From contig OY987251.1 of NCBI GenBank assembly GCA_963920765.1, forward strand, positions 12,899,219-12,963,218: a DNA stretch of 64,000 nucleotides. Direction: 5' to 3'. This stretch comes from Ulota crispa (Eukaryota; Streptophyta; Bryopsida; Orthotrichales; Orthotrichaceae). Below, piece after piece: positions 1 to 64,000 of this stretch (positions are counted from its first letter, which is position 1; each line of letters opens with the position of its first letter). The notes under the pieces were generated by a model. It saw nothing but the letters and a program-made list of their open reading frames with translations, made no database searches and was not told the origin of the DNA. A program made the position numbers and the translations under genes.

Positions 1-805
1 AAGAAAGCAAAACGCCGCCACGGCTTGAAACGTACAATGACTTCGTCGTCTTGACTGACGGAGAAAACCTTAACCGCAAATTGTGCCAACGCCTAAAACA
101 TCATCAAAACGTCACCACTTCTTCCCTCAACAAAAGCACGAGCGCAAGAAAATGACAAAATACACAAAAAAAACACCGTCGTTACAAACATTAACAAAAC
201 AAAACCAAAATTCGAACCGCTATCTCATCAATTCTTAAAAACAATAACACAAGCAAAGCAAGCAAGCACCGCCACGGCAGCAAACATCACCAAAACGTCA
301 CCTCTTCTTCCCTCAACAAAAGCACGAGCGCAAGAAAAAGACAAAATACACCAAAAAAAAAACACCGTTGTTACAAACATTAACAAACAAAACCAAAATC
401 CGAACCGCTATCTCATCAATCAATTCTTAAACAGTAAACACAAACACAAGCAAGCAAAACACCGCCACGGCTTGAAACGTACAATGACTTCGTCGTCTTG
501 ACTGACGGAGAAAATCTTAACCGCAAATTGTGTGCCAACGCCTAACACATCATCAAAACGTCACCTCTTCCTTCCCTCAACAAAAGCACGACCGCAAGAA
601 AATGAACCAAAATACAGAAAAAAACACCGTCGTTACAAATATTAACAAAATTCGAACCGCTATCTCATCAATCAATTCTATACCAGCAAACATTAACACA
701 AGCAAACAAAGCACCGCAACGGCATAAGAAAACTTACAATGACTTCGTCGTCTTGACTGACGGAGAAAACCTTAACCGCAAATTATGCCAACGCTTAAAA
801 CCGCT
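1..805. repeat. Degenerate tandem repeat with 255-447 bp spacing
   Basis: The block with core CTTCGTCGTCTTGACTGACG starts at 41, 488 and 743. A linked block (CTCAACAAAAGCACG, then ACACCG and CGAACCGCTATCTCATCAAT) occurs in three copies between them. The copy around 260-450 lacks the core block, which explains the long first spacing. The array runs off the left edge. A short open frame at 530-727 is just repeat sequence. Confidence 0.85.
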
Positions 806-1500
806 GGCGTTTTTCACAGGCCAATTCACCAAAGCAAGAGGCAGCCTTCCGTAATCTCCACAAAAAACACCGAGCACGAGGCGAAGCGAGCGCGGCAACA
901 AAGCTTGAGAAACAAGGCGCGACGAGAGGTGTGGGCTAATGAACGACGAGGGCGTAGATAAGCAGTCGAGAGAAACGGCCGCGACGGCGCAGGACTTACT
1001 AGTAAGTTCAGTGAGGGGCGCGCCACTAACGGCGGAGCAGGGGTGTGGGGTTTTCGTAGCTTCGGCCGTCGCCGTCGCTTTATAGTGGGGCTCTGTGGAC
1101 GGGGATAGGGGCATGCGGTGCGCACTGAATGCGAGGCTGATTGTGTGGTAGGTCGGAAGTGGGGTTCCAGTAGGTAGGTAGGCAGGAGTGGGGGCGGAAA
1201 AGTAGACGGAGGAGGTCGGGTCTTGGTAGGTTGTTGCAGGGGTGGGGTGGGCCGGTGGGGGCACTGGATGGGCATATGAGTAGGAGATGGTGGCAGGCAA
1301 ATTCTGAGCACGCGCCAGAGGACCTGGCCTACCACGTAGCGACATCTGGAGCGTTCCTTGTGTGTGAGGCTGTCCGCAGACGTACCCAATGGAGTGTTTT
1401 CTTTTTTAATATGTTTTTTTCCCAGCACAACATAGGGAATTTTTTTATTAGACCAAACAAGGGCCGACTTCCATAGTTCCATGTTGCATCAGAATTGGAC
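806..1500. other. GC-rich block of unknown nature
   Basis: About 600 bp are clearly richer in G and C than the flanks. Minus-strand open frames here are proline/serine-rich, overlap in different frames and show no domain. This could be a promoter or first exon of a gene beyond the left edge, or the body of a GC-rich element. I cannot decide from the sequence. Confidence 0.4.
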
Positions 1501-1553
1501 ACCGGGATCCGTTTCAACTCAGGTCCTCTTTACGCTGCACCAAATAACTTACA

Positions 1554-1976
1554 CTACACCAAATAGTGCATTTAGGTTGCCCCACCCTAATACTCANNNN
1601 NNNNNNNNNNNNNNNNNNNNNNNNNNNNNNNNNNNNNNNNNNNNNNNNNNNNNNNNNNNNNNNNNNNNNNNNNNNNNNNNNNNNNNNNNNNNNNNNNNNN
1701 NNNNNNNNNNNNNNNNNNNNNNNNNNNNNNNNNNNNNNNNNNNNNNNNNNNNNNNNNNNNNNNNNNNNNNNNNNNNNNNNNNNNNNNNNNNNNNNNGGCA
1801 ATGACAACCTAGGTGGAGAAAGACAAACTAGCAGTGTGCATGTCGTAACCATGTGAAATCCTAATATCTAAAGAGGTACATGCACTTCCAAAGAGCCAAG
1901 CTACGAGTCATGAGGTACCTTTGCATGGTAAGGCAACCTAATTGTTAAGGCAACCTAAATGCACTATTTGGTGTGT
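1554..1976. mobile_element. M-family MITE copy 1 (contains the N gap)
   Basis: The left end reads CTACACCAAATAGTGCATTT and the right end is its inverted match, GCACTATTTGGTGTG. The right half carries the family's internal motifs (CATGTGAAATCCTA, GAGTCATGAGG, AAGGCAACCTAATTG) found in five other copies. The true length is unknown because 200 Ns lie inside. It abuts copy 2 end to end. Confidence 0.85.
1597..1796. other. Assembly gap (200 N)
   Basis: Exactly 200 consecutive N, probably a placeholder of fixed size. It lies inside MITE copy 1, next to other copies of the same family, so a repeat-induced assembly break is likely. Confidence 0.95.
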
Positions 1977-2656
1977 ACATTCAATAGTGCATTTAGGTTG
2001 CCCCACACTAGTTTCTTGACATTCTACATTAAATATAATACTTATTGGCATTGCAATACTTCATCAACCATTACTACAAGAAACAAATTTTAAGGGGCTC
2101 GGCAATAACAATAAAGTTGTCAAAAAACAAACTAGCGACATCCAAGTTGTAAGGGCATCTCCACCCCAACCGCCAAGCTAGGCTTTGCAATCCGGCAGAC
2201 TACGGAGTGGGAGGCAGAGTGGGGAGACGAGGAGGCTCCCGAAGCCCACTCGGGCCGCTTTCCCCGCTCACATATTCCCAAAATCTTGCCATATTGAATT
2301 CTCGCACTCCCCTCCATTAAACATGTGTCAGAATCCTACTCGCAAAGTCCCCTCAACATTTCCCCTTCAAGGCCGCCATCCAGGAAGAATTTGGCAGAGA
2401 TGAGCTACCTAACCCAACTAGCCGCCCCTCCAGCGCAGCGCTGCCAACGCCGGGTAGGAACTGGCTGTCTCCCCGCCCCCGCCAAGCTAGAGCTCCGGAC
2501 GCGGGCTAGCGGGCGCAGTGGAGATGGTTTAAACCACGTGAAAATATTAACATTTAAAAAAATGCATGCGCCTCCAAGTAGCTAGGCGATGAGTCATGAG
2601 TCAACTTCCCAAGGTAAGGCAACCTAATGGCAACCTAAATGCACTATTTGGTATAG
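1977..2656. mobile_element. M-family MITE copy 2, interrupted by a Harbinger-like insert
   Basis: The left end reads TACATTCAATAGTGCATTT. The right end is GCACTATTTGGTATAG. Removing the nested element at 2153-2529 and one TAA leaves about 300 bp, the length of the intact copies at 7677 and 22862. Shared internal motifs include CCACACTA near the left end and GAGTCATGAG near the right. Confidence 0.85.
2153..2529. mobile_element. PIF/Harbinger-like MITE nested in M copy 2
   Basis: This 377-bp GC-rich insert starts GGGCATCTCCACC and ends GTGGAGATGGTT. It is flanked by TAA at 2150-2152 and 2530-2532. The empty site is visible in M copy 4, which reads AAGTTGTAAACTATGTG with a single TAA. A 3-bp TAA/TTA duplication with CATCTCC ends is typical of PIF/Harbinger MITEs. 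Open frames inside are short and unrecognised. Confidence 0.85.
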
Positions 2657-3683
2657 AGGCAAGAAAACACAGAAAGCAAAATTTCAACTGATGAAAATTA
2701 TTGACCCAAGTAATATCACTTTATATTGGAAATTTTCTTCTAAAGGACAAGAAAGAAAAAATGAGGTGAACAAAGCTTTTTTTCTTTTGTGATAGTGAAA
2801 GTGCACAATCTTTGGGTCCCCAAATTTTGCCTCAAGCTCATCAAATGAGGCAAGCCTAACTAAAATTCTGAGGGATTGTTTGGCCAAAATCCTTATAGCC
2901 AATCAATTTAATATTTTTGATACTTTTGCAGGAAATGTGTAAAAAAAACAAAACTCAATCTTGTGAACCATTCTTGCTTTACAATACTATCAAAGAATGG
3001 TACCTCCAAAGGCTGACCTTTCAAGAACAAGCCATGGCTTGTGAGAGATTTTTTTTCACAACTTCTCACCTCTAGTGCAAAGAAGGCCTAATAACCATAA
3101 TTCTTGTACGTCTTGCCAAAATCTTGCTAGAAAAATCCAACTTGTAATAATGTTATTTTCTAACACACTTTCATGCATGGCTCCATAATTTCTTTTGTTG
3201 TTTTCACAACTCTCTAATTTTGAGTCAACATGGAATTTGACCCCAAGGTGTCCAATTTGAGTCCAATTTGAGTCCAATTCCATATCAAATTGGTCACGTA
3301 GAAGCAAACTTGAAAGTTCTTCGAAGATATCATCGGTTTTATTGGAAAGTAAAGAATAACCTTTACAACATGGTAAGGTCCAATTGCCTCAATAAAATAA
3401 AATAGATTTTTTTTTAAGAAACCAATGAAAATTTGTTGTAGGGCATGTCTAAAACACAATCCAAGATTTATTGAAAGTTGTGAATAATTACATAGATCCA
3501 TACAATAAGCTCACTTGATCATTAGTCATGCATTCAAATGCTCCTCTTTTTTGTTATTAAATAATTTTGGCCCAGATCCCTCTCAATTTGGAGAGAATAT
3601 TCACTAAGTTGTCAATTCAAATTCTTTGGAGTGTGTGTAATTTTTTTTAAATAAAAGTGTTCTATAGTTTTAAAAACCTTGTT
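2657..3683. other. AT-rich intergenic sequence
   Basis: No gene, domain or repeat boundary is recognised. Open frames are under 100 codons and show nothing familiar. A short direct repeat, GAGTCCAATTT, occurs twice near 3258-3280. Confidence 0.5.
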
Positions 3684-3687
3684 TTAA

Positions 3688-3774
3688 CCCTTAAACGTCG
3701 GGGTGGGTCACCGTGGGTACATGGGGGCCCGTGTATACCCAGGGACAATTTTCGTCCCCGTCAACGCTTAAGGA
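3688..3774. mobile_element. L: 87-bp TTAA mini-element
   Basis: Flanked by TTAA at 3684-3687 and 3775-3778. The left end CCCTTAAACG pairs with the right end CGCTTAAGGA. The interior is GC-rich with facing GTACATGG/CCCGTGTATACC segments. It matches the other TTAA/CCC elements in ends and target and is the shortest copy seen. Confidence 0.65.
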
Positions 3775-3778
3775 TTAA

Positions 3779-4643
3779 GAAAATTGTGAATTGAAAAACT
3801 TGCTTCCTCCTAGACACTCCATCTTAATAATGTGATTAGATTTTACTTTACAATTATGTGCTTAGATTTCATGAATGTAGTCAAACATGTAAAAGCAGTA
3901 GGCAAATAGATATCATGTAAGTCCTACAATTGGGTGACAACATGGCAACTCTGAGGATTTTTTTGTTGCTAGGAAATTGTTGACCACTTTGAAGTATTAC
4001 GAAATTGGTGTTAGTTTTAAGATGACTCTTATACCTCTTTGCATGAGATGAGTAAAGTATACGTGAAAAGGCATCAAATTTGGTTATTGTGTTCTGTTTA
4101 CCTGATCCTTTGAGATAAAATAATTGATGTTTTTTTCTTAGTTTTGCTTTTTGTATTTGATACCATACCTACTATTAATAAAAGATAAAAGAATGTTAAG
4201 GATATTGCTAGGCTTTAATGTGACATTCCTTTCGGTGCTTAATGCATATTTTAGAACAGAATAAGCATAATTTCTGCCATTATAATAGAAGGTTGTAAAT
4301 AGTAATGTAGATACTTAATAAGACTTGTTTGAAGTAAACTATTTAGTATTTGAATGTGTTGAACCTTCAAAAAACTTGTCTCTTTGTACCAACTCACAAG
4401 CTTGCTTCACAATCTTATCACATTGTCACTTCGATAGAAAATGCCTTGGAGGAGGACAACAAACAATACAAAGACTATCTACTTATTACAATGTACGAAG
4501 TATAGCTATAGCTACATTGAGGCAATGTAATCACACAAAAAGGTAATTAATCACAAACTTTAATTGATTTTCTGAAAGTCAAGTTAACTGTTTTTAAATA
4601 AAATTGTTGACACAATTTAAATTATAAAGTAGTTAAATATTAC
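3779..4643. other. AT-rich intergenic sequence
   Basis: No gene or element boundary is recognised. A 73-codon open frame at 4325-4546 has no domain. Confidence 0.45.
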
Positions 4644-4647
4644 TTTA

Positions 4648-5561
4648 TCCCTTAAGATTCTTTCGTGTTTAGAGGTTCAAAATTGTTTCAAAATACTAGT
4701 CCCCAAATCAAGGTCAAAATCTTCATTGAAACTTACTTTTTCACAAATTCAACCGTATGATCCTTTGGTTGACTTGCACAAGTACATTGTCCCAAAATTT
4801 CAGAATGAACATTCCCACCAATTGCAAGATCAACGTGCTTAAATTTCAAAATGTAGGCTTTTCTAGTCCTTCTAGAAGGTGAAGTTTTGATTTTCAAACT
4901 TTTTAGAGAAAAACACATATGTTGTATTTGTTGTGCAATTTTTGCAATATGTTGGAAAATGGGTTGAAAGCATATGTAAAAAAATTCAACCAAAAAAAAA
5001 TTGGATTTATTTTTACAAAAATTGTACAATGAAAGGTATTCATGAATGAAAGATATAACTAATATGCTAATAAGTTTTGGAAGAATTTGAAAATTGTTAA
5101 TCCCAATGGTGAGAATGCTCTAACAAACAATAAGTAATTTTCATTTTCATTTTCATTTGTAATTTTTCAAAATTGAGAGTAAAAGATAATTTTATATGTT
5201 TTTTCTACCCTCTTCCTACCTTCATTGCCCGCAAAAGAAAACTTCTTGTAACTCTTGCCTCATTATTTGGAATTGAGTGATTCAATTTTTTTTGAGTAGG
5301 TATCAATCTATACAATTCTATAAAAAAAAAATTTGAAAAATTTAGAATATAATTTTTGCTGCCCGGTTTGACATTGAAATTGAAAAAACCTTTTAACTTT
5401 TGCATTGCTTATCGGAATGACATGAAATAAAGTTTTACATGTAGATTATGATGAGTGGCATCCATCCTAAAAATTTCATGAAAAATTTCCAAATTATGAA
5501 GTCAATAGAGCCTGTCCGAGTTCTCATAAAGCCCAAAGTGGGCTCCTTGGGCCTTTAGGGG
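4648..5561 (-). mobile_element. A1: 914-bp TTAA element
   Basis: Inverted copy of the element at 26433-27343, with homology along the whole length. The right end GCCTTTAGGGG abuts TTAA (5562-5565). The left end TCCCTTAAGATTC abuts TTTA, a one-base change from TTAA. A stem-loop AGCCCA/TGGGCT lies just inside the right end (5530-5544). No coding capacity. Confidence 0.85.
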
Positions 5562-5609
5562 TTAAACACCCCATTTATTTGCTTAAGTTTCTATGTTTAT
5601 TCCCTTTAA

Positions 5610-6241
5610 TCCCTAAATGCCTGAGGTCTTTTATAACCTTTTTGGAAATTTCTCTATATTGAACAAAAATCCAAAATTCTAATAAGTTGTATCTAGTTTT
5701 TTAAATCGTAACCGTACAAATTCAAACTAGATATGTTGGAGATACATAGGAAAAGAAAACATAACAATTTCAACTATGGGTTGATAGATTGTAATATTTG
5801 ATCATGAGGGTGTTAAAACTGCAAAAATGACTTAGAGTATTTCAATCCTCTTTTCACATGTTGAATTTAAAAAATTGGTCACCCAAAAAATACAAGGTTG
5901 AGGGACATAACATACATAACTCCAATCACTTTACGGCTTTTCAAAATCTTTTCTACAATTATTGAAAATGAGTTTCTAGTGTAAATATTTCTCCAAGATC
6001 TTGTGTATTTGAGGCCCATTTCCAAGAGCTCTCAATACTACAGAGAATTAAGACCCTTACACAAAGTCTTGAATAGAATAATCATAATCAATCATTTTCA
6101 AAATAAGACTTTCAATGCCAAAACTAGATTGCAAAAATAATAGTCCAAAAATATAAACTATTAAAAATAGCAACTTAGCTAGATTTTTGCACTTCAAAGT
6201 ATTACCAACAACCAAAATTTGGTGCTTTAAGCATTTAGGGG
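5610..6241 (+). mobile_element. B1: 632-bp TTAA element
   Basis: TTAA at 5606-5609 and 6242-6245. Ends TCCCTAAATGC and GCATTTAGGGG form a 10-bp inverted match. The body is homologous to 18910-19557 (inverted) and 43473-44117 (same direction). A short stem-loop built on ACCAAAATTTGGT lies near the right end. The minus-strand 64-codon frame here is not a gene. Confidence 0.85.
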
Positions 6242-6245
6242 TTAA

Positions 6246-7676
6246 GTACAACTTTCAACATGCACTTCCGATTTTTTATATAGGCACTTAACAATGTTGT
6301 TATTTTTTAAAATTCAATGTAAATTTGGTGTAAGGCACTATTGATGAGTTTTATAAGCTGCCTAAGTAGTAAGGGTTAATGCAACAAATCATTTGAGCTT
6401 TTTTAGTCAAATGGAAATTGCTAATCAATTTAATAATTGTTATAGTCAATGAAATTATTACTTAGAATTTTGGATATTCAATTGGAGGAGATTTACACCA
6501 AAATAAAAGCAAGGTACCACTTTAATTGAATGACATGTCATTTATTGAATATGAACATGGAAAGCAAAAGTTCTGGATTTAAAAAATGTAAATACCAATT
6601 TGCGCGAATTAGCACAAATTCAATAGGGAATACAATCAGGGGGCGGGCCTTGTTTGTTTTAAACCTAGCAACATAAATTCCAAGATAAATTAAATAATTA
6701 GAATCCATAGTTGTGAAACCAAAACCTTCATAATCTTCAAAAAGAAGTAGTAATATTAAAGCTCAACTAGATGGGCAAGAATGATGCTTTATAGAAAGCA
6801 CTGTTAATTTTCGTTTTCTAGTATTTCAACTAAACTTCTCATCCATGGCATTTGATTTGAGTATAAATCCAACAACAACTACAATCGTTTTGATTGTCAG
6901 CCATAACTACAAAACTTAAAGTGGTTTCTTGATAGGGACTGAAGAAGTGATTCATTCTAGAGAATTATCCCAAAGTATATAATTTCGTTTTTATTCAAAT
7001 AGCAAATTAAAATAAATTCCATTTCAAAGTTTGTCATAATAATTTCACTTCACTATCAAAGTTGAATTCAGGGTCTCTAAAACTGATTCAATTCCAAAAT
7101 TATCAAAATTTATCGCTTTTTTTTTATAAATAAAGATCATTGGGGTATATTTTTTTTCCAAAAATGGAAAAATAGAGTTGCTAAGCTGTAAGGGATGGAC
7201 TCAATTTGACTAAACTAACAGGTTGTTCACACTATGTCCCACATCCCATCTTGGTAAGTCCAACCTTAATGTGAGGTTCCAACTTAGGGGTAGTTCACAT
7301 TGTGTCCTACATCTCATCTTTGTAGGTCCCATCCCAATGCCAATTCCCAACTTACTTGAGTTATTAAAAGTAAAAAGCAATTCTAAAGAAAGATATGAAT
7401 ATTATATGCAAAATATTAATGGGACTTGGGCTAAAAGTTGGGTCTAGCAAAGTGGTCAATCCAAACCTTGAATGAGTCCCACTTCTTTTGTTGTCAAAAC
7501 TTCCAAAAATGCTACCATGTAAGCAATTGGGACATAGGACTTGAGATGTAGTATGAAATGCCAAGTGCCAACTATTAACTTTACACCAATCAAATTCTCA
7601 GATTTTAGTGGAGCGTGTCAAATAATGTGAACCGTTCCTAACCCTCACAATATTCACAAAATTGTAAAATAAATCC
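6246..7676. other. AT-rich intergenic sequence, one weak repeat
   Basis: No gene is recognised. The segment near 7220-7600 is weakly similar to about 53280-53600 (shared AAAACTTCCAAAAA and neighbouring motifs), so it may be an old dispersed repeat. Element boundaries are not resolved. Confidence 0.4.
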
Positions 7677-7984
7677 CTACACTAAATATTGCATTTAGGT
7701 TGCCTTGGCAATTAGGTTGCCTTACCCGAGTAAGTTACCTCATGACTCATCAGTTGGCCACTTGGAGGCACATGCAACTCACTAAATATTTAGATTTCAC
7801 ATGGTTTGTGACTTGGAAGCCACTAGTTTGTCTTTTTGTTGCTTCATTATTGTTGATAGACTATCTAAAAATGGTTTGTTGCAATGATTTTTGATGAAAG
7901 ATAATAGAGCAGTAGTAAATATTTATATAGTGTGAAATGTCAAGAAATTAGTGTGGGGCAACCTAAACTCAATATTCAGTGTAG
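7677..7984 (-). mobile_element. M-family MITE copy 3
   Basis: 308 bp, CTACACTAAATATTGCATTT at left and CAATATTCAGTGTAG at right. The interior is opposite in direction to copies 4 and 5 (here GCCACTTGGAGGC and TTCACATGG). Open frames that cross it are spurious. No convincing TSD, so the superfamily is open. Confidence 0.85.
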
Positions 7985-8610
7985 CATTTTCAGATTTGGA
8001 TGCAAAAGTGCAGAGTTATTGCTTGGATCCATTTTCAAACCCACTTTCAAACTGCCATTGCCCTTTCAAATATGCAAATGATGGGCGTGGCAAGAACTCT
8101 TCTGCGTTGTACCCTTTTTCCCCTTGCACAATCACCAAATTTGTCATAATGGATGGCGACTTGCTTTTTGCTTTTTGCACACTTGGAAACATGCAATTCG
8201 TCAGAAGTTTGGATTGTGAACCCCCAACTGATGATCAGCCCTGGAAAATGCAATATCCCTGACGCAATTGATGAAGTTTTCTTGCAGTGCTGGAGATACC
8301 CTTAGTTGGCTGCCAATGAATAAAATCCTCAGAGGCGCACAGATGGGCTTTGGACCACACAGCGCCACAGGGGGGAGCTGTTTTCAAGTAGTTCCCCCTG
8401 TAGCCGTCCAGTTTCCACGGTTTGAAGCCTAAATATCAGGAATGAGAATCAATCACCAGAGGCTGTCTGCAATAAAACACCACCAGTCCACCACGAAATG
8501 GCCCAGTGTGTTCTATTTCATTTTTATAAATGTATTATTTATGTACCTTGCGCTCATTACAGCCACCACTAAGATTCTTCAGTTCAACTCCAAGTTAAGT
8601 TTTTTGTTTC
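7985..8610. other. Unassigned sequence, locally GC-richer
   Basis: No gene is recognised. Overlapping frames of 103 and 68 codons on opposite strands (7951-8262) show no domain. The 8230-8480 stretch is more GC-balanced than its surroundings. It may be a decayed element or gene remnant. Confidence 0.35.
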
Positions 8611-8618
8611 GTTATTGA

Positions 8619-9713
8619 GGGAATTGCTAAAGCCACACCCAAATTTGGTAACGCCACAGTCCTATTAATTTCATTTTTTTGTTTTTATCTTTACTTGTCA
8701 AAGACGTGGGCTATAGGCTGAATTTTTTGCAATTCACCTTGAATTTGAGTAGTGGGCAAGTTGCAATACTTTTTCATTTAGTTTAGTATTTTGTTTACAA
8801 GTTTTTTCTTACATAAGAACTTTTAACTACATGCATGGCAGCTTATTAGGTTTTAAATGGCAACTTTTAAGTTTAGTTCATATACTCTCCAGTTATGTGC
8901 ATTGGTGATATCTAACATCAATCTTCAATAGTTGTTTTATTTTCTTAGTTCTAATGCTAAACTTGGAAATTTGCAAAGTGCACACTAACAATTTTGTCAA
9001 GAAGCCGCTAAAAGACTATTTAGTACTTTTGTAAAAGCACCAAACTCTACCATGACACAATAACTACAAGCAGTTGTTTGAGGGAGGGCAGGTGAATAAA
9101 AAGCGCATTTACACTTCGCATTATAGCTAGGTGGGGGGAAATCAAATATGATTAATGGCTACTCAAGTTGTCATAATCTGAGATCCCATCAACGATATGG
9201 CAACACGTCAAATTGCACCTCACCTCCAAGGCAATTTTGCATCTTGAGACTTTGGCTACTTTTAAAATTTCCTCTTTGTTTTTACAATACACTTTTAGCG
9301 CAACCAAATTTGAGATAGAAATTTTGCAAAATTTAGCCATATTTATTACAGATGCGCCAAACCCCTGTGAGCATGTAATTTGAGAAGTTTATGCTATTTT
9401 TTTATATTCAAGTGATCTATATCATTCATTCAATCACGTCATTACCACCCCCTTGAAAGAAGAACAAATACAAATTTTTGTTGAATTTTTATTCTTTATG
9501 TATTTTTACTTTAAGTGAATTGAAAGTCCAATGTTTTTAGTTTCAAATTGAAGCACCTCCATTTTTTTAATATAGCCTTAGAATGATAGAGGTGAAACCA
9601 ATCCTTTGATTCTTTTTTTTTTTTTTTTTAAGCGTTAAATTCTCACAATTCATGCTCAAAGCACACTTTGAGATGTGACATTAGCAATTTTGGGTGTCGC
9701 TTTGACAATTCCA
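8619..9713. mobile_element. J1: GGGAATTG element with 8-bp TSD
   Basis: The left end GGGAATTGCTAAAGCCACACC pairs with the right end GGGTGTCGCTTTGACAATTCC. The 8-bp GTTATTGA is repeated at 8611-8618 and 9714-9721. The parts near the two ends match the shorter relatives at 37864-38143 and 38585-38954. The middle (about 8670-9350) is extra and may be another insertion. An 8-bp TSD suggests hAT-type transposition. Confidence 0.75.
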
Positions 9714-9721
9714 GTTATTGA

Positions 9722-10946
9722 ATATAGAGTTTTTTTTAATGACACGATTGAAAGAATCTTCATTGCAATGAAGAAATACAAGCCCTCAATTGAAAGTGCC
9801 TTGTGGGAGTACAAAGATAGATAAACTTGAACCACACATACCAACCTCAACCAACACCCAAAGTCTGCCCCACGATGTAAACCCAACAACCATATGAGTT
9901 GTTCATAACATCCTTTAATAGGTTGAAACTTTTTGTAACTAAAAGTAATTGTGTATTAGAATAAAAGTTATGAAAATAAATTGAAATTATTATTTGTCCA
10001 AAAAAGTTATTGGTATTCAAAGTTGACGACTCGTTTGATAGTTTCAACTAAAAATTTCATGGTGTCTTGCACTATACATTTCTCCACATTAATCAAAGTG
10101 GAATGCTTACCTTCTAGTCTAATGTACTTGAAAGACAAAGCCAAAAGTAGAGTCTAGCATGGATCCCCTTTTGGATGCCCATCAACTATGACAATAAACA
10201 TTTCATTTCTACACACCAAAAGACCTTTGGGCATCTTTGTTGGACCGTTTAGGAATTGGTACGCTCTACACATTTCAAAGAGCCTTTGGGGGCCAATGTG
10301 GGCCGGCAAGACTAGCAAAGTCCACCAAGCACTATATTTATTAAAATGAGAGTTTTCTAATGAAATGAGAGATCCTAGTACCTCCTATTCATTTTTTGAG
10401 AGATTCCCATGAATTTGAGAGGAAATTTAAAGGAAATACAACTTGAAATTGAAAGGTTTTAGGTCAATTTAGCTCAATTTGAGCTAAATAGTCAAATTCA
10501 TACTCTTGTTTTAATGAAAATTCTCATTTTAATGAAAATTGGTGCTTTTGGTAGAGCTTCAATCTAAATCAATATGGTTATTTTGAGAGGTCTTGAATCT
10601 CTCAATTTAATGAATGTAAGGTTACCGACACATGATAAACCAATGCGCCAAGTGTTAGAAATAGATGGTTGAAGATAAGAGGGTTGCATATTGAGATTTG
10701 GTCTTTGGAGAACGGACTCATGGCCTTCCATGCATGTCTATGAGTACATCATTGATGAAGCAGGCTAGAACTGCATATGTAGGTAGTGCAACCCAACATC
10801 AATAAACAGTATGCACAAATCTCTCAACTTGCGGAAAACAAGCTCACTTGAACTCTTTTTGGACTTATCCACTCACCGTCTTGGAGCGCTTGTTCAGCAA
10901 GGCCGCTCAAAGATTTGACCTCCGCATGTCCGTGATGGGAATAAGA
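9722..10946. other. AT-rich intergenic sequence
   Basis: No gene is recognised. The longest frames are 66-77 codons on the minus strand and show no domain. It ends at the TSD of the copia element. Confidence 0.45.
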
Positions 10947-10951
10947 AAAAG

Positions 10952-11223
10952 TGTTGAAATAAGCATTCTATTAATATACTCTACACATAGTTAACTAGAG
11001 TTCACTAGAGTTTACTTTAGTAAAGGGATCCCATAAACCAATAGTTGAGAAGGACTTTTCTTTCTCTATCTTTGGTCTTCCCTTGTATATAGTAGGCAAA
11101 CCCTACTTGGATTATAACACTTGTTACTTCTTTTCCTTGCATACTTTGTTATATCTCTTTTGTGTCCTCATTGTGTTTTCTATTCCCAACTCTTTCCTTA
11201 GAGTCTGTAGCTCTATTGCAACA
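10952..11223 (+). repeat. 5' LTR of the copia element
   Basis: 272 bp starting TGTTGAAATAAGC and ending CTCTATTGCAACA. It matches the 3' LTR at 14221-14325 plus 17498-17653, with some substitutions. The following CGTCATCAGCAC resembles a worn tRNA-Met primer binding site. Confidence 0.92.
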
Positions 11224-11569
11224 CGTCATCAGCACAAAGCTCTATATTTCTATATATAGCATCTTTCTTTTGTTATAGCATGGCTATAGCATTTTTTACT
11301 TGTACTATCTACAGTAACATACAGCATTGGAGCTGTGTTGATGTGACTACTGCTTTTGGAGATTAGTTCAGTGTTCTTGTTGCTCCCCCTCTTGCTTAGT
11401 TTTATTTTATCTCTCAACATGGCTATGCTTTGGTTTTCAACGCGGAGCTTCATTGCATAGCATCCCAACTGCGACTTTGTGGAGAGAAGACAGAGGAGAA
11501 ATAACTCATAGATAAGACTCTATCTACCTTTCCTCCTACTTCTGCTATTTTAGCCTAACTATATTGCAA

Positions 11570-13960
11570 TATGAATTTCAAAACTCATTCAAAGTTAATG
11601 TCTCATCTCTTGTTTGTAAAGAAACAACAGTTGCTTCTATTGAAGAACGTTGAGTCCAAACCTGTGAAGGAAACACAAACTATGGAGATGGCAGCACAAA
11701 AACCATGTGGCATGAGGAAACAGCAGTCAAAGTAGAATCAGCCTTGATAGTCTTCCTCAAAATCCAAAGATAAGTTATCCGAAAACCTAACTTTGGAAAT
11801 ACTAAGAATGATAAATCCAAGTTACAGCGTGACACTTGTGATTGTCATAGCTGTGGTAGGCCTAGACACTTAGCTGAGGACTGTACAACTCCAAAGCACT
11901 TTGTAAAAATGTATGAGGAATTGCAGCAGCTTAAGTCCAAGAACATGGAAAGTCATACACTAGATGCTCCATCACTAGATAGTGTAGATTCCAAAAATTA
12001 TATGGTGAGCATGGATAAGTCTGAGGTACAATGTGACATTGCCTTGCTGGACATTACCACCACTCATACAATCTTGCGAGATCCAAAGTACTTCACATTT
12101 CCTAGCCACATAGTTGAAGCTTGGCAAAATTGTGATGTCATCACAATTGCTAGAAGACGAAATTTCCAATTCTGTAAAGGCCAGGCAACTATAATATTGC
12201 CTGGGGGGACCCCCCTCAAGTGTGCACATGCAATGTACTTTCCCAAAACTTTCCAAAGTCTGATCAATTATCAGGATCTCAGAGCCAATGGGATCCACGT
12301 CCACACAGAGGTGAGGAATGGTGAAGAGGTCTTTGAGCTCAGGCAAAGGCCGTGATTCTTTGCCACTGCACATGCGGAAGCCAATGGCTTGTATGGACTG
12401 AAGAACTCAAGTAGTACTACGAGCCCTACTGATGACAATCCACTCACAAGTAAACATCCCAAGGGATCTGTTTTCTTTGTGATTTCCCCAACCAAGATTG
12501 GAATGTGGCATGGTAGACTAGGGCATTCCGGAACCATGATGTTTCAGCACATGCTACCAATACTCATAGGACATAAAGTTTGCCCAAGTGATGCCAACAA
12601 GATGGGGGCTGTGTTGCCTACTCTCTAGAAAAGCTGATTCAAAAGCCATCACAGTGGAAACTATCAACGGAGTTGCCACGAAGACTTCAAAGACTGTAAG
12701 GTGATGTCTGTGGACCCATCAACCCTTCATCAAGACCCTTCAACTCTAGTTTTGATCATGTTACACCAGATGACTCCAAAACAAGTTTTGACTAGCCCAT
12801 TGGTTAGAAGCCTTGAATACTGAGTATTCTTCCTTTAGGAAGCATGGTGTCTTTGGTCCCTTAGTCACTTACCTCCACACTAAGCCTATTGGTTTCAAAC
12901 TCATTATTACCAAGAAATAAAATGCCCAAGGGCATATCGTTCAGTACAAAGTTCATTTAGTTGCCCAAGGATTCACTCAAAGACCTGGAGTGGATTATAA
13001 CCTCACATATTCTCATGTTATGGACTCGGGCACTTTCCGCTATTTGTTAGATATGGATGTATAGTACTCTTTAGATACTCAACTCCTTGATGTCGTGAAT
13101 GTCTACTTTTATGAGCCCTTAGATGTTGACATATATATTAGGCCCCTACCTGAATTCCTCTTGGAGATCCCTTCAGAGGACACTTAGGGATCCTATTCTG
13201 GACTCCAACTCCAGAAAACCCTCTATGGTCTAAAACAAGCCGGTAGGTTGTGGTATAAGCACTTACGTGATTTCTTGATTCACCACAAGTTCCAACATGA
13301 TCAAACTCTATCCTATCTCTTCACTTTGAAGGAGATTACTAGTTTTGTTATTATTTTAGTACATGTGGATAGCCTTAACCTTGCAGGCACCCCAGGCACT
13401 TATAAGTATACCATGAGCTTACTTACCACTCAATTTCAGATGAAGTTGTTAGGTAAGACTACTTTTTGCCTAGGACTTCAGGTGGCTTATTTACCTGATG
13501 GCTGTATTTTTCTCCATCAAACCACTTACACTCAAACCTTGTTGAAAAGGTTCCATAAGGACCAAGCTAGTCCACTTTCTGCCCCCATGATGGGGCAAAG
13601 TAGAACATTTGATGATCCCTACCGTCCTTGCGAGGAGGAGGAGGAGTTCTATGACATGAACAGGTACCTCGCAGCCGTAGGAGCTCTTTTGTACTTGTCT
13701 ATGTACACACGCCTAGATATTTCCTTTGCCACAATGGTGCTTGCTAAGCATAGCAAAAAGCCCAGAGTGCGTCACTGAAATGGAATTAAGCATCTATTCT
13801 AATACCTTAGGGACACAGAAGACTTCGGCATGTACTACACCAAGGGTGGAACCCCAAAAATCACTGGGTACGCTAATGCTGGTTTCAATACTATTATCGT
13901 ATACTCATCATCAACTTATTCATGACATTGGAATGCAGCGACTCAATACTTTGGAGCAAG
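11570..13960 (+). pseudogene. Copia gag-pol remnant, non-functional
   Basis: A CCHC zinc knuckle (CHSCGRPRHLAEDC) lies at 11843-11884. A protease segment follows, with DITTTH where D-S/T-G is expected. Then comes a GAG-pre-integrase segment (WHGRLGHSG) near 12507. Reverse transcriptase motifs start near 12920, with in-frame stops. The YGLKQAGRLWYKHL segment is near 13225. The VDD catalytic motif is changed to VDS (near 13365). RNase H reads GYANAGF where a catalytic Asp is expected. Only about 300 bp lie between pre-integrase and reverse transcriptase, so the integrase core is deleted. Confidence 0.92.
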
Positions 13961-14499
13961 AGATTCAATAGGTTTATATTATAGGAACCTTTGCCATCCT
14001 TCCATGGATTTTTCCCATTGGGTTTTACCATATGAATGGATTGTTGAAGGTGTTGTACTCTTTTTCCTTCATATATGGTTTTATCCTTGATCATTAACAA
14101 GGTTTTTCCAGATAATGTTTTAATGAGGCAACAACCGTATATCTTACAAGATTACGGGAATTATCATATAGAACATTGTTATTTAGGATTTGGTACAACT
14201 ATATGTCAAGCGAGGAGGAGTGTTGAAATAAATATTCTATGAATACACTCTACACATAGTTAACTAGAGTTCACTAGAGTTTACTTTAGTAAAGCTATCC
14301 CATAGACCAATAGTAGAGAAGGACTCACTAGTAGAAAACTCCTTCCAAAACGATAGAAAACCAACAGTTTCTTGTTGATTTGGGCACTTGCCCATGCTAA
14401 TTGACTAATTTAACAAAATATGTAAAAAACTAAATACGTTCTGTTGATTTGGACATCATTATCTAAATCAACAAAAATTTTGGAATCTTTTAAAGATCT

Positions 14500-15355
14500 T
14501 TTGGAAATTTTTTGTGAATCTTTAAGAATCTTCAAGAATCTTTTGGGAATCATTGAGAATCTTTTCAGGATTTTTAAGAATATTTAAGAATCTTTTTGAG
14601 ATTTTAGAATCCTTGAGAATCTTTTAGGAATCTTCATGAATCTTTGGAAATCTTTTGGAATCTTTTCAAGTGTTTTTGGAATCTTTGAGAATGTTTGAGA
14701 AAAATTGAGAATCTTTGAGAATCTTTTAGGAATCTTTGAAAATCTTTTGAAATCTTTAGAAATCTTTTCAAGTTTTTTTGGAATCTTTGAGAATGTTTGA
14801 GAAAAATTAAGAATCTTTGAGAATCTTTGAGAATCTTTTTGGAATCTTCAAGAATCTTTGGAAATCTTTGGAAATCTTTTCAAGTTTTTTGGAATCTTTG
14901 AAAATGTTTGAGAACAATTGAGAATCTTTGAAAATCTTTGAGAATCTTTTTAGAATCTTTGAGAATCTTTTGGAATCTTTGGGAATTTTTTCTAGTTTTT
15001 TTGGAATCTTTGAGAATGTTTGAGAACAATTGAGAATCTTTGAGAACAATTGAGAATCTTTGAGAATCTTTGAGAATCTCTTTGGAATCTTCAAGAATCT
15101 TTGGAAATCTTTGAGAATCTTTGAAAATCTTTTAAGAATCTTTGAGAATCTTTTAAGAATCTTTGAGAATCACTTGGAATCTTTGGAAATCTTTTCAAGT
15201 ATTTTAGAATCTTTGAGAATGTTTGAGAACAATTGAGAATCTTTGAGAATCTTTGGGAATCTTTTGAGAATCCTTTTTGAGATTCAAAAAATCTTTGAAA
15301 ATCTCTAAGAATTTTCAAGAATCTTTTTGGAATCTTTGAAAATCTTTTTTAAATC
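14500..15355. repeat. (GAATCTTTGAGAATCTTT)n-like satellite inside the CACTA element
   Basis: About 850 bp of irregular tandem units built on GAATCTTTGA and GAATCTTTTGG. A higher-order unit of roughly 120-150 bp contains GAGAATGTTTGAGAACAATTG. Minus-strand frames rich in K-D-S-Q-R-F-S-K are translations of this array, not genes. Confidence 0.9.
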
Positions 15356-16209
15356 TTTATCAAATTTGTTAAAGTACTTCAAAATACTTATAGAAATAGA
15401 ATCTCTTAGACTAAATTAGAGTCCTTTAGGAATCTTTTTGTAAATCATCAAAATACTTTCAAAAAAACTATCACAATAGTTTAGGTTTGTTTTTGAAATC
15501 TTTCTAAAACCTTTTTGGACCTCATTAAATTTTTTTGAAGTTTTAAAAAATAAAAAAAGTTTTCAAAAAAAAAGAATCTTTTAGAAGTTTGAGTGTACAT
15601 TGACTGGTTTTATTTTCTTTACTTTTCACAATTTGGTAAGATTTAAACTTAGCAGCCTTTAAAGTCAAGTAAAAACATGACCATAATAACAAAAAACTCA
15701 ACAGTTTTTTGTTGATCTAGATACTTTTGGACACAACTTCACTAATTCAACAAAATTTTATATAAAACGTACAATATTTTGTTGTTTTAAATACCAAAAT
15801 TTCTTTACAAACAAATGTAAATGATGCTCCTCAATTCTTTGAAGAAATCATATATGTCCCTTAAGGATTAAAAGTACCAAAAATATCTTTGTGTTACATG
15901 ATAACCAAGTGTATAGTTTAATGCAAATTCTTACAAGAAACCAAAGGTGATTTTTACATTTCAAATAACACAAGGATATATTTAACATTTCAAAATAGAA
16001 GAGTTTTTTATTAATTTTCCAAAATAATAGGAGTATAATTGATATTCCTACAAGAAATAAAGACTATTTTTTATGTTTCACATATTTTCGGAGTAAACTT
16101 GATATTTTGAAAGACTTAAAGGGTATTTTTAGTATTTTTCCTTCTATTACTAACCAAATGAATTAAAAAAAAACAATCTTATAAAATATTTTTATAAGCT
16201 TTAAAAGAT

Positions 16210-16622
16210 GGGAATTGATATGTGTACCACACCTTTCCAATTACTATACCGCACCACGGGGTAAATTTTAGATTTCTACCATCAAAAAGCTAAATTTGAA
16301 GATTTTGAATTCAGATTTGGGCTTAGAGACCATGGTATTGTCTAGAACCATAAAAAAAAGTTGCAATTCAACAACACCCAATGAAAAAGTTTAGTTAGGG
16401 AGAAAATTGTTAATTTTACTTTTGTTTGCAAAAAAAGATAAGCTTTTTCATTGGGTGTTGTTGAATTGCAACTTTTTTTATGGTCCTAGACAATATCATG
16501 GTCTCTAAGTCCAAATTTGAATTCAAAATTCTCAAACTCAAATTTTTGATGGTAGAAATCTAAAATTTACTCCAAAGGTGTGGTACAGTAGTTCAAAGGG
16601 TGTGGTTCACATATTAATGCCC
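16210..16622. mobile_element. X1: foldback element, long inverted arms
   Basis: GGGAATTGATATGTG at left, CACATATTAATGCCC at right. Arms of roughly 180 bp pair around a short centre. The best-conserved arm part is AAAAAGTTGCAATTCAACAA facing its inverse. TTAAAAGAT and TTAAAAAAT flank it (8 of 9 match). Homologous to 47669-48075. It inserted in the CACTA element. Confidence 0.8.
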
Positions 16623-17130
16623 TTAAAAAATATCCAAAACTATTCAAAAGTCAATAGAATTTTGATTTTATAATTGCAAGGATTTAATTTCGTAACTTTT
16701 CACGACTTCATGTTATTTGAAGCTATCAAACTATGGAGGCTATTTTAACAAAATAAGGTTCTTTTTACAAAAAAACTAGTACTAAATAATAATTCTTAAT
16801 GAATCCAACCTTTGCCTGCAACAATCCTTATGAGATTTGTGAATTCCAAAAAAAATTTATAAACAAAATCAAAAGGATGGAAATAAACAATTTATTTAAA
16901 ATTTCTAAACACCTTCTCTGATTTCAGCTCATAACTATTGATAAAAAAATTGAAATCCAAAAAAAATTGTTGGAGGTGAAAGTAAAATACATTTACCAAC
17001 TATTTTTAGTCCTAAGTTTTTTGAAAAAAAGTCATTTAATGGGCGGAAATAGCTTCCAAAGTCTACTGGATTACTAAAGACATGAACATTTAATGTACAA
17101 ATAGAATCAAGATACAAATGTGTGCATGTG

Positions 17131-17291
17131 CATTTGCACATTCTCTAGTGGTTTTGAGAATGTGCTAAGATCGTGGAGTGTTAGAGGAGAGGTGGAGGGT
17201 TCAAACCCCGCTACCAGCAGTTACTTGGGGGCTCAGGCAGCTGCCCGTTCCCTAAAAATTTCACATTTTTGTGAAATAAAAAAAAAATCTA
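17131..17291 (+). repeat. tRNA-derived SINE-like sequence
   Basis: An A-box-like CTCTAGTGGTTTTGAGA lies near 17143, and a clear B-box GGTTCAAACCCC at 17198-17209, at a tRNA-like spacing. A tail of As is at about 17279-17288. No tRNA cloverleaf or CCA-ready end is seen, so it is not called a tRNA. Only one copy is obvious in the window. Confidence 0.45.
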
Positions 17292-17720
17292 TGAAAATAA
17301 TAATTTAAAAATGAAAAGAAATAGAATTGAACAACATAAAATACGTAATAGAAATCAACAACAAATTAACAAAAAACTGTAAATAATCAACAGAAAATCA
17401 ACAGAAAAGTACTCAAATCAACTTGACCAAATTCACAAAAAAATCAACAGTTTTTGGTTGAAATTCTGTTGATTTTGTGCTGAATTTTCTACTAGTGACT
17501 TTTCCTTCTCTATCTTGTATAGTAAGCAAACCCTACTTGGATAATAACACTTGTTATTTCTTTTCCTTGCATATTTTGTTATATCTCTTTTGTGTCCTCG
17601 TTGTGTTTTCTATTTCCAACTCTTTCCTTAGAATCTGTAGCTCTATCACAACAAAAAGGACCGAGAGTCTAAGAAAACGGTCAAACCCAGCTTTGAGCAA
17701 ACCAGGGGAGATGCTCTTAA

Positions 17721-18642
17721 CCCCTAAAGGACCGCGGCCTTTTTTTGTGAATTTAAGTGTAAAACTGCTACTTTTCAAGGAGTGAATAGAATAGAAAAAA
17801 AAAAAATCCAACCATAGGATCTTGGCCTAGACTATGGGAGGTACTTGTTGAGAAAAAATCAGCTCAATCTAAATTTTGAGGAGTGAGATATTTACATCCA
17901 AAGTGAAGAAAAAGGATTTTTTCTTTATTGCCCAAAATTTTCAGAAGCCTTTGACCATTGATAACCCAAAAAAATTACTCTATGCAAAGTTGAGGATTTC
18001 TTTTATCATGTCCAAAACCAAGTTAGGTATGTGTGGGAGAATTTTTAGATGAATTGGACATGTGGATCATACTTTGTAAAATCCTGCAATGCCAAAAGGT
18101 CTAGAATTCTACAAATACACTAGGCAAAATTGGAGGATTTATGTAAGATTTAGAAATATGAATTATTTTGATCCAAAAGTTGAAAACCAAGGAATCTTAG
18201 TCTACTACAACTTGGAAAAAAAAAATACACAAAGAGCTCTAAAAATTAAAGCAAAAAGTTCTACAAAGGGGAAAAGGAATGGAGGTTTGGGAGTCCCATA
18301 CCTACCCGCAAACTAAAACTTCTCATAACTCTCATCTCATCTATCAGAATTGAATGATTCAAAGCTTCCCAAATACATAAAAATCTAGAGAACCAATTTC
18401 AAAAAAAAGAAAAATTTAAACTTCAAAAAAAAATTTGGCTGCCCAATAGTCCCCTGTTTTTCAGTTATCCAAGCATAATTTCTTCAATAAATGTCAGAAT
18501 GAAGAAAAAATTAGATGTCCACATAGATTTTTGAATTCTACATCTTCAATAAAAGTTTCAAAAAATCACGCAAAGTAGTTTAACCATAGGTACATGCCTG
18601 AAATCCCATTTGTCCCGCAAAGGGACAACGGTCCTTTACGGG
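17721..18642 (+). mobile_element. C1: 922-bp TTAA element
   Basis: TTAA at 17717-17720 and 18643-18646. TIR CCCCTAAAGGACC / GGTCCTTTACGGG. A 7-bp stem TTGTCCC/GGGACAA lies just inside the right end (18610-18628). Full-length homology to copies at 27574, 35513 (inverted) and 48084, and to a truncated copy ending at 37611. Non-coding. Confidence 0.9.
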
Positions 18643-18909
18643 TTAAAGCAATCAGGGCTTTTGTATAGAAATTGATCTGGGTTCCTTTTGATAAATTGGT
18701 GGGGAAAAAAATTAACAAACGGAGATTTCGGCTGAGTCGCTTCCAGAAATTTCAGGAATCACCTTGATGTTTTGTCCTGATTGCCAAAGTGGCGACTCTT
18801 TTATCATTGGCCGGGGTTCCCACCAGATTCTCCAGCCAAATTTTGTCAAAGTCTTACCTCAGTTTCATTCTGCTTACAGAATAAAGTGGAAATCGGATGA
18901 AGTCGTTAA

Positions 18910-19557
18910 CCCCAAAGTGACCTTGAGGACAGAATGTGTCCTCGATCAATTTTTGAAGTTAAAGAAAACCTTACCAAAAATTATTGTTCTAGTAGTTTAT
19001 ATTTTTGAAAATTTATTTCTAAAGTTTAGTTTTGGTTTCAACAATTGGATTTTGCAGATGATTGATTATGATTTTTCTATTCAAGATTTTGTGCACGGGT
19101 GTCTATTGCAATCTTGACTTTATGTAGTGTTGAGGGCTCTTGGGAATGAGCCTCAAATACATTAGATTTTTGAGAAAAAGTCACATTAGAAATTCATTTA
19201 AAAAAATTGTAGAGTAGATTTTGAGAAGTCATAAATTGATTGGGGTTATGCATGTTGAGCCCTTTAATCTCATATTTTGTTGGTGGTCAACTTTGTAAAT
19301 TTGACATGTGAAAAGAAGATTCAAAGACTTCAAATCACTTTCACAGTTTTAACACCCTCATGATCAAACATTATAATTGTTCAATCCATAAGAGATATTG
19401 TTGTGTTTTCTTTTCTAATGTGATCTCTAACATGTCTAGTTTTATTTTATATGGTTACAATCTAGAAAGAATTCATACAACGTATCAAAATAATGACTTT
19501 TTGTTCAAATTAGAAAAAATCCCTAGAATCTCAAGAAATTCCAGGGTCATTTTGGGA
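18910..19557 (-). mobile_element. B2: 648-bp TTAA element
   Basis: TTAA at 18906-18909 and 19558-19561. Ends CCCCAAAGTGACC and GGTCATTTTGGGA match each other. The body is the inverse of B1 (5610) and B3 (43473). A perfect stem GAGGACA/TGTCCTC with loop GAATG is at 18925-18943, just inside the left end. The 117-codon frame that overlaps it has no domain. Confidence 0.87.
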
Positions 19558-20084
19558 TTAAACCTCTCATTACATCCACCCATGTCTAGATGGGGTTACG
19601 AGCAGGGTTCAAGGAGAATTGGCGGTTAGTGTAGTGGCAGCCGGTTGAAATTGCAAAAAACCTGGTTGAAACTTGAAACCTGAAACCATCGACTAAAAAA
19701 TCGGTACATTTTCCAAAAAATCTAAATATAGTACTTTTACAATAGAAATTTAGAAGTTTTACAAAAAAATAACATGTCCATATTAGTGAAAATCCAGCTG
19801 AAATTGGACACTTCTAGATTTCAACCGGTGAAGCTAAAATTTCTCCCTGAACCTTGGTTACAAGTATTAGACAATTGCATGGACAAATATGGACACGCAA
19901 ATGTAGCTGTCCGTGATATTATTTCTCTTGTATACATCTTGGGGTGCTTGTTGCTAAATTGATGGATAAATCGTAAAGTAAGGGCACAAGGGCATTCTCA
20001 CGTTTAAGTCATTAGGTGTAAGGGCGGAGGCTCAAACTCCGTTAGGGCACTAATTCCACTCACCTCCCCAAATGATCTCCGTCA

Positions 20085-20310
20085 ATACGTGTCTTATTCA
20101 TAACCTTTCCATAATGTACAATGAACATACATTTGAGGAGGTGCACCATTTTAGAGCCCTATGACCTTTCCACTTCAAAATTCCATAACTAATTCCACAT
20201 TGCTCTAAAAATACAAACTAACTTGAGTTAGATGCCAATTCCTCTTGTCTTTCAAGGAAAATTTACTGAAAATTATTTCAAGAATTTCCACCACCCCAAA
20301 ATTCAGTTTT
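20085..20310 (-). repeat. S1: dispersed repeat
   Basis: Inverse of segments at about 22185-22445 and 26145-26385. Shared motifs include TTATTCATAACCTTTC, CTATGACCTTTCCACTTC and GATGCCAATTCCTCTTG. The copy at 22185 lies in a Harbinger-like element, so all three may be parts of that family. Confidence 0.65.
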
Positions 20311-20634
20311 AGCTCTTGGATGGTCGGTTTATGAGCCTCTTACCTTAATCAATGGCACGAATTTGAGATTGTATGTGCGTGATGCCTTTAATCATTTAAA
20401 AATGTTATTGTTTTGTACACGCTCTCCTTTGGTGTGTACTGAAGGGACACTTGGGTAGCCCATAAATTCAACTCAAGTTATAAATTTTAAGCCAAGTCAC
20501 AAACATACTATAGGTCAACTAGGAATTTTTGAGGAATATTTGACATTTGTCATAAAGCTACTTCTTCAAGTACCAAATGGTCCTCAAATGAATACAACCA
20601 ACTCTTTTGGTAAGCAATATTCTTAAGGGGTTAA

Positions 20635-20795
20635 CTTACATAAAAGTTGCTTGAATAAAATATTGCAGCGTGCCCTTTTTGTTAACAAGAGTGATGTTAT
20701 GCAGCGTGACACCATTTCACAATTTTTGTTGTTACATCCTCAAGTATAAAGGTAACCAAAAATGCAACGGATTTTGTTCAATCAAATTTTGCAAA
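20635..20795 (+). repeat. N1: dispersed repeat
   Basis: Matches about 23340-23495 in the same direction. Shared motifs are GTTGCTTGAA, ACAATTTTTGTTGTTACAT and ATTTTGTTCAA. Nature and limits unknown. Confidence 0.55.
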
Positions 20796-20811
20796 AGAGG
20801 GGGAAAAATAA

Positions 20812-21377
20812 GGGCAAATTTTATGGATACTGTTGAAGCTTGCCATATTTGTATAGATACCCCTTGTTTTTAGAAATTGCACAAATAGCCTTCAACCATA
20901 ACCTTTAGGCGTTTGGTTTATTGGACATGCCACTTTTTCCTCCCCTAAGCGCAAGCTGCTTCTTTTCTATTCTATTGCATTCCTTGTTTTAACCCTTGAG
21001 CACCCGGGTGACAATATATTGTCGCTCAAAAAGCTGGGTCAACTCAATTTTGACAGTTATAATCTCATTGCATGTCCGGTGAAATGTCTTCCAATCAAGC
21101 CTAGCATGATGGAGACTCTTTCCACTAACAATTCATATGGTTGGATCTTGTGGATCGTATTTTTCAATCCACAAGGGCACTTTAATTGCACACAAGTTAG
21201 GCTTCTTTTGTTTCAACTCTGGACGCTCAGGGGTTAACATTAATCATGAAAGAAATAACATGCATAACAAAACAAATGTCTGAACATCAAGATCCAAGAG
21301 AATTTGTGTAACTTCTGAAAAACCAGGGATATCTATACAAATATGACGAACTTCAGGGGTATCCATAAAGTTTTCCC
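20812..21377. mobile_element. K1: MULE-like foldback, interrupted by G1
   Basis: The left arm begins GGGCAAATTTTATGGATAC and the right arm ends ATCCATAAAGTTTTCCC. The 9-bp TSD is GAAAAATAA (20803-20811) and AAAAAATAA (21378-21386). Without G1 it is about 320 bp, the size of K3. A 9-bp TSD with long inverted arms suggests a Mutator-type element. Confidence 0.8.
20993..21233 (+). mobile_element. G1: 241-bp TTAA element inside K1
   Basis: TTAA at 20989-20992 and 21234-21237. Ends CCCTTGAGCACC and GGACGCTCAGGGG. A palindrome GACAATATATTGTC at 21010-21023 forms the subterminal stem near the left end. K-family homology resumes directly after it. Confidence 0.82.
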
Positions 21378-21694
21378 AAAAAATAAAAGGGAAGTCAAAG
21401 AACTGGGTGTGAAAAACGGATGAGGTCGCCAAATCCGTCTCGAAGAAATACAAGATTCGCCCAAGCGTGGATGACAATTATTAATAATGGGTAACGACAC
21501 GGATGAACGTACACTCTCGGTCGGGCATTCTATCCATCTCTTCCCGGACATGCATGCACTTGGGGGTGCGTGTCGCTCGACAAACGAAAGAATGAACGAC
21601 AAAATGAATTTAAAAATAATTGGCTGGGACAATTGATCGTGCGCGTATCTGAAACCAGCTGATTGGTTTGTTTTGGGCGAATTTCGCCAGAGTT
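21378..21694. other. Unassigned segment with repeat similarity
   Basis: Loosely similar in motif order to about 24480-24660 and 25860-26030 (GGATGAA, a TTATTAATAATG-like core, GGGGTGCGTGTC). An old dispersed repeat is likely, but I cannot set its ends. The 151-codon minus-strand frame spanning it shows no domain. Confidence 0.35.
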
Positions 21695-21697
21695 TTA

Positions 21698-22783
21698 GAG
21701 CATCTTCACCGGCCTGGTGTGCAGGCCCCGCTCCAAACTCGACTGAGCGGGGACGGTGGATAGATTTTGAGATAATAGGGGGGTTCAAACATAAAACTTG
21801 ACCTTCAAGCTTCTCACCTCACAAGATGTGCGCTTACTAGTGAATTACTTTTTTTTCCTCGCACGCACAATGTTTGAGACATTTGTGAGCTTGTGGAAAT
21901 TTTTATGCAAGAAGTTTTGAGGTTTAAGGACACAAGTAGAGGGGCCGCGGAAAGCCACAAAGGTGAGTTTCTAGAGTTCACTCCTCACGTGAATCACATT
22001 AAGAGTGAAGTCCAAAGGTGAGTCACCTTGCAGTTCATTAGTGAATTCACCGACGTGAATCCGCGAGTGAGTCACCTGAAAAAATTTAAGTTTTAAGCCC
22101 CTTAATGGCACGGGGATGTCCACTAGTGAGGTCACAAATTCATTTAAGGTCGGAGACTCATAAATAGAGCATCTAAGGGTTGAAACTAAATTTTTGATAG
22201 GTGAAACTTCTTGAAATATTTTTTAATAAGTTTTCCTTAAAAGACAAGAAGAATTGGCATCTAACCCACATTGTTTCATATTTTTTGGAACCTTATGGAA
22301 TTAGTTATGAAGTTCTGAAATGGAAAGGCCATAGGGTTCTAAAATGGAGCATCTCCTCAAATGTACATCTCATGTATATTGTTGAAGGGTTATGAAAAAC
22401 AACATGTACAAACAAAGTACATTTGAAAAGGTGCTTCAATTTAGAACCTGCCTCCAAATTAAAGCCTCCTACCTCACGAGCGAAAATGAAGAGCTAGCTT
22501 TCTCTTCTCGCCTCCTAGGTGTGCAATCTGTGGAACTAGCTTCAAAAATTGGCATAGTGGGTCAAGTTGAGTGACTGTATCCACTCTAAGAATAGAGTTG
22601 CAGAGCACAATTCAAGCTCGCTAGAAAAAATTAAGTCCCAAGAGGTGAGTGTCTCAGAACCCCTATTTTGACGAGGCTGCTCAAGTCATCTTGATGAGCA
22701 TTCTGCCAATGCATATCCCGTATGCAAAGTCCACCGTTTGGGCCCGCTATCTTAGTGTGTTTGAGACACCAATGGAGATGCTC
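21698..22783. mobile_element. PIF/Harbinger-like element, 1086 bp, non-autonomous
   Basis: GAGCATCTTCACCGG at left and CCAATGGAGATGCTC at right. The TTA TSD is at 21695-21697 and 22784-22786. Only short frames inside. The 22185-22445 part is the S repeat. Confidence 0.8.
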
Positions 22784-22861
22784 TTACAAATTTTATTTGG
22801 TTTTTCAATGGTTGCTGCACATAGGTAAAGGAAAAATGGATAGAACCATCCACAAAATTAA

Positions 22862-23161
22862 CTACACTAAATATTGCGTTTAGGTTGCCCCACACTAATT
22901 TCTCAACAATTCACACTATACAGATACTTAATATAATAGTTTTAATCAATAAACATTGTAACAAATGGCTTTTAAGGCACAATAACAACAACAAAGTTGA
23001 TGAAAAATAAATGAATGACGTCCAAGTTGTAAACTATGTGAAATCCTAGTATTAAGAGAGTTGTGTGTGCCTCCAAGTGGCTAAGCAATGAGTCATGAGG
23101 CAAATTTCAAAGGTAAGGCAACCGAATTGTTAAGACAACCTAAATGCAATATTTCGTGTAG
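22862..23161 (+). mobile_element. M-family MITE copy 4
   Basis: 300 bp with ends CTACACTAAATATTGCG and CAATATTTCGTGTAG. This copy preserves the uninterrupted site (AAGTTGTAAACTATGTG) that in copy 2 holds the Harbinger-like insert. Confidence 0.88.
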
Positions 23162-23229
23162 TGTTAGTAAATTTCATCCCAATTTTGACACAACAGATGT
23201 TTTTTTAAAATAAAATTTCTAATTACATG

Positions 23230-23345
23230 TATGATAAAGGCCTCAAGCACGGACATTCTTGCGTTTAAGCCATTGGGAACAAGGGCAAAACTTGAGAGTA
23301 ACTATTGGCTCAAACATGAAATTGCCTATTCATGAGACCCTTAAT
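23230..23345. repeat. P2: small imperfect foldback
   Basis: GGCCTCAAGCACGGACATTC facing GCCTATTCATGAGACCC, with the motif GCGTTTAAGCCATTG shared with 53869-53985. The arms are less well matched than in that copy. N2 (to about 23495), matching N1, follows. Confidence 0.5.
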
Positions 23346-23578
23346 TTATGTAAACATTGCTTGAAGAAAATACTGTCATGTGTCCTATTTGCTGGCAAAA
23401 GTGACGTTAGGCAACGTTAAACCACTTTACAATTTCTGTTGTTACATTCACAAATACAAGGACAACCAAAATGCAAATATTTTGTTCAAGCTACGATTAC
23501 GTCCATATATTCACCCAATATCTCTGAGGTTGCCTCATAACATTCAGTAGTGGTAGTAGAGGCTACCCTCCCTCCAAC

Positions 23579-23608
23579 TGAATGGTGTGGAATATTCCAC
23601 ACCATTCA
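23579..23608. repeat. Perfect 30-bp palindrome
   Basis: The arm TGAATGGTGTGGAAT is followed directly by its exact reverse complement, with no spacer. Centre between 23593 and 23594. No surrounding element boundaries are seen. Confidence 0.9.
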
Positions 23609-23946
23609 ATAGCTATGGGGACACTTGGCAAAAAAAAAGGTGTGTTAGTAAACTCGTGGTTGATCAGCTTTGGTCCTAACCTTGGGTGCATCAGGAATTT
23701 GCTTTTGAAAAATAAGGGGGGCCAAGGGGGGTCCACTTTTGGGAGGGGCATAGGCCTGCCATTGGCTAGGAAGGACATTAGATAGTTGTTGAATCTGGGC
23801 CTTTAGATGGGTTGGATGAAGAGAGGGAAAGGCAACCTCTCTTCAAGCTACTAAATGTTATGCTATGTCATAATCATTCAGGTTGAAAATGAATATGCTT
23901 CAAAAAAATTTCCATGTATTGAACTCTAAGTTAGTACTAAGCTTAA

Positions 23947-24469
23947 CTCCTAAAGGCCCAAGGGGGTAGGTAAGGGCAAAACATAGATGTGTTATAAAAT
24001 GGTACTTTTGTAATTTTGATGAAGTTGCTTCAAAAGATAAAATAAGAATCATAACGTTTAGTAATTATCCGTGCAGTCAAACACTCAAAAAAAGGTTTGG
24101 ATTTTTATGTAATGAATTTATAAGCATTTACCATTTAATATTCACCAAAATTACAAATTTTACTCATAGATTTCAAAACATGGTACAATTGGTAAAAAAT
24201 AGATATCATATCCTAGACTTCAAAAATGCAATTTTTTGAAAGGAGAGAACATCATTAATTTTTAAAAATAGTAAATTTTACAACACTAGCAAATAGTGAA
24301 ATGTTTGTCTTTGAAAAATTCTCCTTGATGGAATTTAACTTGGATTAACAAGATTCAAGTTAAGTTGAAAAGTAGACTTGATTTCTATTACAAAAATGTT
24401 GTTTTTGTTGTCTCGGGCCGCCCGAAAAACGGGCAGCGACCAGAAAATGGTCGATTGGGCACTTCGGGG
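23947..24469 (+). mobile_element. H: 523-bp TTAA element
   Basis: TTAA at 23943-23946 and 24470-24473. The left end CTCCTAAAGGCCCAAGG matches the inverse of the right end GGGCACTTCGGGG imperfectly. The stem CGACCA/TGGTCG with loop GAAAA is at 24437-24453, just inside the right end. Single copy in the window, so limits rest on the ends alone. Confidence 0.68.
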
Positions 24470-24708
24470 TTAACAGAAAATGGACGAAATCTCCAAACAC
24501 CTCAAAAGATTCGCCAAAGTCTGGTTCGAAATTAGAAACAAAAGCTGGGGATACGGATGAATATGCACACGTGGTGATCTCTATCCAGCTTCGTTTCTTT
24601 ACCATTAATAATTCCGGGATGCGTGGTCTCTGGAGTCTGGACCACTAATTCACAAAAATTAAAAGAAACGAAAAATAAGTAACAAATCAAGTACTGTAGT
24701 TGGGACTT

Positions 24709-25108
24709 CTGTAGGTTGAGAGCAGATTCAACATGTCTGTGCCGAATCAATTATTTTTTGAGAAAAAACCAATTCGGTATTCAATTTTGTAATTAAACAA
24801 GATTAGGCACTTTCAGAAAAAGTTGTTATTATTTGGTATTCAACCAAATGTTTTAGTAGAATTAAGCCTTTTTTAAAGCATCTTTCACTTTTTAAAATTA
24901 GCCTTCGGTATAAAATTTGTAGCAGATTGAGTCCTCTTGGAATCAACCTTGACCTTCCATTGATAGTTAAGCTTAATATCTTTTATAATATTAGGCATTT
25001 CAATTTTTTGATTTGTTTGACATTGGGCATTTTTGAAGAATAATTTATGAAATAATTGGGCAAAATTTTGGGGAATTATTTTATGCTGAATCTGCTCTCA
25101 ACCTACAG
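24709..25108. mobile_element. T: 400-bp MITE with 22-bp TIRs
   Basis: CTGTAGGTTGAGAGCAGATT opens it, and the exact inverse (AATCTGCTCTCAACCTACAG) closes it. The match extends two bases further. The interior is AT-rich and non-coding. No clear TSD. Single copy here, superfamily not assigned. Confidence 0.75.
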
Positions 25109-25174
25109 TATGGGTTTTTTTCTTGGCAAATTTCCACCTAAATCTTACCTCACTCTGACACTGGCTACCGCTAC

Positions 25175-25330
25175 ACTAAAAAAAACTGGGTAAAAAAATG
25201 GATAAATTTGTCAAATTTCTCCCCATGCAAATACCACGTTTGCCCAACATTTGGATGAAAGTTGTTAATAGTGATAAATGTATTGAATGAAAGTGCACAC
25301 ATTGTTCATTCTTTCCAATTTTAGTTAATT
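25175..25330. repeat. U1: dispersed repeat
   Basis: Matches 35375-35508 in the same direction (AATTTCTCCCCATG, TTTGGATGAAAGTT, AAGTGCACA). Limits unclear. In the other copy the repeat ends at a C-element insertion. Confidence 0.55.
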
Positions 25331-25489
25331 TTTCCTTACTTACTTTCATTCTTGGGAGCGGGTCTCTCTACCCCCCCAATCCTTGGTTGGGAAAATAGAA
25401 CGTGACTTTTCCTGGAACCATTTCTCTTTTTTTCAAGAAAATTTGAAAGGAATTTTGCCAAATTCTTGCTTCATTTTGAATTGGGGGTA

Positions 25490-25824
25490 CCCCAATGCTA
25501 AGACCCCGTTAAAACCACCTCCTCGAGCGACATATTGTCTCATTTTCCCGTGCCCCATCTTGTTTTCCCAGCACGCACTGCATTTGCTGACGGAGTGACA
25601 CGTTGCTTGTGATGGCTTACAATAGCTTGCAATAACCTGCAATTTCCCAGCAACAACTTGCAAGTACTTACTTTCTTCTACTACAATGCTTGAATATGCA
25701 ACAAGATTTACGTAAACATTGAGGAGATCTGGCCGGTGAAAGAAACTACATACTTAAGGGGTGTGAAACAACGCAGGACCAGCTATTTCTGAGTCCCATT
25801 CGTAGTGTGCGCATTGATGATGCT
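25490..25824 (+). mobile_element. Q1: Harbinger-like element, left end not found
   Basis: Homologous to 34365-34805 (GTTAAAACCACCTCCTCGAG, GACACGTTGCTTGTGATG, AACAACTTGCAAGTACTTA). The right end GCATTGATGATGCTC is followed by TAA. The left side diverges from Q2, so this copy is truncated or rearranged there. Confidence 0.65.
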
Positions 25825-26144
25825 CTAAAGGAATATTTAGCGGCTGGATAGATGAAATTTCCAAGTCTTCCTCTGCAAAATGAACTGATTGCCGGAGTCT
25901 AGATGAAAATTTTAATAATAGTGCAGTTGGATATGTCTATCCGTTTTCTTTTTATTTTTTTATTTTATTTGACCTGTATGCAGATTTGGGGGTACGTGTC
26001 TCTCGTCCAATGAGACGAGAATGAAATTTCCCGGGGTGGATCAACACAAGGCCCGGGGGCCGGGGGGTGTTTTGCTGGAGAGCTGAGACTTGAGAGCCAC
26101 ACTAAGGTAGTGTGCTCGTAAACCGTTCATTTAAGGGCTGAAAC

Positions 26145-26385
26145 TGAATTTTGGGACGTGAAACTTTTTGAAATTATTTTCAGTAAATTTTTCTTGAAAG
26201 GTAAGAGGAATTGGTATTTATCTCAAGTGTTTTCATATTTTAAGGAGTTTTGTGGAATTAGTTATGAAATTTTGAAGTGAAAAGGTCATAGGTGCTCTAA
26301 AATTGCCCACCTCTCAAATGTTGATCCCATGTACATTGTTGAAAGGTTATGAATAAGACATGTACCAATAGGGTACATTTGGGGA
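26145..26385 (+). repeat. S3: dispersed repeat
   Basis: Same family and direction as the segment at 22185-22445. Shared motifs are GTGGAATTAGTTATGAA, GGTCATAGG and TTGTTGAAAGGTTATGAA. Confidence 0.65.
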
Positions 26386-26432
26386 AGTGAGCGGGATTAG
26401 AGCATGAGCGGAATATGAGCAGACTACTTTAA

Positions 26433-27343
26433 CCCCTAAAAGCCCAAGGAACCCATTTTGGGCTTTATGAGAACTTGGGCAGGCTCTATTGACTTCATAA
26501 TTTGGAAATTTTTCATGAAATTTTTAGGATGTATGCTACTCATCATAATCTACATGTGAAGCTCTATTTCATGTCATTCCGATAAGCAATGCAAAAGTTA
26601 AATGGTTTTTTCAATTTCAATGTCAAGCCAGGCAACAAAAAATATATTCTAATTTTTTTTAAATTTTTTTTATAGAATTGTATAGATTGATACCTACTCA
26701 AAAAAAATTGAATCACTCAATTCCAAATAATGAGGCAAGAGTTACAAGAAGTTTTCTTTTGCGGGCAATGAAGGTAGGAAGAGGGTAGAAAAAACATATA
26801 AAGTTATCTTTTACTCTCAATTTTGAAAAATTACAAATGAAAATGAAAATGAAAATGAAAGTTACTAATTTTTTGTTAGAGCATTCTCACCATTGGGATT
26901 AACAATTCTCAAATTCTTCCAAAACTTATTAGCATATTAGTTATATCTTTCATTCATGAATACCTTCACTGTACAATTTTGATAAATCCAATTTTTTTTT
27001 GGTTGAATTTTTTTACATATGCTTTCAACCCATTTTCCAACATATTGCAAAAATTACACAACAAATACAACATATGTGTTTTTCTCTAAAAAGTTTGAAA
27101 ATCAAAACTTCACCTTCTGGAAGGATTAGAAAAACTTACATTTTGAAGTTTAGGTACATTGATCTTGCAATTGGTGGGGATATTCATTTTGAAATTTTGG
27201 GACAATATACTTGTGCAAGTCAACCAAAAGATCCTATAGTTGGATTTGCTAAAAAACAAATTTCAATGAAGATTTTGACCCTGATTTGAGGGCTAGTATT
27301 TTGAAGCAGTTTTGGGCCTCTAACCACAAAAGAATTTTAGGGG
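26433..27343 (+). mobile_element. A2: 911-bp TTAA element
   Basis: TTAA at 26429-26432 and 27344-27347. Ends CCCCTAAAAGCCC and GAATTTTAGGGG. Inverse of A1 over its whole length. A stem around CCCATTTTGGG lies just inside the left end. The 96-codon frame at 26999-27289 has no domain and its inverse counterpart in A1 is broken differently. Confidence 0.88.
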
Positions 27344-27573
27344 TTAATTGGGATGGGACTGAAGGGGATTGGGACAGCAATTTTTGGGACCCCTGAAATT
27401 TACGCCTCACAGGGATTTCCAACCAAAAGAGTATCTCTATAGTCTAGATCCCATGCGAGCCCATTTACTGCTCATGCTCTGCTACCCTACTAAAAAAAAC
27501 CAAAAAAAGAAACTAATAATATTTTCTCTGGGAGACTTCAGTGCACTTTTCATAATTAGTACAATTTGATTAA

Positions 27574-28506
27574 CCCCTAATGGACTGAGCCATTTTTCAA
27601 TGAAAATCACTCAAAACTGTCACTTTTGGGGGTTAGTAAGAAGACAGTTTTTTTTTGTAAATTTGGGAAATCCAGCCGCAGGATCTTGTCCTAGACTAGA
27701 TTAGGTACTTGTGGAAAAAAAATCAGGTCATTCCAAATGGACATGAGTGAGATATTTACATCTAAAGCAAAAAGAAAAGTTTTTTTTCATGCTGTCGCAA
27801 AATTTCAAAAGCCTTTGACCATTCTTACATGAAAATAAGTGCTCTATGCAACTTTGCGCTTTATTTTTCCCAAGTAGGAAATCAAGTTTGGTATGTGTGG
27901 GAGAATTTTCAAATCAATTGGAACTACACAACACATAGGAAAAATTAGTAAGTAAAAAGAAGTAGAGAATGAGTCAAATCACTAAAATGTTAAGAATTTA
28001 ATTATTAAAATGAAAAATGCAAATCCCAACGGTCATAATGTTGTGATAAACAATCTACATCCTTTGGTTTTGTTTTTTTTCCAAAATAATAAAATTTGAG
28101 TAAAATAAAGGACTTCAAAGTTTATTTCAGAGTAGAGATTCCATAACTACCTGCAAACAAAAACTCCTCATAACTTTCATGTCATTGATTGAAATTGAAT
28201 GATTCAAAGCTTCTCACCTATAAGAAAATCTAAAGATCCAATTTCAAATTTTAATTTAAAAATAAATAAATAAATAAATAAATAAGTTTTTGGGCTGCTC
28301 GGGCGGGCAGTCCTCCCTTGCTTTTCAAATTTTCATGCATAACTTCTTCAATAATTGTCAAAATGAGGAAAAAATTAGATGCTCGCATAGATCTTTGAAT
28401 TCCCCACCTTTAATAATAGTTTCAGAAAATCACACAAAGTAGCTTATCCAAAGGTACATGCCCGAATTCCCACCTGTCTCTCAAAGGGACAACAGTCCTT
28501 TAGGGG
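27574..28506 (+). mobile_element. C2: 933-bp TTAA element
   Basis: TTAA at 27570-27573 and 28507-28510. Ends CCCCTAATGGACTGAG and CAGTCCTTTAGGGG. A stem TGTCTC/GGGACA (one G-T pair) lies just inside the right end, near 28475-28492. An (AAAT)n run lies inside, at about 28260-28285. Confidence 0.9.
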
Positions 28507-28510
28507 TTAA

Positions 28511-30224
28511 TTAAAGCTTCTCAATGTGGCTAACTTTTCAGATTTGACGCCATGATAAGGTGGAAGTACCCATTACAAAGCCGTTTATTTCAACAATTTT
28601 TAGCTTCCACATAAACTAATCTCTTCAAAATATGAATGGTGGAACTTTAGATGTTAGCAAATTTCAAAGGAGGGAAAAAAAAAAAGAGAGTCACCAAAAA
28701 TTGTGACTTTGAGAAGCTTGATCAACATAGGGCCACTTTCAACAAAGGTAGCTATATTTTTTGTTTGGCATTAGAAGAGATTTGGACCCAAGAAGGGGCT
28801 ACAAGTTTTGCTATTCATGATGATGGGACCAGCCCCTGCTGGTCGTCAAAAAAAATTAATTAAAAAATAATAAAAAATATGTCTTAGAAAAAAGTAAGAT
28901 TTATTTTTTATTTTTTTATTTTGATTTTAATTTAAATTGATAAAATAGTACTATCTGACGTGGCCGCCTCAATGCCATATCATATTGCGACAAGTTGCAC
29001 ATGTGGAAGGTGTTCCCAAAGTTCCCATGGATTTGGGGGTAAAGGCCTCTTTGGGGTCCAAATCCGTGGTAAGGGTAGTTCCCAATTTTATGATCATTTT
29101 TGTTGTAAACTAAGCACAAGCTTTCATGTGATGACACTCCTTTTCTTGCTTAGTGATGGATTTATATCGTCTTGTTTCATTTCATTTCATATTTTGATTC
29201 CTAAGCTAGATATGATGTAGTGGCTAAAAAAATTTGACCAAATTTAGTTTTCAATATTGAACCGATTTTTTTCATGATTGGATGCGCAATTGCAAAGCTC
29301 GTGTATCATTCAAACAATTTTATCTTGGTTATTGCTTGACCTCCAAAGAACCAAGCCCATTTTCTCTAAAGCACTCAAAACTGCATTGTCTAGTCTTCTG
29401 ATCCAGAAAACACTTTTTGTTGTGTTTTCAAAAATCCAACCATAAGATCTAGGATTAGGTTTACGAAAAGAGACATGGTAATTTTTTTGTACGATGTTTA
29501 CCCTATCATTTGAGAATCATGATCATTTGAAGTTAGCCAAAAAATGTATTTGGCTCTCACCCAAAAATTTCAAGTCTTAATTGCTTATTGCGAACAGTTT
29601 TTTCACTATTGGTGCAAAATAGAATTTCAAGTCTTAATACAGTAGCTTATTGTGAACAGTTTTGTCACTATTAGTGCAAAGTTTGTTAATCTTACACGCT
29701 CTAGAGTATTAGGTATATCTCCACAGTTTTTTTTTGTTGCCAACGGAGACATAAGACACACCCTACATGAGTATGCATTGCAAACATGTGTTAGGAATTC
29801 ATAAAATATAAAGTTTTTATTGTTACCTCGTAAGGATCTGACATTGGTCAAACTTCAATGATAAGTGTTCAAGGTCCCTTGAAATACTCTCATGGTACAC
29901 AATCTTAGCGGGCCAAGCAATACCCCTTCAAAACTTTATTCATCTTAAGTCTAGTGAGCTTTATCCTATACTTTTCTTGCGGATTGATCCACTAACTATT
30001 TATAAGACACATTTGGTGAGCAAGGGTGAGGGAGTGAGGAACAAGAATTCCTAGGGCCTTTCAAAAATAGATGTAGACTTTTAGCTTGTCAAATTTGATG
30101 AGTAATGGTGGAAATGCTCTTCTTCACATATTCATATTTCAAATTTTGGAATGCATGGGTCCACAAAGGATGGTTAAATGATGGAGCTCCTAACTATGTA
30201 TGTCATTTCCAACTTTTACAAACT
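28511..30224. other. AT-rich intergenic sequence
   Basis: No gene or element end is recognised over about 1.7 kb. Two near-identical 25-30 base segments (AATTTCAAGTCTTAAT) lie at about 29621 and 29565. Confidence 0.4.
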
Positions 30225-30565
30225 TTCTAAATTTCAAATATAAAGTAGGAAACTTTGAGCCCTCAAAGAGTCCTACAATATTTGACAAAGCAAGTTATTA
30301 TTTGGGGGTTAGGCATGCTAGCATGAGTAAAGAGGAAAATGACTCATATCTATCACTATCTAGTTTGAAAGACCTATGCCACATGCACAACCTAAAAACA
30401 ATACAAAAAAAATTGCATTGATAAAATATGTATATGCACTCACTAGCCATTATCCAAGTACTTTACTCATATGTATAGATATAATAAAATATAATTTATG
30501 ATTTTATTGTTCCCGCATCCTTGTCCAATTGATATGACATAACAATATAACTTTTATGATGGCAT
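30225..30565 (+). repeat. V1: dispersed repeat
   Basis: Homologous to 52310-52680 in the same direction (TTATTTGGGGGTTAGGCATG, CTCATATCTATCA, GCCACATGCACA, ATAACAATATAACTTT). No coding frame survives in both copies. Ends not defined. 30570-31089 shows nothing recognisable. Confidence 0.7.
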
Positions 30566-31464
30566 TGAACTCAAAAAGTGAGCAAAAATAGGGGATTAAT
30601 GATTTGTTTGTTGTAACAAGTACTTATCTTGGGATCTTTTTGGAACTTTGGAGGGCTGCTCTTTGAGGGCTCAAACCTTTCCTGTTCAGAACAGAATGAA
30701 TAAAGTTAAGCCAGATGATAAAGAGACTGGACGACTTTTGTACTAAAAAACATGTAGGAAAAAGGTCAGGCTAAAAAAAGTACTTTTTTTGTACAGTTTT
30801 ACAGACACTTGACTGGGTGATGCCGTGATGGGCTAGTAAGGTACGCTACATTTTCAGCTACAGGGAGTCCCTGAAAAGTTCTGGATAGTATCGACGCTAC
30901 TTTTTATCTCAAAAAGGTTGTTTAAAATGGTACTTTTGAACTGGCAAATACTCACGATAACCATGCAGAACGGCAAAAGTGGCTTGTGAGACTCTCTTCA
31001 ACTTACACGTGTTAAAAAATGAACTCCTGGTGTTGGACGAAACCTTGGCTGCCGTGAGCAATTTGTACCATGCAAAGTACCAGTACTCATTAATTAATGG
31101 GAAAATTTCATGGATACCCCTCAGTGTCCGGGGAGAACCGAGTTTTAGTTACAAGTCAGTGCACTTTTTTGAGGATTGTCGAAAAAAATTGAAAGTTTTC
31201 GGATTTGTTTCCGACCATAAAAACATGGCTATAGGAAGTCAGCTGAATTACAATTTCATCTTTAGGAAATTTAGCTGAATGTGCACTTGTAGATGAGGAA
31301 ATGGGCCAAATGAAATTTGAAACTATGGGAAATCAACCTATGAATCTTTCCATGATAAGGAAATTTTTTGACCTTCTAAACAAAAACTACATGTTTTTTT
31401 ATTTTACAAGCAGTTACAAGGTGCTAAAAGTTCAAAAATTTTAAAAACAAGAAACATGGGTGAA

Positions 31465-31680
31465 GTGGCCATGTGGGTGAGTGGGTGTATGTGAGTGGGT
31501 GAGTGGGTGTATGTGAGTGGGTGAGTAAGTGAGTGGGTGAGTAGGTGAGTGGGTGAGTAAGTAAGTGGGTGAGTAAGTAAGTGGGTGAGTGGGTGAGTAA
31601 GTAAGTGGGTGAGTGGGTGAGTAAGTGAGTGGGTGAGTAAGTGAGTGGGTGAGTAAGTAAGTGGGTGAGTGGGTGGCTGT
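31465..31680. repeat. (GTGAGTGGGTGAGTAAGTAA)n array
   Basis: About 215 bp of 4-bp-based units (GTGA, GTGG, GTAA, GTAG) in changing order, inside the hAT-like element. Confidence 0.92.
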
Positions 31681-31683
31681 GTG

Positions 31684-31852
31684 ATGGTTAATGGGATAAA
31701 TGGTGCACTTGATGGTTAATGGGATAAATGGTGCACTTGATGGTTAATGGGATTAATGGTGCACTTGATGGTTAATGGGATAAATGGTGCACTTGATGGT
31801 TAATGGGATAAATGGTGTACTTGATGGTTAATGGGATAAGAGGTGCACTTGG
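31684..31852. repeat. 28-bp minisatellite, about 6 copies
   Basis: The unit starts GATGGTTAATGGGATAAATG and ends GTGCACTT. It is repeated head to tail with a few single-base differences (GATTAATGG, GTGTACTT, GATAAGAGG). Directly follows the 4-bp array. Confidence 0.95.
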
Positions 31853-32309
31853 TGCACCAAACTTTAGAGGAAACGTGGTGCTCAACCCCAAGATGGTGGG
31901 ACATTACCTAGTTCAAATCTAGCCAAAAATATTGAAGTAACAAAAGTCAACAATAATCCTTTAAAAGTATAAAAAAGTTTGCATTGGTTGGGGGTAACTT
32001 GACAAGTTTTTGATGTCTTGATCATTGTCTTGCTTTGTTATGCCATGCACATGGTAAGCAAAAGATTGATTTGTTTGCAACATTTGTAAGAAAAAAAATC
32101 CGATATAGTACATTGAATTTTAGATTTCAATCAAACTATTTTCCTAAACTTAGGAAATCAACCCAGTGGAAAAACAAACAAAGGATATTGGCTGACCAAA
32201 AAATACATGTTTAGGCCATAACCAATTAAAAAAAATTGAATGGACCAAATAAGACTAGGAAATGTACCTAGTTTTTTTTTAAACCTCCCCGGACACTGAT
32301 ACCCCTCAA

Positions 32310-32556
32310 TCCCTGAGGCCTGAGCGCCCAAGAGGCCAAAATATGGCCTCTTGGTTTTGAAAAATGTCCATGTTTGACTCTTATCCTCTTCTTAATGGTA
32401 AAGTCAAACGGCTTATAATTTTTCATGTACTTTTAGGCATGTGTCTACTACCACTCAAAAAAATTCAAGCTATTTGACTCTACATAGGTAATACTTTTAT
32501 TGGACTAAGTACACAAGGGTATGGATTTGAGTGAATATGGCTTGGGCGCTCAGGGG
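32310..32556 (+). mobile_element. G2: 247-bp TTAA element inside K2
   Basis: TCAA at 32306-32309 (one change from TTAA) and TTAA at 32557-32560. Ends TCCCTGAGGCCTGAGCG and GGGCGCTCAGGGG. A perfect 11-bp stem (CCAAGAGGCCA and its complement) with loop AAATA is at 32328-32354, near the left end. K homology resumes right after it. Confidence 0.83.
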
Positions 32557-33250
32557 TTAAGTTTGCAATATTTTCATGGATACCCTTGCTTTTTTAGAAA
32601 TTTCACAAATACCCTTGGACCAAATTCTTTAGGCATTTGTTTTGTAGTGCATGCCACTTCCCTTCTTCCTTTATACGCACGCATAAGGTGGAAGCACCCA
32701 TAGCCAATAACTTAAGCGATTCCGCAAAATACTACAAAGAGTTTGAGGTAAAAAATATTTTTCCCATATAGGAAGATAAGAAATGTTGGGATTGCAAATT
32801 TTTTGTAATTTTATTTGCAAAACTGAAATTACTATGAATTTTAAGAGTCAAAAATTGTTCCATATCCATTGCCAACGTCTAGATGTATTCCGATACTAGC
32901 CAAACTAATTTTAGCTCATTACTTCCTACCTCACTTTGGGACATGTGGCATCTTAAGTGGCCCCATCCGTGAAAAAGTCAGAAAAATGCATTCCAAAGCA
33001 CCTATCCTTGCTCATGGTGGAAATAGCATCCCTTAATAGTTGGAAATGGGGAGTTATCAGCTATGGGTGCTTCCACCTTAACAACAAAGAAGTATTGTGT
33101 GCACAAAGGGAGAAGAAAGTGACATGCATAACAAAACAAACACTTGAAAATTTTGGTCCAAGGGTATTTGTGAAATTTCTAAAAAAGCAAGGGTATCTAT
33201 GAAAATATTGCAAACTTCAAGGGTATCCATGAAATTTTCCCTTAATTAAT

Positions 33251-33856
33251 AAAATTGGAAAAATATATTCACCAAACGCCTTTAATTGCATCAATTCTAT
33301 AGGCAGGAATTGTTCAAAGGGTAAAGTAGTATGCTCTAAAACCATCACTTTAAGGGCTAGTCTACCTTTTCATGGGCTTTTTGAGACTTGAAGATTTTTT
33401 TTGTCTAATTTTTGAACAAAAACATATAAATGCCAAGTATAATACAATTTTTTTCATATTTTTTGAAACATTATTGAATTTTTGATGATTTTCCAAAGTT
33501 TTTGTAGTAAAGACCTATTTGTGACTTGAAGGTCTCCAAAATATGTCCCTTGCAATTTATAAGGAGATGAGATGAAATCAAGGAGTGTAATTGGTTTCTT
33601 GCAATAGAATACGTTTTTTACTGTCCACTCAATGGCTAAAGAGGATCCATTTAATGACCACTTCACATCCGTTCTTGAGCTATTTATAGAGACGCTTTAG
33701 GTGAGGGTCACAATTCAATTACACTACCTTGATATCAAGGAAATTCCTTATGAATTTCTTGGCTTTGGACAACAAGGGGGAGGAGGCTAGAGTTTACTTT
33801 GAAGAAGTTCATGTATCTACCTTATTCAAAAGCCAAGTTAACCTCATTATTTTACT
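33251..33856. other. AT-rich intergenic sequence
   Basis: No gene or repeat boundary is recognised. Confidence 0.4.
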
Positions 33857-34075
33857 TACAAGGATAAAAGTAAAAGTCTACCCCTTATTTTGGAGTTGGT
33901 AATTTATATTCCCTTCTAAGGTTCCTAGGCTGAATTTAAATTTTTGAATTCAAACATGACTCCAGAATGCCCAAAACCAATCTCCACATAGTAGATTTCC
34001 AAACTCTTACATATATTTGGCATGTGAAGTTTTTTCCACCCTAGCCCCACAAACAAGGTGCAAGAGTCATTAAGT
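33857..34075 (+). repeat. W1: dispersed repeat
   Basis: Matches 46080-46290 in the same direction (TATTTTGGAGTTGGT, TTCCCAAACTCTT-like, CACAAAC). Limits and class unknown. Confidence 0.6.
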
Positions 34076-34077
34076 CC

Positions 34078-34362
34078 GTACACTAAATATTGTGTTTAGG
34101 TTGCTCTACACTCATTTTTCAACATTTTACACTCTATAGATATTTACTACTCATACAAAAACTTTCATCAATAATTACTACAATAAATAATTTTTTAAGA
34201 TTTTGACAACAATGATGATGCTGAAAATAAATTAGTAGCGTCCACGTTGTAAACTATGTGAAATCTTAAAATCTAGAAAGTTGCATGCACTTCCAAGTGA
34301 CTAAATGATGAGGCATGAGGTTACCTAATTGTCAAGGCAACCTAAATGCAATATTCATAACT
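34078..34362 (+). mobile_element. M-family MITE copy 5
   Basis: Left end TACACTAAATATTGTG, right end CAATATTCATAAC (worn). The interior matches copy 4, including the uninterrupted GTTGTAAACTATGTG site. Confidence 0.82.
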
Positions 34363-34364
34363 TA

Positions 34365-34805
34365 GAGCATCATCAATGTGTGCACTGGGAATGGACTGGT
34401 CTTGCATTTCTCCGGGTGGGGGCCACTTTAACGGGAACTATAGGTACTTTTAGGGCTCCAACATCACCACCATAATGGAAGCGCCAGACCTGACCTCGTT
34501 AAAACCACCTCCTCGAGCGGCATATTGTCTCGTTTTCCCGTGCCCCACCTTGTTTTCCCAGTGCGCACTGCATTTGCTAACAGAGTGACACGTTGCTTGT
34601 GATGACTTGTAATAGCTTGCAATTTCTCAACAACAACTTGCAAGTACTTACATTCTTCTACTACCGTGCTTAAATCTGCAACTGGAGTTGCGTCAACATT
34701 GGGAAAATCCAATCAGTGAAAGCAACTACATAGTTAAGGGGCAAGGAGCAACGCAGGACCGGCTATTTCCAAGTCCCATTTGCAGTGTACACATTGATGA
34801 TGCTT
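34365..34805 (+). mobile_element. Q2: Harbinger-like MITE, 441 bp
   Basis: GAGCATCATCAATGTGTGCA at left. The right end, TGTACACATTGATGATGCTT, is its inverse with two changes. Flanked by TTA (34362-34364) and GTA (34806-34808). Homologous to Q1 and, more weakly, to a segment at 50155-50392. Confidence 0.75.
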
Positions 34806-34870
34806 GTAATGGTGGATTTGATGTTCTCCTGAGTTTTATGCCTTGCCTCGTGGATCCTACACCAAATCAA

Positions 34871-34944
34871 GGTGGGATTTCCAAGACGAGGTGGGATTTC
34901 CAAGACGAGGTGGGATTTCCAAGGCAAGTTGGGATTTCCAAGAC
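34871..34944. repeat. 19-20 bp tandem repeat, 4 copies
   Basis: Unit GGTGGGATTTCCAAGACGA, repeated head to tail with changes in the last two copies. A neighbouring 113-codon frame (35059-35400) has no domain and is not called. Confidence 0.85.
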
Positions 34945-35374
34945 AAAAATTCCAAAAAAAATCTGACACCCTTGGAACGAGGTTTTCACGCATTTCTAGA
35001 CCCAAGGATGCCATGACGTTTCAATTGCATTACGTAGCGTAGCACTATTGATGGAGCCATGCTTTCAAAATCAGCAAGAAAGGGAGAAAAAAATGGTAAC
35101 AAAAACCTTGGGGCTCACAAATCAATGAAGATGGACACAACCTCGGTCCTTTGGGATTCTCCCAAAACCCCAAAAACTCCGGGGTGTCGGATGGCTCGGA
35201 TCCTGCATCGAGATCCCCACAAAGGAACCTCTAAAGGGAATTTCAGAATTACAGGAGATTCGAGCGAACGTGGCAGCAACGAAGAAAAAAACATTCTAAA
35301 GCGAAGAATCCGGACAGTATCCAGAATTAGGCACAACGGGCAGGGAATAACTTTCTTGGCGAAAATTTGTATAT

Positions 35375-35508
35375 ATCTTATTATTAGAAAAATTGGGTGA
35401 AAAAAAAAAGTGAAATTGTCGAATTTCTCCCCATGTAAGCACCAAGTTTGCCATATTTTGGATGAAAGTTATTAGTAGTTGATTTTATGGATGAAGGTGC
35501 ACATGTTG
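35375..35508. repeat. U2: dispersed repeat
   Basis: Same family as 25175-25330. It ends at the TTAA that holds the C3 element. Confidence 0.55.
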
Positions 35509-35512
35509 TTAA

Positions 35513-36452
35513 TCCCTAAAGGACCATTGTCCCTTCGAGTGACAAATGGGATTTCGGGCATGTACCTACAGCTAAATTATTTTTTGTAATTTTTTGAAAC
35601 TTTTATTGAAGATGGAGAATTCAAAGATCTATGTGAGCATCTAATTTTTTCTTCATTCTGACAAAGAAGTTATGCATGAATAACTGAAAAGGGAGGAGAA
35701 TCGGGCAACCAAACACAAAACAAAAAAAACTACATTTTTTAAAATAAAATTTTGAAATTGGCTTTAGATTTTTAGATATGTGGGAAGCTTTGAGTCATTC
35801 AATTTTGATAAATGAGATGAAAGTTATGAGAAATTTTAGTTTGCGGGTAGGTATGGGACTCCCAAACCTCCATTCCTTTCCCCCCCTTGTAGAACTTGTT
35901 GCTTTACTTTTTTGAGCTCTTTGTGTATTTGTTTTTTGACTTTTTTTTTTGCAAGTTGCAGTAAACTAAGATTCCTTGGTTTTCACCATTTGGATCAAAG
36001 TAAATCAGATTTCTAAATTTTACATAAATCCTCCAATTTTGCCTAGTGTATTTGTAAAATTCTAGACCTTTTGGCATTGTAGGATTTTACAAAGTATGAT
36101 CCACATGTCCGATTCGTTTGAAAATTCTCCCACACATACCTAACTTGGTTTTGGACATGATAAAAGAAATCCTCAACTTTGCGTAGAGTAATTTTTTGAC
36201 ATATCAATGGTCAAAGGCTTTTGAAACTTTTGGGCAATAAAGAAAAAATCCTTTTTCTTCACTTTGGATGTAATTATCTCACTCCTCAACATTTAGATTG
36301 AGCTGATTTTTTCCCAACAAGTACCTCCCATAGTATAGGCCAAGATCCTACGATTGGATTTTCCAAAAAAAAAAATTACTATTCTACTCACTCCCCCAAA
36401 AGTGGCAGTTTTCACTAAAATTCAGAGAAAAAAGGCCACAGTCCTTTAGGGG
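35513..36452 (-). mobile_element. C3: 940-bp TTAA element
   Basis: TTAA at 35509-35512 and 36453-36456. Ends TCCCTAAAGGACC and CAGTCCTTTAGGGG. Inverse of C1, C2 and C4. The stem TTGTC/GACAA, extended by one mismatch and one pair, lies just inside the left end (35527-35545). This is the same biological end as in the other copies. Confidence 0.9.
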
Positions 36453-36472
36453 TTAACTCCATTCAATTTTAT

Positions 36473-36763
36473 CTACACTAAATAGTGCATTTAGGGTGCC
36501 TTACTTTGGAAAGTTACCTCATGACACATCACTTGGACACTTGAAGGTGCATGCAGTTCTCTCAATACTTGAACTTCACATGGTTCATGACTTGGACGAC
36601 ACTAGTTTGTTTTTCCATAGCTTTACTATTGTTGCCAAGCCCTTTAAAAGTTGCTTATTGCAGTAATTATTGCTGAAATTTACTATAGTAGCTAGAAATA
36701 TTTATATAGTGCAGAATGTCAACAAATTAAAGTGAGGCAACCTAAATGCACTGCTTATTGTAG
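36473..36763 (-). mobile_element. M-family MITE copy 6
   Basis: CTACACTAAATAGTGCATTT at left, GCACTGCTTATTGTAG at right. Interior in the direction of copy 3. It separates C3 from the truncated C5. Confidence 0.87.
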
Positions 36764-36774
36764 TTTTTCCTTCC

Positions 36775-37611
36775 TTGCTTGCATTGTGGAAAGGTGGGGA
36801 ATCCACAAACCTACGTGCTGCCCATCTAATTTTTGCTTCATTTTGGCATTTGACAAAGAAGTTATCAAGAATTTTCCTAAACTAGGGGAGAAGGAGCAAT
36901 TTGGACAAGGCCTCTCCTTTATAAGTGATTGTTGATTCCAAAGAGGGTCAATCCATATGCGCACAAGGTGTGCACATTTGGGCAAAGGGAAGTGGAGTGG
37001 AAAGGGCCAGTTTTGGGAGACTCCTACCCCTCCATTCCTTTAACCATTGTAAATTTTGGTACTTTAGTTTTTTGGGCCATTTGTGTGTTTATTTTTTGAA
37101 TTTTTTTCCCAAGTTGCAGTAGATTAAGATTCCTTGGTTTTCATCATTTGGATCTAAGTCATTCATATTTCCAAACTTTACATAAAGCCTCTAGTTTTAC
37201 CTAGTGTGTAAGCAAAATTCATCCTGGTATTGCAAGATTTTTTTGAAGTATGTTGTATATCTCCAATTGATCTGGAAATTCTCCAACATATACCAAACTT
37301 GGTCTTGAACATGGAGAAAATAAGCCTCAAATTTTCATGAAGCAGTATTTTTGCTACAAAAGTGGTCAAAAGCTTTTAAAATTTCCAGCTAGGAAGGAAA
37401 ACAAACTTTATTTTTCACTTTATATGTCAATATCTAAGTCTTCTACATGTGAAATGAGCCGTTTTTTTCCCCCAAGTACCTCTAGTAGTCTAGTGCAAGA
37501 TTTTATGATTAGATTTTCAAAAGAAACTTTTTTTCTTATCTTTCTACTAATTCTCCCAAAGGTGGCAGTTTTTGGTGATTTTTGAGGAAAAAGGGCTTGA
37601 TCCTTTAGGGG
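36775..37611 (-). mobile_element. C5: truncated C-family TTAA element
   Basis: Homologous to C3 in the same direction (CATCTAATTTTTGCTTCATT, GACAAAGAAGTTAT, AAGATTCCTTGGTTTTCA). The right end ATCCTTTAGGGG is followed by TTCAA, a worn TTAA. About 90 bp of the left end, including its stem-loop, are missing. Confidence 0.8.
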
Positions 37612-37817
37612 TTCAAGGAATTCAAGAAAAAGAGTGAAATTAGCTCCTGGAAAAGCCTCCCCAAATAAGAGCTTCCTAGAATCTATATGCTCCCCCAAAA
37701 TGTATTTATTACTTCAAATTTTATAAACTCACAATTGAAGCATTAAACATTTTTCATCTTTTTATTGTAACATAATGATGTAGTCTACTACTAGATCCTA
37801 TGATAAATTGTACCAAG

Positions 37818-37823
<6 letters not shown>

Positions 37824-37862
<39 letters not shown>
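37824..37862. repeat. (TA)n microsatellite
   Basis: About 19 TA units directly left of J2. A second TA/AAAT tract follows J2 (38160-38236) and a third (38520-38584) precedes J3. Confidence 0.95.
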
Positions 37863-37863
<1 letters not shown>

Positions 37864-37866
<3 letters not shown>

Positions 37867-38143
37867 AATTGCTAACATCACACCCTTGAAAGAAAGAAGA
37901 ACAATCATAAATTTTTATTGAACTTTTATTGCATCATAACTATTTTATTGATGTATTTTTGCTTTAAGTAATTCAAAAATCCTATATTTTTAGTTTCAAG
38001 TTCAAGCATCACCAAATTTGTTCAATATAGCCTTAAATTGATAAAGGTGAAACAAATATTTTGCTCCAAATATAAAAAAATCAAAATTGAATTCTCATAT
38101 TTCATGTTCAAAGCACACCTTAGGGTGTGGCATTAGCAATTCC
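37864..38143. mobile_element. J2: 280-bp GGGAATTG MITE in TA repeats
   Basis: GGGAATTGCTAACATCACACC at left. At right, GGGTGTGGCATTAGCAATTCC is nearly its inverse. Same family as J1. TA-rich sequence on both sides hides the TSD. Confidence 0.85.
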
Positions 38144-38187
38144 TTGTATGTATGTATGTATGTATATATATATAAATAAATAAATAA

Positions 38188-38235
<48 letters not shown>

Positions 38236-38584
38236 TAGTGTACATGCACACGCTTTGCGTAAGTTGGACATTTATGGGTAATGCAACTTGACACTTTTTT
38301 ATTTATAGCACATAGTTGGAGGGTGTTTGGTGTTTCATATTTCAAACATCCTTTATTGTTTCAACTTCCACCAAAAAGTTATAGAAATTTTTGGAAAATG
38401 AAATGATTGCAAGACACTTGGTGTTTTATATCTTAGACATCCTTTGTTACTTCAACTTACCACAAAAAGTTCTAGAAGGTTCTAGAAAAGGGTGCACTTA
38501 AGGAAAACCTCCCACTTAGTTGTGTGTATATGTATGTATATATGTATATATGTATATATCTATATATCTATATCTATATATATA

Positions 38585-38954
38585 GGGAATTACTAAAGCG
38601 ACACCCTATATTGCTAATGAGAAACCCCCTCTAAGCATGAAATTTCTTAATTTAGTGCTATTTTTGATTTTTTAGTGGTCCATCATTCATTCAATCACAA
38701 CATTATCACCTCCTTGAAAGAAAACATGACAAATACAAAAAATGAATTTGTTTTTGCTTAAAGTGACTCAAAAGTCCTATATTTTTAGTTATAAATTTAA
38801 GCACACCTATTTTTTTAGAGTAGCCTTAGAATGATAAAGGTGAAACAATTCTTTTGATCCAATTAAAAAAATCAACAAAATCAGCATCAAAAATCACGTT
38901 TTCATGCTCAGAGGGGGTGTCCCGTTAGCAATTTAGGGTGTCACTATAGTAATT
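38585..38954. mobile_element. J3: GGGAATTA element, 370 bp
   Basis: Left GGGAATTACTAAAGCGACACC, right GGGTGTCACTATAGTAATT. Interior close to J1's flanking parts (CAATCACAACATTATCACC). A TA tract ends right at its left end. Confidence 0.8.
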
Positions 38955-38955
38955 A

Positions 38956-39135
38956 AAGTAAGGAGTGCAATAGAACAAAAAAGAAATAGCAAGCACACAA
39001 GGGAGAAAGAAATAACATGGACAATAGAACAAACCCCTGAAAAATATGGTGCAAGCGTATTTGTGCAATTTGTGAAACTCCACTGGCATCTTTACAAATG
39101 TGGCAAACTTTAAGGGTGTCCAGAAAAGCCTCCCT
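38956..39135. mobile_element. K4: partial K-family foldback
   Basis: One arm of the K family only (AACATGGACAATAGAACAAAC, GGGTGTCCAGAAAAGCCTCCC). The other arm is missing, and its place is next to J3. Confidence 0.6.
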
Positions 39136-39670
39136 AAAAAAATTCCCCTTTTTTCTTCATAGTTAGACTCTTGATCATGTATTAAAAAAACCAATTAAAA
39201 ATCTTTTCACTTACAGAGACAAAATGTAATTTCATCTCTATAAATGCATGAACATTTTTAAAAAATCCTTTTATAGTGCCCACTTTGTCACTCTCCAATG
39301 TTCTAGATTCTAGTGTAAAGCAGGGTCTCTAAATCCGAATGTGAATTCACTCCTGATGATAAATATCTAAACCCTTGCAACTTCTGGCAGGCTGAAAACA
39401 AAAAACAGAGCTTTTCCAACCTGGCCCTATATACACGTAAGCTTAAATGCAGTAAACCGAGCCCAGAGCAAGGGGCGTGACTTAGCAAGAGCATTTTTTT
39501 CATTCTTTTTGTCTCAAGCCCCAGTCCAAGGAGGGGATCTTATTGATTTTGTGGGAATGTGGGATAAACGAGGGGATCCAGATTTCTCCAGACCCGAATT
39601 CATGTGACCTGATTCACACAAGTTTTAGGCCATGACCAAATAAACACTCAATTGTCATGTTAACCCTTAA

Positions 39671-39881
39671 CCCCTGAAGGGCACAAAAGCCCTTTGTGGC
39701 CGTATGTACGGACGTATTTGAGCTGTTCTGAGGGCTTTTCAATTTTTTTTATGCACCCCCATCATACAACCTTTCAATATGAATGGTTGTAACACTTAAT
39801 TTCTAACTGATTCAAACTTCTAAATATTAATTGCGACCGTATTTGGTATCATATCTCCAGAGTCCATGTGACATTCAGGGG
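39671..39881 (+). mobile_element. D1: 211-bp TTAA element
   Basis: TTAA at 39667-39670, TTCA (worn) at 39882-39885. Ends CCCCTGAAGGGC and ACATTCAGGGG. A stem CACAAA/TTTGTG lies just inside the left end. Homologous to D2 and D3. Another TTAACCC lies immediately to the left, so it sits 3 bp inside a second TTAA. Confidence 0.83.
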
Positions 39882-39885
39882 TTCA

Positions 39886-40112
39886 CCCCTAAATGTTTGA
39901 GCAGCCTGTAGTAAGTAGTACAATACAATGTATTTTTCTTGTATTTGGAATGTATCCACACCTTTACTACATTTGAGATCAATAAAGAAGTTAGAATGTA
40001 AATCAATGCGGACCTAGTGAGTTAGTCAATATTCCAAATTAAAACTTTTTGTTGGTAGCAAATGTCAGCTATACAATAGCGTACATATTATGTACTATGG
40101 TCGGTTGGTCAT
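39886..40112 (+). mobile_element. F1: TTAA element, right tip displaced by E1
   Basis: Starts CCCCTAAATG and matches F2 (42794) from GTACAATACA onward at the same 32-bp offset. Its body ends GGTCAT just before the TTAA that holds E1. GGG follows E1 at 41026-41028, as expected if E1 landed on a TTAA inside the F1 end. The outer TTAA beyond that GGG is not recognisable. Confidence 0.6.
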
Positions 40113-40116
40113 TTAA

Positions 40117-41021
40117 CCCCTTAAGGACCACACGACCATATTTTGGTCGCTGGGAGTGGTTTTTGGCCTGTAGGTTGAAATTGCTCAATAATTTGGATTT
40201 TGGTCTTGAAGTACGCATGTGATCACAAGAATTTTGCATTCATCTAAAAAAATAACAATGCAATTGGGTATGTGAGTTGAAAAATAATGGTATTTATATG
40301 GCATGGTTTCAAAATACGTATCCATTTTTTGGCAAAGATGGATCAAAGCAACAACTCAATACATCAAGTATGCAAGAAGAATGTCAAATTTCAATTGCAT
40401 AATTCTAAAAAATTTCAAATTGCTTAAGAAATATGCTTGTATTGTCTTCATATATGGGAGTAGTATAATTTTAGTATTTGAAAATCTACTGAAAAGGTGT
40501 TGTCATTTTGGCTTTAAAATTTGTCATCCTACATTTATGACCAATTCTTGATTGTTTTCACCAATTGGATTTTCTAGAATAATTATCAAATTTCTTGTAG
40601 AACCGTTTTAGGGTAGCAAAGAAAGTGGGGTTTTTGACCCTTTTTTCCACTTAGCTACAATTTATGATTGCTATTTTTGTCTATTTTGTGTGAAACTAGT
40701 CTTGTTGGAAAGGTGGGAAAACTTGCTTTCTAGAAATGTAAGGCTCTTCTCAATCAAAGCTTGCATGAAAGGTTAACATTCAAAACTAAACAAGAATGAA
40801 ACATAAGAGATTTTTGCATACGGCTCACTCAATCATTATAATATTTCACCTCCAACAATAGATCTAGCTGAAATTTTGGTGCTTTACAATAAACAAGGTG
40901 TACTTCCCATTTGTACGGTTGGATTATTGAAAATGGGTTCATATTTGAGTCAATTCCAAGTCTAAGCTTATAGCCCCTATTTTCAGTGGATTCTGTGAAA
41001 ATGGGTGTGGTCGTTAAAGGG
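40117..41021 (-). mobile_element. E1: 905-bp TTAA element
   Basis: TTAA at 40113-40116 and 41022-41025. Ends CCCCTTAAGGACCACACG and GTGGTCGTTAAAGGG. Inverse of E2. The stem CGACCA/TGGTCG with loop TATTT (AAATA on the other strand) is at 40133-40149, just inside the left end. An 82-codon frame inside has no domain. Confidence 0.9.
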
Positions 41022-41029
41022 TTAAGGGC

Positions 41030-41100
41030 TCTAAATGCTCAAGGTATCAAATTGTAGTGTAAAAACCATCATAAAATGGTGCCTTGGGCATTTAAATAAC
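41030..41100. repeat. Small inverted repeat next to E1
   Basis: CTCTAAATGCTCAAGG faces CCTTGGGCATTTAAA across about 40 bp. The tips look like B1 tips (CCCTAAATGCC), so it may be a minimal TTAA-type derivative, but no clean TTAA flanks it. Confidence 0.45.
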
Positions 41101-41747
41101 AAGGCAGATGAGGAACGCTAGTTATAAAAAAAGAACACTTTGCAGGATGGAAAATAACCGGTTTTCATTTAATTTTTTAAAGAAATGATCATGAAGACGT
41201 GGTTTATCATGGAAGGCCAAAAATAGCCTCATAAAATGTACATTTTTGTTAGGTAGCCCAAATTGTGAGAAGATTTAGAAACATGGTGTTAGATCCCATG
41301 TTGCCCATCTTGCAATTTCATGAGGTTAGCATGCATTGTTGACTTTTACAACTTTTGAAAATAGCAATATAATGAATGGGCACTTGTCACACCATTGTAA
41401 AGCATTGTAGAGCAATTGTTGAGGGGTAATCATGGTGACTAGCTTGGTGTTTAGGAAGTAACCCCTAAATGTGAGGTGGGTCACCATTATTGCCCCTCTA
41501 AAGTGGCCTCCAACTTGTCCTTGGGTTCTTAACAAGGGGACTTGGTTTCAAGAACCCAAGGATTTGTTGAAGGCCATTGTACAGTAACTCTGAAATGATG
41601 TTGCAAGTGCCCACCCATTATAATAATGTTTCCAAAGGTTGCAAGAGTCAATAGTGCACGCAACCCTCATGAAAATTGCAAGAAGAGCAATATGAAATTT
41701 GACACCATGTTTGTGAATCTTCTCATAATTTTAGTTATTTAAAAATA

Positions 41748-42071
41748 AGAAAAATTTCATGGATACTTCTGAAGTTTGCAATTTTTTCATAGATACTCCT
41801 AATTTTATAGAAATATCACAAATACCCTTGGGCCAAAAAAATTAGGCTTTTGTTTTGTCATGCGTGTCACTTGCTTCTCCCTTTGTGCACATATTTCTTC
41901 TTTCTTGTTGTGCTTGTGCACAAAGGAAGAAGGGAAGTGTCTTGCACAACAAAACAAACATCTAATTTTTTTGACCCAAAAGTATTTGTGATATTTCTGA
42001 AAAGGCATAAGTGTCAATGAAAATATTGCAAAATTCAAGGATATCTATGAAATATCTATGAAATTTTCCCT
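41748..42071. mobile_element. K3: MULE-like foldback, uninterrupted
   Basis: About 324 bp. AAAATTTCATGGATACTTC at left, ATCTATGAAATTTTCCC at right, with pairing along both arms up to CTTGTGCACAAAG at the centre. The 9-bp TSD is TTAAAAATA (41739-41747) and TTAAAAATG (42072-42080). Confidence 0.83.
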
Positions 42072-42789
42072 TAAAAATGTGAGTATATTTAGTGAAGCCG
42101 TTTTTTTTGTCTTCCATGATGAACCATTTAATTATGATCTTTTCTATAAAAAAGTCGGATGAAGAACAACTTTTTTCCATCCTAGAAAGTATTTTGTTTT
42201 GTTTTTCATGAGACAAAAAATGTCTCTTGCAATGTTTAGGGGTGAAGAACATGTGAGTGGGCAAGTTTTTTTTCATTTTACAATGGTAGAGCTACCCATA
42301 CCCAAGGATGCAAGCAGGTAAGGAAAAAACGAACAAAGTTGAATATAATGGTCAACATGTGCACGTTCATTCATAAACTATACTAATATGAATGATACTC
42401 ATCAAAATTCTCGTAAATTTGGTGTTGACTTGGGGGAGGGATTTGGCAATTTCATCCATTTTTTCATCGTATGTTTTCAATGTTAACTCATGAAGGATGT
42501 TGCCTACCAAAAGTGTTGGTTTTTTACTCATACAAGGATTATTTAGTACTTGAAGAAATGGTTTTATGAAAAATACCAAAAATTCCCCAAAAAAACCAAG
42601 ATGATTTATAGTATGTTTGTGACTTGGCTTAAAATTTATACCTTCAATGGGATTAATGTGCTACCCAGTTCACATAATCTGTTTAGAAAATCCCCACTAA
42701 CTTCATGCCATTAACAAATGTGCTACCCAAGTACCCCATCCATATACAACACACGAGAGTGTATACAACACAACAACATCCTTTACAGG
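42072..42789. other. AT-rich intergenic sequence
   Basis: No gene or element boundary recognised. Confidence 0.4.
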
Positions 42790-43016
42790 TTAATCCTTAA
42801 ACGACCAAAAGACCCTTTGCAACCAGTACAATACATGGTATTTTTCTTTTATTTGGAATGGATCCACACCTCTACTACATTTGAAACCAACAAAGAAGTT
42901 GGAGAATAGATCAATGGGGTTCTAGTGAGCTATTTGAAATCCAAAATAAAAATTTCTTATTGGTAGCAAATGACAATTATATGTTAGGGTATATACTATG
43001 CCCTATGGTCATTTAA

Positions 43017-43240
43017 CCCCTGAAGGGCCCTTGGGCTTTGGAGCTATGGTACCAAATACAGTTGCAACCAATATTCAAAAGTTTGAATTAGCTAGAAATT
43101 AAGTGTTACAACCATACATATTGAAGGGTTGTATGATGGTAGGTGCACAATTGTTTTTGAAAAGCCCTCAGAGTAGCTCAAATACGTCTATACATACAAT
43201 CATACATACGGCCGCAAAGGGCGTTTGGGCCCTTCAGGGG
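43017..43240 (-). mobile_element. D2: 224-bp TTAA element
   Basis: TTAA at 43013-43016 and 43241-43244. TIR CCCCTGAAGGGCCC / GGGCCCTTCAGGGG is perfect over 14 bp. A bulged stem GGCCGCAAA/TTTGGGCC lies at the right end. Opposite in direction to D3, with which it shares the middle TTAA. Confidence 0.88.
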
Positions 43241-43244
43241 TTAA

Positions 43245-43468
43245 CCCTTGAACGGCACCAAAGACCTTTGCGACCGTATGTGCATCTGTATATACAGATG
43301 TATTTGAGCTGTTCTGAGGGCTTTCCAATTTTTTTTATGCACCCCCCATCATACAACCCTTCAATATGTATGGTTGTAACATTTAATTTCTAGGTGATTC
43401 AAACTTCTAAATATTGGCTGCAACCGTATTTGGTACTGTATCTCTAGAGCCCATGTGACGTTCATGGG
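43245..43468 (+). mobile_element. D3: 224-bp TTAA element
   Basis: TTAA at 43241-43244 and 43469-43472. Ends CCCTTGAACGGC and GACGTTCATGGG. Head-to-head with D2, giving a 450-bp imperfect palindrome. It shares its right TTAA with B3. Confidence 0.88.
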
Positions 43469-43472
43469 TTAA

Positions 43473-44117
43473 CCCCTCACCGCCCATGGTATTTTTGAGT
43501 ATCTCAAAATTTGCTTGAAAGTGAACAAAATGTTGGCATTTTGATCAATCTTATCAATTTTCTCTTAAGCGCAATTGTGAAAATTCAAAGTAGACATGTT
43601 ATAGATCACATAGGAAAAGAAATCACAACAATATCATTTATGGATTGAAAGATTATAATGTTTGATCATGAGGGTGTTAAAATTGCAAAAGTGATTTGAA
43701 GTCTATCAATCTTCATTTTGCATCTCAAACTCAAAATTGAGGGTACCAAAAAAACATGAGTATGTAAAGTATAACATGCTTAACCCCAATCAATTTACGA
43801 CTTCTCAAAATCTATTCTACAATTTTTTTAATTGAATTTTTAGTGTGATTTTTTCTCCAAGTTCTAGTGTACTTGAGGCTCATTTCCAAGATCCTTCAAC
43901 ACTAGAAAGTGAAGATTTGCAATGGACATCCTTGCACAAAATCTTGAATAGACAAATCACTTTAATTCATTTTCAAAATCAAACTCTTGATGCTAAAACT
44001 AGACTTCAATAAGAATTTAAAAATAATAATAATCACTAAAAAAATTTTGAAAAAATGTTACAAATCTCTAAACAAAATTCAGAGGGGCTTGATTTGGGCC
44101 CCTTGGGCGGTGAGGGG
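43473..44117 (+). mobile_element. B3: 645-bp TTAA element
   Basis: TTAA at 43469-43472 and TCAA (worn) at 44118-44121. A perfect 14-bp TIR, CCCCTCACCGCCCA / TGGGCGGTGAGGGG, which differs from the TIRs of B1 and B2 although the bodies are homologous. A stem GGGGC/GCCCC lies near the right end (44084-44102). Confidence 0.88.
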
Positions 44118-44128
44118 TCAAGGGTTAA

Positions 44129-45034
44129 CCCTCTAAAGACCACACGTATTTTCCCAAAATCCACTAGAAATAGGGGCAATAAAACCAAATGTGCATTTGG
44201 AACAAATATGGACCCAATTTGAATAATCCAACCGTACAAATGTGAAGAACACCTTGTTTGTTGTAATGTATCAAAATTTTAACTAGATCTACCATTGAAG
44301 GTGAAACATTATAATGATTGAGTGAGCCGTACATGGAAAATCTTTAGTTTTCACGCTTGTGTGGTTTTGAATGTTAACACTTCATGCAAGCTTTGATTGA
44401 GAAGAGCCTTACATTTCTAAAAAGCAGGGTTTCCCACCTTTCCAACAAGACTAGTTGCACACAAAATAGACAAAAATAGCAATCACAAGGTGTAGCTAAG
44501 TGGACAAAAAGGGTCAAAAATCCCATTTTCTTTACTACCCTAAAACGGTTCTACAAGAAATTTGAGAATTGTTATGGAAAATCCAATTGGTGAAAGCAAT
44601 CAAGAATTGGCCTTAAATTTAGGATGAATTTTTTTCTAAATAAAATGAGAGAATCATTTCAATGGATTCTCAAATACTACAATTATACTACAACCATATA
44701 AAGAAACAATACAAGCATATTCCTTAAGCAATTTGAAATTTTTAAGATTGCACAATTGAAATGTGGCATTCTTCTTGGATGTTTGATATATTGTGTTATT
44801 GCTTTAATTCATTTTTGATCAAATATGGATACATATTTTGAGGCCATGATGTATAAACACCATTATTTATCAACTCCTATATCCAATTCCATTGTTATTT
44901 TTTGGGTTGGATGCAAAATTCTTGTGGCCACAAGCGTTCTTCAAGATTATTTTCCAAATTATTGAGCGATTTTACTGTATAGGCCAAAAACTACTCTCCC
45001 CGAACCAAAATATGGTTCGGTGGTCTCTAAAGGA
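44129..45034 (+). mobile_element. E2: 906-bp TTAA element
   Basis: TTAA at 44125-44128 and 45035-45038. Ends CCCTCTAAAGACCACACG and GGTGGTCTCTAAAGGA. Inverse of E1. A 7-bp stem CGAACCA/TGGTTCG with loop AAATA lies at 45001-45019, just inside the right end. Confidence 0.9.
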
Positions 45035-45039
45035 TTAAG

Positions 45040-46079
45040 GTAGCCAGGTAAGATTTAGACCAATTTTCGCCAGAAAAAAAAAACAGTTCGCATGGATGGA
45101 ACTGTGAGGAATGTTTCTCTGAAAGCATCTTGTGAAGCTCATGCCAATCTCATACGCAGGGCAGGGATTGGCTTCCGAGGCTCGTGTACCTCAGGCTCAG
45201 AGGCATTGTGAGTACATGGCCTCAATGAGAGATTGTCCTGCAAAACCAGCTGATGGTGCACCTTGATGCAGGTGTCCCTTGTCAGAAAAGGACCAAATAT
45301 CTCTGCTAGAGGCTGAGGTTAGATAACAATGACATGCCCTTTTGTGGGGACAGGGTAGAAAATTTCAGCTTTTCCATTGGCCCAGAAATATAAGAGTTTA
45401 GATCAATGTTTAGGGAGAAATATTAGCCTCACCAGCTGGAATCCGGCATTTCAGTTTTAATCGAATATCCATTAGCATCCAACAATTATTTCTACTAAAG
45501 CTTCTATATTTCTGTAGTAAAATACTGTAATTAGAGTTTTTGGAAAAAAAATTGCTAGTTTTTAATCTTGTAGTTTTAAGTTTCAATTGGTTTTTTTGCA
45601 ATTTCAATTTGTTGACAACACACTCACTGTTGGTTCTCCTCAAACATTGGTTTAGATATTTGCCACTAGGATATTGAAATTGGTAATTTTGAATTCACAT
45701 TTGGGTTCAGAGACATTGATTTAATCTAGAACCATGGAGGAGGAAGATATCATTGAACAAAACCATAATAGGGAGCAAATTATTACTTTTACCTTGGTAT
45801 GTAAAAACTTTGAAATTTTGCCACTCTACTCCCACAAAACGGCATGTCATCTAATCCCAACCCTAAATAGAATCAATCAATAGGTGAGTGTTTTAGGAAA
45901 ATGCAAGGATGGCATCCATCTTTCACCAAGTCTCCTCTTTCCCCAAATTCCCTCTTTCTTTTAACCAAGGTGAACACACCCCTTCATTGCCCCCTGCCTA
46001 GGTGAATGGGGTAAGGAATCTATGTAATGCATGTTCATGTCTTTGGGCCAAGGTGGAAAATTGCTGCTTTCTTATATAT
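45040..46079. other. Unassigned sequence with an X fragment
   Basis: 45655-45845 is a one-armed fragment of the X foldback family (ATTTTGAATTCACATTTGGG, GAACCATGG, TTATTACTTTTAC). The rest shows no gene. The 77-codon minus-strand frame at 45410-45643 has no domain. Confidence 0.5.
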
Positions 46080-46290
46080 TAGGGTGAAAGTAAAAATCAA
46101 CCCCTATTTTGGAGTTGGTTGATTTTGTCCCTTTTTGGGATTCCTGAATAAAACCAAGGAAATCAAAATTCTTAAATTCAACCTCCTGACAATAAATTCC
46201 CAAACTCTTGCAATTTTGAAATGTAAAAAATGTGGAACTTTTTCACCTTGGCTCCACAAACTTATAAAGCAATTGTCCAAACTCCCAACC
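46080..46290 (+). repeat. W2: dispersed repeat
   Basis: Matches 33857-34075 in the same direction. Limits unknown. Confidence 0.6.
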
Positions 46291-46299
46291 CCATTCATC

Positions 46300-47660
46300 C
46301 ATGCGGAGGATAATGAGAAGGTTAGTTCAAATTGGCCCTAAAATAGGCATTTTCCAATTTCAAGAATATTCATTCTCATTGCCCATTTGGCAAAAATTAA
46401 ACAAAGACACTCTCTATAGTCCCAAATAAAGACAAGTGCATACATTTACACCATTAATCCTTGCGCAATTTCCCTCAAGATATATGCCACTAGGGACAAC
46501 ACTATTTTGTGAGCCAAAATGGTGAGCATGTGAGCAGTGAGCCAAGATTTGGCTAGCAGGAATCAATTTTGATCTTGAAATCAATGATTTAAAAAAAAAG
46601 TAACTTTTTCAAAAGATAAAAGTTTAAAATGCACAATTATGGGGCCTTATGTACATGATTACCTGTGAAATTGAGTATTTTGACAAAAAATCTAAGCTCA
46701 CCGCTCATGGCTCATTGATCCCTGCTCATGAAATAGCATTCCCCATGCCACTAGCCCATTCCAACAACCAATTATTGCAAATCTTCATAGATGAAGAGAT
46801 GGCAAAATTTTCCCATGCACAAAAATCTCAAGGCTAGAACATTTTGTCAGTTTTATCTCTTCCAAATTAAGTAGTAGGTTCTAAATGCAATGCTAACAAA
46901 AATTAAAAAAAAAATTGAGCTAAATTTACATTAGGAATTATTTTTGGACAAGACATGTTTTTTCATTTATAAAAAGAAAAGAGAAAAAAAAAAAATTCAC
47001 TTATATTTTGTGGAAAAGTGTAGGATCATAGACCAAAATACTGTTAAAATTAATCACACAATCTTAAAGACCATTGTTTAAGGGTTAATGTTTAATTTTT
47101 GGACATTTTCAGAAAGTAAGGAATTTGGAGGTGTTGACAATACATGTAAAGTGCATAAAGTTGGCCCTAGGCTCTCTTGTTTTAATGGGGTATAAATGTT
47201 AGGGTGCACTTTCCTTATCTAAGAGCCCAGCCTTTTGTGAAAATTTCCAGCTAACAAGACACAAATCTTTATTCTTTGGGCTCATCCAAAACTTGAAGGA
47301 TATTCTGAGCATCAATGCATGATGCTGCCACTCAAACAAAACCTCTCTGCTGAATTGTGCTAGTTTGTGATATCTCTATTGGACTCGATTGGATTCATAA
47401 ATTCCAAGCTCTGGCATTTATTTGTTTTAGGGGTAATTACCAAACTTCTCGAGACCTTTCATAAAGTGATTGACAGTTTTGAAAAAAAATCAACTTGTCC
47501 TAGCCGGCAATAAACCTCCAAGGTATAACTATTTCTACTTAGCACTTTGTTTGATGACCACTTGTGTTTGATAGAGCACTACAATCCTATTGCTGACAAT
47601 TGTGCAAGCGCAAAAAATCTCTTACAAATGAATATTCAAGTGAATTGAAACAAAGCATGA
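46300..47660. other. AT-rich intergenic sequence
   Basis: No gene recognised. A solo TTAA-type tip (TTTAAGGG then TTAA) near 47090 has no partner found. Confidence 0.4.
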
Positions 47661-47668
47661 TATCTTAA

Positions 47669-48075
47669 GGGAATTGATATGTGCACACCGGGGGTTGATA
47701 TTTGCACACCCCTGGGGTAAATTATAGATTTCTACATTTAAAAAGTTGAATTTGAGAATTTTGAATTCAGATTTGGACTCAGAGACCATGATTTAGTTTA
47801 GAATCATAAAAAAAGTTGCAATTCAACAACACCCGATTAAAAAGTTTAACTAGGGAGAATAGTATTACTTTTACTTTTGTTTATAAAAGAAAATAAGCTT
47901 CTTCATTGGGTGTTGTTCAATTGTAACTTTTTTTTATGGTTCTAAACTAAACCATGGCCTCTAAGTCCAAATTTGAATTCAAAATTCTCAAATTCAACTT
48001 TTTGAGTGTAGAAATCTATAATTTACCCCAAGGGGTGTGCAAATATCAACCCCCGGTGTGCACATATCAATTCCC
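47669..48075. mobile_element. X2: 407-bp foldback with 8-bp TSD
   Basis: GGGAATTGATATGTGCACAC at left and the exact inverse GTGTGCACATATCAATTCCC at right. Arms of about 185 bp. The 8-bp TSD TATCTTAA is at 47661-47668 and 48076-48083. The TTAA of the right TSD is also the left TTAA of C4. Homologous to X1. Confidence 0.87.
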
Positions 48076-48083
48076 TATCTTAA

Positions 48084-49015
48084 CCCCCAAGGGACCAAGC
48101 CCTTTTTTCAATGAAAGTTACTAAAAACTGCCACTTTTGGGGGAATGAGTACAAAGGTAGGAAAAACAATTATTTTTGGAAATCCAACCGTAAGATCTTG
48201 CCCTAGACTATGGGAGGTAATTGTGGAAAAAAATTAGCTCATTCTAGATATAGAGGAGTGAGATATTGACTTTTGAAGTGAAAAAAAAAGTTTTTTTCCT
48301 TGCTGCCCAAAAATCTCAGAAGCCTTTGATTGCCTCTAAATAAATAAAAATGCTCTATGCAAATGTGAGGTTTATTTTTCCCATGTAGAAGACCAAGTTA
48401 GGTAAGTGTGGGAGAATTTTCAAATGAATTGGAGGTGTGAATCATATTTTGTAAAATCTTGCAATGCCGTAAGGCCATCAAATTTGCATATACACTAGGC
48501 AAAATTGGAGGATTTATGTAAAATTGTGAAATGTGAGTTACTTTGATCTGAATGACAAAAACCAAGGAATCTTAGTCTACTACAACAAGGAAAAAAAAAA
48601 GGTCAAAAAACAAATTCACAAAGAGCACAAAAAGTATAGCACCAAAGGCAAAAGGAATGGAAGTATGGGAGTTCCGTACCTGCTCGCAAACTAAAACTTT
48701 TCAATCATAAAGTGGAATTGAATGATTCAAAGCTCCCTACATATGTATAAATCTAAAGAACCAATTTCAGATTTTTATTTTGAAAAAATGTTATTTTTAA
48801 AAAAGTTTTTGGCTGCCCAATCTCCACCTTCTTCAGAAATTCATGCATAACTTCTTTAATAAATGTTGGAATGAAGAAAAAATTAAATGCCCTCGTAGTT
48901 CTTTGAATTCCTCATCTTCCATAAAAGTTTCAAAAAATTATACAAAGTAATTTAGTTGCAAGTACATGCCCAAAATCCCAACTGTCCCCCGAGGGGACAG
49001 TTAGTCCTTTAGGGG
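48084..49015 (+). mobile_element. C4: 932-bp TTAA element
   Basis: TTAA at 48080-48083 and 49016-49019. Ends CCCCCAAGGGACC and TAGTCCTTTAGGGG. A perfect 8-bp stem CTGTCCCC/GGGGACAG, loop CGA, lies just inside the right end (48982-49000). Confidence 0.9.
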
Positions 49016-49049
49016 TTAATAAAGAAGTTGTGCATTATAGATATTGTGG

Positions 49050-49695
49050 GTAATTGAGTCACTTTAGAAAAATACTCCGATGTTTTGCCATACTTTGAAA
49101 AAACGCCCTTGTAATTCTCAAAAATTGCAAAAACACCGTTGTAAGGATTTCATACTACTGTGGTGCAACCATATTGTAGTCAGCAAAAAGTATCCGACCA
49201 CCCCCCACATTCACCCATACGTGATTTGAATTCATCGCTCCTTCTACTTTTGTATTTCACTATTAATTAATTTTCCTACATTGTGATATATATGTTTTCA
49301 AGTACTCATATATGTTTGCAAGTTTTTCATACTTGCATATGTCATATTCATTTTCACAATTGAAGACTTTCCTTTAGAGAACAAAGTGGTGTACAGTACA
49401 AAATTGAGCATGGAAAAGCATTGAACACCATATTTGATCAATATGGAGTTGTGAATTATATATGGAGTGTATCTGGACCAACACAAAGTTTAGATATACT
49501 CCACATATAATTAACAACTCCATATTGATCAAATATGGGGTTATTGGCTTGAGCATGCGTGCGGCTCAATGTATCATTGCAATGTACGGAGTATATGTTT
49601 TATAGAACTCTACATGGGTACTCTTGCAGTCTTGAGAATTACAAAGTTATTTTTTGTAATACGGAAAAGTAAAGGGGTATTTTTCGGGTTTCCCT
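49050..49695. mobile_element. Probable foldback element, outer arms about 70 bp
   Basis: TTGTAATTCTCAA near 49110 faces TTGAGAATTACAA near 49632. The surrounding 60-70 bp also pair loosely (GAAAAATACTCC with GGGGTATTTTTC). Single copy, exact ends and TSD not resolved. It encloses a near-perfect inner hairpin. Confidence 0.5.
49428..49538. repeat. Long hairpin, 25-bp perfect arms
   Basis: CCATATTTGATCAATATGGA plus five further bases are exactly inverted at 49514-49538. The pairing continues inward imperfectly. Two overlapping minus-strand frames here are by-products of the hairpin. Confidence 0.9.
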
Positions 49696-50154
49696 TATAT
49701 TTATATTACCCATAATATTATAGATAATGTGTTCTACCCATAAATATGGATAGGATAACCTAAAGAAACCCACCATTGTTTTGAACCAATGACATGAAGA
49801 GGAGGATTCATATGGGTACTACACGAAGGACCACTTGTATAAATATCTAGAGAGTCGGTATTTGGTGGTATTAAAAGGACCGTACTCTACGACCATCCTT
49901 TCCTGAGATATATACGGGGTCTCCATCATTTGGTTGGAAAGACTGTCCCTCGGAAGTCGTTATGGTTCTAGATATCTTTTAGAGGGTTCTCAACCCAAGC
50001 CAGGGAATGGGACTGTAACTTTATTTTGGTTGGTGGGTTTAGTTGTGTGGGAGAATGAGAGATTTTAGGGTTTCAATTCAACCATAATAATGTATAATCA
50101 AGAGATGGTCCCTTCAAAACAACCTTCTTGGATAGCAAATTTGTTCAATTCTCA

Positions 50155-50392
50155 ATGCCCTCGGATTTCCATTGTAATGTTTGCTTGAATGACATGTTGC
50201 TTGCAATAGCTCACATCTTCTTAGCAACAATTTACAAGAGGCTGCAAGAGGTCTTTCTTTGATGCCTAGATTTGTGACAAGAGTGGGAGGATTTGGCCAG
50301 TGAAAGGGGTTGCAGTTTTTTGGGATATGGAGCAGTGCAGAAGCGACTAGTTCTCAGTCCCAAAACCCGTGTACGTGTTGATGATGCCCTCA
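50155..50392 (+). repeat. Q3: diverged Q-family fragment
   Basis: Motif order as in Q1/Q2 (CATGTTGCTTGCAATAGCT, AGCAACAATTTACAAG, GGATTTGGCCAGTGAAAG, GTTGATGATGC). No TTA flanks found, and the left limit is unclear. Confidence 0.55.
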
Positions 50393-50437
50393 CCTCTATT
50401 TCAACTTTGTTGGCCACTCAAAAGGGTTACAAGGTTA

Positions 50438-50797
50438 GAGCATCTGCACCCTTGTACACAACCTGGAGCTACCAAAAGCAAGTGTCAAGGGTGCATTTAC
50501 AATTGCAGGCTTGCTCAAATCTCATATGTCGCACTACTGTCTAAGAACATATCATGGAAACTAGTGTTGGGCTTCAAGTGCAAGCTTTTGTTGCAGACCA
50601 ATCAACAAGCTTTGATCATCTTGAATTTGGGGGCACTAACAATTACCAAAACCCTCAACATTGTTAATTCTAAGTTGAAATTAAGCAAGCCTTGTTTTGT
50701 TTACAGCTTTGGCAAGTCTGCGGTTTGGCGTGCCAAACCAAGCGGCCACGCCAAGCGCTCTCACAAGTTTGTTGCGGGTGTAATAGTGCAAATGCTC
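50438..50797. mobile_element. Y: Harbinger-like MITE, 360 bp
   Basis: GAGCATCTGCACCCTTGTAC at left, GTAATAGTGCAAATGCTC at right. The TTA TSD is at 50435-50437 and 50798-50800. A GC-rich patch (about 50710-50765) lies inside. The 157-codon frame across it shows no domain and is not called. Confidence 0.78.
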
Positions 50798-50800
50798 TTA

Positions 50801-52309
50801 TATGCAATATTTGACTTGCCAAGTGTTTACATTTATTTTTGAAGAAATCATTATTCATTCTAAGTTTGGTGTGCTCTATCATGTGCTCCACTTAATGATT
50901 GGTCAATTGACTATTTATGAGGCATGTTTGAAGAGCAAGGTTGGAAGTCAAGAATATTGAGAGTTCAAGAGACACTACTTGACTCACTCAATTTTAAGTG
51001 TCAAGAGAACATTTTAAGGAGATTTGAACACTTATCATCCAAGTATTGCTTGTGTCAAACCCTTTGAGTATGTTTACACTACCACCCATTCTATCTATAA
51101 AACACATGAAGGCACATTATTCAAATTTGCTCTCCTTTGGTTGATTCTACAATGGATAAAAATGAATTTATAGAATAGCTCAAGTATAATGATTTCTAAC
51201 CCTTGATTTTATGATCAAGGAAAAAATTCTTGTACACTTTTCTTGGAATGATACAAAGATATCACTAAAAATGACAGACCTTTTCAAATACAACACCATA
51301 AAGTGCAACAATACAATTGTGTTACATGTTATGAGCTATCTAGAATGATCAATGAGGTCATGCAATTTCAGTTGAAAAACATAATTTCCAAATACCATTC
51401 AAATCAACGCTAGACATATTAATAGAATCAAAGGTAAATTACAAGATCATGTACTATAAGATCTCCTCCTATTGTTTAGAATGAGTATTGGAGGCTTAGC
51501 AAAATTACAAGCCCTACAAGTGCTTCTTAATTTGTGAGTTTCTTATAATGTATTGAGCCTAGGCCGGGTACATTACAAGTATGTGTGAAATGTTGCTACC
51601 TTGTATGATATTCCTATTGTACCTTTGTACAAGTATAAAGGGCTACAAAAGCATGGATTTAATATGGTATCTACACTTGAGTTGACACACTCAAGTACAG
51701 TGCCATAAATTTTTAATGATTTTTTGGTGTTGTGTACCATCATGATTGAATTATTTCCTTATTTCCATTGGAACCCAAGGCTCTTAGCCATTATTGCACT
51801 CAAAGTTTTTAATTGGGAAAAGTAGGTTTTAAGGTATTTTTCATACCTCAAAGTACAAATAAAACCCTTTATTGGAATCTAGATCCCTAGAAACGGGTTT
51901 GGAGGGGGCATCTAAAGGGTTCATAGTTTTTTTACCAAGTAAAGAGGATGCCACAAAAAATAAATAAAATACATGGAGTTCTAAATAGCATTTCGTAAAT
52001 TTCAACACAAACCATATATTAAATTTGCTTCAATTGCTTATTAAATGAAAGATATACAGTTATTGTAATGCATTGATTGATTAGAACGGTTCATTGTAAT
52101 ACAAAATTCCTTAAACCTTTACAACACGAACATTTTGCCCCCTCAGTATGAATCAACATAATTAAAATATCTATGTGAAAAAATATAAATTCAAAAAAGA
52201 ACAGTTACTGTCAATAAAAAATAACAACAAAAATCCATGAAAAATTTACAAATATGCAAGTGTTATAGGTGTTAAATGGGTATAGTTTTAAAGCCACACA
52301 CGCAAACAA
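50801..52309. other. AT-rich intergenic sequence
   Basis: No gene, TIR pair or repeated segment is recognised over about 1.5 kb. Confidence 0.4.
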
Positions 52310-52680
52310 ATTTCTTTCAAACTTAGATGAAGTACAGAAAAGCACTAGGAAAAGTTTGAGCCCTTCAAACGCCCCAATATCAGTTGACAAAGTAATTTAT
52401 TATTTGGGGGCTAGGTATGCTAGCGTGAGTATAAGAAAAATCACTCATATCTATCATTATCTTGTATGAAGGACCTTAGCCACATGCACATTTCAAATCA
52501 ATCCAAAAGGCATTATACTCATACAATATGTAAATGTACTCACTTGTCATTATTCAAGTACTTCACTCATCTATTCAAATAGAATAAAATAGTATATATG
52601 GTTCTATTGTACATTTGTCCCATAGCTTTATCCCATTGGGATGGCATAATAATATAACTTTCATGATTGCACTTAAAACC
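52310..52680 (+). repeat. V2: dispersed repeat
   Basis: Homologous to 30225-30565 (TTATTTGGGGGCTAGGTATG, CTCATATCTATCATTATCT, GCCACATGCACA). Non-coding. Confidence 0.7.
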
Positions 52681-52689
52681 GCTCAAACA

Positions 52690-53868
52690 TCAAAAGCTTT
52701 TAAAATCCTCCAAACAAAAAGTTAAATGGCTTGGAATGACATTTAACACCAAATAGACAATACATTCAAAATATGAAAAATAGATGAATGTAAACATATT
52801 TATCCTTTGCATCCCGAACTTGTTTTTTCTTTCACCCACATGTTCCTAGATTCTAGTGATGATTTTCTTACATTTCCACAATACAAAGTTCCAAGATTTT
52901 TCTTTGCAAATATTCTTGAGTTTAGTTTGTTTCACCTCAAAACTAACTTCCTAAGTTAAAGAATAGTACTCCAAGAATGACTTGAAACATGATAGAAAAT
53001 CTTTGAAGTTGTCAAAATAAAACTTAACATAACAAACATTAAGGAAAATATCTTAAAAGTAGGATATTCATTCCAAAATAAATTCTAGAAGCAAATTAAG
53101 AATTTTCTTTTTGGTTTTATTGATAAGGATTGGTAGGTGCAATGGTCAATCCAACAATACAATTACAATCTATAGTTTATAACTTTTATCTAAAGTAGCC
53201 ATTTGATTATTCTTCTATATTGCACCTTTGTGATACAGTTTCAAGTTTTGGCAAACCCAAAGTATGCGCTAGTCCTTGAGAGATCAAGGATTAGGGACAA
53301 TTCATACTATGGCTCACACCCCCAATTCAAGAAGCTCCAATTCAATGTGAGTTCCTAACTTCGTTGGGTTGCAAAGGACAAAAGAAAAATACTAGAAAAA
53401 ATAATGATAATTTAAGGTAAGAAAATTGTTAGAATTTTGCTCCCAAATTTGGTCTCCATTTTTGCTAAACCCAAATCTTAAACAAAATCACACTTTGTTG
53501 ACTTGAAAACTTCCAAAAAGTGTTGCCATATAAGCATTTCTAAATGGATTGAAACATAGTGCAACATTATTAAGTCCCAATTTTCATTTCCTCACTAGTG
53601 AGATTTTGAGATTTCATATTGTGAAATGCTCCTCAATAATAACCTTAAGAAGACCCCTAAATCAAAATTTGAAACGTAAACGTTGCTTAAATGAAATCCT
53701 TTATCTTCGATTTCCCTTCTATCTATGAACATATCTACAAAAAGTGCGGAGTGTGTTACGCTACATCTCTGTAATGCAAGAAATTGGTGAGTAGTGTCAT
53801 GGTGCATAACGCCACTAGTAGCATTAGAAAAGAAACATGTCTAAAATTTTGTTCAAGTGATGTTTACG
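52690..53868. other. AT-rich intergenic sequence
   Basis: No gene recognised. Around 53280-53600 there is weak similarity to 7220-7600. Confidence 0.4.
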
Positions 53869-53985
53869 TAGGGTAAGGGCCTCACACAAGTGCATTCTCA
53901 CGTTTAAGCCACTGCTTAGTAGGGCTCTGCCCTTCTTCCTAGTGGCTTAAACATAAGAATGGACTCGCGTGAGACCCTTACCCTA
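53869..53985. mobile_element. P1: 117-bp foldback
   Basis: TAGGGTAAGGGCCTCACAC faces GCGTGAGACCCTTACCCTA. Arms of about 48 bp pair up to CCACTG/AGTGG around a GGGCTCTGCCC centre. Related pieces lie at 19978 and 23230. No clear TSD. Confidence 0.75.
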
Positions 53986-53989
53986 CACA

Positions 53990-55089
53990 AAAAAACAGTT
54001 AAAGAATGGAGGTGCAACTAGGAGGTTAATTTGTAGCGAGAACGCTCTCCGAAACTCTTACTATAACTCAAATATTAAGGACATGATCCAGTCACCTATT
54101 CTTACCCCTGTTACCAGTAGCAATTCTTCAATTCATGGATTGGTTGTGCTTGTTAGCAACATATATACGCGTAACTTAGTTACTGAAATCGCAAAAGAAT
54201 TTCGTACATAGTGATAAAAAGTCAGGCTTGGCTCTTGTAACCAAATATCTCTCCATAGCTCAATATATACCCAAATTCACACTCCAAATATATTGGAATA
54301 CTTGAGGTGACGTAAAGAAAAACCATCTTACAACCCCCTAAAGCAGATCAGACCACCAAAACAAACCATAAAGAAAACATTGCTATTTCACAAACCCTAA
54401 TGTGCACCCTGCAGTCACGATTTGTAAATAAAGTAATCAAGCATGCAATGAAAGTTAAGTGTTTGAATACCTTTAATTTCATAACTGGCACGGAGTACTA
54501 CATTCCAAATCCTTGTACCGAAGAATGCCTGTACTGTACATTTGTTAAGCAAAGCATAGTCGTCGCGGACATCAGCATGCTAGCACAAAGTGAGCTTCAA
54601 AGATGTCAACAGGATATATGATAAGACTTCAGGCAACAGAGTTTTATAAGAAACTTCATAGAACAGGCTCTCATAAAGATGTCAAAATTGAAGGGTTAGA
54701 ATCCTAGGATGTACTCGAAGAAAAGAACGCGACAAGCGGTATGGATGAATCATGAGTAGAAATAAACGAAACAAATCTAGTCTGCAGAGTCTAAAAACTA
54801 GATCTAACAAATGTACAGTACAAGGGCCTTTGATAGCTGAGAGTCAATATACCAAAATTTACCACTGTAGAATCTGCAGTACTTGGTGTTGGATACAAAA
54901 GAGATAGCCGACAATGAGGTCATCAAAAAGGTTTTGACCACTCTCCACAAAGAACGGGTTAGTTGGATACCAGATTTTTGTGCAAATTTTCAAGCTACGA
55001 AAAGAAGGTGAGTCTAAGAATTTACCGAGATAAAATACTGATCCTTAACGTTGTTGGAAAAGCATGTCGACAGCCAAGAAATACTTAGC
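53990..55089 (-). other. 3' flank of the ankyrin/RCC1 gene
   Basis: Lies downstream of the stop codon on the minus strand. More GC-balanced than the repeat region. The 3'UTR must start here, but I cannot fix its end or the poly(A) site. Frames in it are short and unrecognised. Confidence 0.4.
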
Positions 55090-58000
55090 TTAGGTGTCCA
55101 CGGGTTTGACGATTCGTACACTCTTGTATAAACGCCGCAAATCCTTCATAGCCTCTTCCTCTTTCTGGATGTTGCGGATGGGAGAAGGGTTAGAGATTTC
55201 TGGTCTGTACCACCGATTGGGAGTCTCTGTGGATGGAGAAACATGGTCGAAGATCTGGCCGCTGCTTCCAGGTGCAGACATCATCGAGCCTAAGGGACTA
55301 GTTAGCTGAGGGCTGCCTCGTGATACAATGGGCCGCTGCTGTGCTTTGTGTTGCTTCACCTGCACAAAACCACAGAAACATCCAAATCATCGGTGAGGCA
55401 TGGGACGCATGACAATACCACGATTTCAAAAGAAAGACTTAGCATCACACTTGTATGATCATTGAATTAGAACATACCTGCTGTACTTGGATATCCCGCA
55501 ACAAAGGAGCAGAGGTTCCTGGAGATCGCCCTGCCCAAGCAGGGGGGCTATTCTCTGGATGCAAAGCCTGAGAATGCTTTACGGATTCTACAGCAATAGG
55601 GGCCGAACTTCGAACAAACTTGCTAAGAGGCACGCGGAGCACACTTCCATCTACTTCATCAATGACCGACTCACTCGAAAGTTCACTACGGCCCAAGTTT
55701 ACCCTACTAGAACTCGATCCTGCGGAACTCAACTTTGCAGAACTGAGGGCAACAGGAGGAGTTCTAGCCTTTGCACCGGATCCTTCGCCCTTTTCCAAGC
55801 TTGGATATCTTACTACTGTAAGCTTTCCTGAAGCATTCACCAATTTCATGGCCGTTTCTTGAGGACTATTTCCCACTGTGGCTTTCTCGCCATCCAATGA
55901 TTTGCCGGCAATGCTTAGCTTTGCAGATGGACTACCGCCGATCTCGGTAGAACCATTTGCTGTTGCCTTTGACCGGATCACCTTCCCACTCTGCTGGGTC
56001 TGTATATCCCGTAATGATGCGGACCCCTTAGGCATGTGCATGCCTCCCCATGCCGGACCATCCGCTTTCGGTGCAGGAGGAGGAGACGGAATTAGTGGTT
56101 TGGGTGGCGCTTCCAGTGCGCCGCTGAGAAACATGGAGAGCCCACCTTTTTTTGCTTTCTTCTTAGATGATGGCTTTGGTGTTTGTGCATTTGTCCAAGA
56201 GTGGGATGAGGCAGCTAAACCAGTTGCAGAGAAGCCTGAAATCTCCTTGAATCCCACGGATGGTGGTGAGGTACTTTGAGGGGTCTCAAGCTCAGATATA
56301 GATGGTGCCGAAGGAAAAGCCTGACTAGGTTCTCCTGCACTCTCTAGTAAGGCGATCTGGTGAAGAGTCTCCTGCCAAATGATAACAAAAAATAGGCGAT
56401 TAAATTCTCAACATATAGCAAGAGCCTAGGCAAACGAAAAAAGAAACAAATTTTCTGGGAACAATGTGCTTATCGACAAACTAACAATAATACCTGAAGG
56501 TCGAAGTTTTCATCTTTATTTGCATCCTTAGATTTCACAGCTGCAGGAGAATCAACACTCTGTCCACGTCCTCCTGAAACTTTGCCCTTTCTTCGCCCGA
56601 TGCGGCCACCATGTTTGGAAGTGGCTATATTTTCTCCTTCACCTGGCGCAGCCTTGATCTCTTTATCAACAGAGCTTCTTCTATTAATCTTCGATGCTGC
56701 TATCACTGGAGGTAATACTCCAGACTCAAGCAACGAAAGAGAAATCTCTAACTCGGGCTTCGACAGAAGCTTGGCCAACTGCTGGCTATCAAGATCATGA
56801 CCTTTAAGCTGTTTTAATTCAAGCGCTTCGATTTGTTGCAGCTTTTTCCGCACAGCTCTTGATTGTTTAGCTACTGCGTCCTCTTCTCTCGTTTCTCCTG
56901 AGAGCAAGAAACCTTTACTTGGTGTCTTCTCTCCTTTGAAATCTAGCTCCCTACTTCCAACCCGCAAATTGCGTATCCGGGAATCACAAGTATCACTGTC
57001 CTCTTCTTCACTATCTATAACGACAGGGAGCGTCGCACTGGGCGTTGGTAGTAACCTCTGGCTCCATGGCTCATTGGAACTAGAGTCAAGAACCTTCTCT
57101 AACCCGGCCAAAAGGGCAGCCGGTAATTGCCCATAAGTCGACGACGAGGTAGTGAGGATATAATCCAGATTACGGAGTACTAGATCCTGCAAGTGCCAGA
57201 GACGTTATTCAAAACGTACGTAAACAAAGAATACAGAAGGAGAAAAATACTACCAAAAATAACAACGTGAATCGTGCTTAGCGAAGTCCAAACCCACGCT
57301 ACTTTAGTAGCGTGTGTAATATATTTTTGGGAGCCAGAACCTCCTTGCGCCACAGGATTGAAAAATTCCAACGGTTATCGATGCTAGCTGATATCAATGG
57401 CCCTAATTGCAGCTTCGCTCGAGATATTGCACAATGGGATGAAGAACATAATCATGTAACACACGTGTATCATGAGGTAATAACATGGTGCTCGAGTTGA
57501 AAAGATTGATACAGAGTAAGAACTGTTTACCTCACAGTATCGCTTCAAGTGATCTGCGCCAAGAGAATCTGCAAACTCAAGCAATTGTAGAGCATTCTTA
57601 GGCTCTACCATGGAATCCGCAACCACCTTCTGACACATATCTTTCAAACTCGGTACTCCTTCATCCATTCTACTCGGCGCTGCAGCCCCAACTATCCTAG
57701 GTTCCTCCTCCACCTCAACATCCTCATCGGCAGATTCTTCACCTTCTCCAGTTGCCTTAGGTACTGCAAGCACCTCATTGACTGATTTTGTAGAAAAAAC
57801 AGGAGAATACAGGGAAGCAACAGCCAATGAGTGAGTTTCTCCCACAGACAATCCTGTGACATGCTTTGCACCATGAACACGAACAGGAGAAGGATGAACA
57901 TCTGCCTTGCTGCCTTCACCATCCCAGGCATAAACGTTCCCAGTGAGAGTTGCAACTGCGGTCCGGTACTTGCCGGCTGCAACAGCCACAGCTTGATGGC

Positions 58001-60761
58001 CCGACATCGAAGATAGCTGCTCACAGGTGCGACAAATAGAATGGCGTGCAGGTTATTAGCTTTTAGTGCAGAGAAATGCAAACTGAGTGATGAGAAAACT
58101 ATGATTCAATAGTTGTTGCACTATGTCGTTCAAGGGACACTAGTAGACAAACATAACAATTGTGCAAAACTTTGGTGTCTGTAAATGGTAAAAAGGTCCA
58201 TGACTTGAAGGTCTTAGTGTGAAAGAAGAAAACATAGAATCAGGAGGTTCAAAGCTTGAGAAGAAGTCAAAAGAAATCGCAAACCAGAATTTCTTAGGAA
58301 AGAACTAGTTCAAGATGGAGTCTCACCTGGTGAGGACGCAGATGTGGATCAGCAGACACCCAGTAAAAAATTAGGCCATCCTTTGTGACTACTGTACTAT
58401 GAGTCATGCCTGCTGCAACAGCAATCACACGGAGACGATCCATTCGATGATACTTTAGTGGATGAGGCCCTTGCTTTCTGGTATCTCGGGCAACGACCAC
58501 ACGACGAGGAGTCACCATCTTGTAACCCCATGTCATTACCTGAGCAAGAACCAGTATCAGCAAATAAGCAGGCACTGTTTTAAGAATAAACTAGTACTAA
58601 TTTTCATGGCAGAAAGCAGTAAGAATATAACTTAAAATGAAGAAGATTCCAGACAACCACTTGAGAGGACTGAATGATGCCGATTTACAAACATAGGAGC
58701 ACCATTAACACATCTGGACCACGGTTCAAGATTTAACAGGTCAAACGGATTCTAAATAAGTATCCAATATTGAAGCATTTGCAAAAAGAGATTTGCTGCT
58801 TCAAATAACACACTGCAAATTGGCAGCAAATAAACGACTTCAGAAGTTGTTTAATTACCTCCCCTTCAGCACCAAGAACCACAGTATGATATTTTGCAGT
58901 AGAAATGGCCTCCATCGGCCTACCCTTGAGATAATCAATCAACCGTGGTGTGCAATTGGATGCAGAATTGGAGGTACCATAACCTAACTGCCCTTCACTG
59001 TTACAGCCCCAAGTGTAAACTTCACCACTATCTGTCAGAACAGCACTGTGCTTGTTTGCTGCTGCCACTGCTCCTATACGGGCCTTCAGTGTTCCCACTT
59101 TACGTGGTGTTGCTTGTGTATCCACCGATGGGTAACCTAAGCGACCATCTACAAGCCAGTACAAATACAATTCCCGACGTTACACACAAACGCAACTACA
59201 GAAGCTGACAAATAAAGCACCACGTTTCTTAGTGCTCAACTTATTGTCGGCAAGCAAGTAGCTTGGATACACCTACCTCGATTGGAACCCCAGGTGTAAA
59301 CTTCTCCTCCATCCGTTGAAATCACAGTATGGTGCTTAGCCACAGCGATTCCTTTGACCCTCTTCCCAACTATCCCGCAAATAACTTGTCTAGGGATAAT
59401 AACTGCAACCTGTCCACTGTATTTAAAGCGAGACTTGGTCAATACCAATAAAAGGAGATACAGTAGATCTAAGAGAACAGACCAAACATGCCAAAAGCTG
59501 GATGCAAGCAAAATATAACAAGAAGTAAGGGCGGACCTGTGTATGTCAAAATCAGGATGTCCTAATCGACCACCGCGCCCAAATCCCCACGTGTAGATAT
59601 CACCACTTGCAGTAACAGCTGCACTGTGAAACTTAGCTGCTGCAACATGTGTCACGTCAAGGTTCTGCAAAGCATCCAACCGACACGGTAGTCTTTGAAT
59701 ACCAGCAGTTCCTATTCCCAGCTGATAATTTGCTCCATTGCCCCAGCTATATACCTCAGTCAAACCTGCAAGAATACAATTAAGCATTTGTGAGAGTCAT
59801 TCCCTTTCTAATGTCAACACAACACTTTTGCTAGGATCACTTTTGTGACAGTATGGCATGGCGAAGCCAAATGAACAAGCACCATACGAGAAAAGATCTT
59901 TTCAGGTGACATGCGCTCCCACTTACAGTTCTGAAAGGAATGAAATACATGCTTGCATGTGCTCAGATGCTGTACCTGAGTTCAGAGGACGATCGATGGG
60001 ACGAGGAACAGGGCCAGATATGAGGTCAATTGGAATTCGACCTTTTGTATCCTCGAGCACTAATGAAGCACCAGCTTCAATGAGCACACCAGCAACCGCC
60101 AAATGCCCAAAATGCAAAGCCCTGTGCAAACTGCTCCATCCTGACTCACCATCCTATCCAAGCAAGGATACTTCAGGCCTCAACCAAAATAATCATTTAT
60201 TTATAAACTTCTAAAGTGACGTAATCGTGTAACAAATTCGAGTATAATAGTAGTGATACAAATGGAACCCATAACAACAGGGGCACAAAACTTGAGGACC
60301 AAAGTAGCACATTAATGAAATTGAGGCACTCGACAAGAAGCATACTGTTTATTCGAGAGTTGGACAATTATAATCACCACAATGATTCGAGTGAATGTGT
60401 CCAAACTTCACATATTAACATATTATAGGGCAAAGTTGACGTCTGATCCCGCACATCCGACAGTTATGCGTAGTGGTATGCAACTTACCCTAGCGTCTGG
60501 ATTAGCACCAGCTGCAAGCAGGCGTCGAACAATTGGTATGTGATTTCGCCAGACTGCGATGTGTAGAGCAGTAGACCCTAACACACTCCTAGCATCGATA
60601 TTTCCATTGCTTTTCTTCAACAGCGATAGGGCCATGTCCACGTCATGGATAGAGCCATTTCGTGCAGCAGCCCAGATATCATTGCAAGTAACACCTCCCA
60701 CTTTTCTTGCCGGCGATTGCTTGTGGCCTAAGACAGGCGATGGCGTGCTGGTGATATCCAT
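55090..60761 (-). CDS. Ankyrin/RCC1 (IBtk-like) protein, 10 coding exons
   Basis: Exons (minus): 60489-60761, 59976-60153, 59537-59765, 59277-59416, 58859-59148, 58327-58539, 57531-58019, 56494-57186, 55478-56371, 55090-55359. All introns are GT-AG and the frame is kept, giving 1222 residues. The start is ATG 60761 (MDITSTPSP); upstream in-frame codons include only a TTG and a splice acceptor. Residues about 20-137 form ankyrin repeats (STALHIAVWRNHIPIVRRLL; HRALHFGHLAVAGVL). About 150-500 are RCC1-type repeats (VYSWGNGANYQLG, IYTWGFGRGGRLG, VYTWGCNSEGQLG). A conserved helical region follows (about 570-620, ALQLLEFADSLGADHLKRYC), like the BTB/BACK part of IBtk relatives. Then come acidic and basic linkers (KKKAKKGGLSMFLSG). 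Three W-x-RDIQ-like motifs close the protein. Animal IBtk is a kinase inhibitor and cullin-3 adaptor; the plant role is not established and I infer only a scaffold or adaptor. Confidence 0.93.
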
Positions 60762-60780
60762 TTTGCCCAACTTCACCACC

Positions 60781-62330
60781 ACTAAAACGAAAAGCACCAA
60801 TTAAGTCAAAACTGACGACGCAATCTACATGCCCCTGAAAGAGTAACTCTGATTCCCATCAATCTCCTTCACAAGCAAAAGGTATTACTTGGAGCTGTTC
60901 CAGCCCAATTAATAACTACCAATCATCATCATGCCCGTCGTCGTTAGCTTCTTCTCCTGTGGAATACGCTAGTACTAAAGGCCAATTGTATGTTCTCATA
61001 AACCTTCGAAGAAATGTCTCTTTGTCCAGCAGATGCTGCTGTTGTAGCCTCCAAGAGCGTGATAGCAGCATTTACTAGATGGTCATGCCAAAATCCTCCT
61101 TGCGCAAATCCCATATCCTACAGCTGGAACAACACTGCACATATTTTCCTGTAATCAGAAAACTTTAAAAACAAAAAAAAAAGTCTTTGTTGAAGTAAGC
61201 AAACTTGGCAATAATAGCTGCACCGCGATAAAACAAAACAAAACAAAATAAGATGACTACACCATTTCTGTTTAAAAAACCGATTGTAATGCCAGTGTAA
61301 CACATCAAACGGCGTCCTCGAATTCGAAAATTGTTTTTTCCAAGTAAAGAAACGAACTCCTGAAAACATCCCTAACAGAATTTCCGAAAGGAAATCTTAA
61401 GGACCGATACAGCTTGGGGAACATCACCATTAGCAGCAAAAGCTCCTGATCATTAAGCATCTCACTCTGCTTCCTTCATTTCATCTTTTCCAAATTGAAC
61501 GTCTACTCAAATTCACTCAAAATGGAAGAAGGATGCCTATGCCCGCAATTCTATTGAATATTTTGGCTATTGATTAGGGAATTCTACAGTAACGCCTCCG
61601 GTACAATAGAGACTCAAACATTCCTACAATCCAACAAGCATTCCAACAAGCATTCGATGGAGCTGCGAAGGCCAAGGAGAAGAGAACAGATTGCAATTCT
61701 AGACACTACAATTATCGAAGGCTACGACACTGGAGAAAATATTCACTACCGCATGCTCCATTAAAATTTGAGCTCGACAGTGACATTGACCTTAAAACCT
61801 CAACTAAATGCATTGTCTCAGGTCCAAAATCTTCTACTGCTTGGGAAATTAACAAAGTTGCGAAATGGCAGTTCTATATACCCAAGAAAAGTTTAGTGCA
61901 AACAAAAGGATTCAAATATATAGTAGAGATTAACTCACCTCTGCATCTGCAATGCAAAACAGAATAGTCCAAGCAGCTCCAAGATTCAATACGCATAGAC
62001 TGCTCCTTCCAATCCTCCAAACTGATGCGTGTTAAAAACAACAAAAAACCCTAGGTTCCACCACCTCTGTCTCTTCCACCGCTTCCAAATCAATTGGCGG
62101 TTCTAAGCTGCACCAAATCTCTCGCCACTAAAAGCCAGCCGAGGGAGGTACTGCCCCGAGCTATAATGAACTCCGCTCGAAGGATTATTCAACCACAGTA
62201 GCAGTTGCAACAACAAAGCTGTAAAAAAATAAAAAAGAAGGCGAACCAGTGGATATATTATTCCCTGCAAAGAAGGGACTACACAAGCATTGTTTGAGCA
62301 CTTACTCATCAAATTACCAATTAAACCCTA
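60781..62330 (-). promoter_or_regulatory. 5' leader, UTR intron and promoter of the ankyrin/RCC1 gene
   Basis: A minus-strand donor GAG|GTGAGT at 61939 and an acceptor TTTTAG|TGG at 60782/60781 predict a 1157-bp intron in the 5'UTR, leaving a short leader before the ATG at 60761. The upstream exon would run from 61939 to a start near 62050-62330. There CTAGGGTTTTT (62045) and TTAGGGTTTAAT (about 62325) on the minus strand resemble teloboxes common at plant promoters. The transcription start is not determined. Confidence 0.55.
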
Positions 62331-62727
62331 AGTAATGACACCGGGACGTTTAATCAAAGCTTAATAGTGACGTCCGTGAAGTCTACCAGAAAGCGTGAGC
62401 TCGACTCAAAGCTCTGGAAGTAAGCTTCAAACCGAGCAACAACAACACCGATGCAGAGCACTCTAACGACACGTTGCTAACGACGCACGTCAGCTGGACG
62501 GATGCAAATCAACTTCAGGCACTTCTGGCGGAAATCAGTTCGGAATTGAAATCGTCAACAGTTACCTCAGCGGAAGAAAATTGTAGCCAAAAAGAACGAC
62601 AAATCTGAATTGAAAGTTGACGTGAAGTCGCATCGCGAAAGGAACATTTGTGGTTAGGATTCAGTGAGGTCAGAGTCGAGAAAAAAACCGCATCCGGGAA
62701 TCGTAAAAAGCATGTGCGGCGATGACC

Positions 62728-62808
62728 ATGGAGCATCACAGGGAAGCACAAAATCTGGCCGAGCATCTTCAACGCAGAGAGACGAAGTATATTCTTCGAG
62801 CAGTGTGA
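62728..62808 (+). other. Repeated 26-codon small ORF, copy 1
   Basis: ATG to TGA, 26 residues starting MEHHREAQNL. Copies at 63129 and 63502 have the same length and frame. It may be a remnant of a duplicated first exon or an upstream ORF. No evidence of translation. Confidence 0.3.
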
Positions 62809-63128
62809 ACACAACTGCTGGATGACCGGTACATACCTGTCAATTGATACTCTCTAATGCTTATACCCTGACATCTACCAATTGACACCCTCTGATGATT
62901 ATATCCGGAAGCCTACCAATTGATACACTCTGATATTTATACCCTGTCTGTCAGGCAGGTATCAATTACCAGCCTGCTTCTTTGACGAACTGCGTTTCCG
63001 AAGCTTTCACAAGAAGCTCAAATTAGGGTTTGGGGGAGAGAGAGTTATAACAATTGCAAGTGTTTTTGTGCTTGTTTTGCTCTGTAAATCTCCTCCTTGT
63101 TGATGTTTGCTTGGAACAAGGCAATGCC

Positions 63129-63209
63129 ATGGAGCATCACACGAAAACACCAAATCTGGCCAAGCATCTTCAACGCAGAGAGACGAAGAATAATCTTCGA
63201 GCGGTGTGA
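63129..63209 (+). other. Repeated 26-codon small ORF, copy 2
   Basis: Starts MEHHTKTPNL and ends NNLRAV. Same frame and stop position as copies 1 and 3. Confidence 0.3.
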
Positions 63210-63501
63210 ACACACAAACTGGCTACACCGGTACATACATGCCCATTGATACCCTGTGATACTTATACCCTGATGCTTATCTATTGATGCCCTTGTATGT
63301 TTTTACCCTGGCTGTCAAGTCTGTCAGGCAGGTATCAGTTTCCAGCCTACATCTTCGACGAACCGCGTATTCGAAGCTGTCAAAGGAAGCTCAAATTAGG
63401 GTTTGGGAGAGACAGAATTGTGGCAATTGCAAGTGTTTTTGTTTTCGTTTTGCTCTGTAAATCTCCTCCTTGTTGATGTTTGCGTGGAACAAGGCAATAC
63501 C

Positions 63502-63582
63502 ATGGAGCATCACACGGAAGCACCAAATCTGGCCGAGCATCTTCAGTGCAGAGAGACGAAGAACATTTCTCGAGCAGTGTGA
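63502..63582 (+). other. Repeated 26-codon small ORF, copy 3
   Basis: Starts MEHHTEAPNL and ends NISRAV. Differs from copy 2 by substitutions only. Confidence 0.3.
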
Positions 63583-63951
63583 ACGCACAAATTGGATACA
63601 CCGATACATACCTGCCTATTGATATCCTGTGATGCTTATACCCTGCTGCTTATCTATTGATGCCCTCTGTTGATCATACCCTGACGGTCATGTCTATTAG
63701 GCAGGTATCAACTTCCAGCCTCCTTCTTCGACGAACCGCGCTTCCGAAGCTTTCTAAGGAAGCTCGAATTAGGGTTTGCGAGAGACAGAGTTGTAGCAAT
63801 TGCAAGTGTTTTTGTGTGCGTTTTGTCTGTAAATCTCCTCCTTGTTGATGTTTGCGTGGAACAAGGCAATGCGGGTGACGTTGTGACGAGCGTGGAGGAG
63901 AGAATTGAATTGAATTGAATCGAGGTTGCGCAGGGGCGACTGATTGGAACC

Positions 63952-64000
63952 ATGGCCCCGAAGGCGGATAGCGTTGAAGGTAAAGACTGTGATGAATCTC
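63952..64000 (+). CDS. Start of an unidentified gene, cut by the window edge
   Basis: The ATG in AACCATGG at 63952 opens MAPKADSVEG, with no stop to the end of the window. It follows the last copy of the 373-bp repeat, a purine-rich leader and a GAATT microsatellite (63901-63921). A GTAAAG after GAAG (63979) could be a splice donor, which would leave a very short first exon. Too little remains to name the product. Confidence 0.5.
   Translation, partial: MAPKADSVEGKDCDES

Follow-up and report, generated by a model that had tools for sequence, protein, structure and literature searches.

The TTAA-flanked elements in a 64,000-nt stretch of the Ulota crispa genome (the window, the whole stretch analyzed here) are very probably non-autonomous MITEs of the piggyBac superfamily; DDD transposases of the piggyBac type, encoded in the same genome, would have mobilized them in trans. 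The superfamily is a known one, to which they add new members from a poorly documented host, a moss; an initial annotation, made from the letters of the window, had already spoken of a plant-type genome. In plants the occurrence of piggyBac is described as occasional and studies as limited (PMC12732532).

Bounding elements by flanking TTAA, with one changed base tolerated, and a [CT]CC tip at each end yielded 17 elements of 87–940 bp (Table 1), every one of which starts with CCC or TCC at both ends. Perfect TTAA was present at both flanks in 13, and 4 had a single altered base at one flank. Together the full-length elements amount to 10,522 bases; the family library covers 11,191 of the 64,000 bases of the window. 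The initial annotation had listed about 21 elements in at least nine families over some 12 kb; we recovered the 17 plus one 593-bp partial copy, not all 21, and full-length similarity (after revision of two boundaries) gave eight families, near the nine proposed, with coverage somewhat under the earlier figure. Its flanks, tips and size range held. When pairs of a tetramer plus CCC/TCC were sought with TIRs matching at 9/14 or better and a spacing of 60–1200, TTAA returned 15 pairs and each of 15 other palindromic tetramers returned none in the window, which led us to reject chance TTAA; one of the 15 pairs is a composite of two neighbors (43017–43468), and another was later re-bounded, with 43473–44117 replacing an end at 44124. 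Across the whole genome there were 147 occurrences of TTAACCCNNTAAAGG vs. 14 of the reversed pattern. Rfam at gathering thresholds had no match in the window.

Table 1. Bounded elements and associated features, in window coordinates.
Feature	Span	Span with flanks	Strand	Remarks
87-bp element	3688–3774	3684–3778	.	TTAA both sides; palindrome GGGACGAAAATTGTCCC centered at bp 25, right end
914-bp element, 911 family	4648–5561	4644–5565	.	Flanks TTTA/TTAA
632-bp element	5610–6241	5606–6245	.	TTAA both sides; end homology to transposase-bearing element of L020
922-bp element, 930 family	17721–18642	17717–18646	.	TTAA both sides
648-bp element	18910–19557	18906–19561	.	TTAA both sides; carries palindrome AGGACAGAATGTGTCCT
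Inverted-repeat host element	20812–21377		.	Receives 20993–21233; context, not piggyBac
241-bp element	20993–21233	20989–21237	.	Nested inside another repeat; paralogues show empty site
911-bp element	26433–27343	26429–27347	.	TTAA both sides
933-bp element, 930 family	27574–28506	27570–28510	.	TTAA both sides
247-bp element	32310–32556	32306–32560	.	Flanks TCAA/TTAA
940-bp element, 930 family	35513–36452	35509–36456	.	TTAA both sides
593-bp partial copy, 930 family	37019–37611		.	Family-library match
211-bp element, 224 family	39671–39881	39667–39885	.	Flanks TTAA/TTCA
905-bp element, 913 family	40117–41021	40113–41025	.	TTAA both sides; carries palindrome CGACCATATTTTGGTCG
224-bp element	43017–43240	43013–43244	.	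First in four-element array
224-bp element	43245–43468	43241–43472	.	Shares a TTAA with each neighbor
645-bp element	43473–44117	43469–44121	.	Flanks TTAA/TCAA
906-bp element, 913 family	44129–45034	44125–45038	.	TTAA-to-TTAA element
932-bp element, 930 family	48084–49015	48080–49019	.	TTAA both sides

The joined flanks of the nested 241-bp element matched 39 places in the genome across the junction. Among the nine of these empty-site paralogues that were fetched, eight carry a single TTAA and one carries TCAG. A second empty site, found by comparing positions 2815–2893 of locus L003 with one paralogue in L023, likewise has a single TTAA, with a 6-base gap beside it. Because the paralogous empty sites carry a single TTAA, the tetranucleotide is the target and is duplicated on insertion, as the initial annotation had supposed. 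Genome-wide searches with eight of eleven further junctions (one query being one base short) gave no additional empty site, their lists being swamped by adjoining repeats.

The transposase, predicted to lie elsewhere in the genome, was sought with the piggyBac profile PF13843 (DDE_Tnp_1_7), which listed 120 matches in U. crispa (best E 1.3e-73), distributed over all 11 chromosome-scale contigs, and none in 14 control genomes. None of the 120 listed matches falls within the window, which at that sensitivity bears out the earlier statement that no copy there codes for a protein. PF13843 was detected in all seven pieces tested, and in the PDB the moss protein matched, over the catalytic part, T. 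ni piggyBac (6x67, E 4.1e-20) and bat piggyBat (9c0f, E 5.8e-17). Of 20 loci, 7 have all three catalytic-D motifs and 8 have C-x2-C-x7-C-x2-C-x5-C-x3-C further downstream, 3 of these 8 in another frame. The cysteine-rich C-terminal piece alone had no Pfam match; its cysteines line up by position with those of piggyBat, in an alignment to the known domains that is not significant by itself, and at the motif level they point to the C-terminal cysteine-rich domain expected of the superfamily. The DDE domains are diverse, with identities down to 29% within U. crispa. Stops occur in 110 of the 120 listed matches (introns may account for some), and matched pieces free of stops extend over 300 or more of the 349 positions at only four loci (L024, L028, L031, and L032), in two pieces each for L031 and L032; the third catalytic position of L028 is N, and L031 is the only one of the four with an enclosing pair, a weak one (11/16).

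Seven of 19 fetched transposase loci are enclosed by TTAA with pyrimidine tips (11–15 of 16 matching), forming elements of 5.0–6.0 kb. Three others, L019 (10/16), L030, and L031, were left out of the seven, their pairs being weak or mixed and the left tip of L030 belonging to a 930-family MITE; the remaining nine had no enclosing pair. With any tip allowed and at least 12/16 matching, TTAA gave 10 pairs (the 7 with pyrimidine tips included) vs. 6 for the other 15 tetramers combined. At a looser 11/16, AATT (22 enclosing pairs) exceeded TTAA (13), and the ends of L021 (11/16) therefore rest on their pyrimidine tips and palindrome. The window element at 5610–6241 is linked to the transposase element of L020 by its ends (15/16 and 27/30), and the two fall in the same end cluster.

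A subterminal palindrome near bp 25 of one end, a feature of the piggyBac superfamily, is clear (at least 5/6 pairs, centered at bp 24–25.5 from the tip) in 15 of 28 elements; 13 fall below 5/6, and 4 of these 13 score 3, which is close to controls. Over 16 end-homology clusters, the palindrome profile peaks at bp 25.0 with 4.04/6 pairs (mean 2.17, sd 0.32). The palindrome was first spotted by eye in the same ends used for its first test; the first free scan, over bp 10–60, gave scores of at least 7 in 10 of 23 elements vs. 11% of random windows. Genome-wide, TTAAYCC-N{2,32}-GGAC(N7)GTCC occurred 2,104 times, vs. 13 for the reversed pattern and 39 with AATT in place of TTAA. The center lies exactly at bp 25 in 86 of the first 100 listed GGAC(N7)GTCC sites, which come from one chromosome and include same-family copies and so are not independent. 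Arms of TGAC/GTCA, not chosen from the studied elements, gave 47 matches vs. 26 reversed, with 16 of the 47 at bp 25 (p 8e-13 assuming site independence). A small sample of eight new single ends gave two (p 0.064), short of significance. By eye, the palindrome of the 247-bp element (32310–32556) lies deeper than bp 25 and adjoins an apparent short duplication.

Palindromes of MITEs and transposase elements resemble one another at a mean best of 11.0/17, vs. a null of 8.2 (0/5000). Four of 12 MITE ends have a close partner among the transposase elements, including AGGACAGAATGTGTCCT with L026 and CGACCATATTTTGGTCG with L021 (15/17 matching in each case); one of the four pairs, 5610–6241 with L020, has end homology anyway, and for the 930, 224, and 241 ends the transposase elements offer no partner. 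The palindrome is stronger at the 3′ end in two of seven transposase elements. From family to family the palindrome changes its letters but hardly its position, so that, to judge from the sequence, it is probably a family address that would tell each transposase its own MITEs. In the mechanism we propose, piggyBac-type DDD transposases from the 5–6 kb elements would mobilize the MITEs in trans: the core domain of a transposase dimer would read the tip, the paired C-terminal cysteine-rich domains would read the bp 17–33 palindrome in the manner of the insect (piggyBac) and bat (piggyBat) enzymes, and the transposase would then excise the element and reinsert it at a new TTAA.

Two other classes of MITE deserve comparison. 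Kolobok, the other well-known TTAA superfamily and one named in the initial annotation, shares the target duplication seen here, and there are reports of it in red algae and chlorophytes (PMC9587614), but its termini are 5′-RR...YY-3′ (PMC9587614), the opposite of the CCC...GGG of the window elements, and its transposase differs from the DDE_Tnp_1_7 proteins found inside elements with similar tips; with CCC or TCC at both ends of 17/17 elements, we rejected this very unlikely assignment. Tourist-like (PIF/Harbinger) or Stowaway-like (mariner) MITEs are well-known groups in plants (PMC10004981), and an empty TTAA site alone does not separate duplication of TTAA from duplication of TTA/TAA or TA within a site that merely reads TTAA. 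That reading is highly improbable all the same, given that all four bases are kept on both sides of 13/17 copies, that sites joining tip and palindrome strongly favor TTAA over AATT, and that the transposase inside coding elements with similar tips is of the piggyBac kind.

It is also conceivable, though rather unlikely, that these are ordinary piggyBac MITEs whose bp-25 palindrome binds no protein and simply reflects the common ancestry of the ends. The tip consensus is common to many families, so the ends are related; a clear palindrome is absent from about half of the elements; and the binding role draws on sequence and on analogy with animal complexes. Against this, the palindrome holds its place although its letters vary (bp 4–17 differ in 78 of the 86 listed bp-25 sites), the TGAC/GTCA arms likewise peak at bp 25, and in two animal complexes whose structures are solved the cysteine-rich domains bind at this same position (PMC7351741; PMC11707139). 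Since piggyBac is reported mainly from animals, fungi, and protists (PMC12732532), the assembly might have been contaminated by some animal or fungus that lives on the moss. We rejected contamination as exceedingly improbable: the listed transposase matches are spread over all 11 chromosomes, MITE copies lie on the same contigs, and copies are nested within and adjacent to further high-copy repeats of the same chromosomes.

piggyBac is a leading animal gene-transfer tool, and a moss in which piggyBac transposases are diverse and some two thousand ends fit a single pattern offers a natural laboratory for the superfamily in plants. The T. ni element (IFP2; PDB 6x67/6x68) resembles the moss piggyBac-type elements in its TTAA target, CCY tips, and DDE_Tnp_1_7-type catalytic domain, and its left-end palindrome, at bp 17–33 and bound by cysteine-rich domains (PMC7351741), corresponds to the moss center near bp 25. 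Apart from the host, the moss elements differ in that the palindrome letters vary by family and in lacking a counterpart at the opposite end: piggyBac has one palindrome on each end (PMC11707139), whereas in 15 of 16 moss elements the 160 bp next to the other end held no second copy above background, the exception being the 87-bp element, which is so short that the searched stretch overlaps itself. piggyBac measures 2,472 bp (PMC10140906), vs. 5.0–6.0 kb for the TIR-bounded moss coding elements. piggyBat of Myotis lucifugus has an imperfect palindrome at bp 19–30 of its left end, bound by cysteine-rich domains, and none at its right end (PMC11707139), and is one-ended like the moss palindromes; it repeats the palindrome further in, whereas within 400 bp of the 5′ end of seven moss elements no further copy stands out (best 9–12 of 17). 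Among plants, a review lists an angiosperm PiggyBac MITE superfamily by TIR and duplication (PMC10004981), and a Ceratopteris repeat table gives 1,230 PiggyBac elements (PMC6890710); the relevant portions of these sources do not describe transposase-bearing elements, empty sites, or end anatomy.

The bp-25 palindrome, derived from plant sequence, fits what cryo-EM has shown for two animal transposases and offers a simple, testable code pairing each transposase with its own DNA. A broader proposal, to which we give even weight for and against, is that piggyBac across kingdoms may keep a fixed ruler, a transposase-binding palindrome centered at bp 25, whose letters would have diversified within one moss genome into an address system by which many lineages each recruit their own MITEs.

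Three window families were searched genome-wide. The 914-bp element at 4648–5561 has 39 other scored matches at 91–92% identity over whole copies, its final ~95 bp being 93–99% identical at many places; the element at 17721–18642 has 39 other long matches at 85–90%; and 38 of 40 other scored matches of 44129–45034 cover the exact TTAA-to-TTAA length at 90–92%. The long matches are thus 85–92% identical to the window copies (a few shorter or degenerate rows lie at 79–84%), which does not point to current activity. In the flanks of 10 loci, a small and non-random sample, families from the window account for 468 of 29,708 bases, and the window is therefore probably unusually dense in them.

A scan of the window for palindromic tetramers with a CCC or TCC tip, paired with their mirror image 60–1200 bp away (terminal inverted repeats matching at ≥9/14), returned 15 pairs at TTAA and none at each of the 15 other palindromic tetramers. 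Fixing the boundaries gave 17 elements of 87–940 bp, 13 with a perfect TTAA on both sides and four with one altered base on one side, which bears out the TTAA-flanked, CCC/TCC-tipped group claimed in the initial annotation. Together they sum to 10,522 bases and, compared over their full length, fall into eight families; coverage of the window by the family library, with a partial copy at 37019-37611 counted in, comes to 11,191 of 64,000 nt. In one array of four adjoining elements, two of the three junctions are a shared TTAA and the third is TCAAGGGTTAA, as if the duplicated TTAA had been reused as a target itself.

Compared with the window copy, 39 of 40 other long genome matches of the 913 family were 90–92% identical and one 81%; the 911 family had 39 long matches at 91–92%, and the 930 family 39 at 85–90% plus three shorter pieces at 79–84%, all these numbers being best-scoring candidates and not copy numbers. 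Such identities (85–92%) suggest past bursts of movement.

The element at 20993-21233 is nested within another repeat, and its joined flanks match 39 other places in the genome straight over the junction. Nine fetched copies of the host repeat carry TTAA (8/9) or TCAG (1/9) at the site. Empty sites thus hold a single TTAA, and insertion therefore made two from one. In a second case, between two fetched genome loci, the element at L003 2815-2893 is missing from a paralogue in L023, which shows a single TTAA and, adjoining it, a 6-base gap. These paralogous empty sites remove the possibility, named as a refuting one in the initial annotation, that TTAA is part of the element. The host repeat is one of three inverted-repeat elements with TTTCATGGATACCC-like ends in the window and has 39 other scored genome matches.

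We searched a genome of 274.8 Mb in 157 contigs, with the window on chromosome-scale contig C10; the published assembly, cbUloCris4.1, has 408 scaffolds, 275.00 Mb and 11 chromosomes (PMC11803377). The piggyBac transposase domain DDE_Tnp_1_7, proposed initially as one of two kinds of enzyme to look for, was found in at least 120 matches over the 11 chromosomes (116 of 528 candidates scored), with none in 14 control genomes. Ten of the 120 matches lack an internal stop. Against PDB structures, the reading frame of transposase locus L028 matched Trichoplusia ni piggyBac (6x67, E 4.1e-20) and piggyBat (9c0f, E 5.8e-17), its third catalytic position being N; a C-terminal piece of L020 aligned around the third catalytic D (piggyBac, E 0.00025; piggyBat, E 0.00091). 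Three D motifs were present in seven of 20 loci (L019, L020, L022, L024, L026, L030, and L032), and a downstream cysteine motif in eight of 20, in three of these in another frame. Identity among seventeen DDE domains was 29–80%, and several distinct transposase lineages therefore coexist in the genome. Pairs of matches with equal or near-equal score in opposite orientation (C7:18203169/18223004, C2:36765124/36779670, and C10:676128/785346 in the genome searched, G000) were also seen, suggesting recent inverted duplications.

Seven of 19 transposase loci (L017, L018, L020, L021, L022, L026, and L027) are enclosed by TTAA with pyrimidine tips, 5,019–6,002 bp apart. Irrespective of tip, enclosing pairs at ≥12/16 numbered 10 for TTAA (seven with pyrimidine tips) vs. 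six for the 15 other tetramers summed, and at 11/16 AATT (22) exceeded TTAA (13). Ends of the 632–648 bp window group cluster together with those of the coding element L020. Ten ends of the small non-coding elements (MITEs) in the window, and two at other loci, were set against the seven coding elements by their 17-base palindromes; mean likeness was 11.0 vs. 8.2 when shuffled (sd 0.43; 0/5000 shuffles). The closest pairs are tabulated below, and ends of the 930, 224, and 241 families had no close partner among the seven (7–9 of 17).

When the moss ends were listed, palindromes were seen where insect piggyBac and piggyBat have theirs. In the former, the palindrome at bp 17–33 of one end is the binding site of the paired cysteine-rich domains, and the core domain contacts bp 7–16 (PMC7351741); in the latter, it spans bp 19–30 of the left end and is absent from the right (PMC11707139). 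In a first test, at least five of six base pairs matched at a centre 24–25.5 bp from the tip in 13 of 23 elements vs. 5.9% of 437 control positions. A set of 28 elements, two of them re-bounded, had 15 at ≥5 and 24 at ≥4 pairs, and the profile over 16 end-homology clusters peaked exactly at 25.0 (4.04; next 2.81; mean 2.17, sd 0.32). Because the pattern was first noticed in those very ends, we ran a whole-genome test with TTAAYCC, a free gap of 2–32, and GGAC(N7)GTCC, the arms being taken from four examined ends. It gave 2,104 matches vs. 13 reversed; with AATT in place of TTAA there were 39, several holding a TTAACC tip further in. Among the first 100 matches listed, all on C1, the centre was at bp 25 in 86 and bp 24 in seven; bp 4–17 differed in 78 of these 86, and the 7-base middle held at least four A/T in all 86. 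TGAC/GTCA arms, picked independently of the examined elements, gave 47 matches vs. 26 reversed, 16 of the 47 centred at bp 25; several of these resemble one family, and p is 8e-13 on the assumption of independence. Eight new single ends, a small sample, included two with ≥5 pairs (p 0.064). A second copy at the opposite end was not found in 15 of 16 elements checked. The better palindrome was at the gene's 5′ end in five of seven coding elements, L022 among them at background level only.

PiggyBac is said in passing to have been identified in plants (PMC10813416; PMC10140906), is listed among plant superfamilies in one review (PMC10794571), and is mentioned for angiosperm MITEs in another (PMC10004981); a fern repeat table gives 1,230 PiggyBac elements (PMC6890710). 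Among open-access papers, in part the best 15–30 of 93–1,115, none turned up that describes a native piggyBac transposase from a moss, and the main text of the Ulota crispa genome note has no word starting "transpos" or "repeat" (PMC11803377). We file the Ulota elements as new piggyBac superfamily members in a poorly documented host, and the palindrome near bp 25 as a new, testable observation.

Window coordinates of individual features
Position	Feature	Detail
3688-3774	MITE	Closest palindrome L017, 13/17
5610-6241	MITE	Closest palindrome L020, 13/17
18910-19557	MITE	Closest palindrome L026, 15/17
40117-41021	MITE	Closest palindrome L021, 15/17
43013-45038	Array of TTAA elements	
20812-21377	Inverted-repeat element (host repeat)	Ends resemble TTTCATGGATACCC
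32559-33217, 41741-42066	Inverted-repeat elements	Ends resemble TTTCATGGATACCC
7676-7986, 22860-23170, 34076-34372, 36463-36770	MITE-like family, ~300 bp	Remnants near 1547-2660
16258-16573	Long inverted repeat	Matches sequence in L020 and L031
47668-48076	Long inverted repeat	Matches sequence in L020 and L031; directly precedes TTAA element at 48080
11774-13778	Broken reading frames (ORF list)	Copia-like retrotransposon by eye
~55400-60800	Putative ankyrin/RCC1-repeat gene exons (ORF list)	Minus strand; IBtk-like by eye
14807-15169, 31404-31743	Minisatellites	Read as long repetitive open frames

The ~300-bp family is a second MITE-like group with ends ACACTAAATA..TTTAGGTTGCC / GGCAACCTAAATGCA, distinct from TTAA-CCC. 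The plastid psaA has 8htu and 6l35, both Physcomitrium photosystem I, as its best PDB matches. Elsewhere in the genome, 46 psaA/psaB fragment matches lie on C1-C10, away from the plastid contig, i.e., plastid DNA is scattered through the nuclear chromosomes; the plastid contig itself is 112.5 kb vs. 123.54 kb published (PMC11803377).
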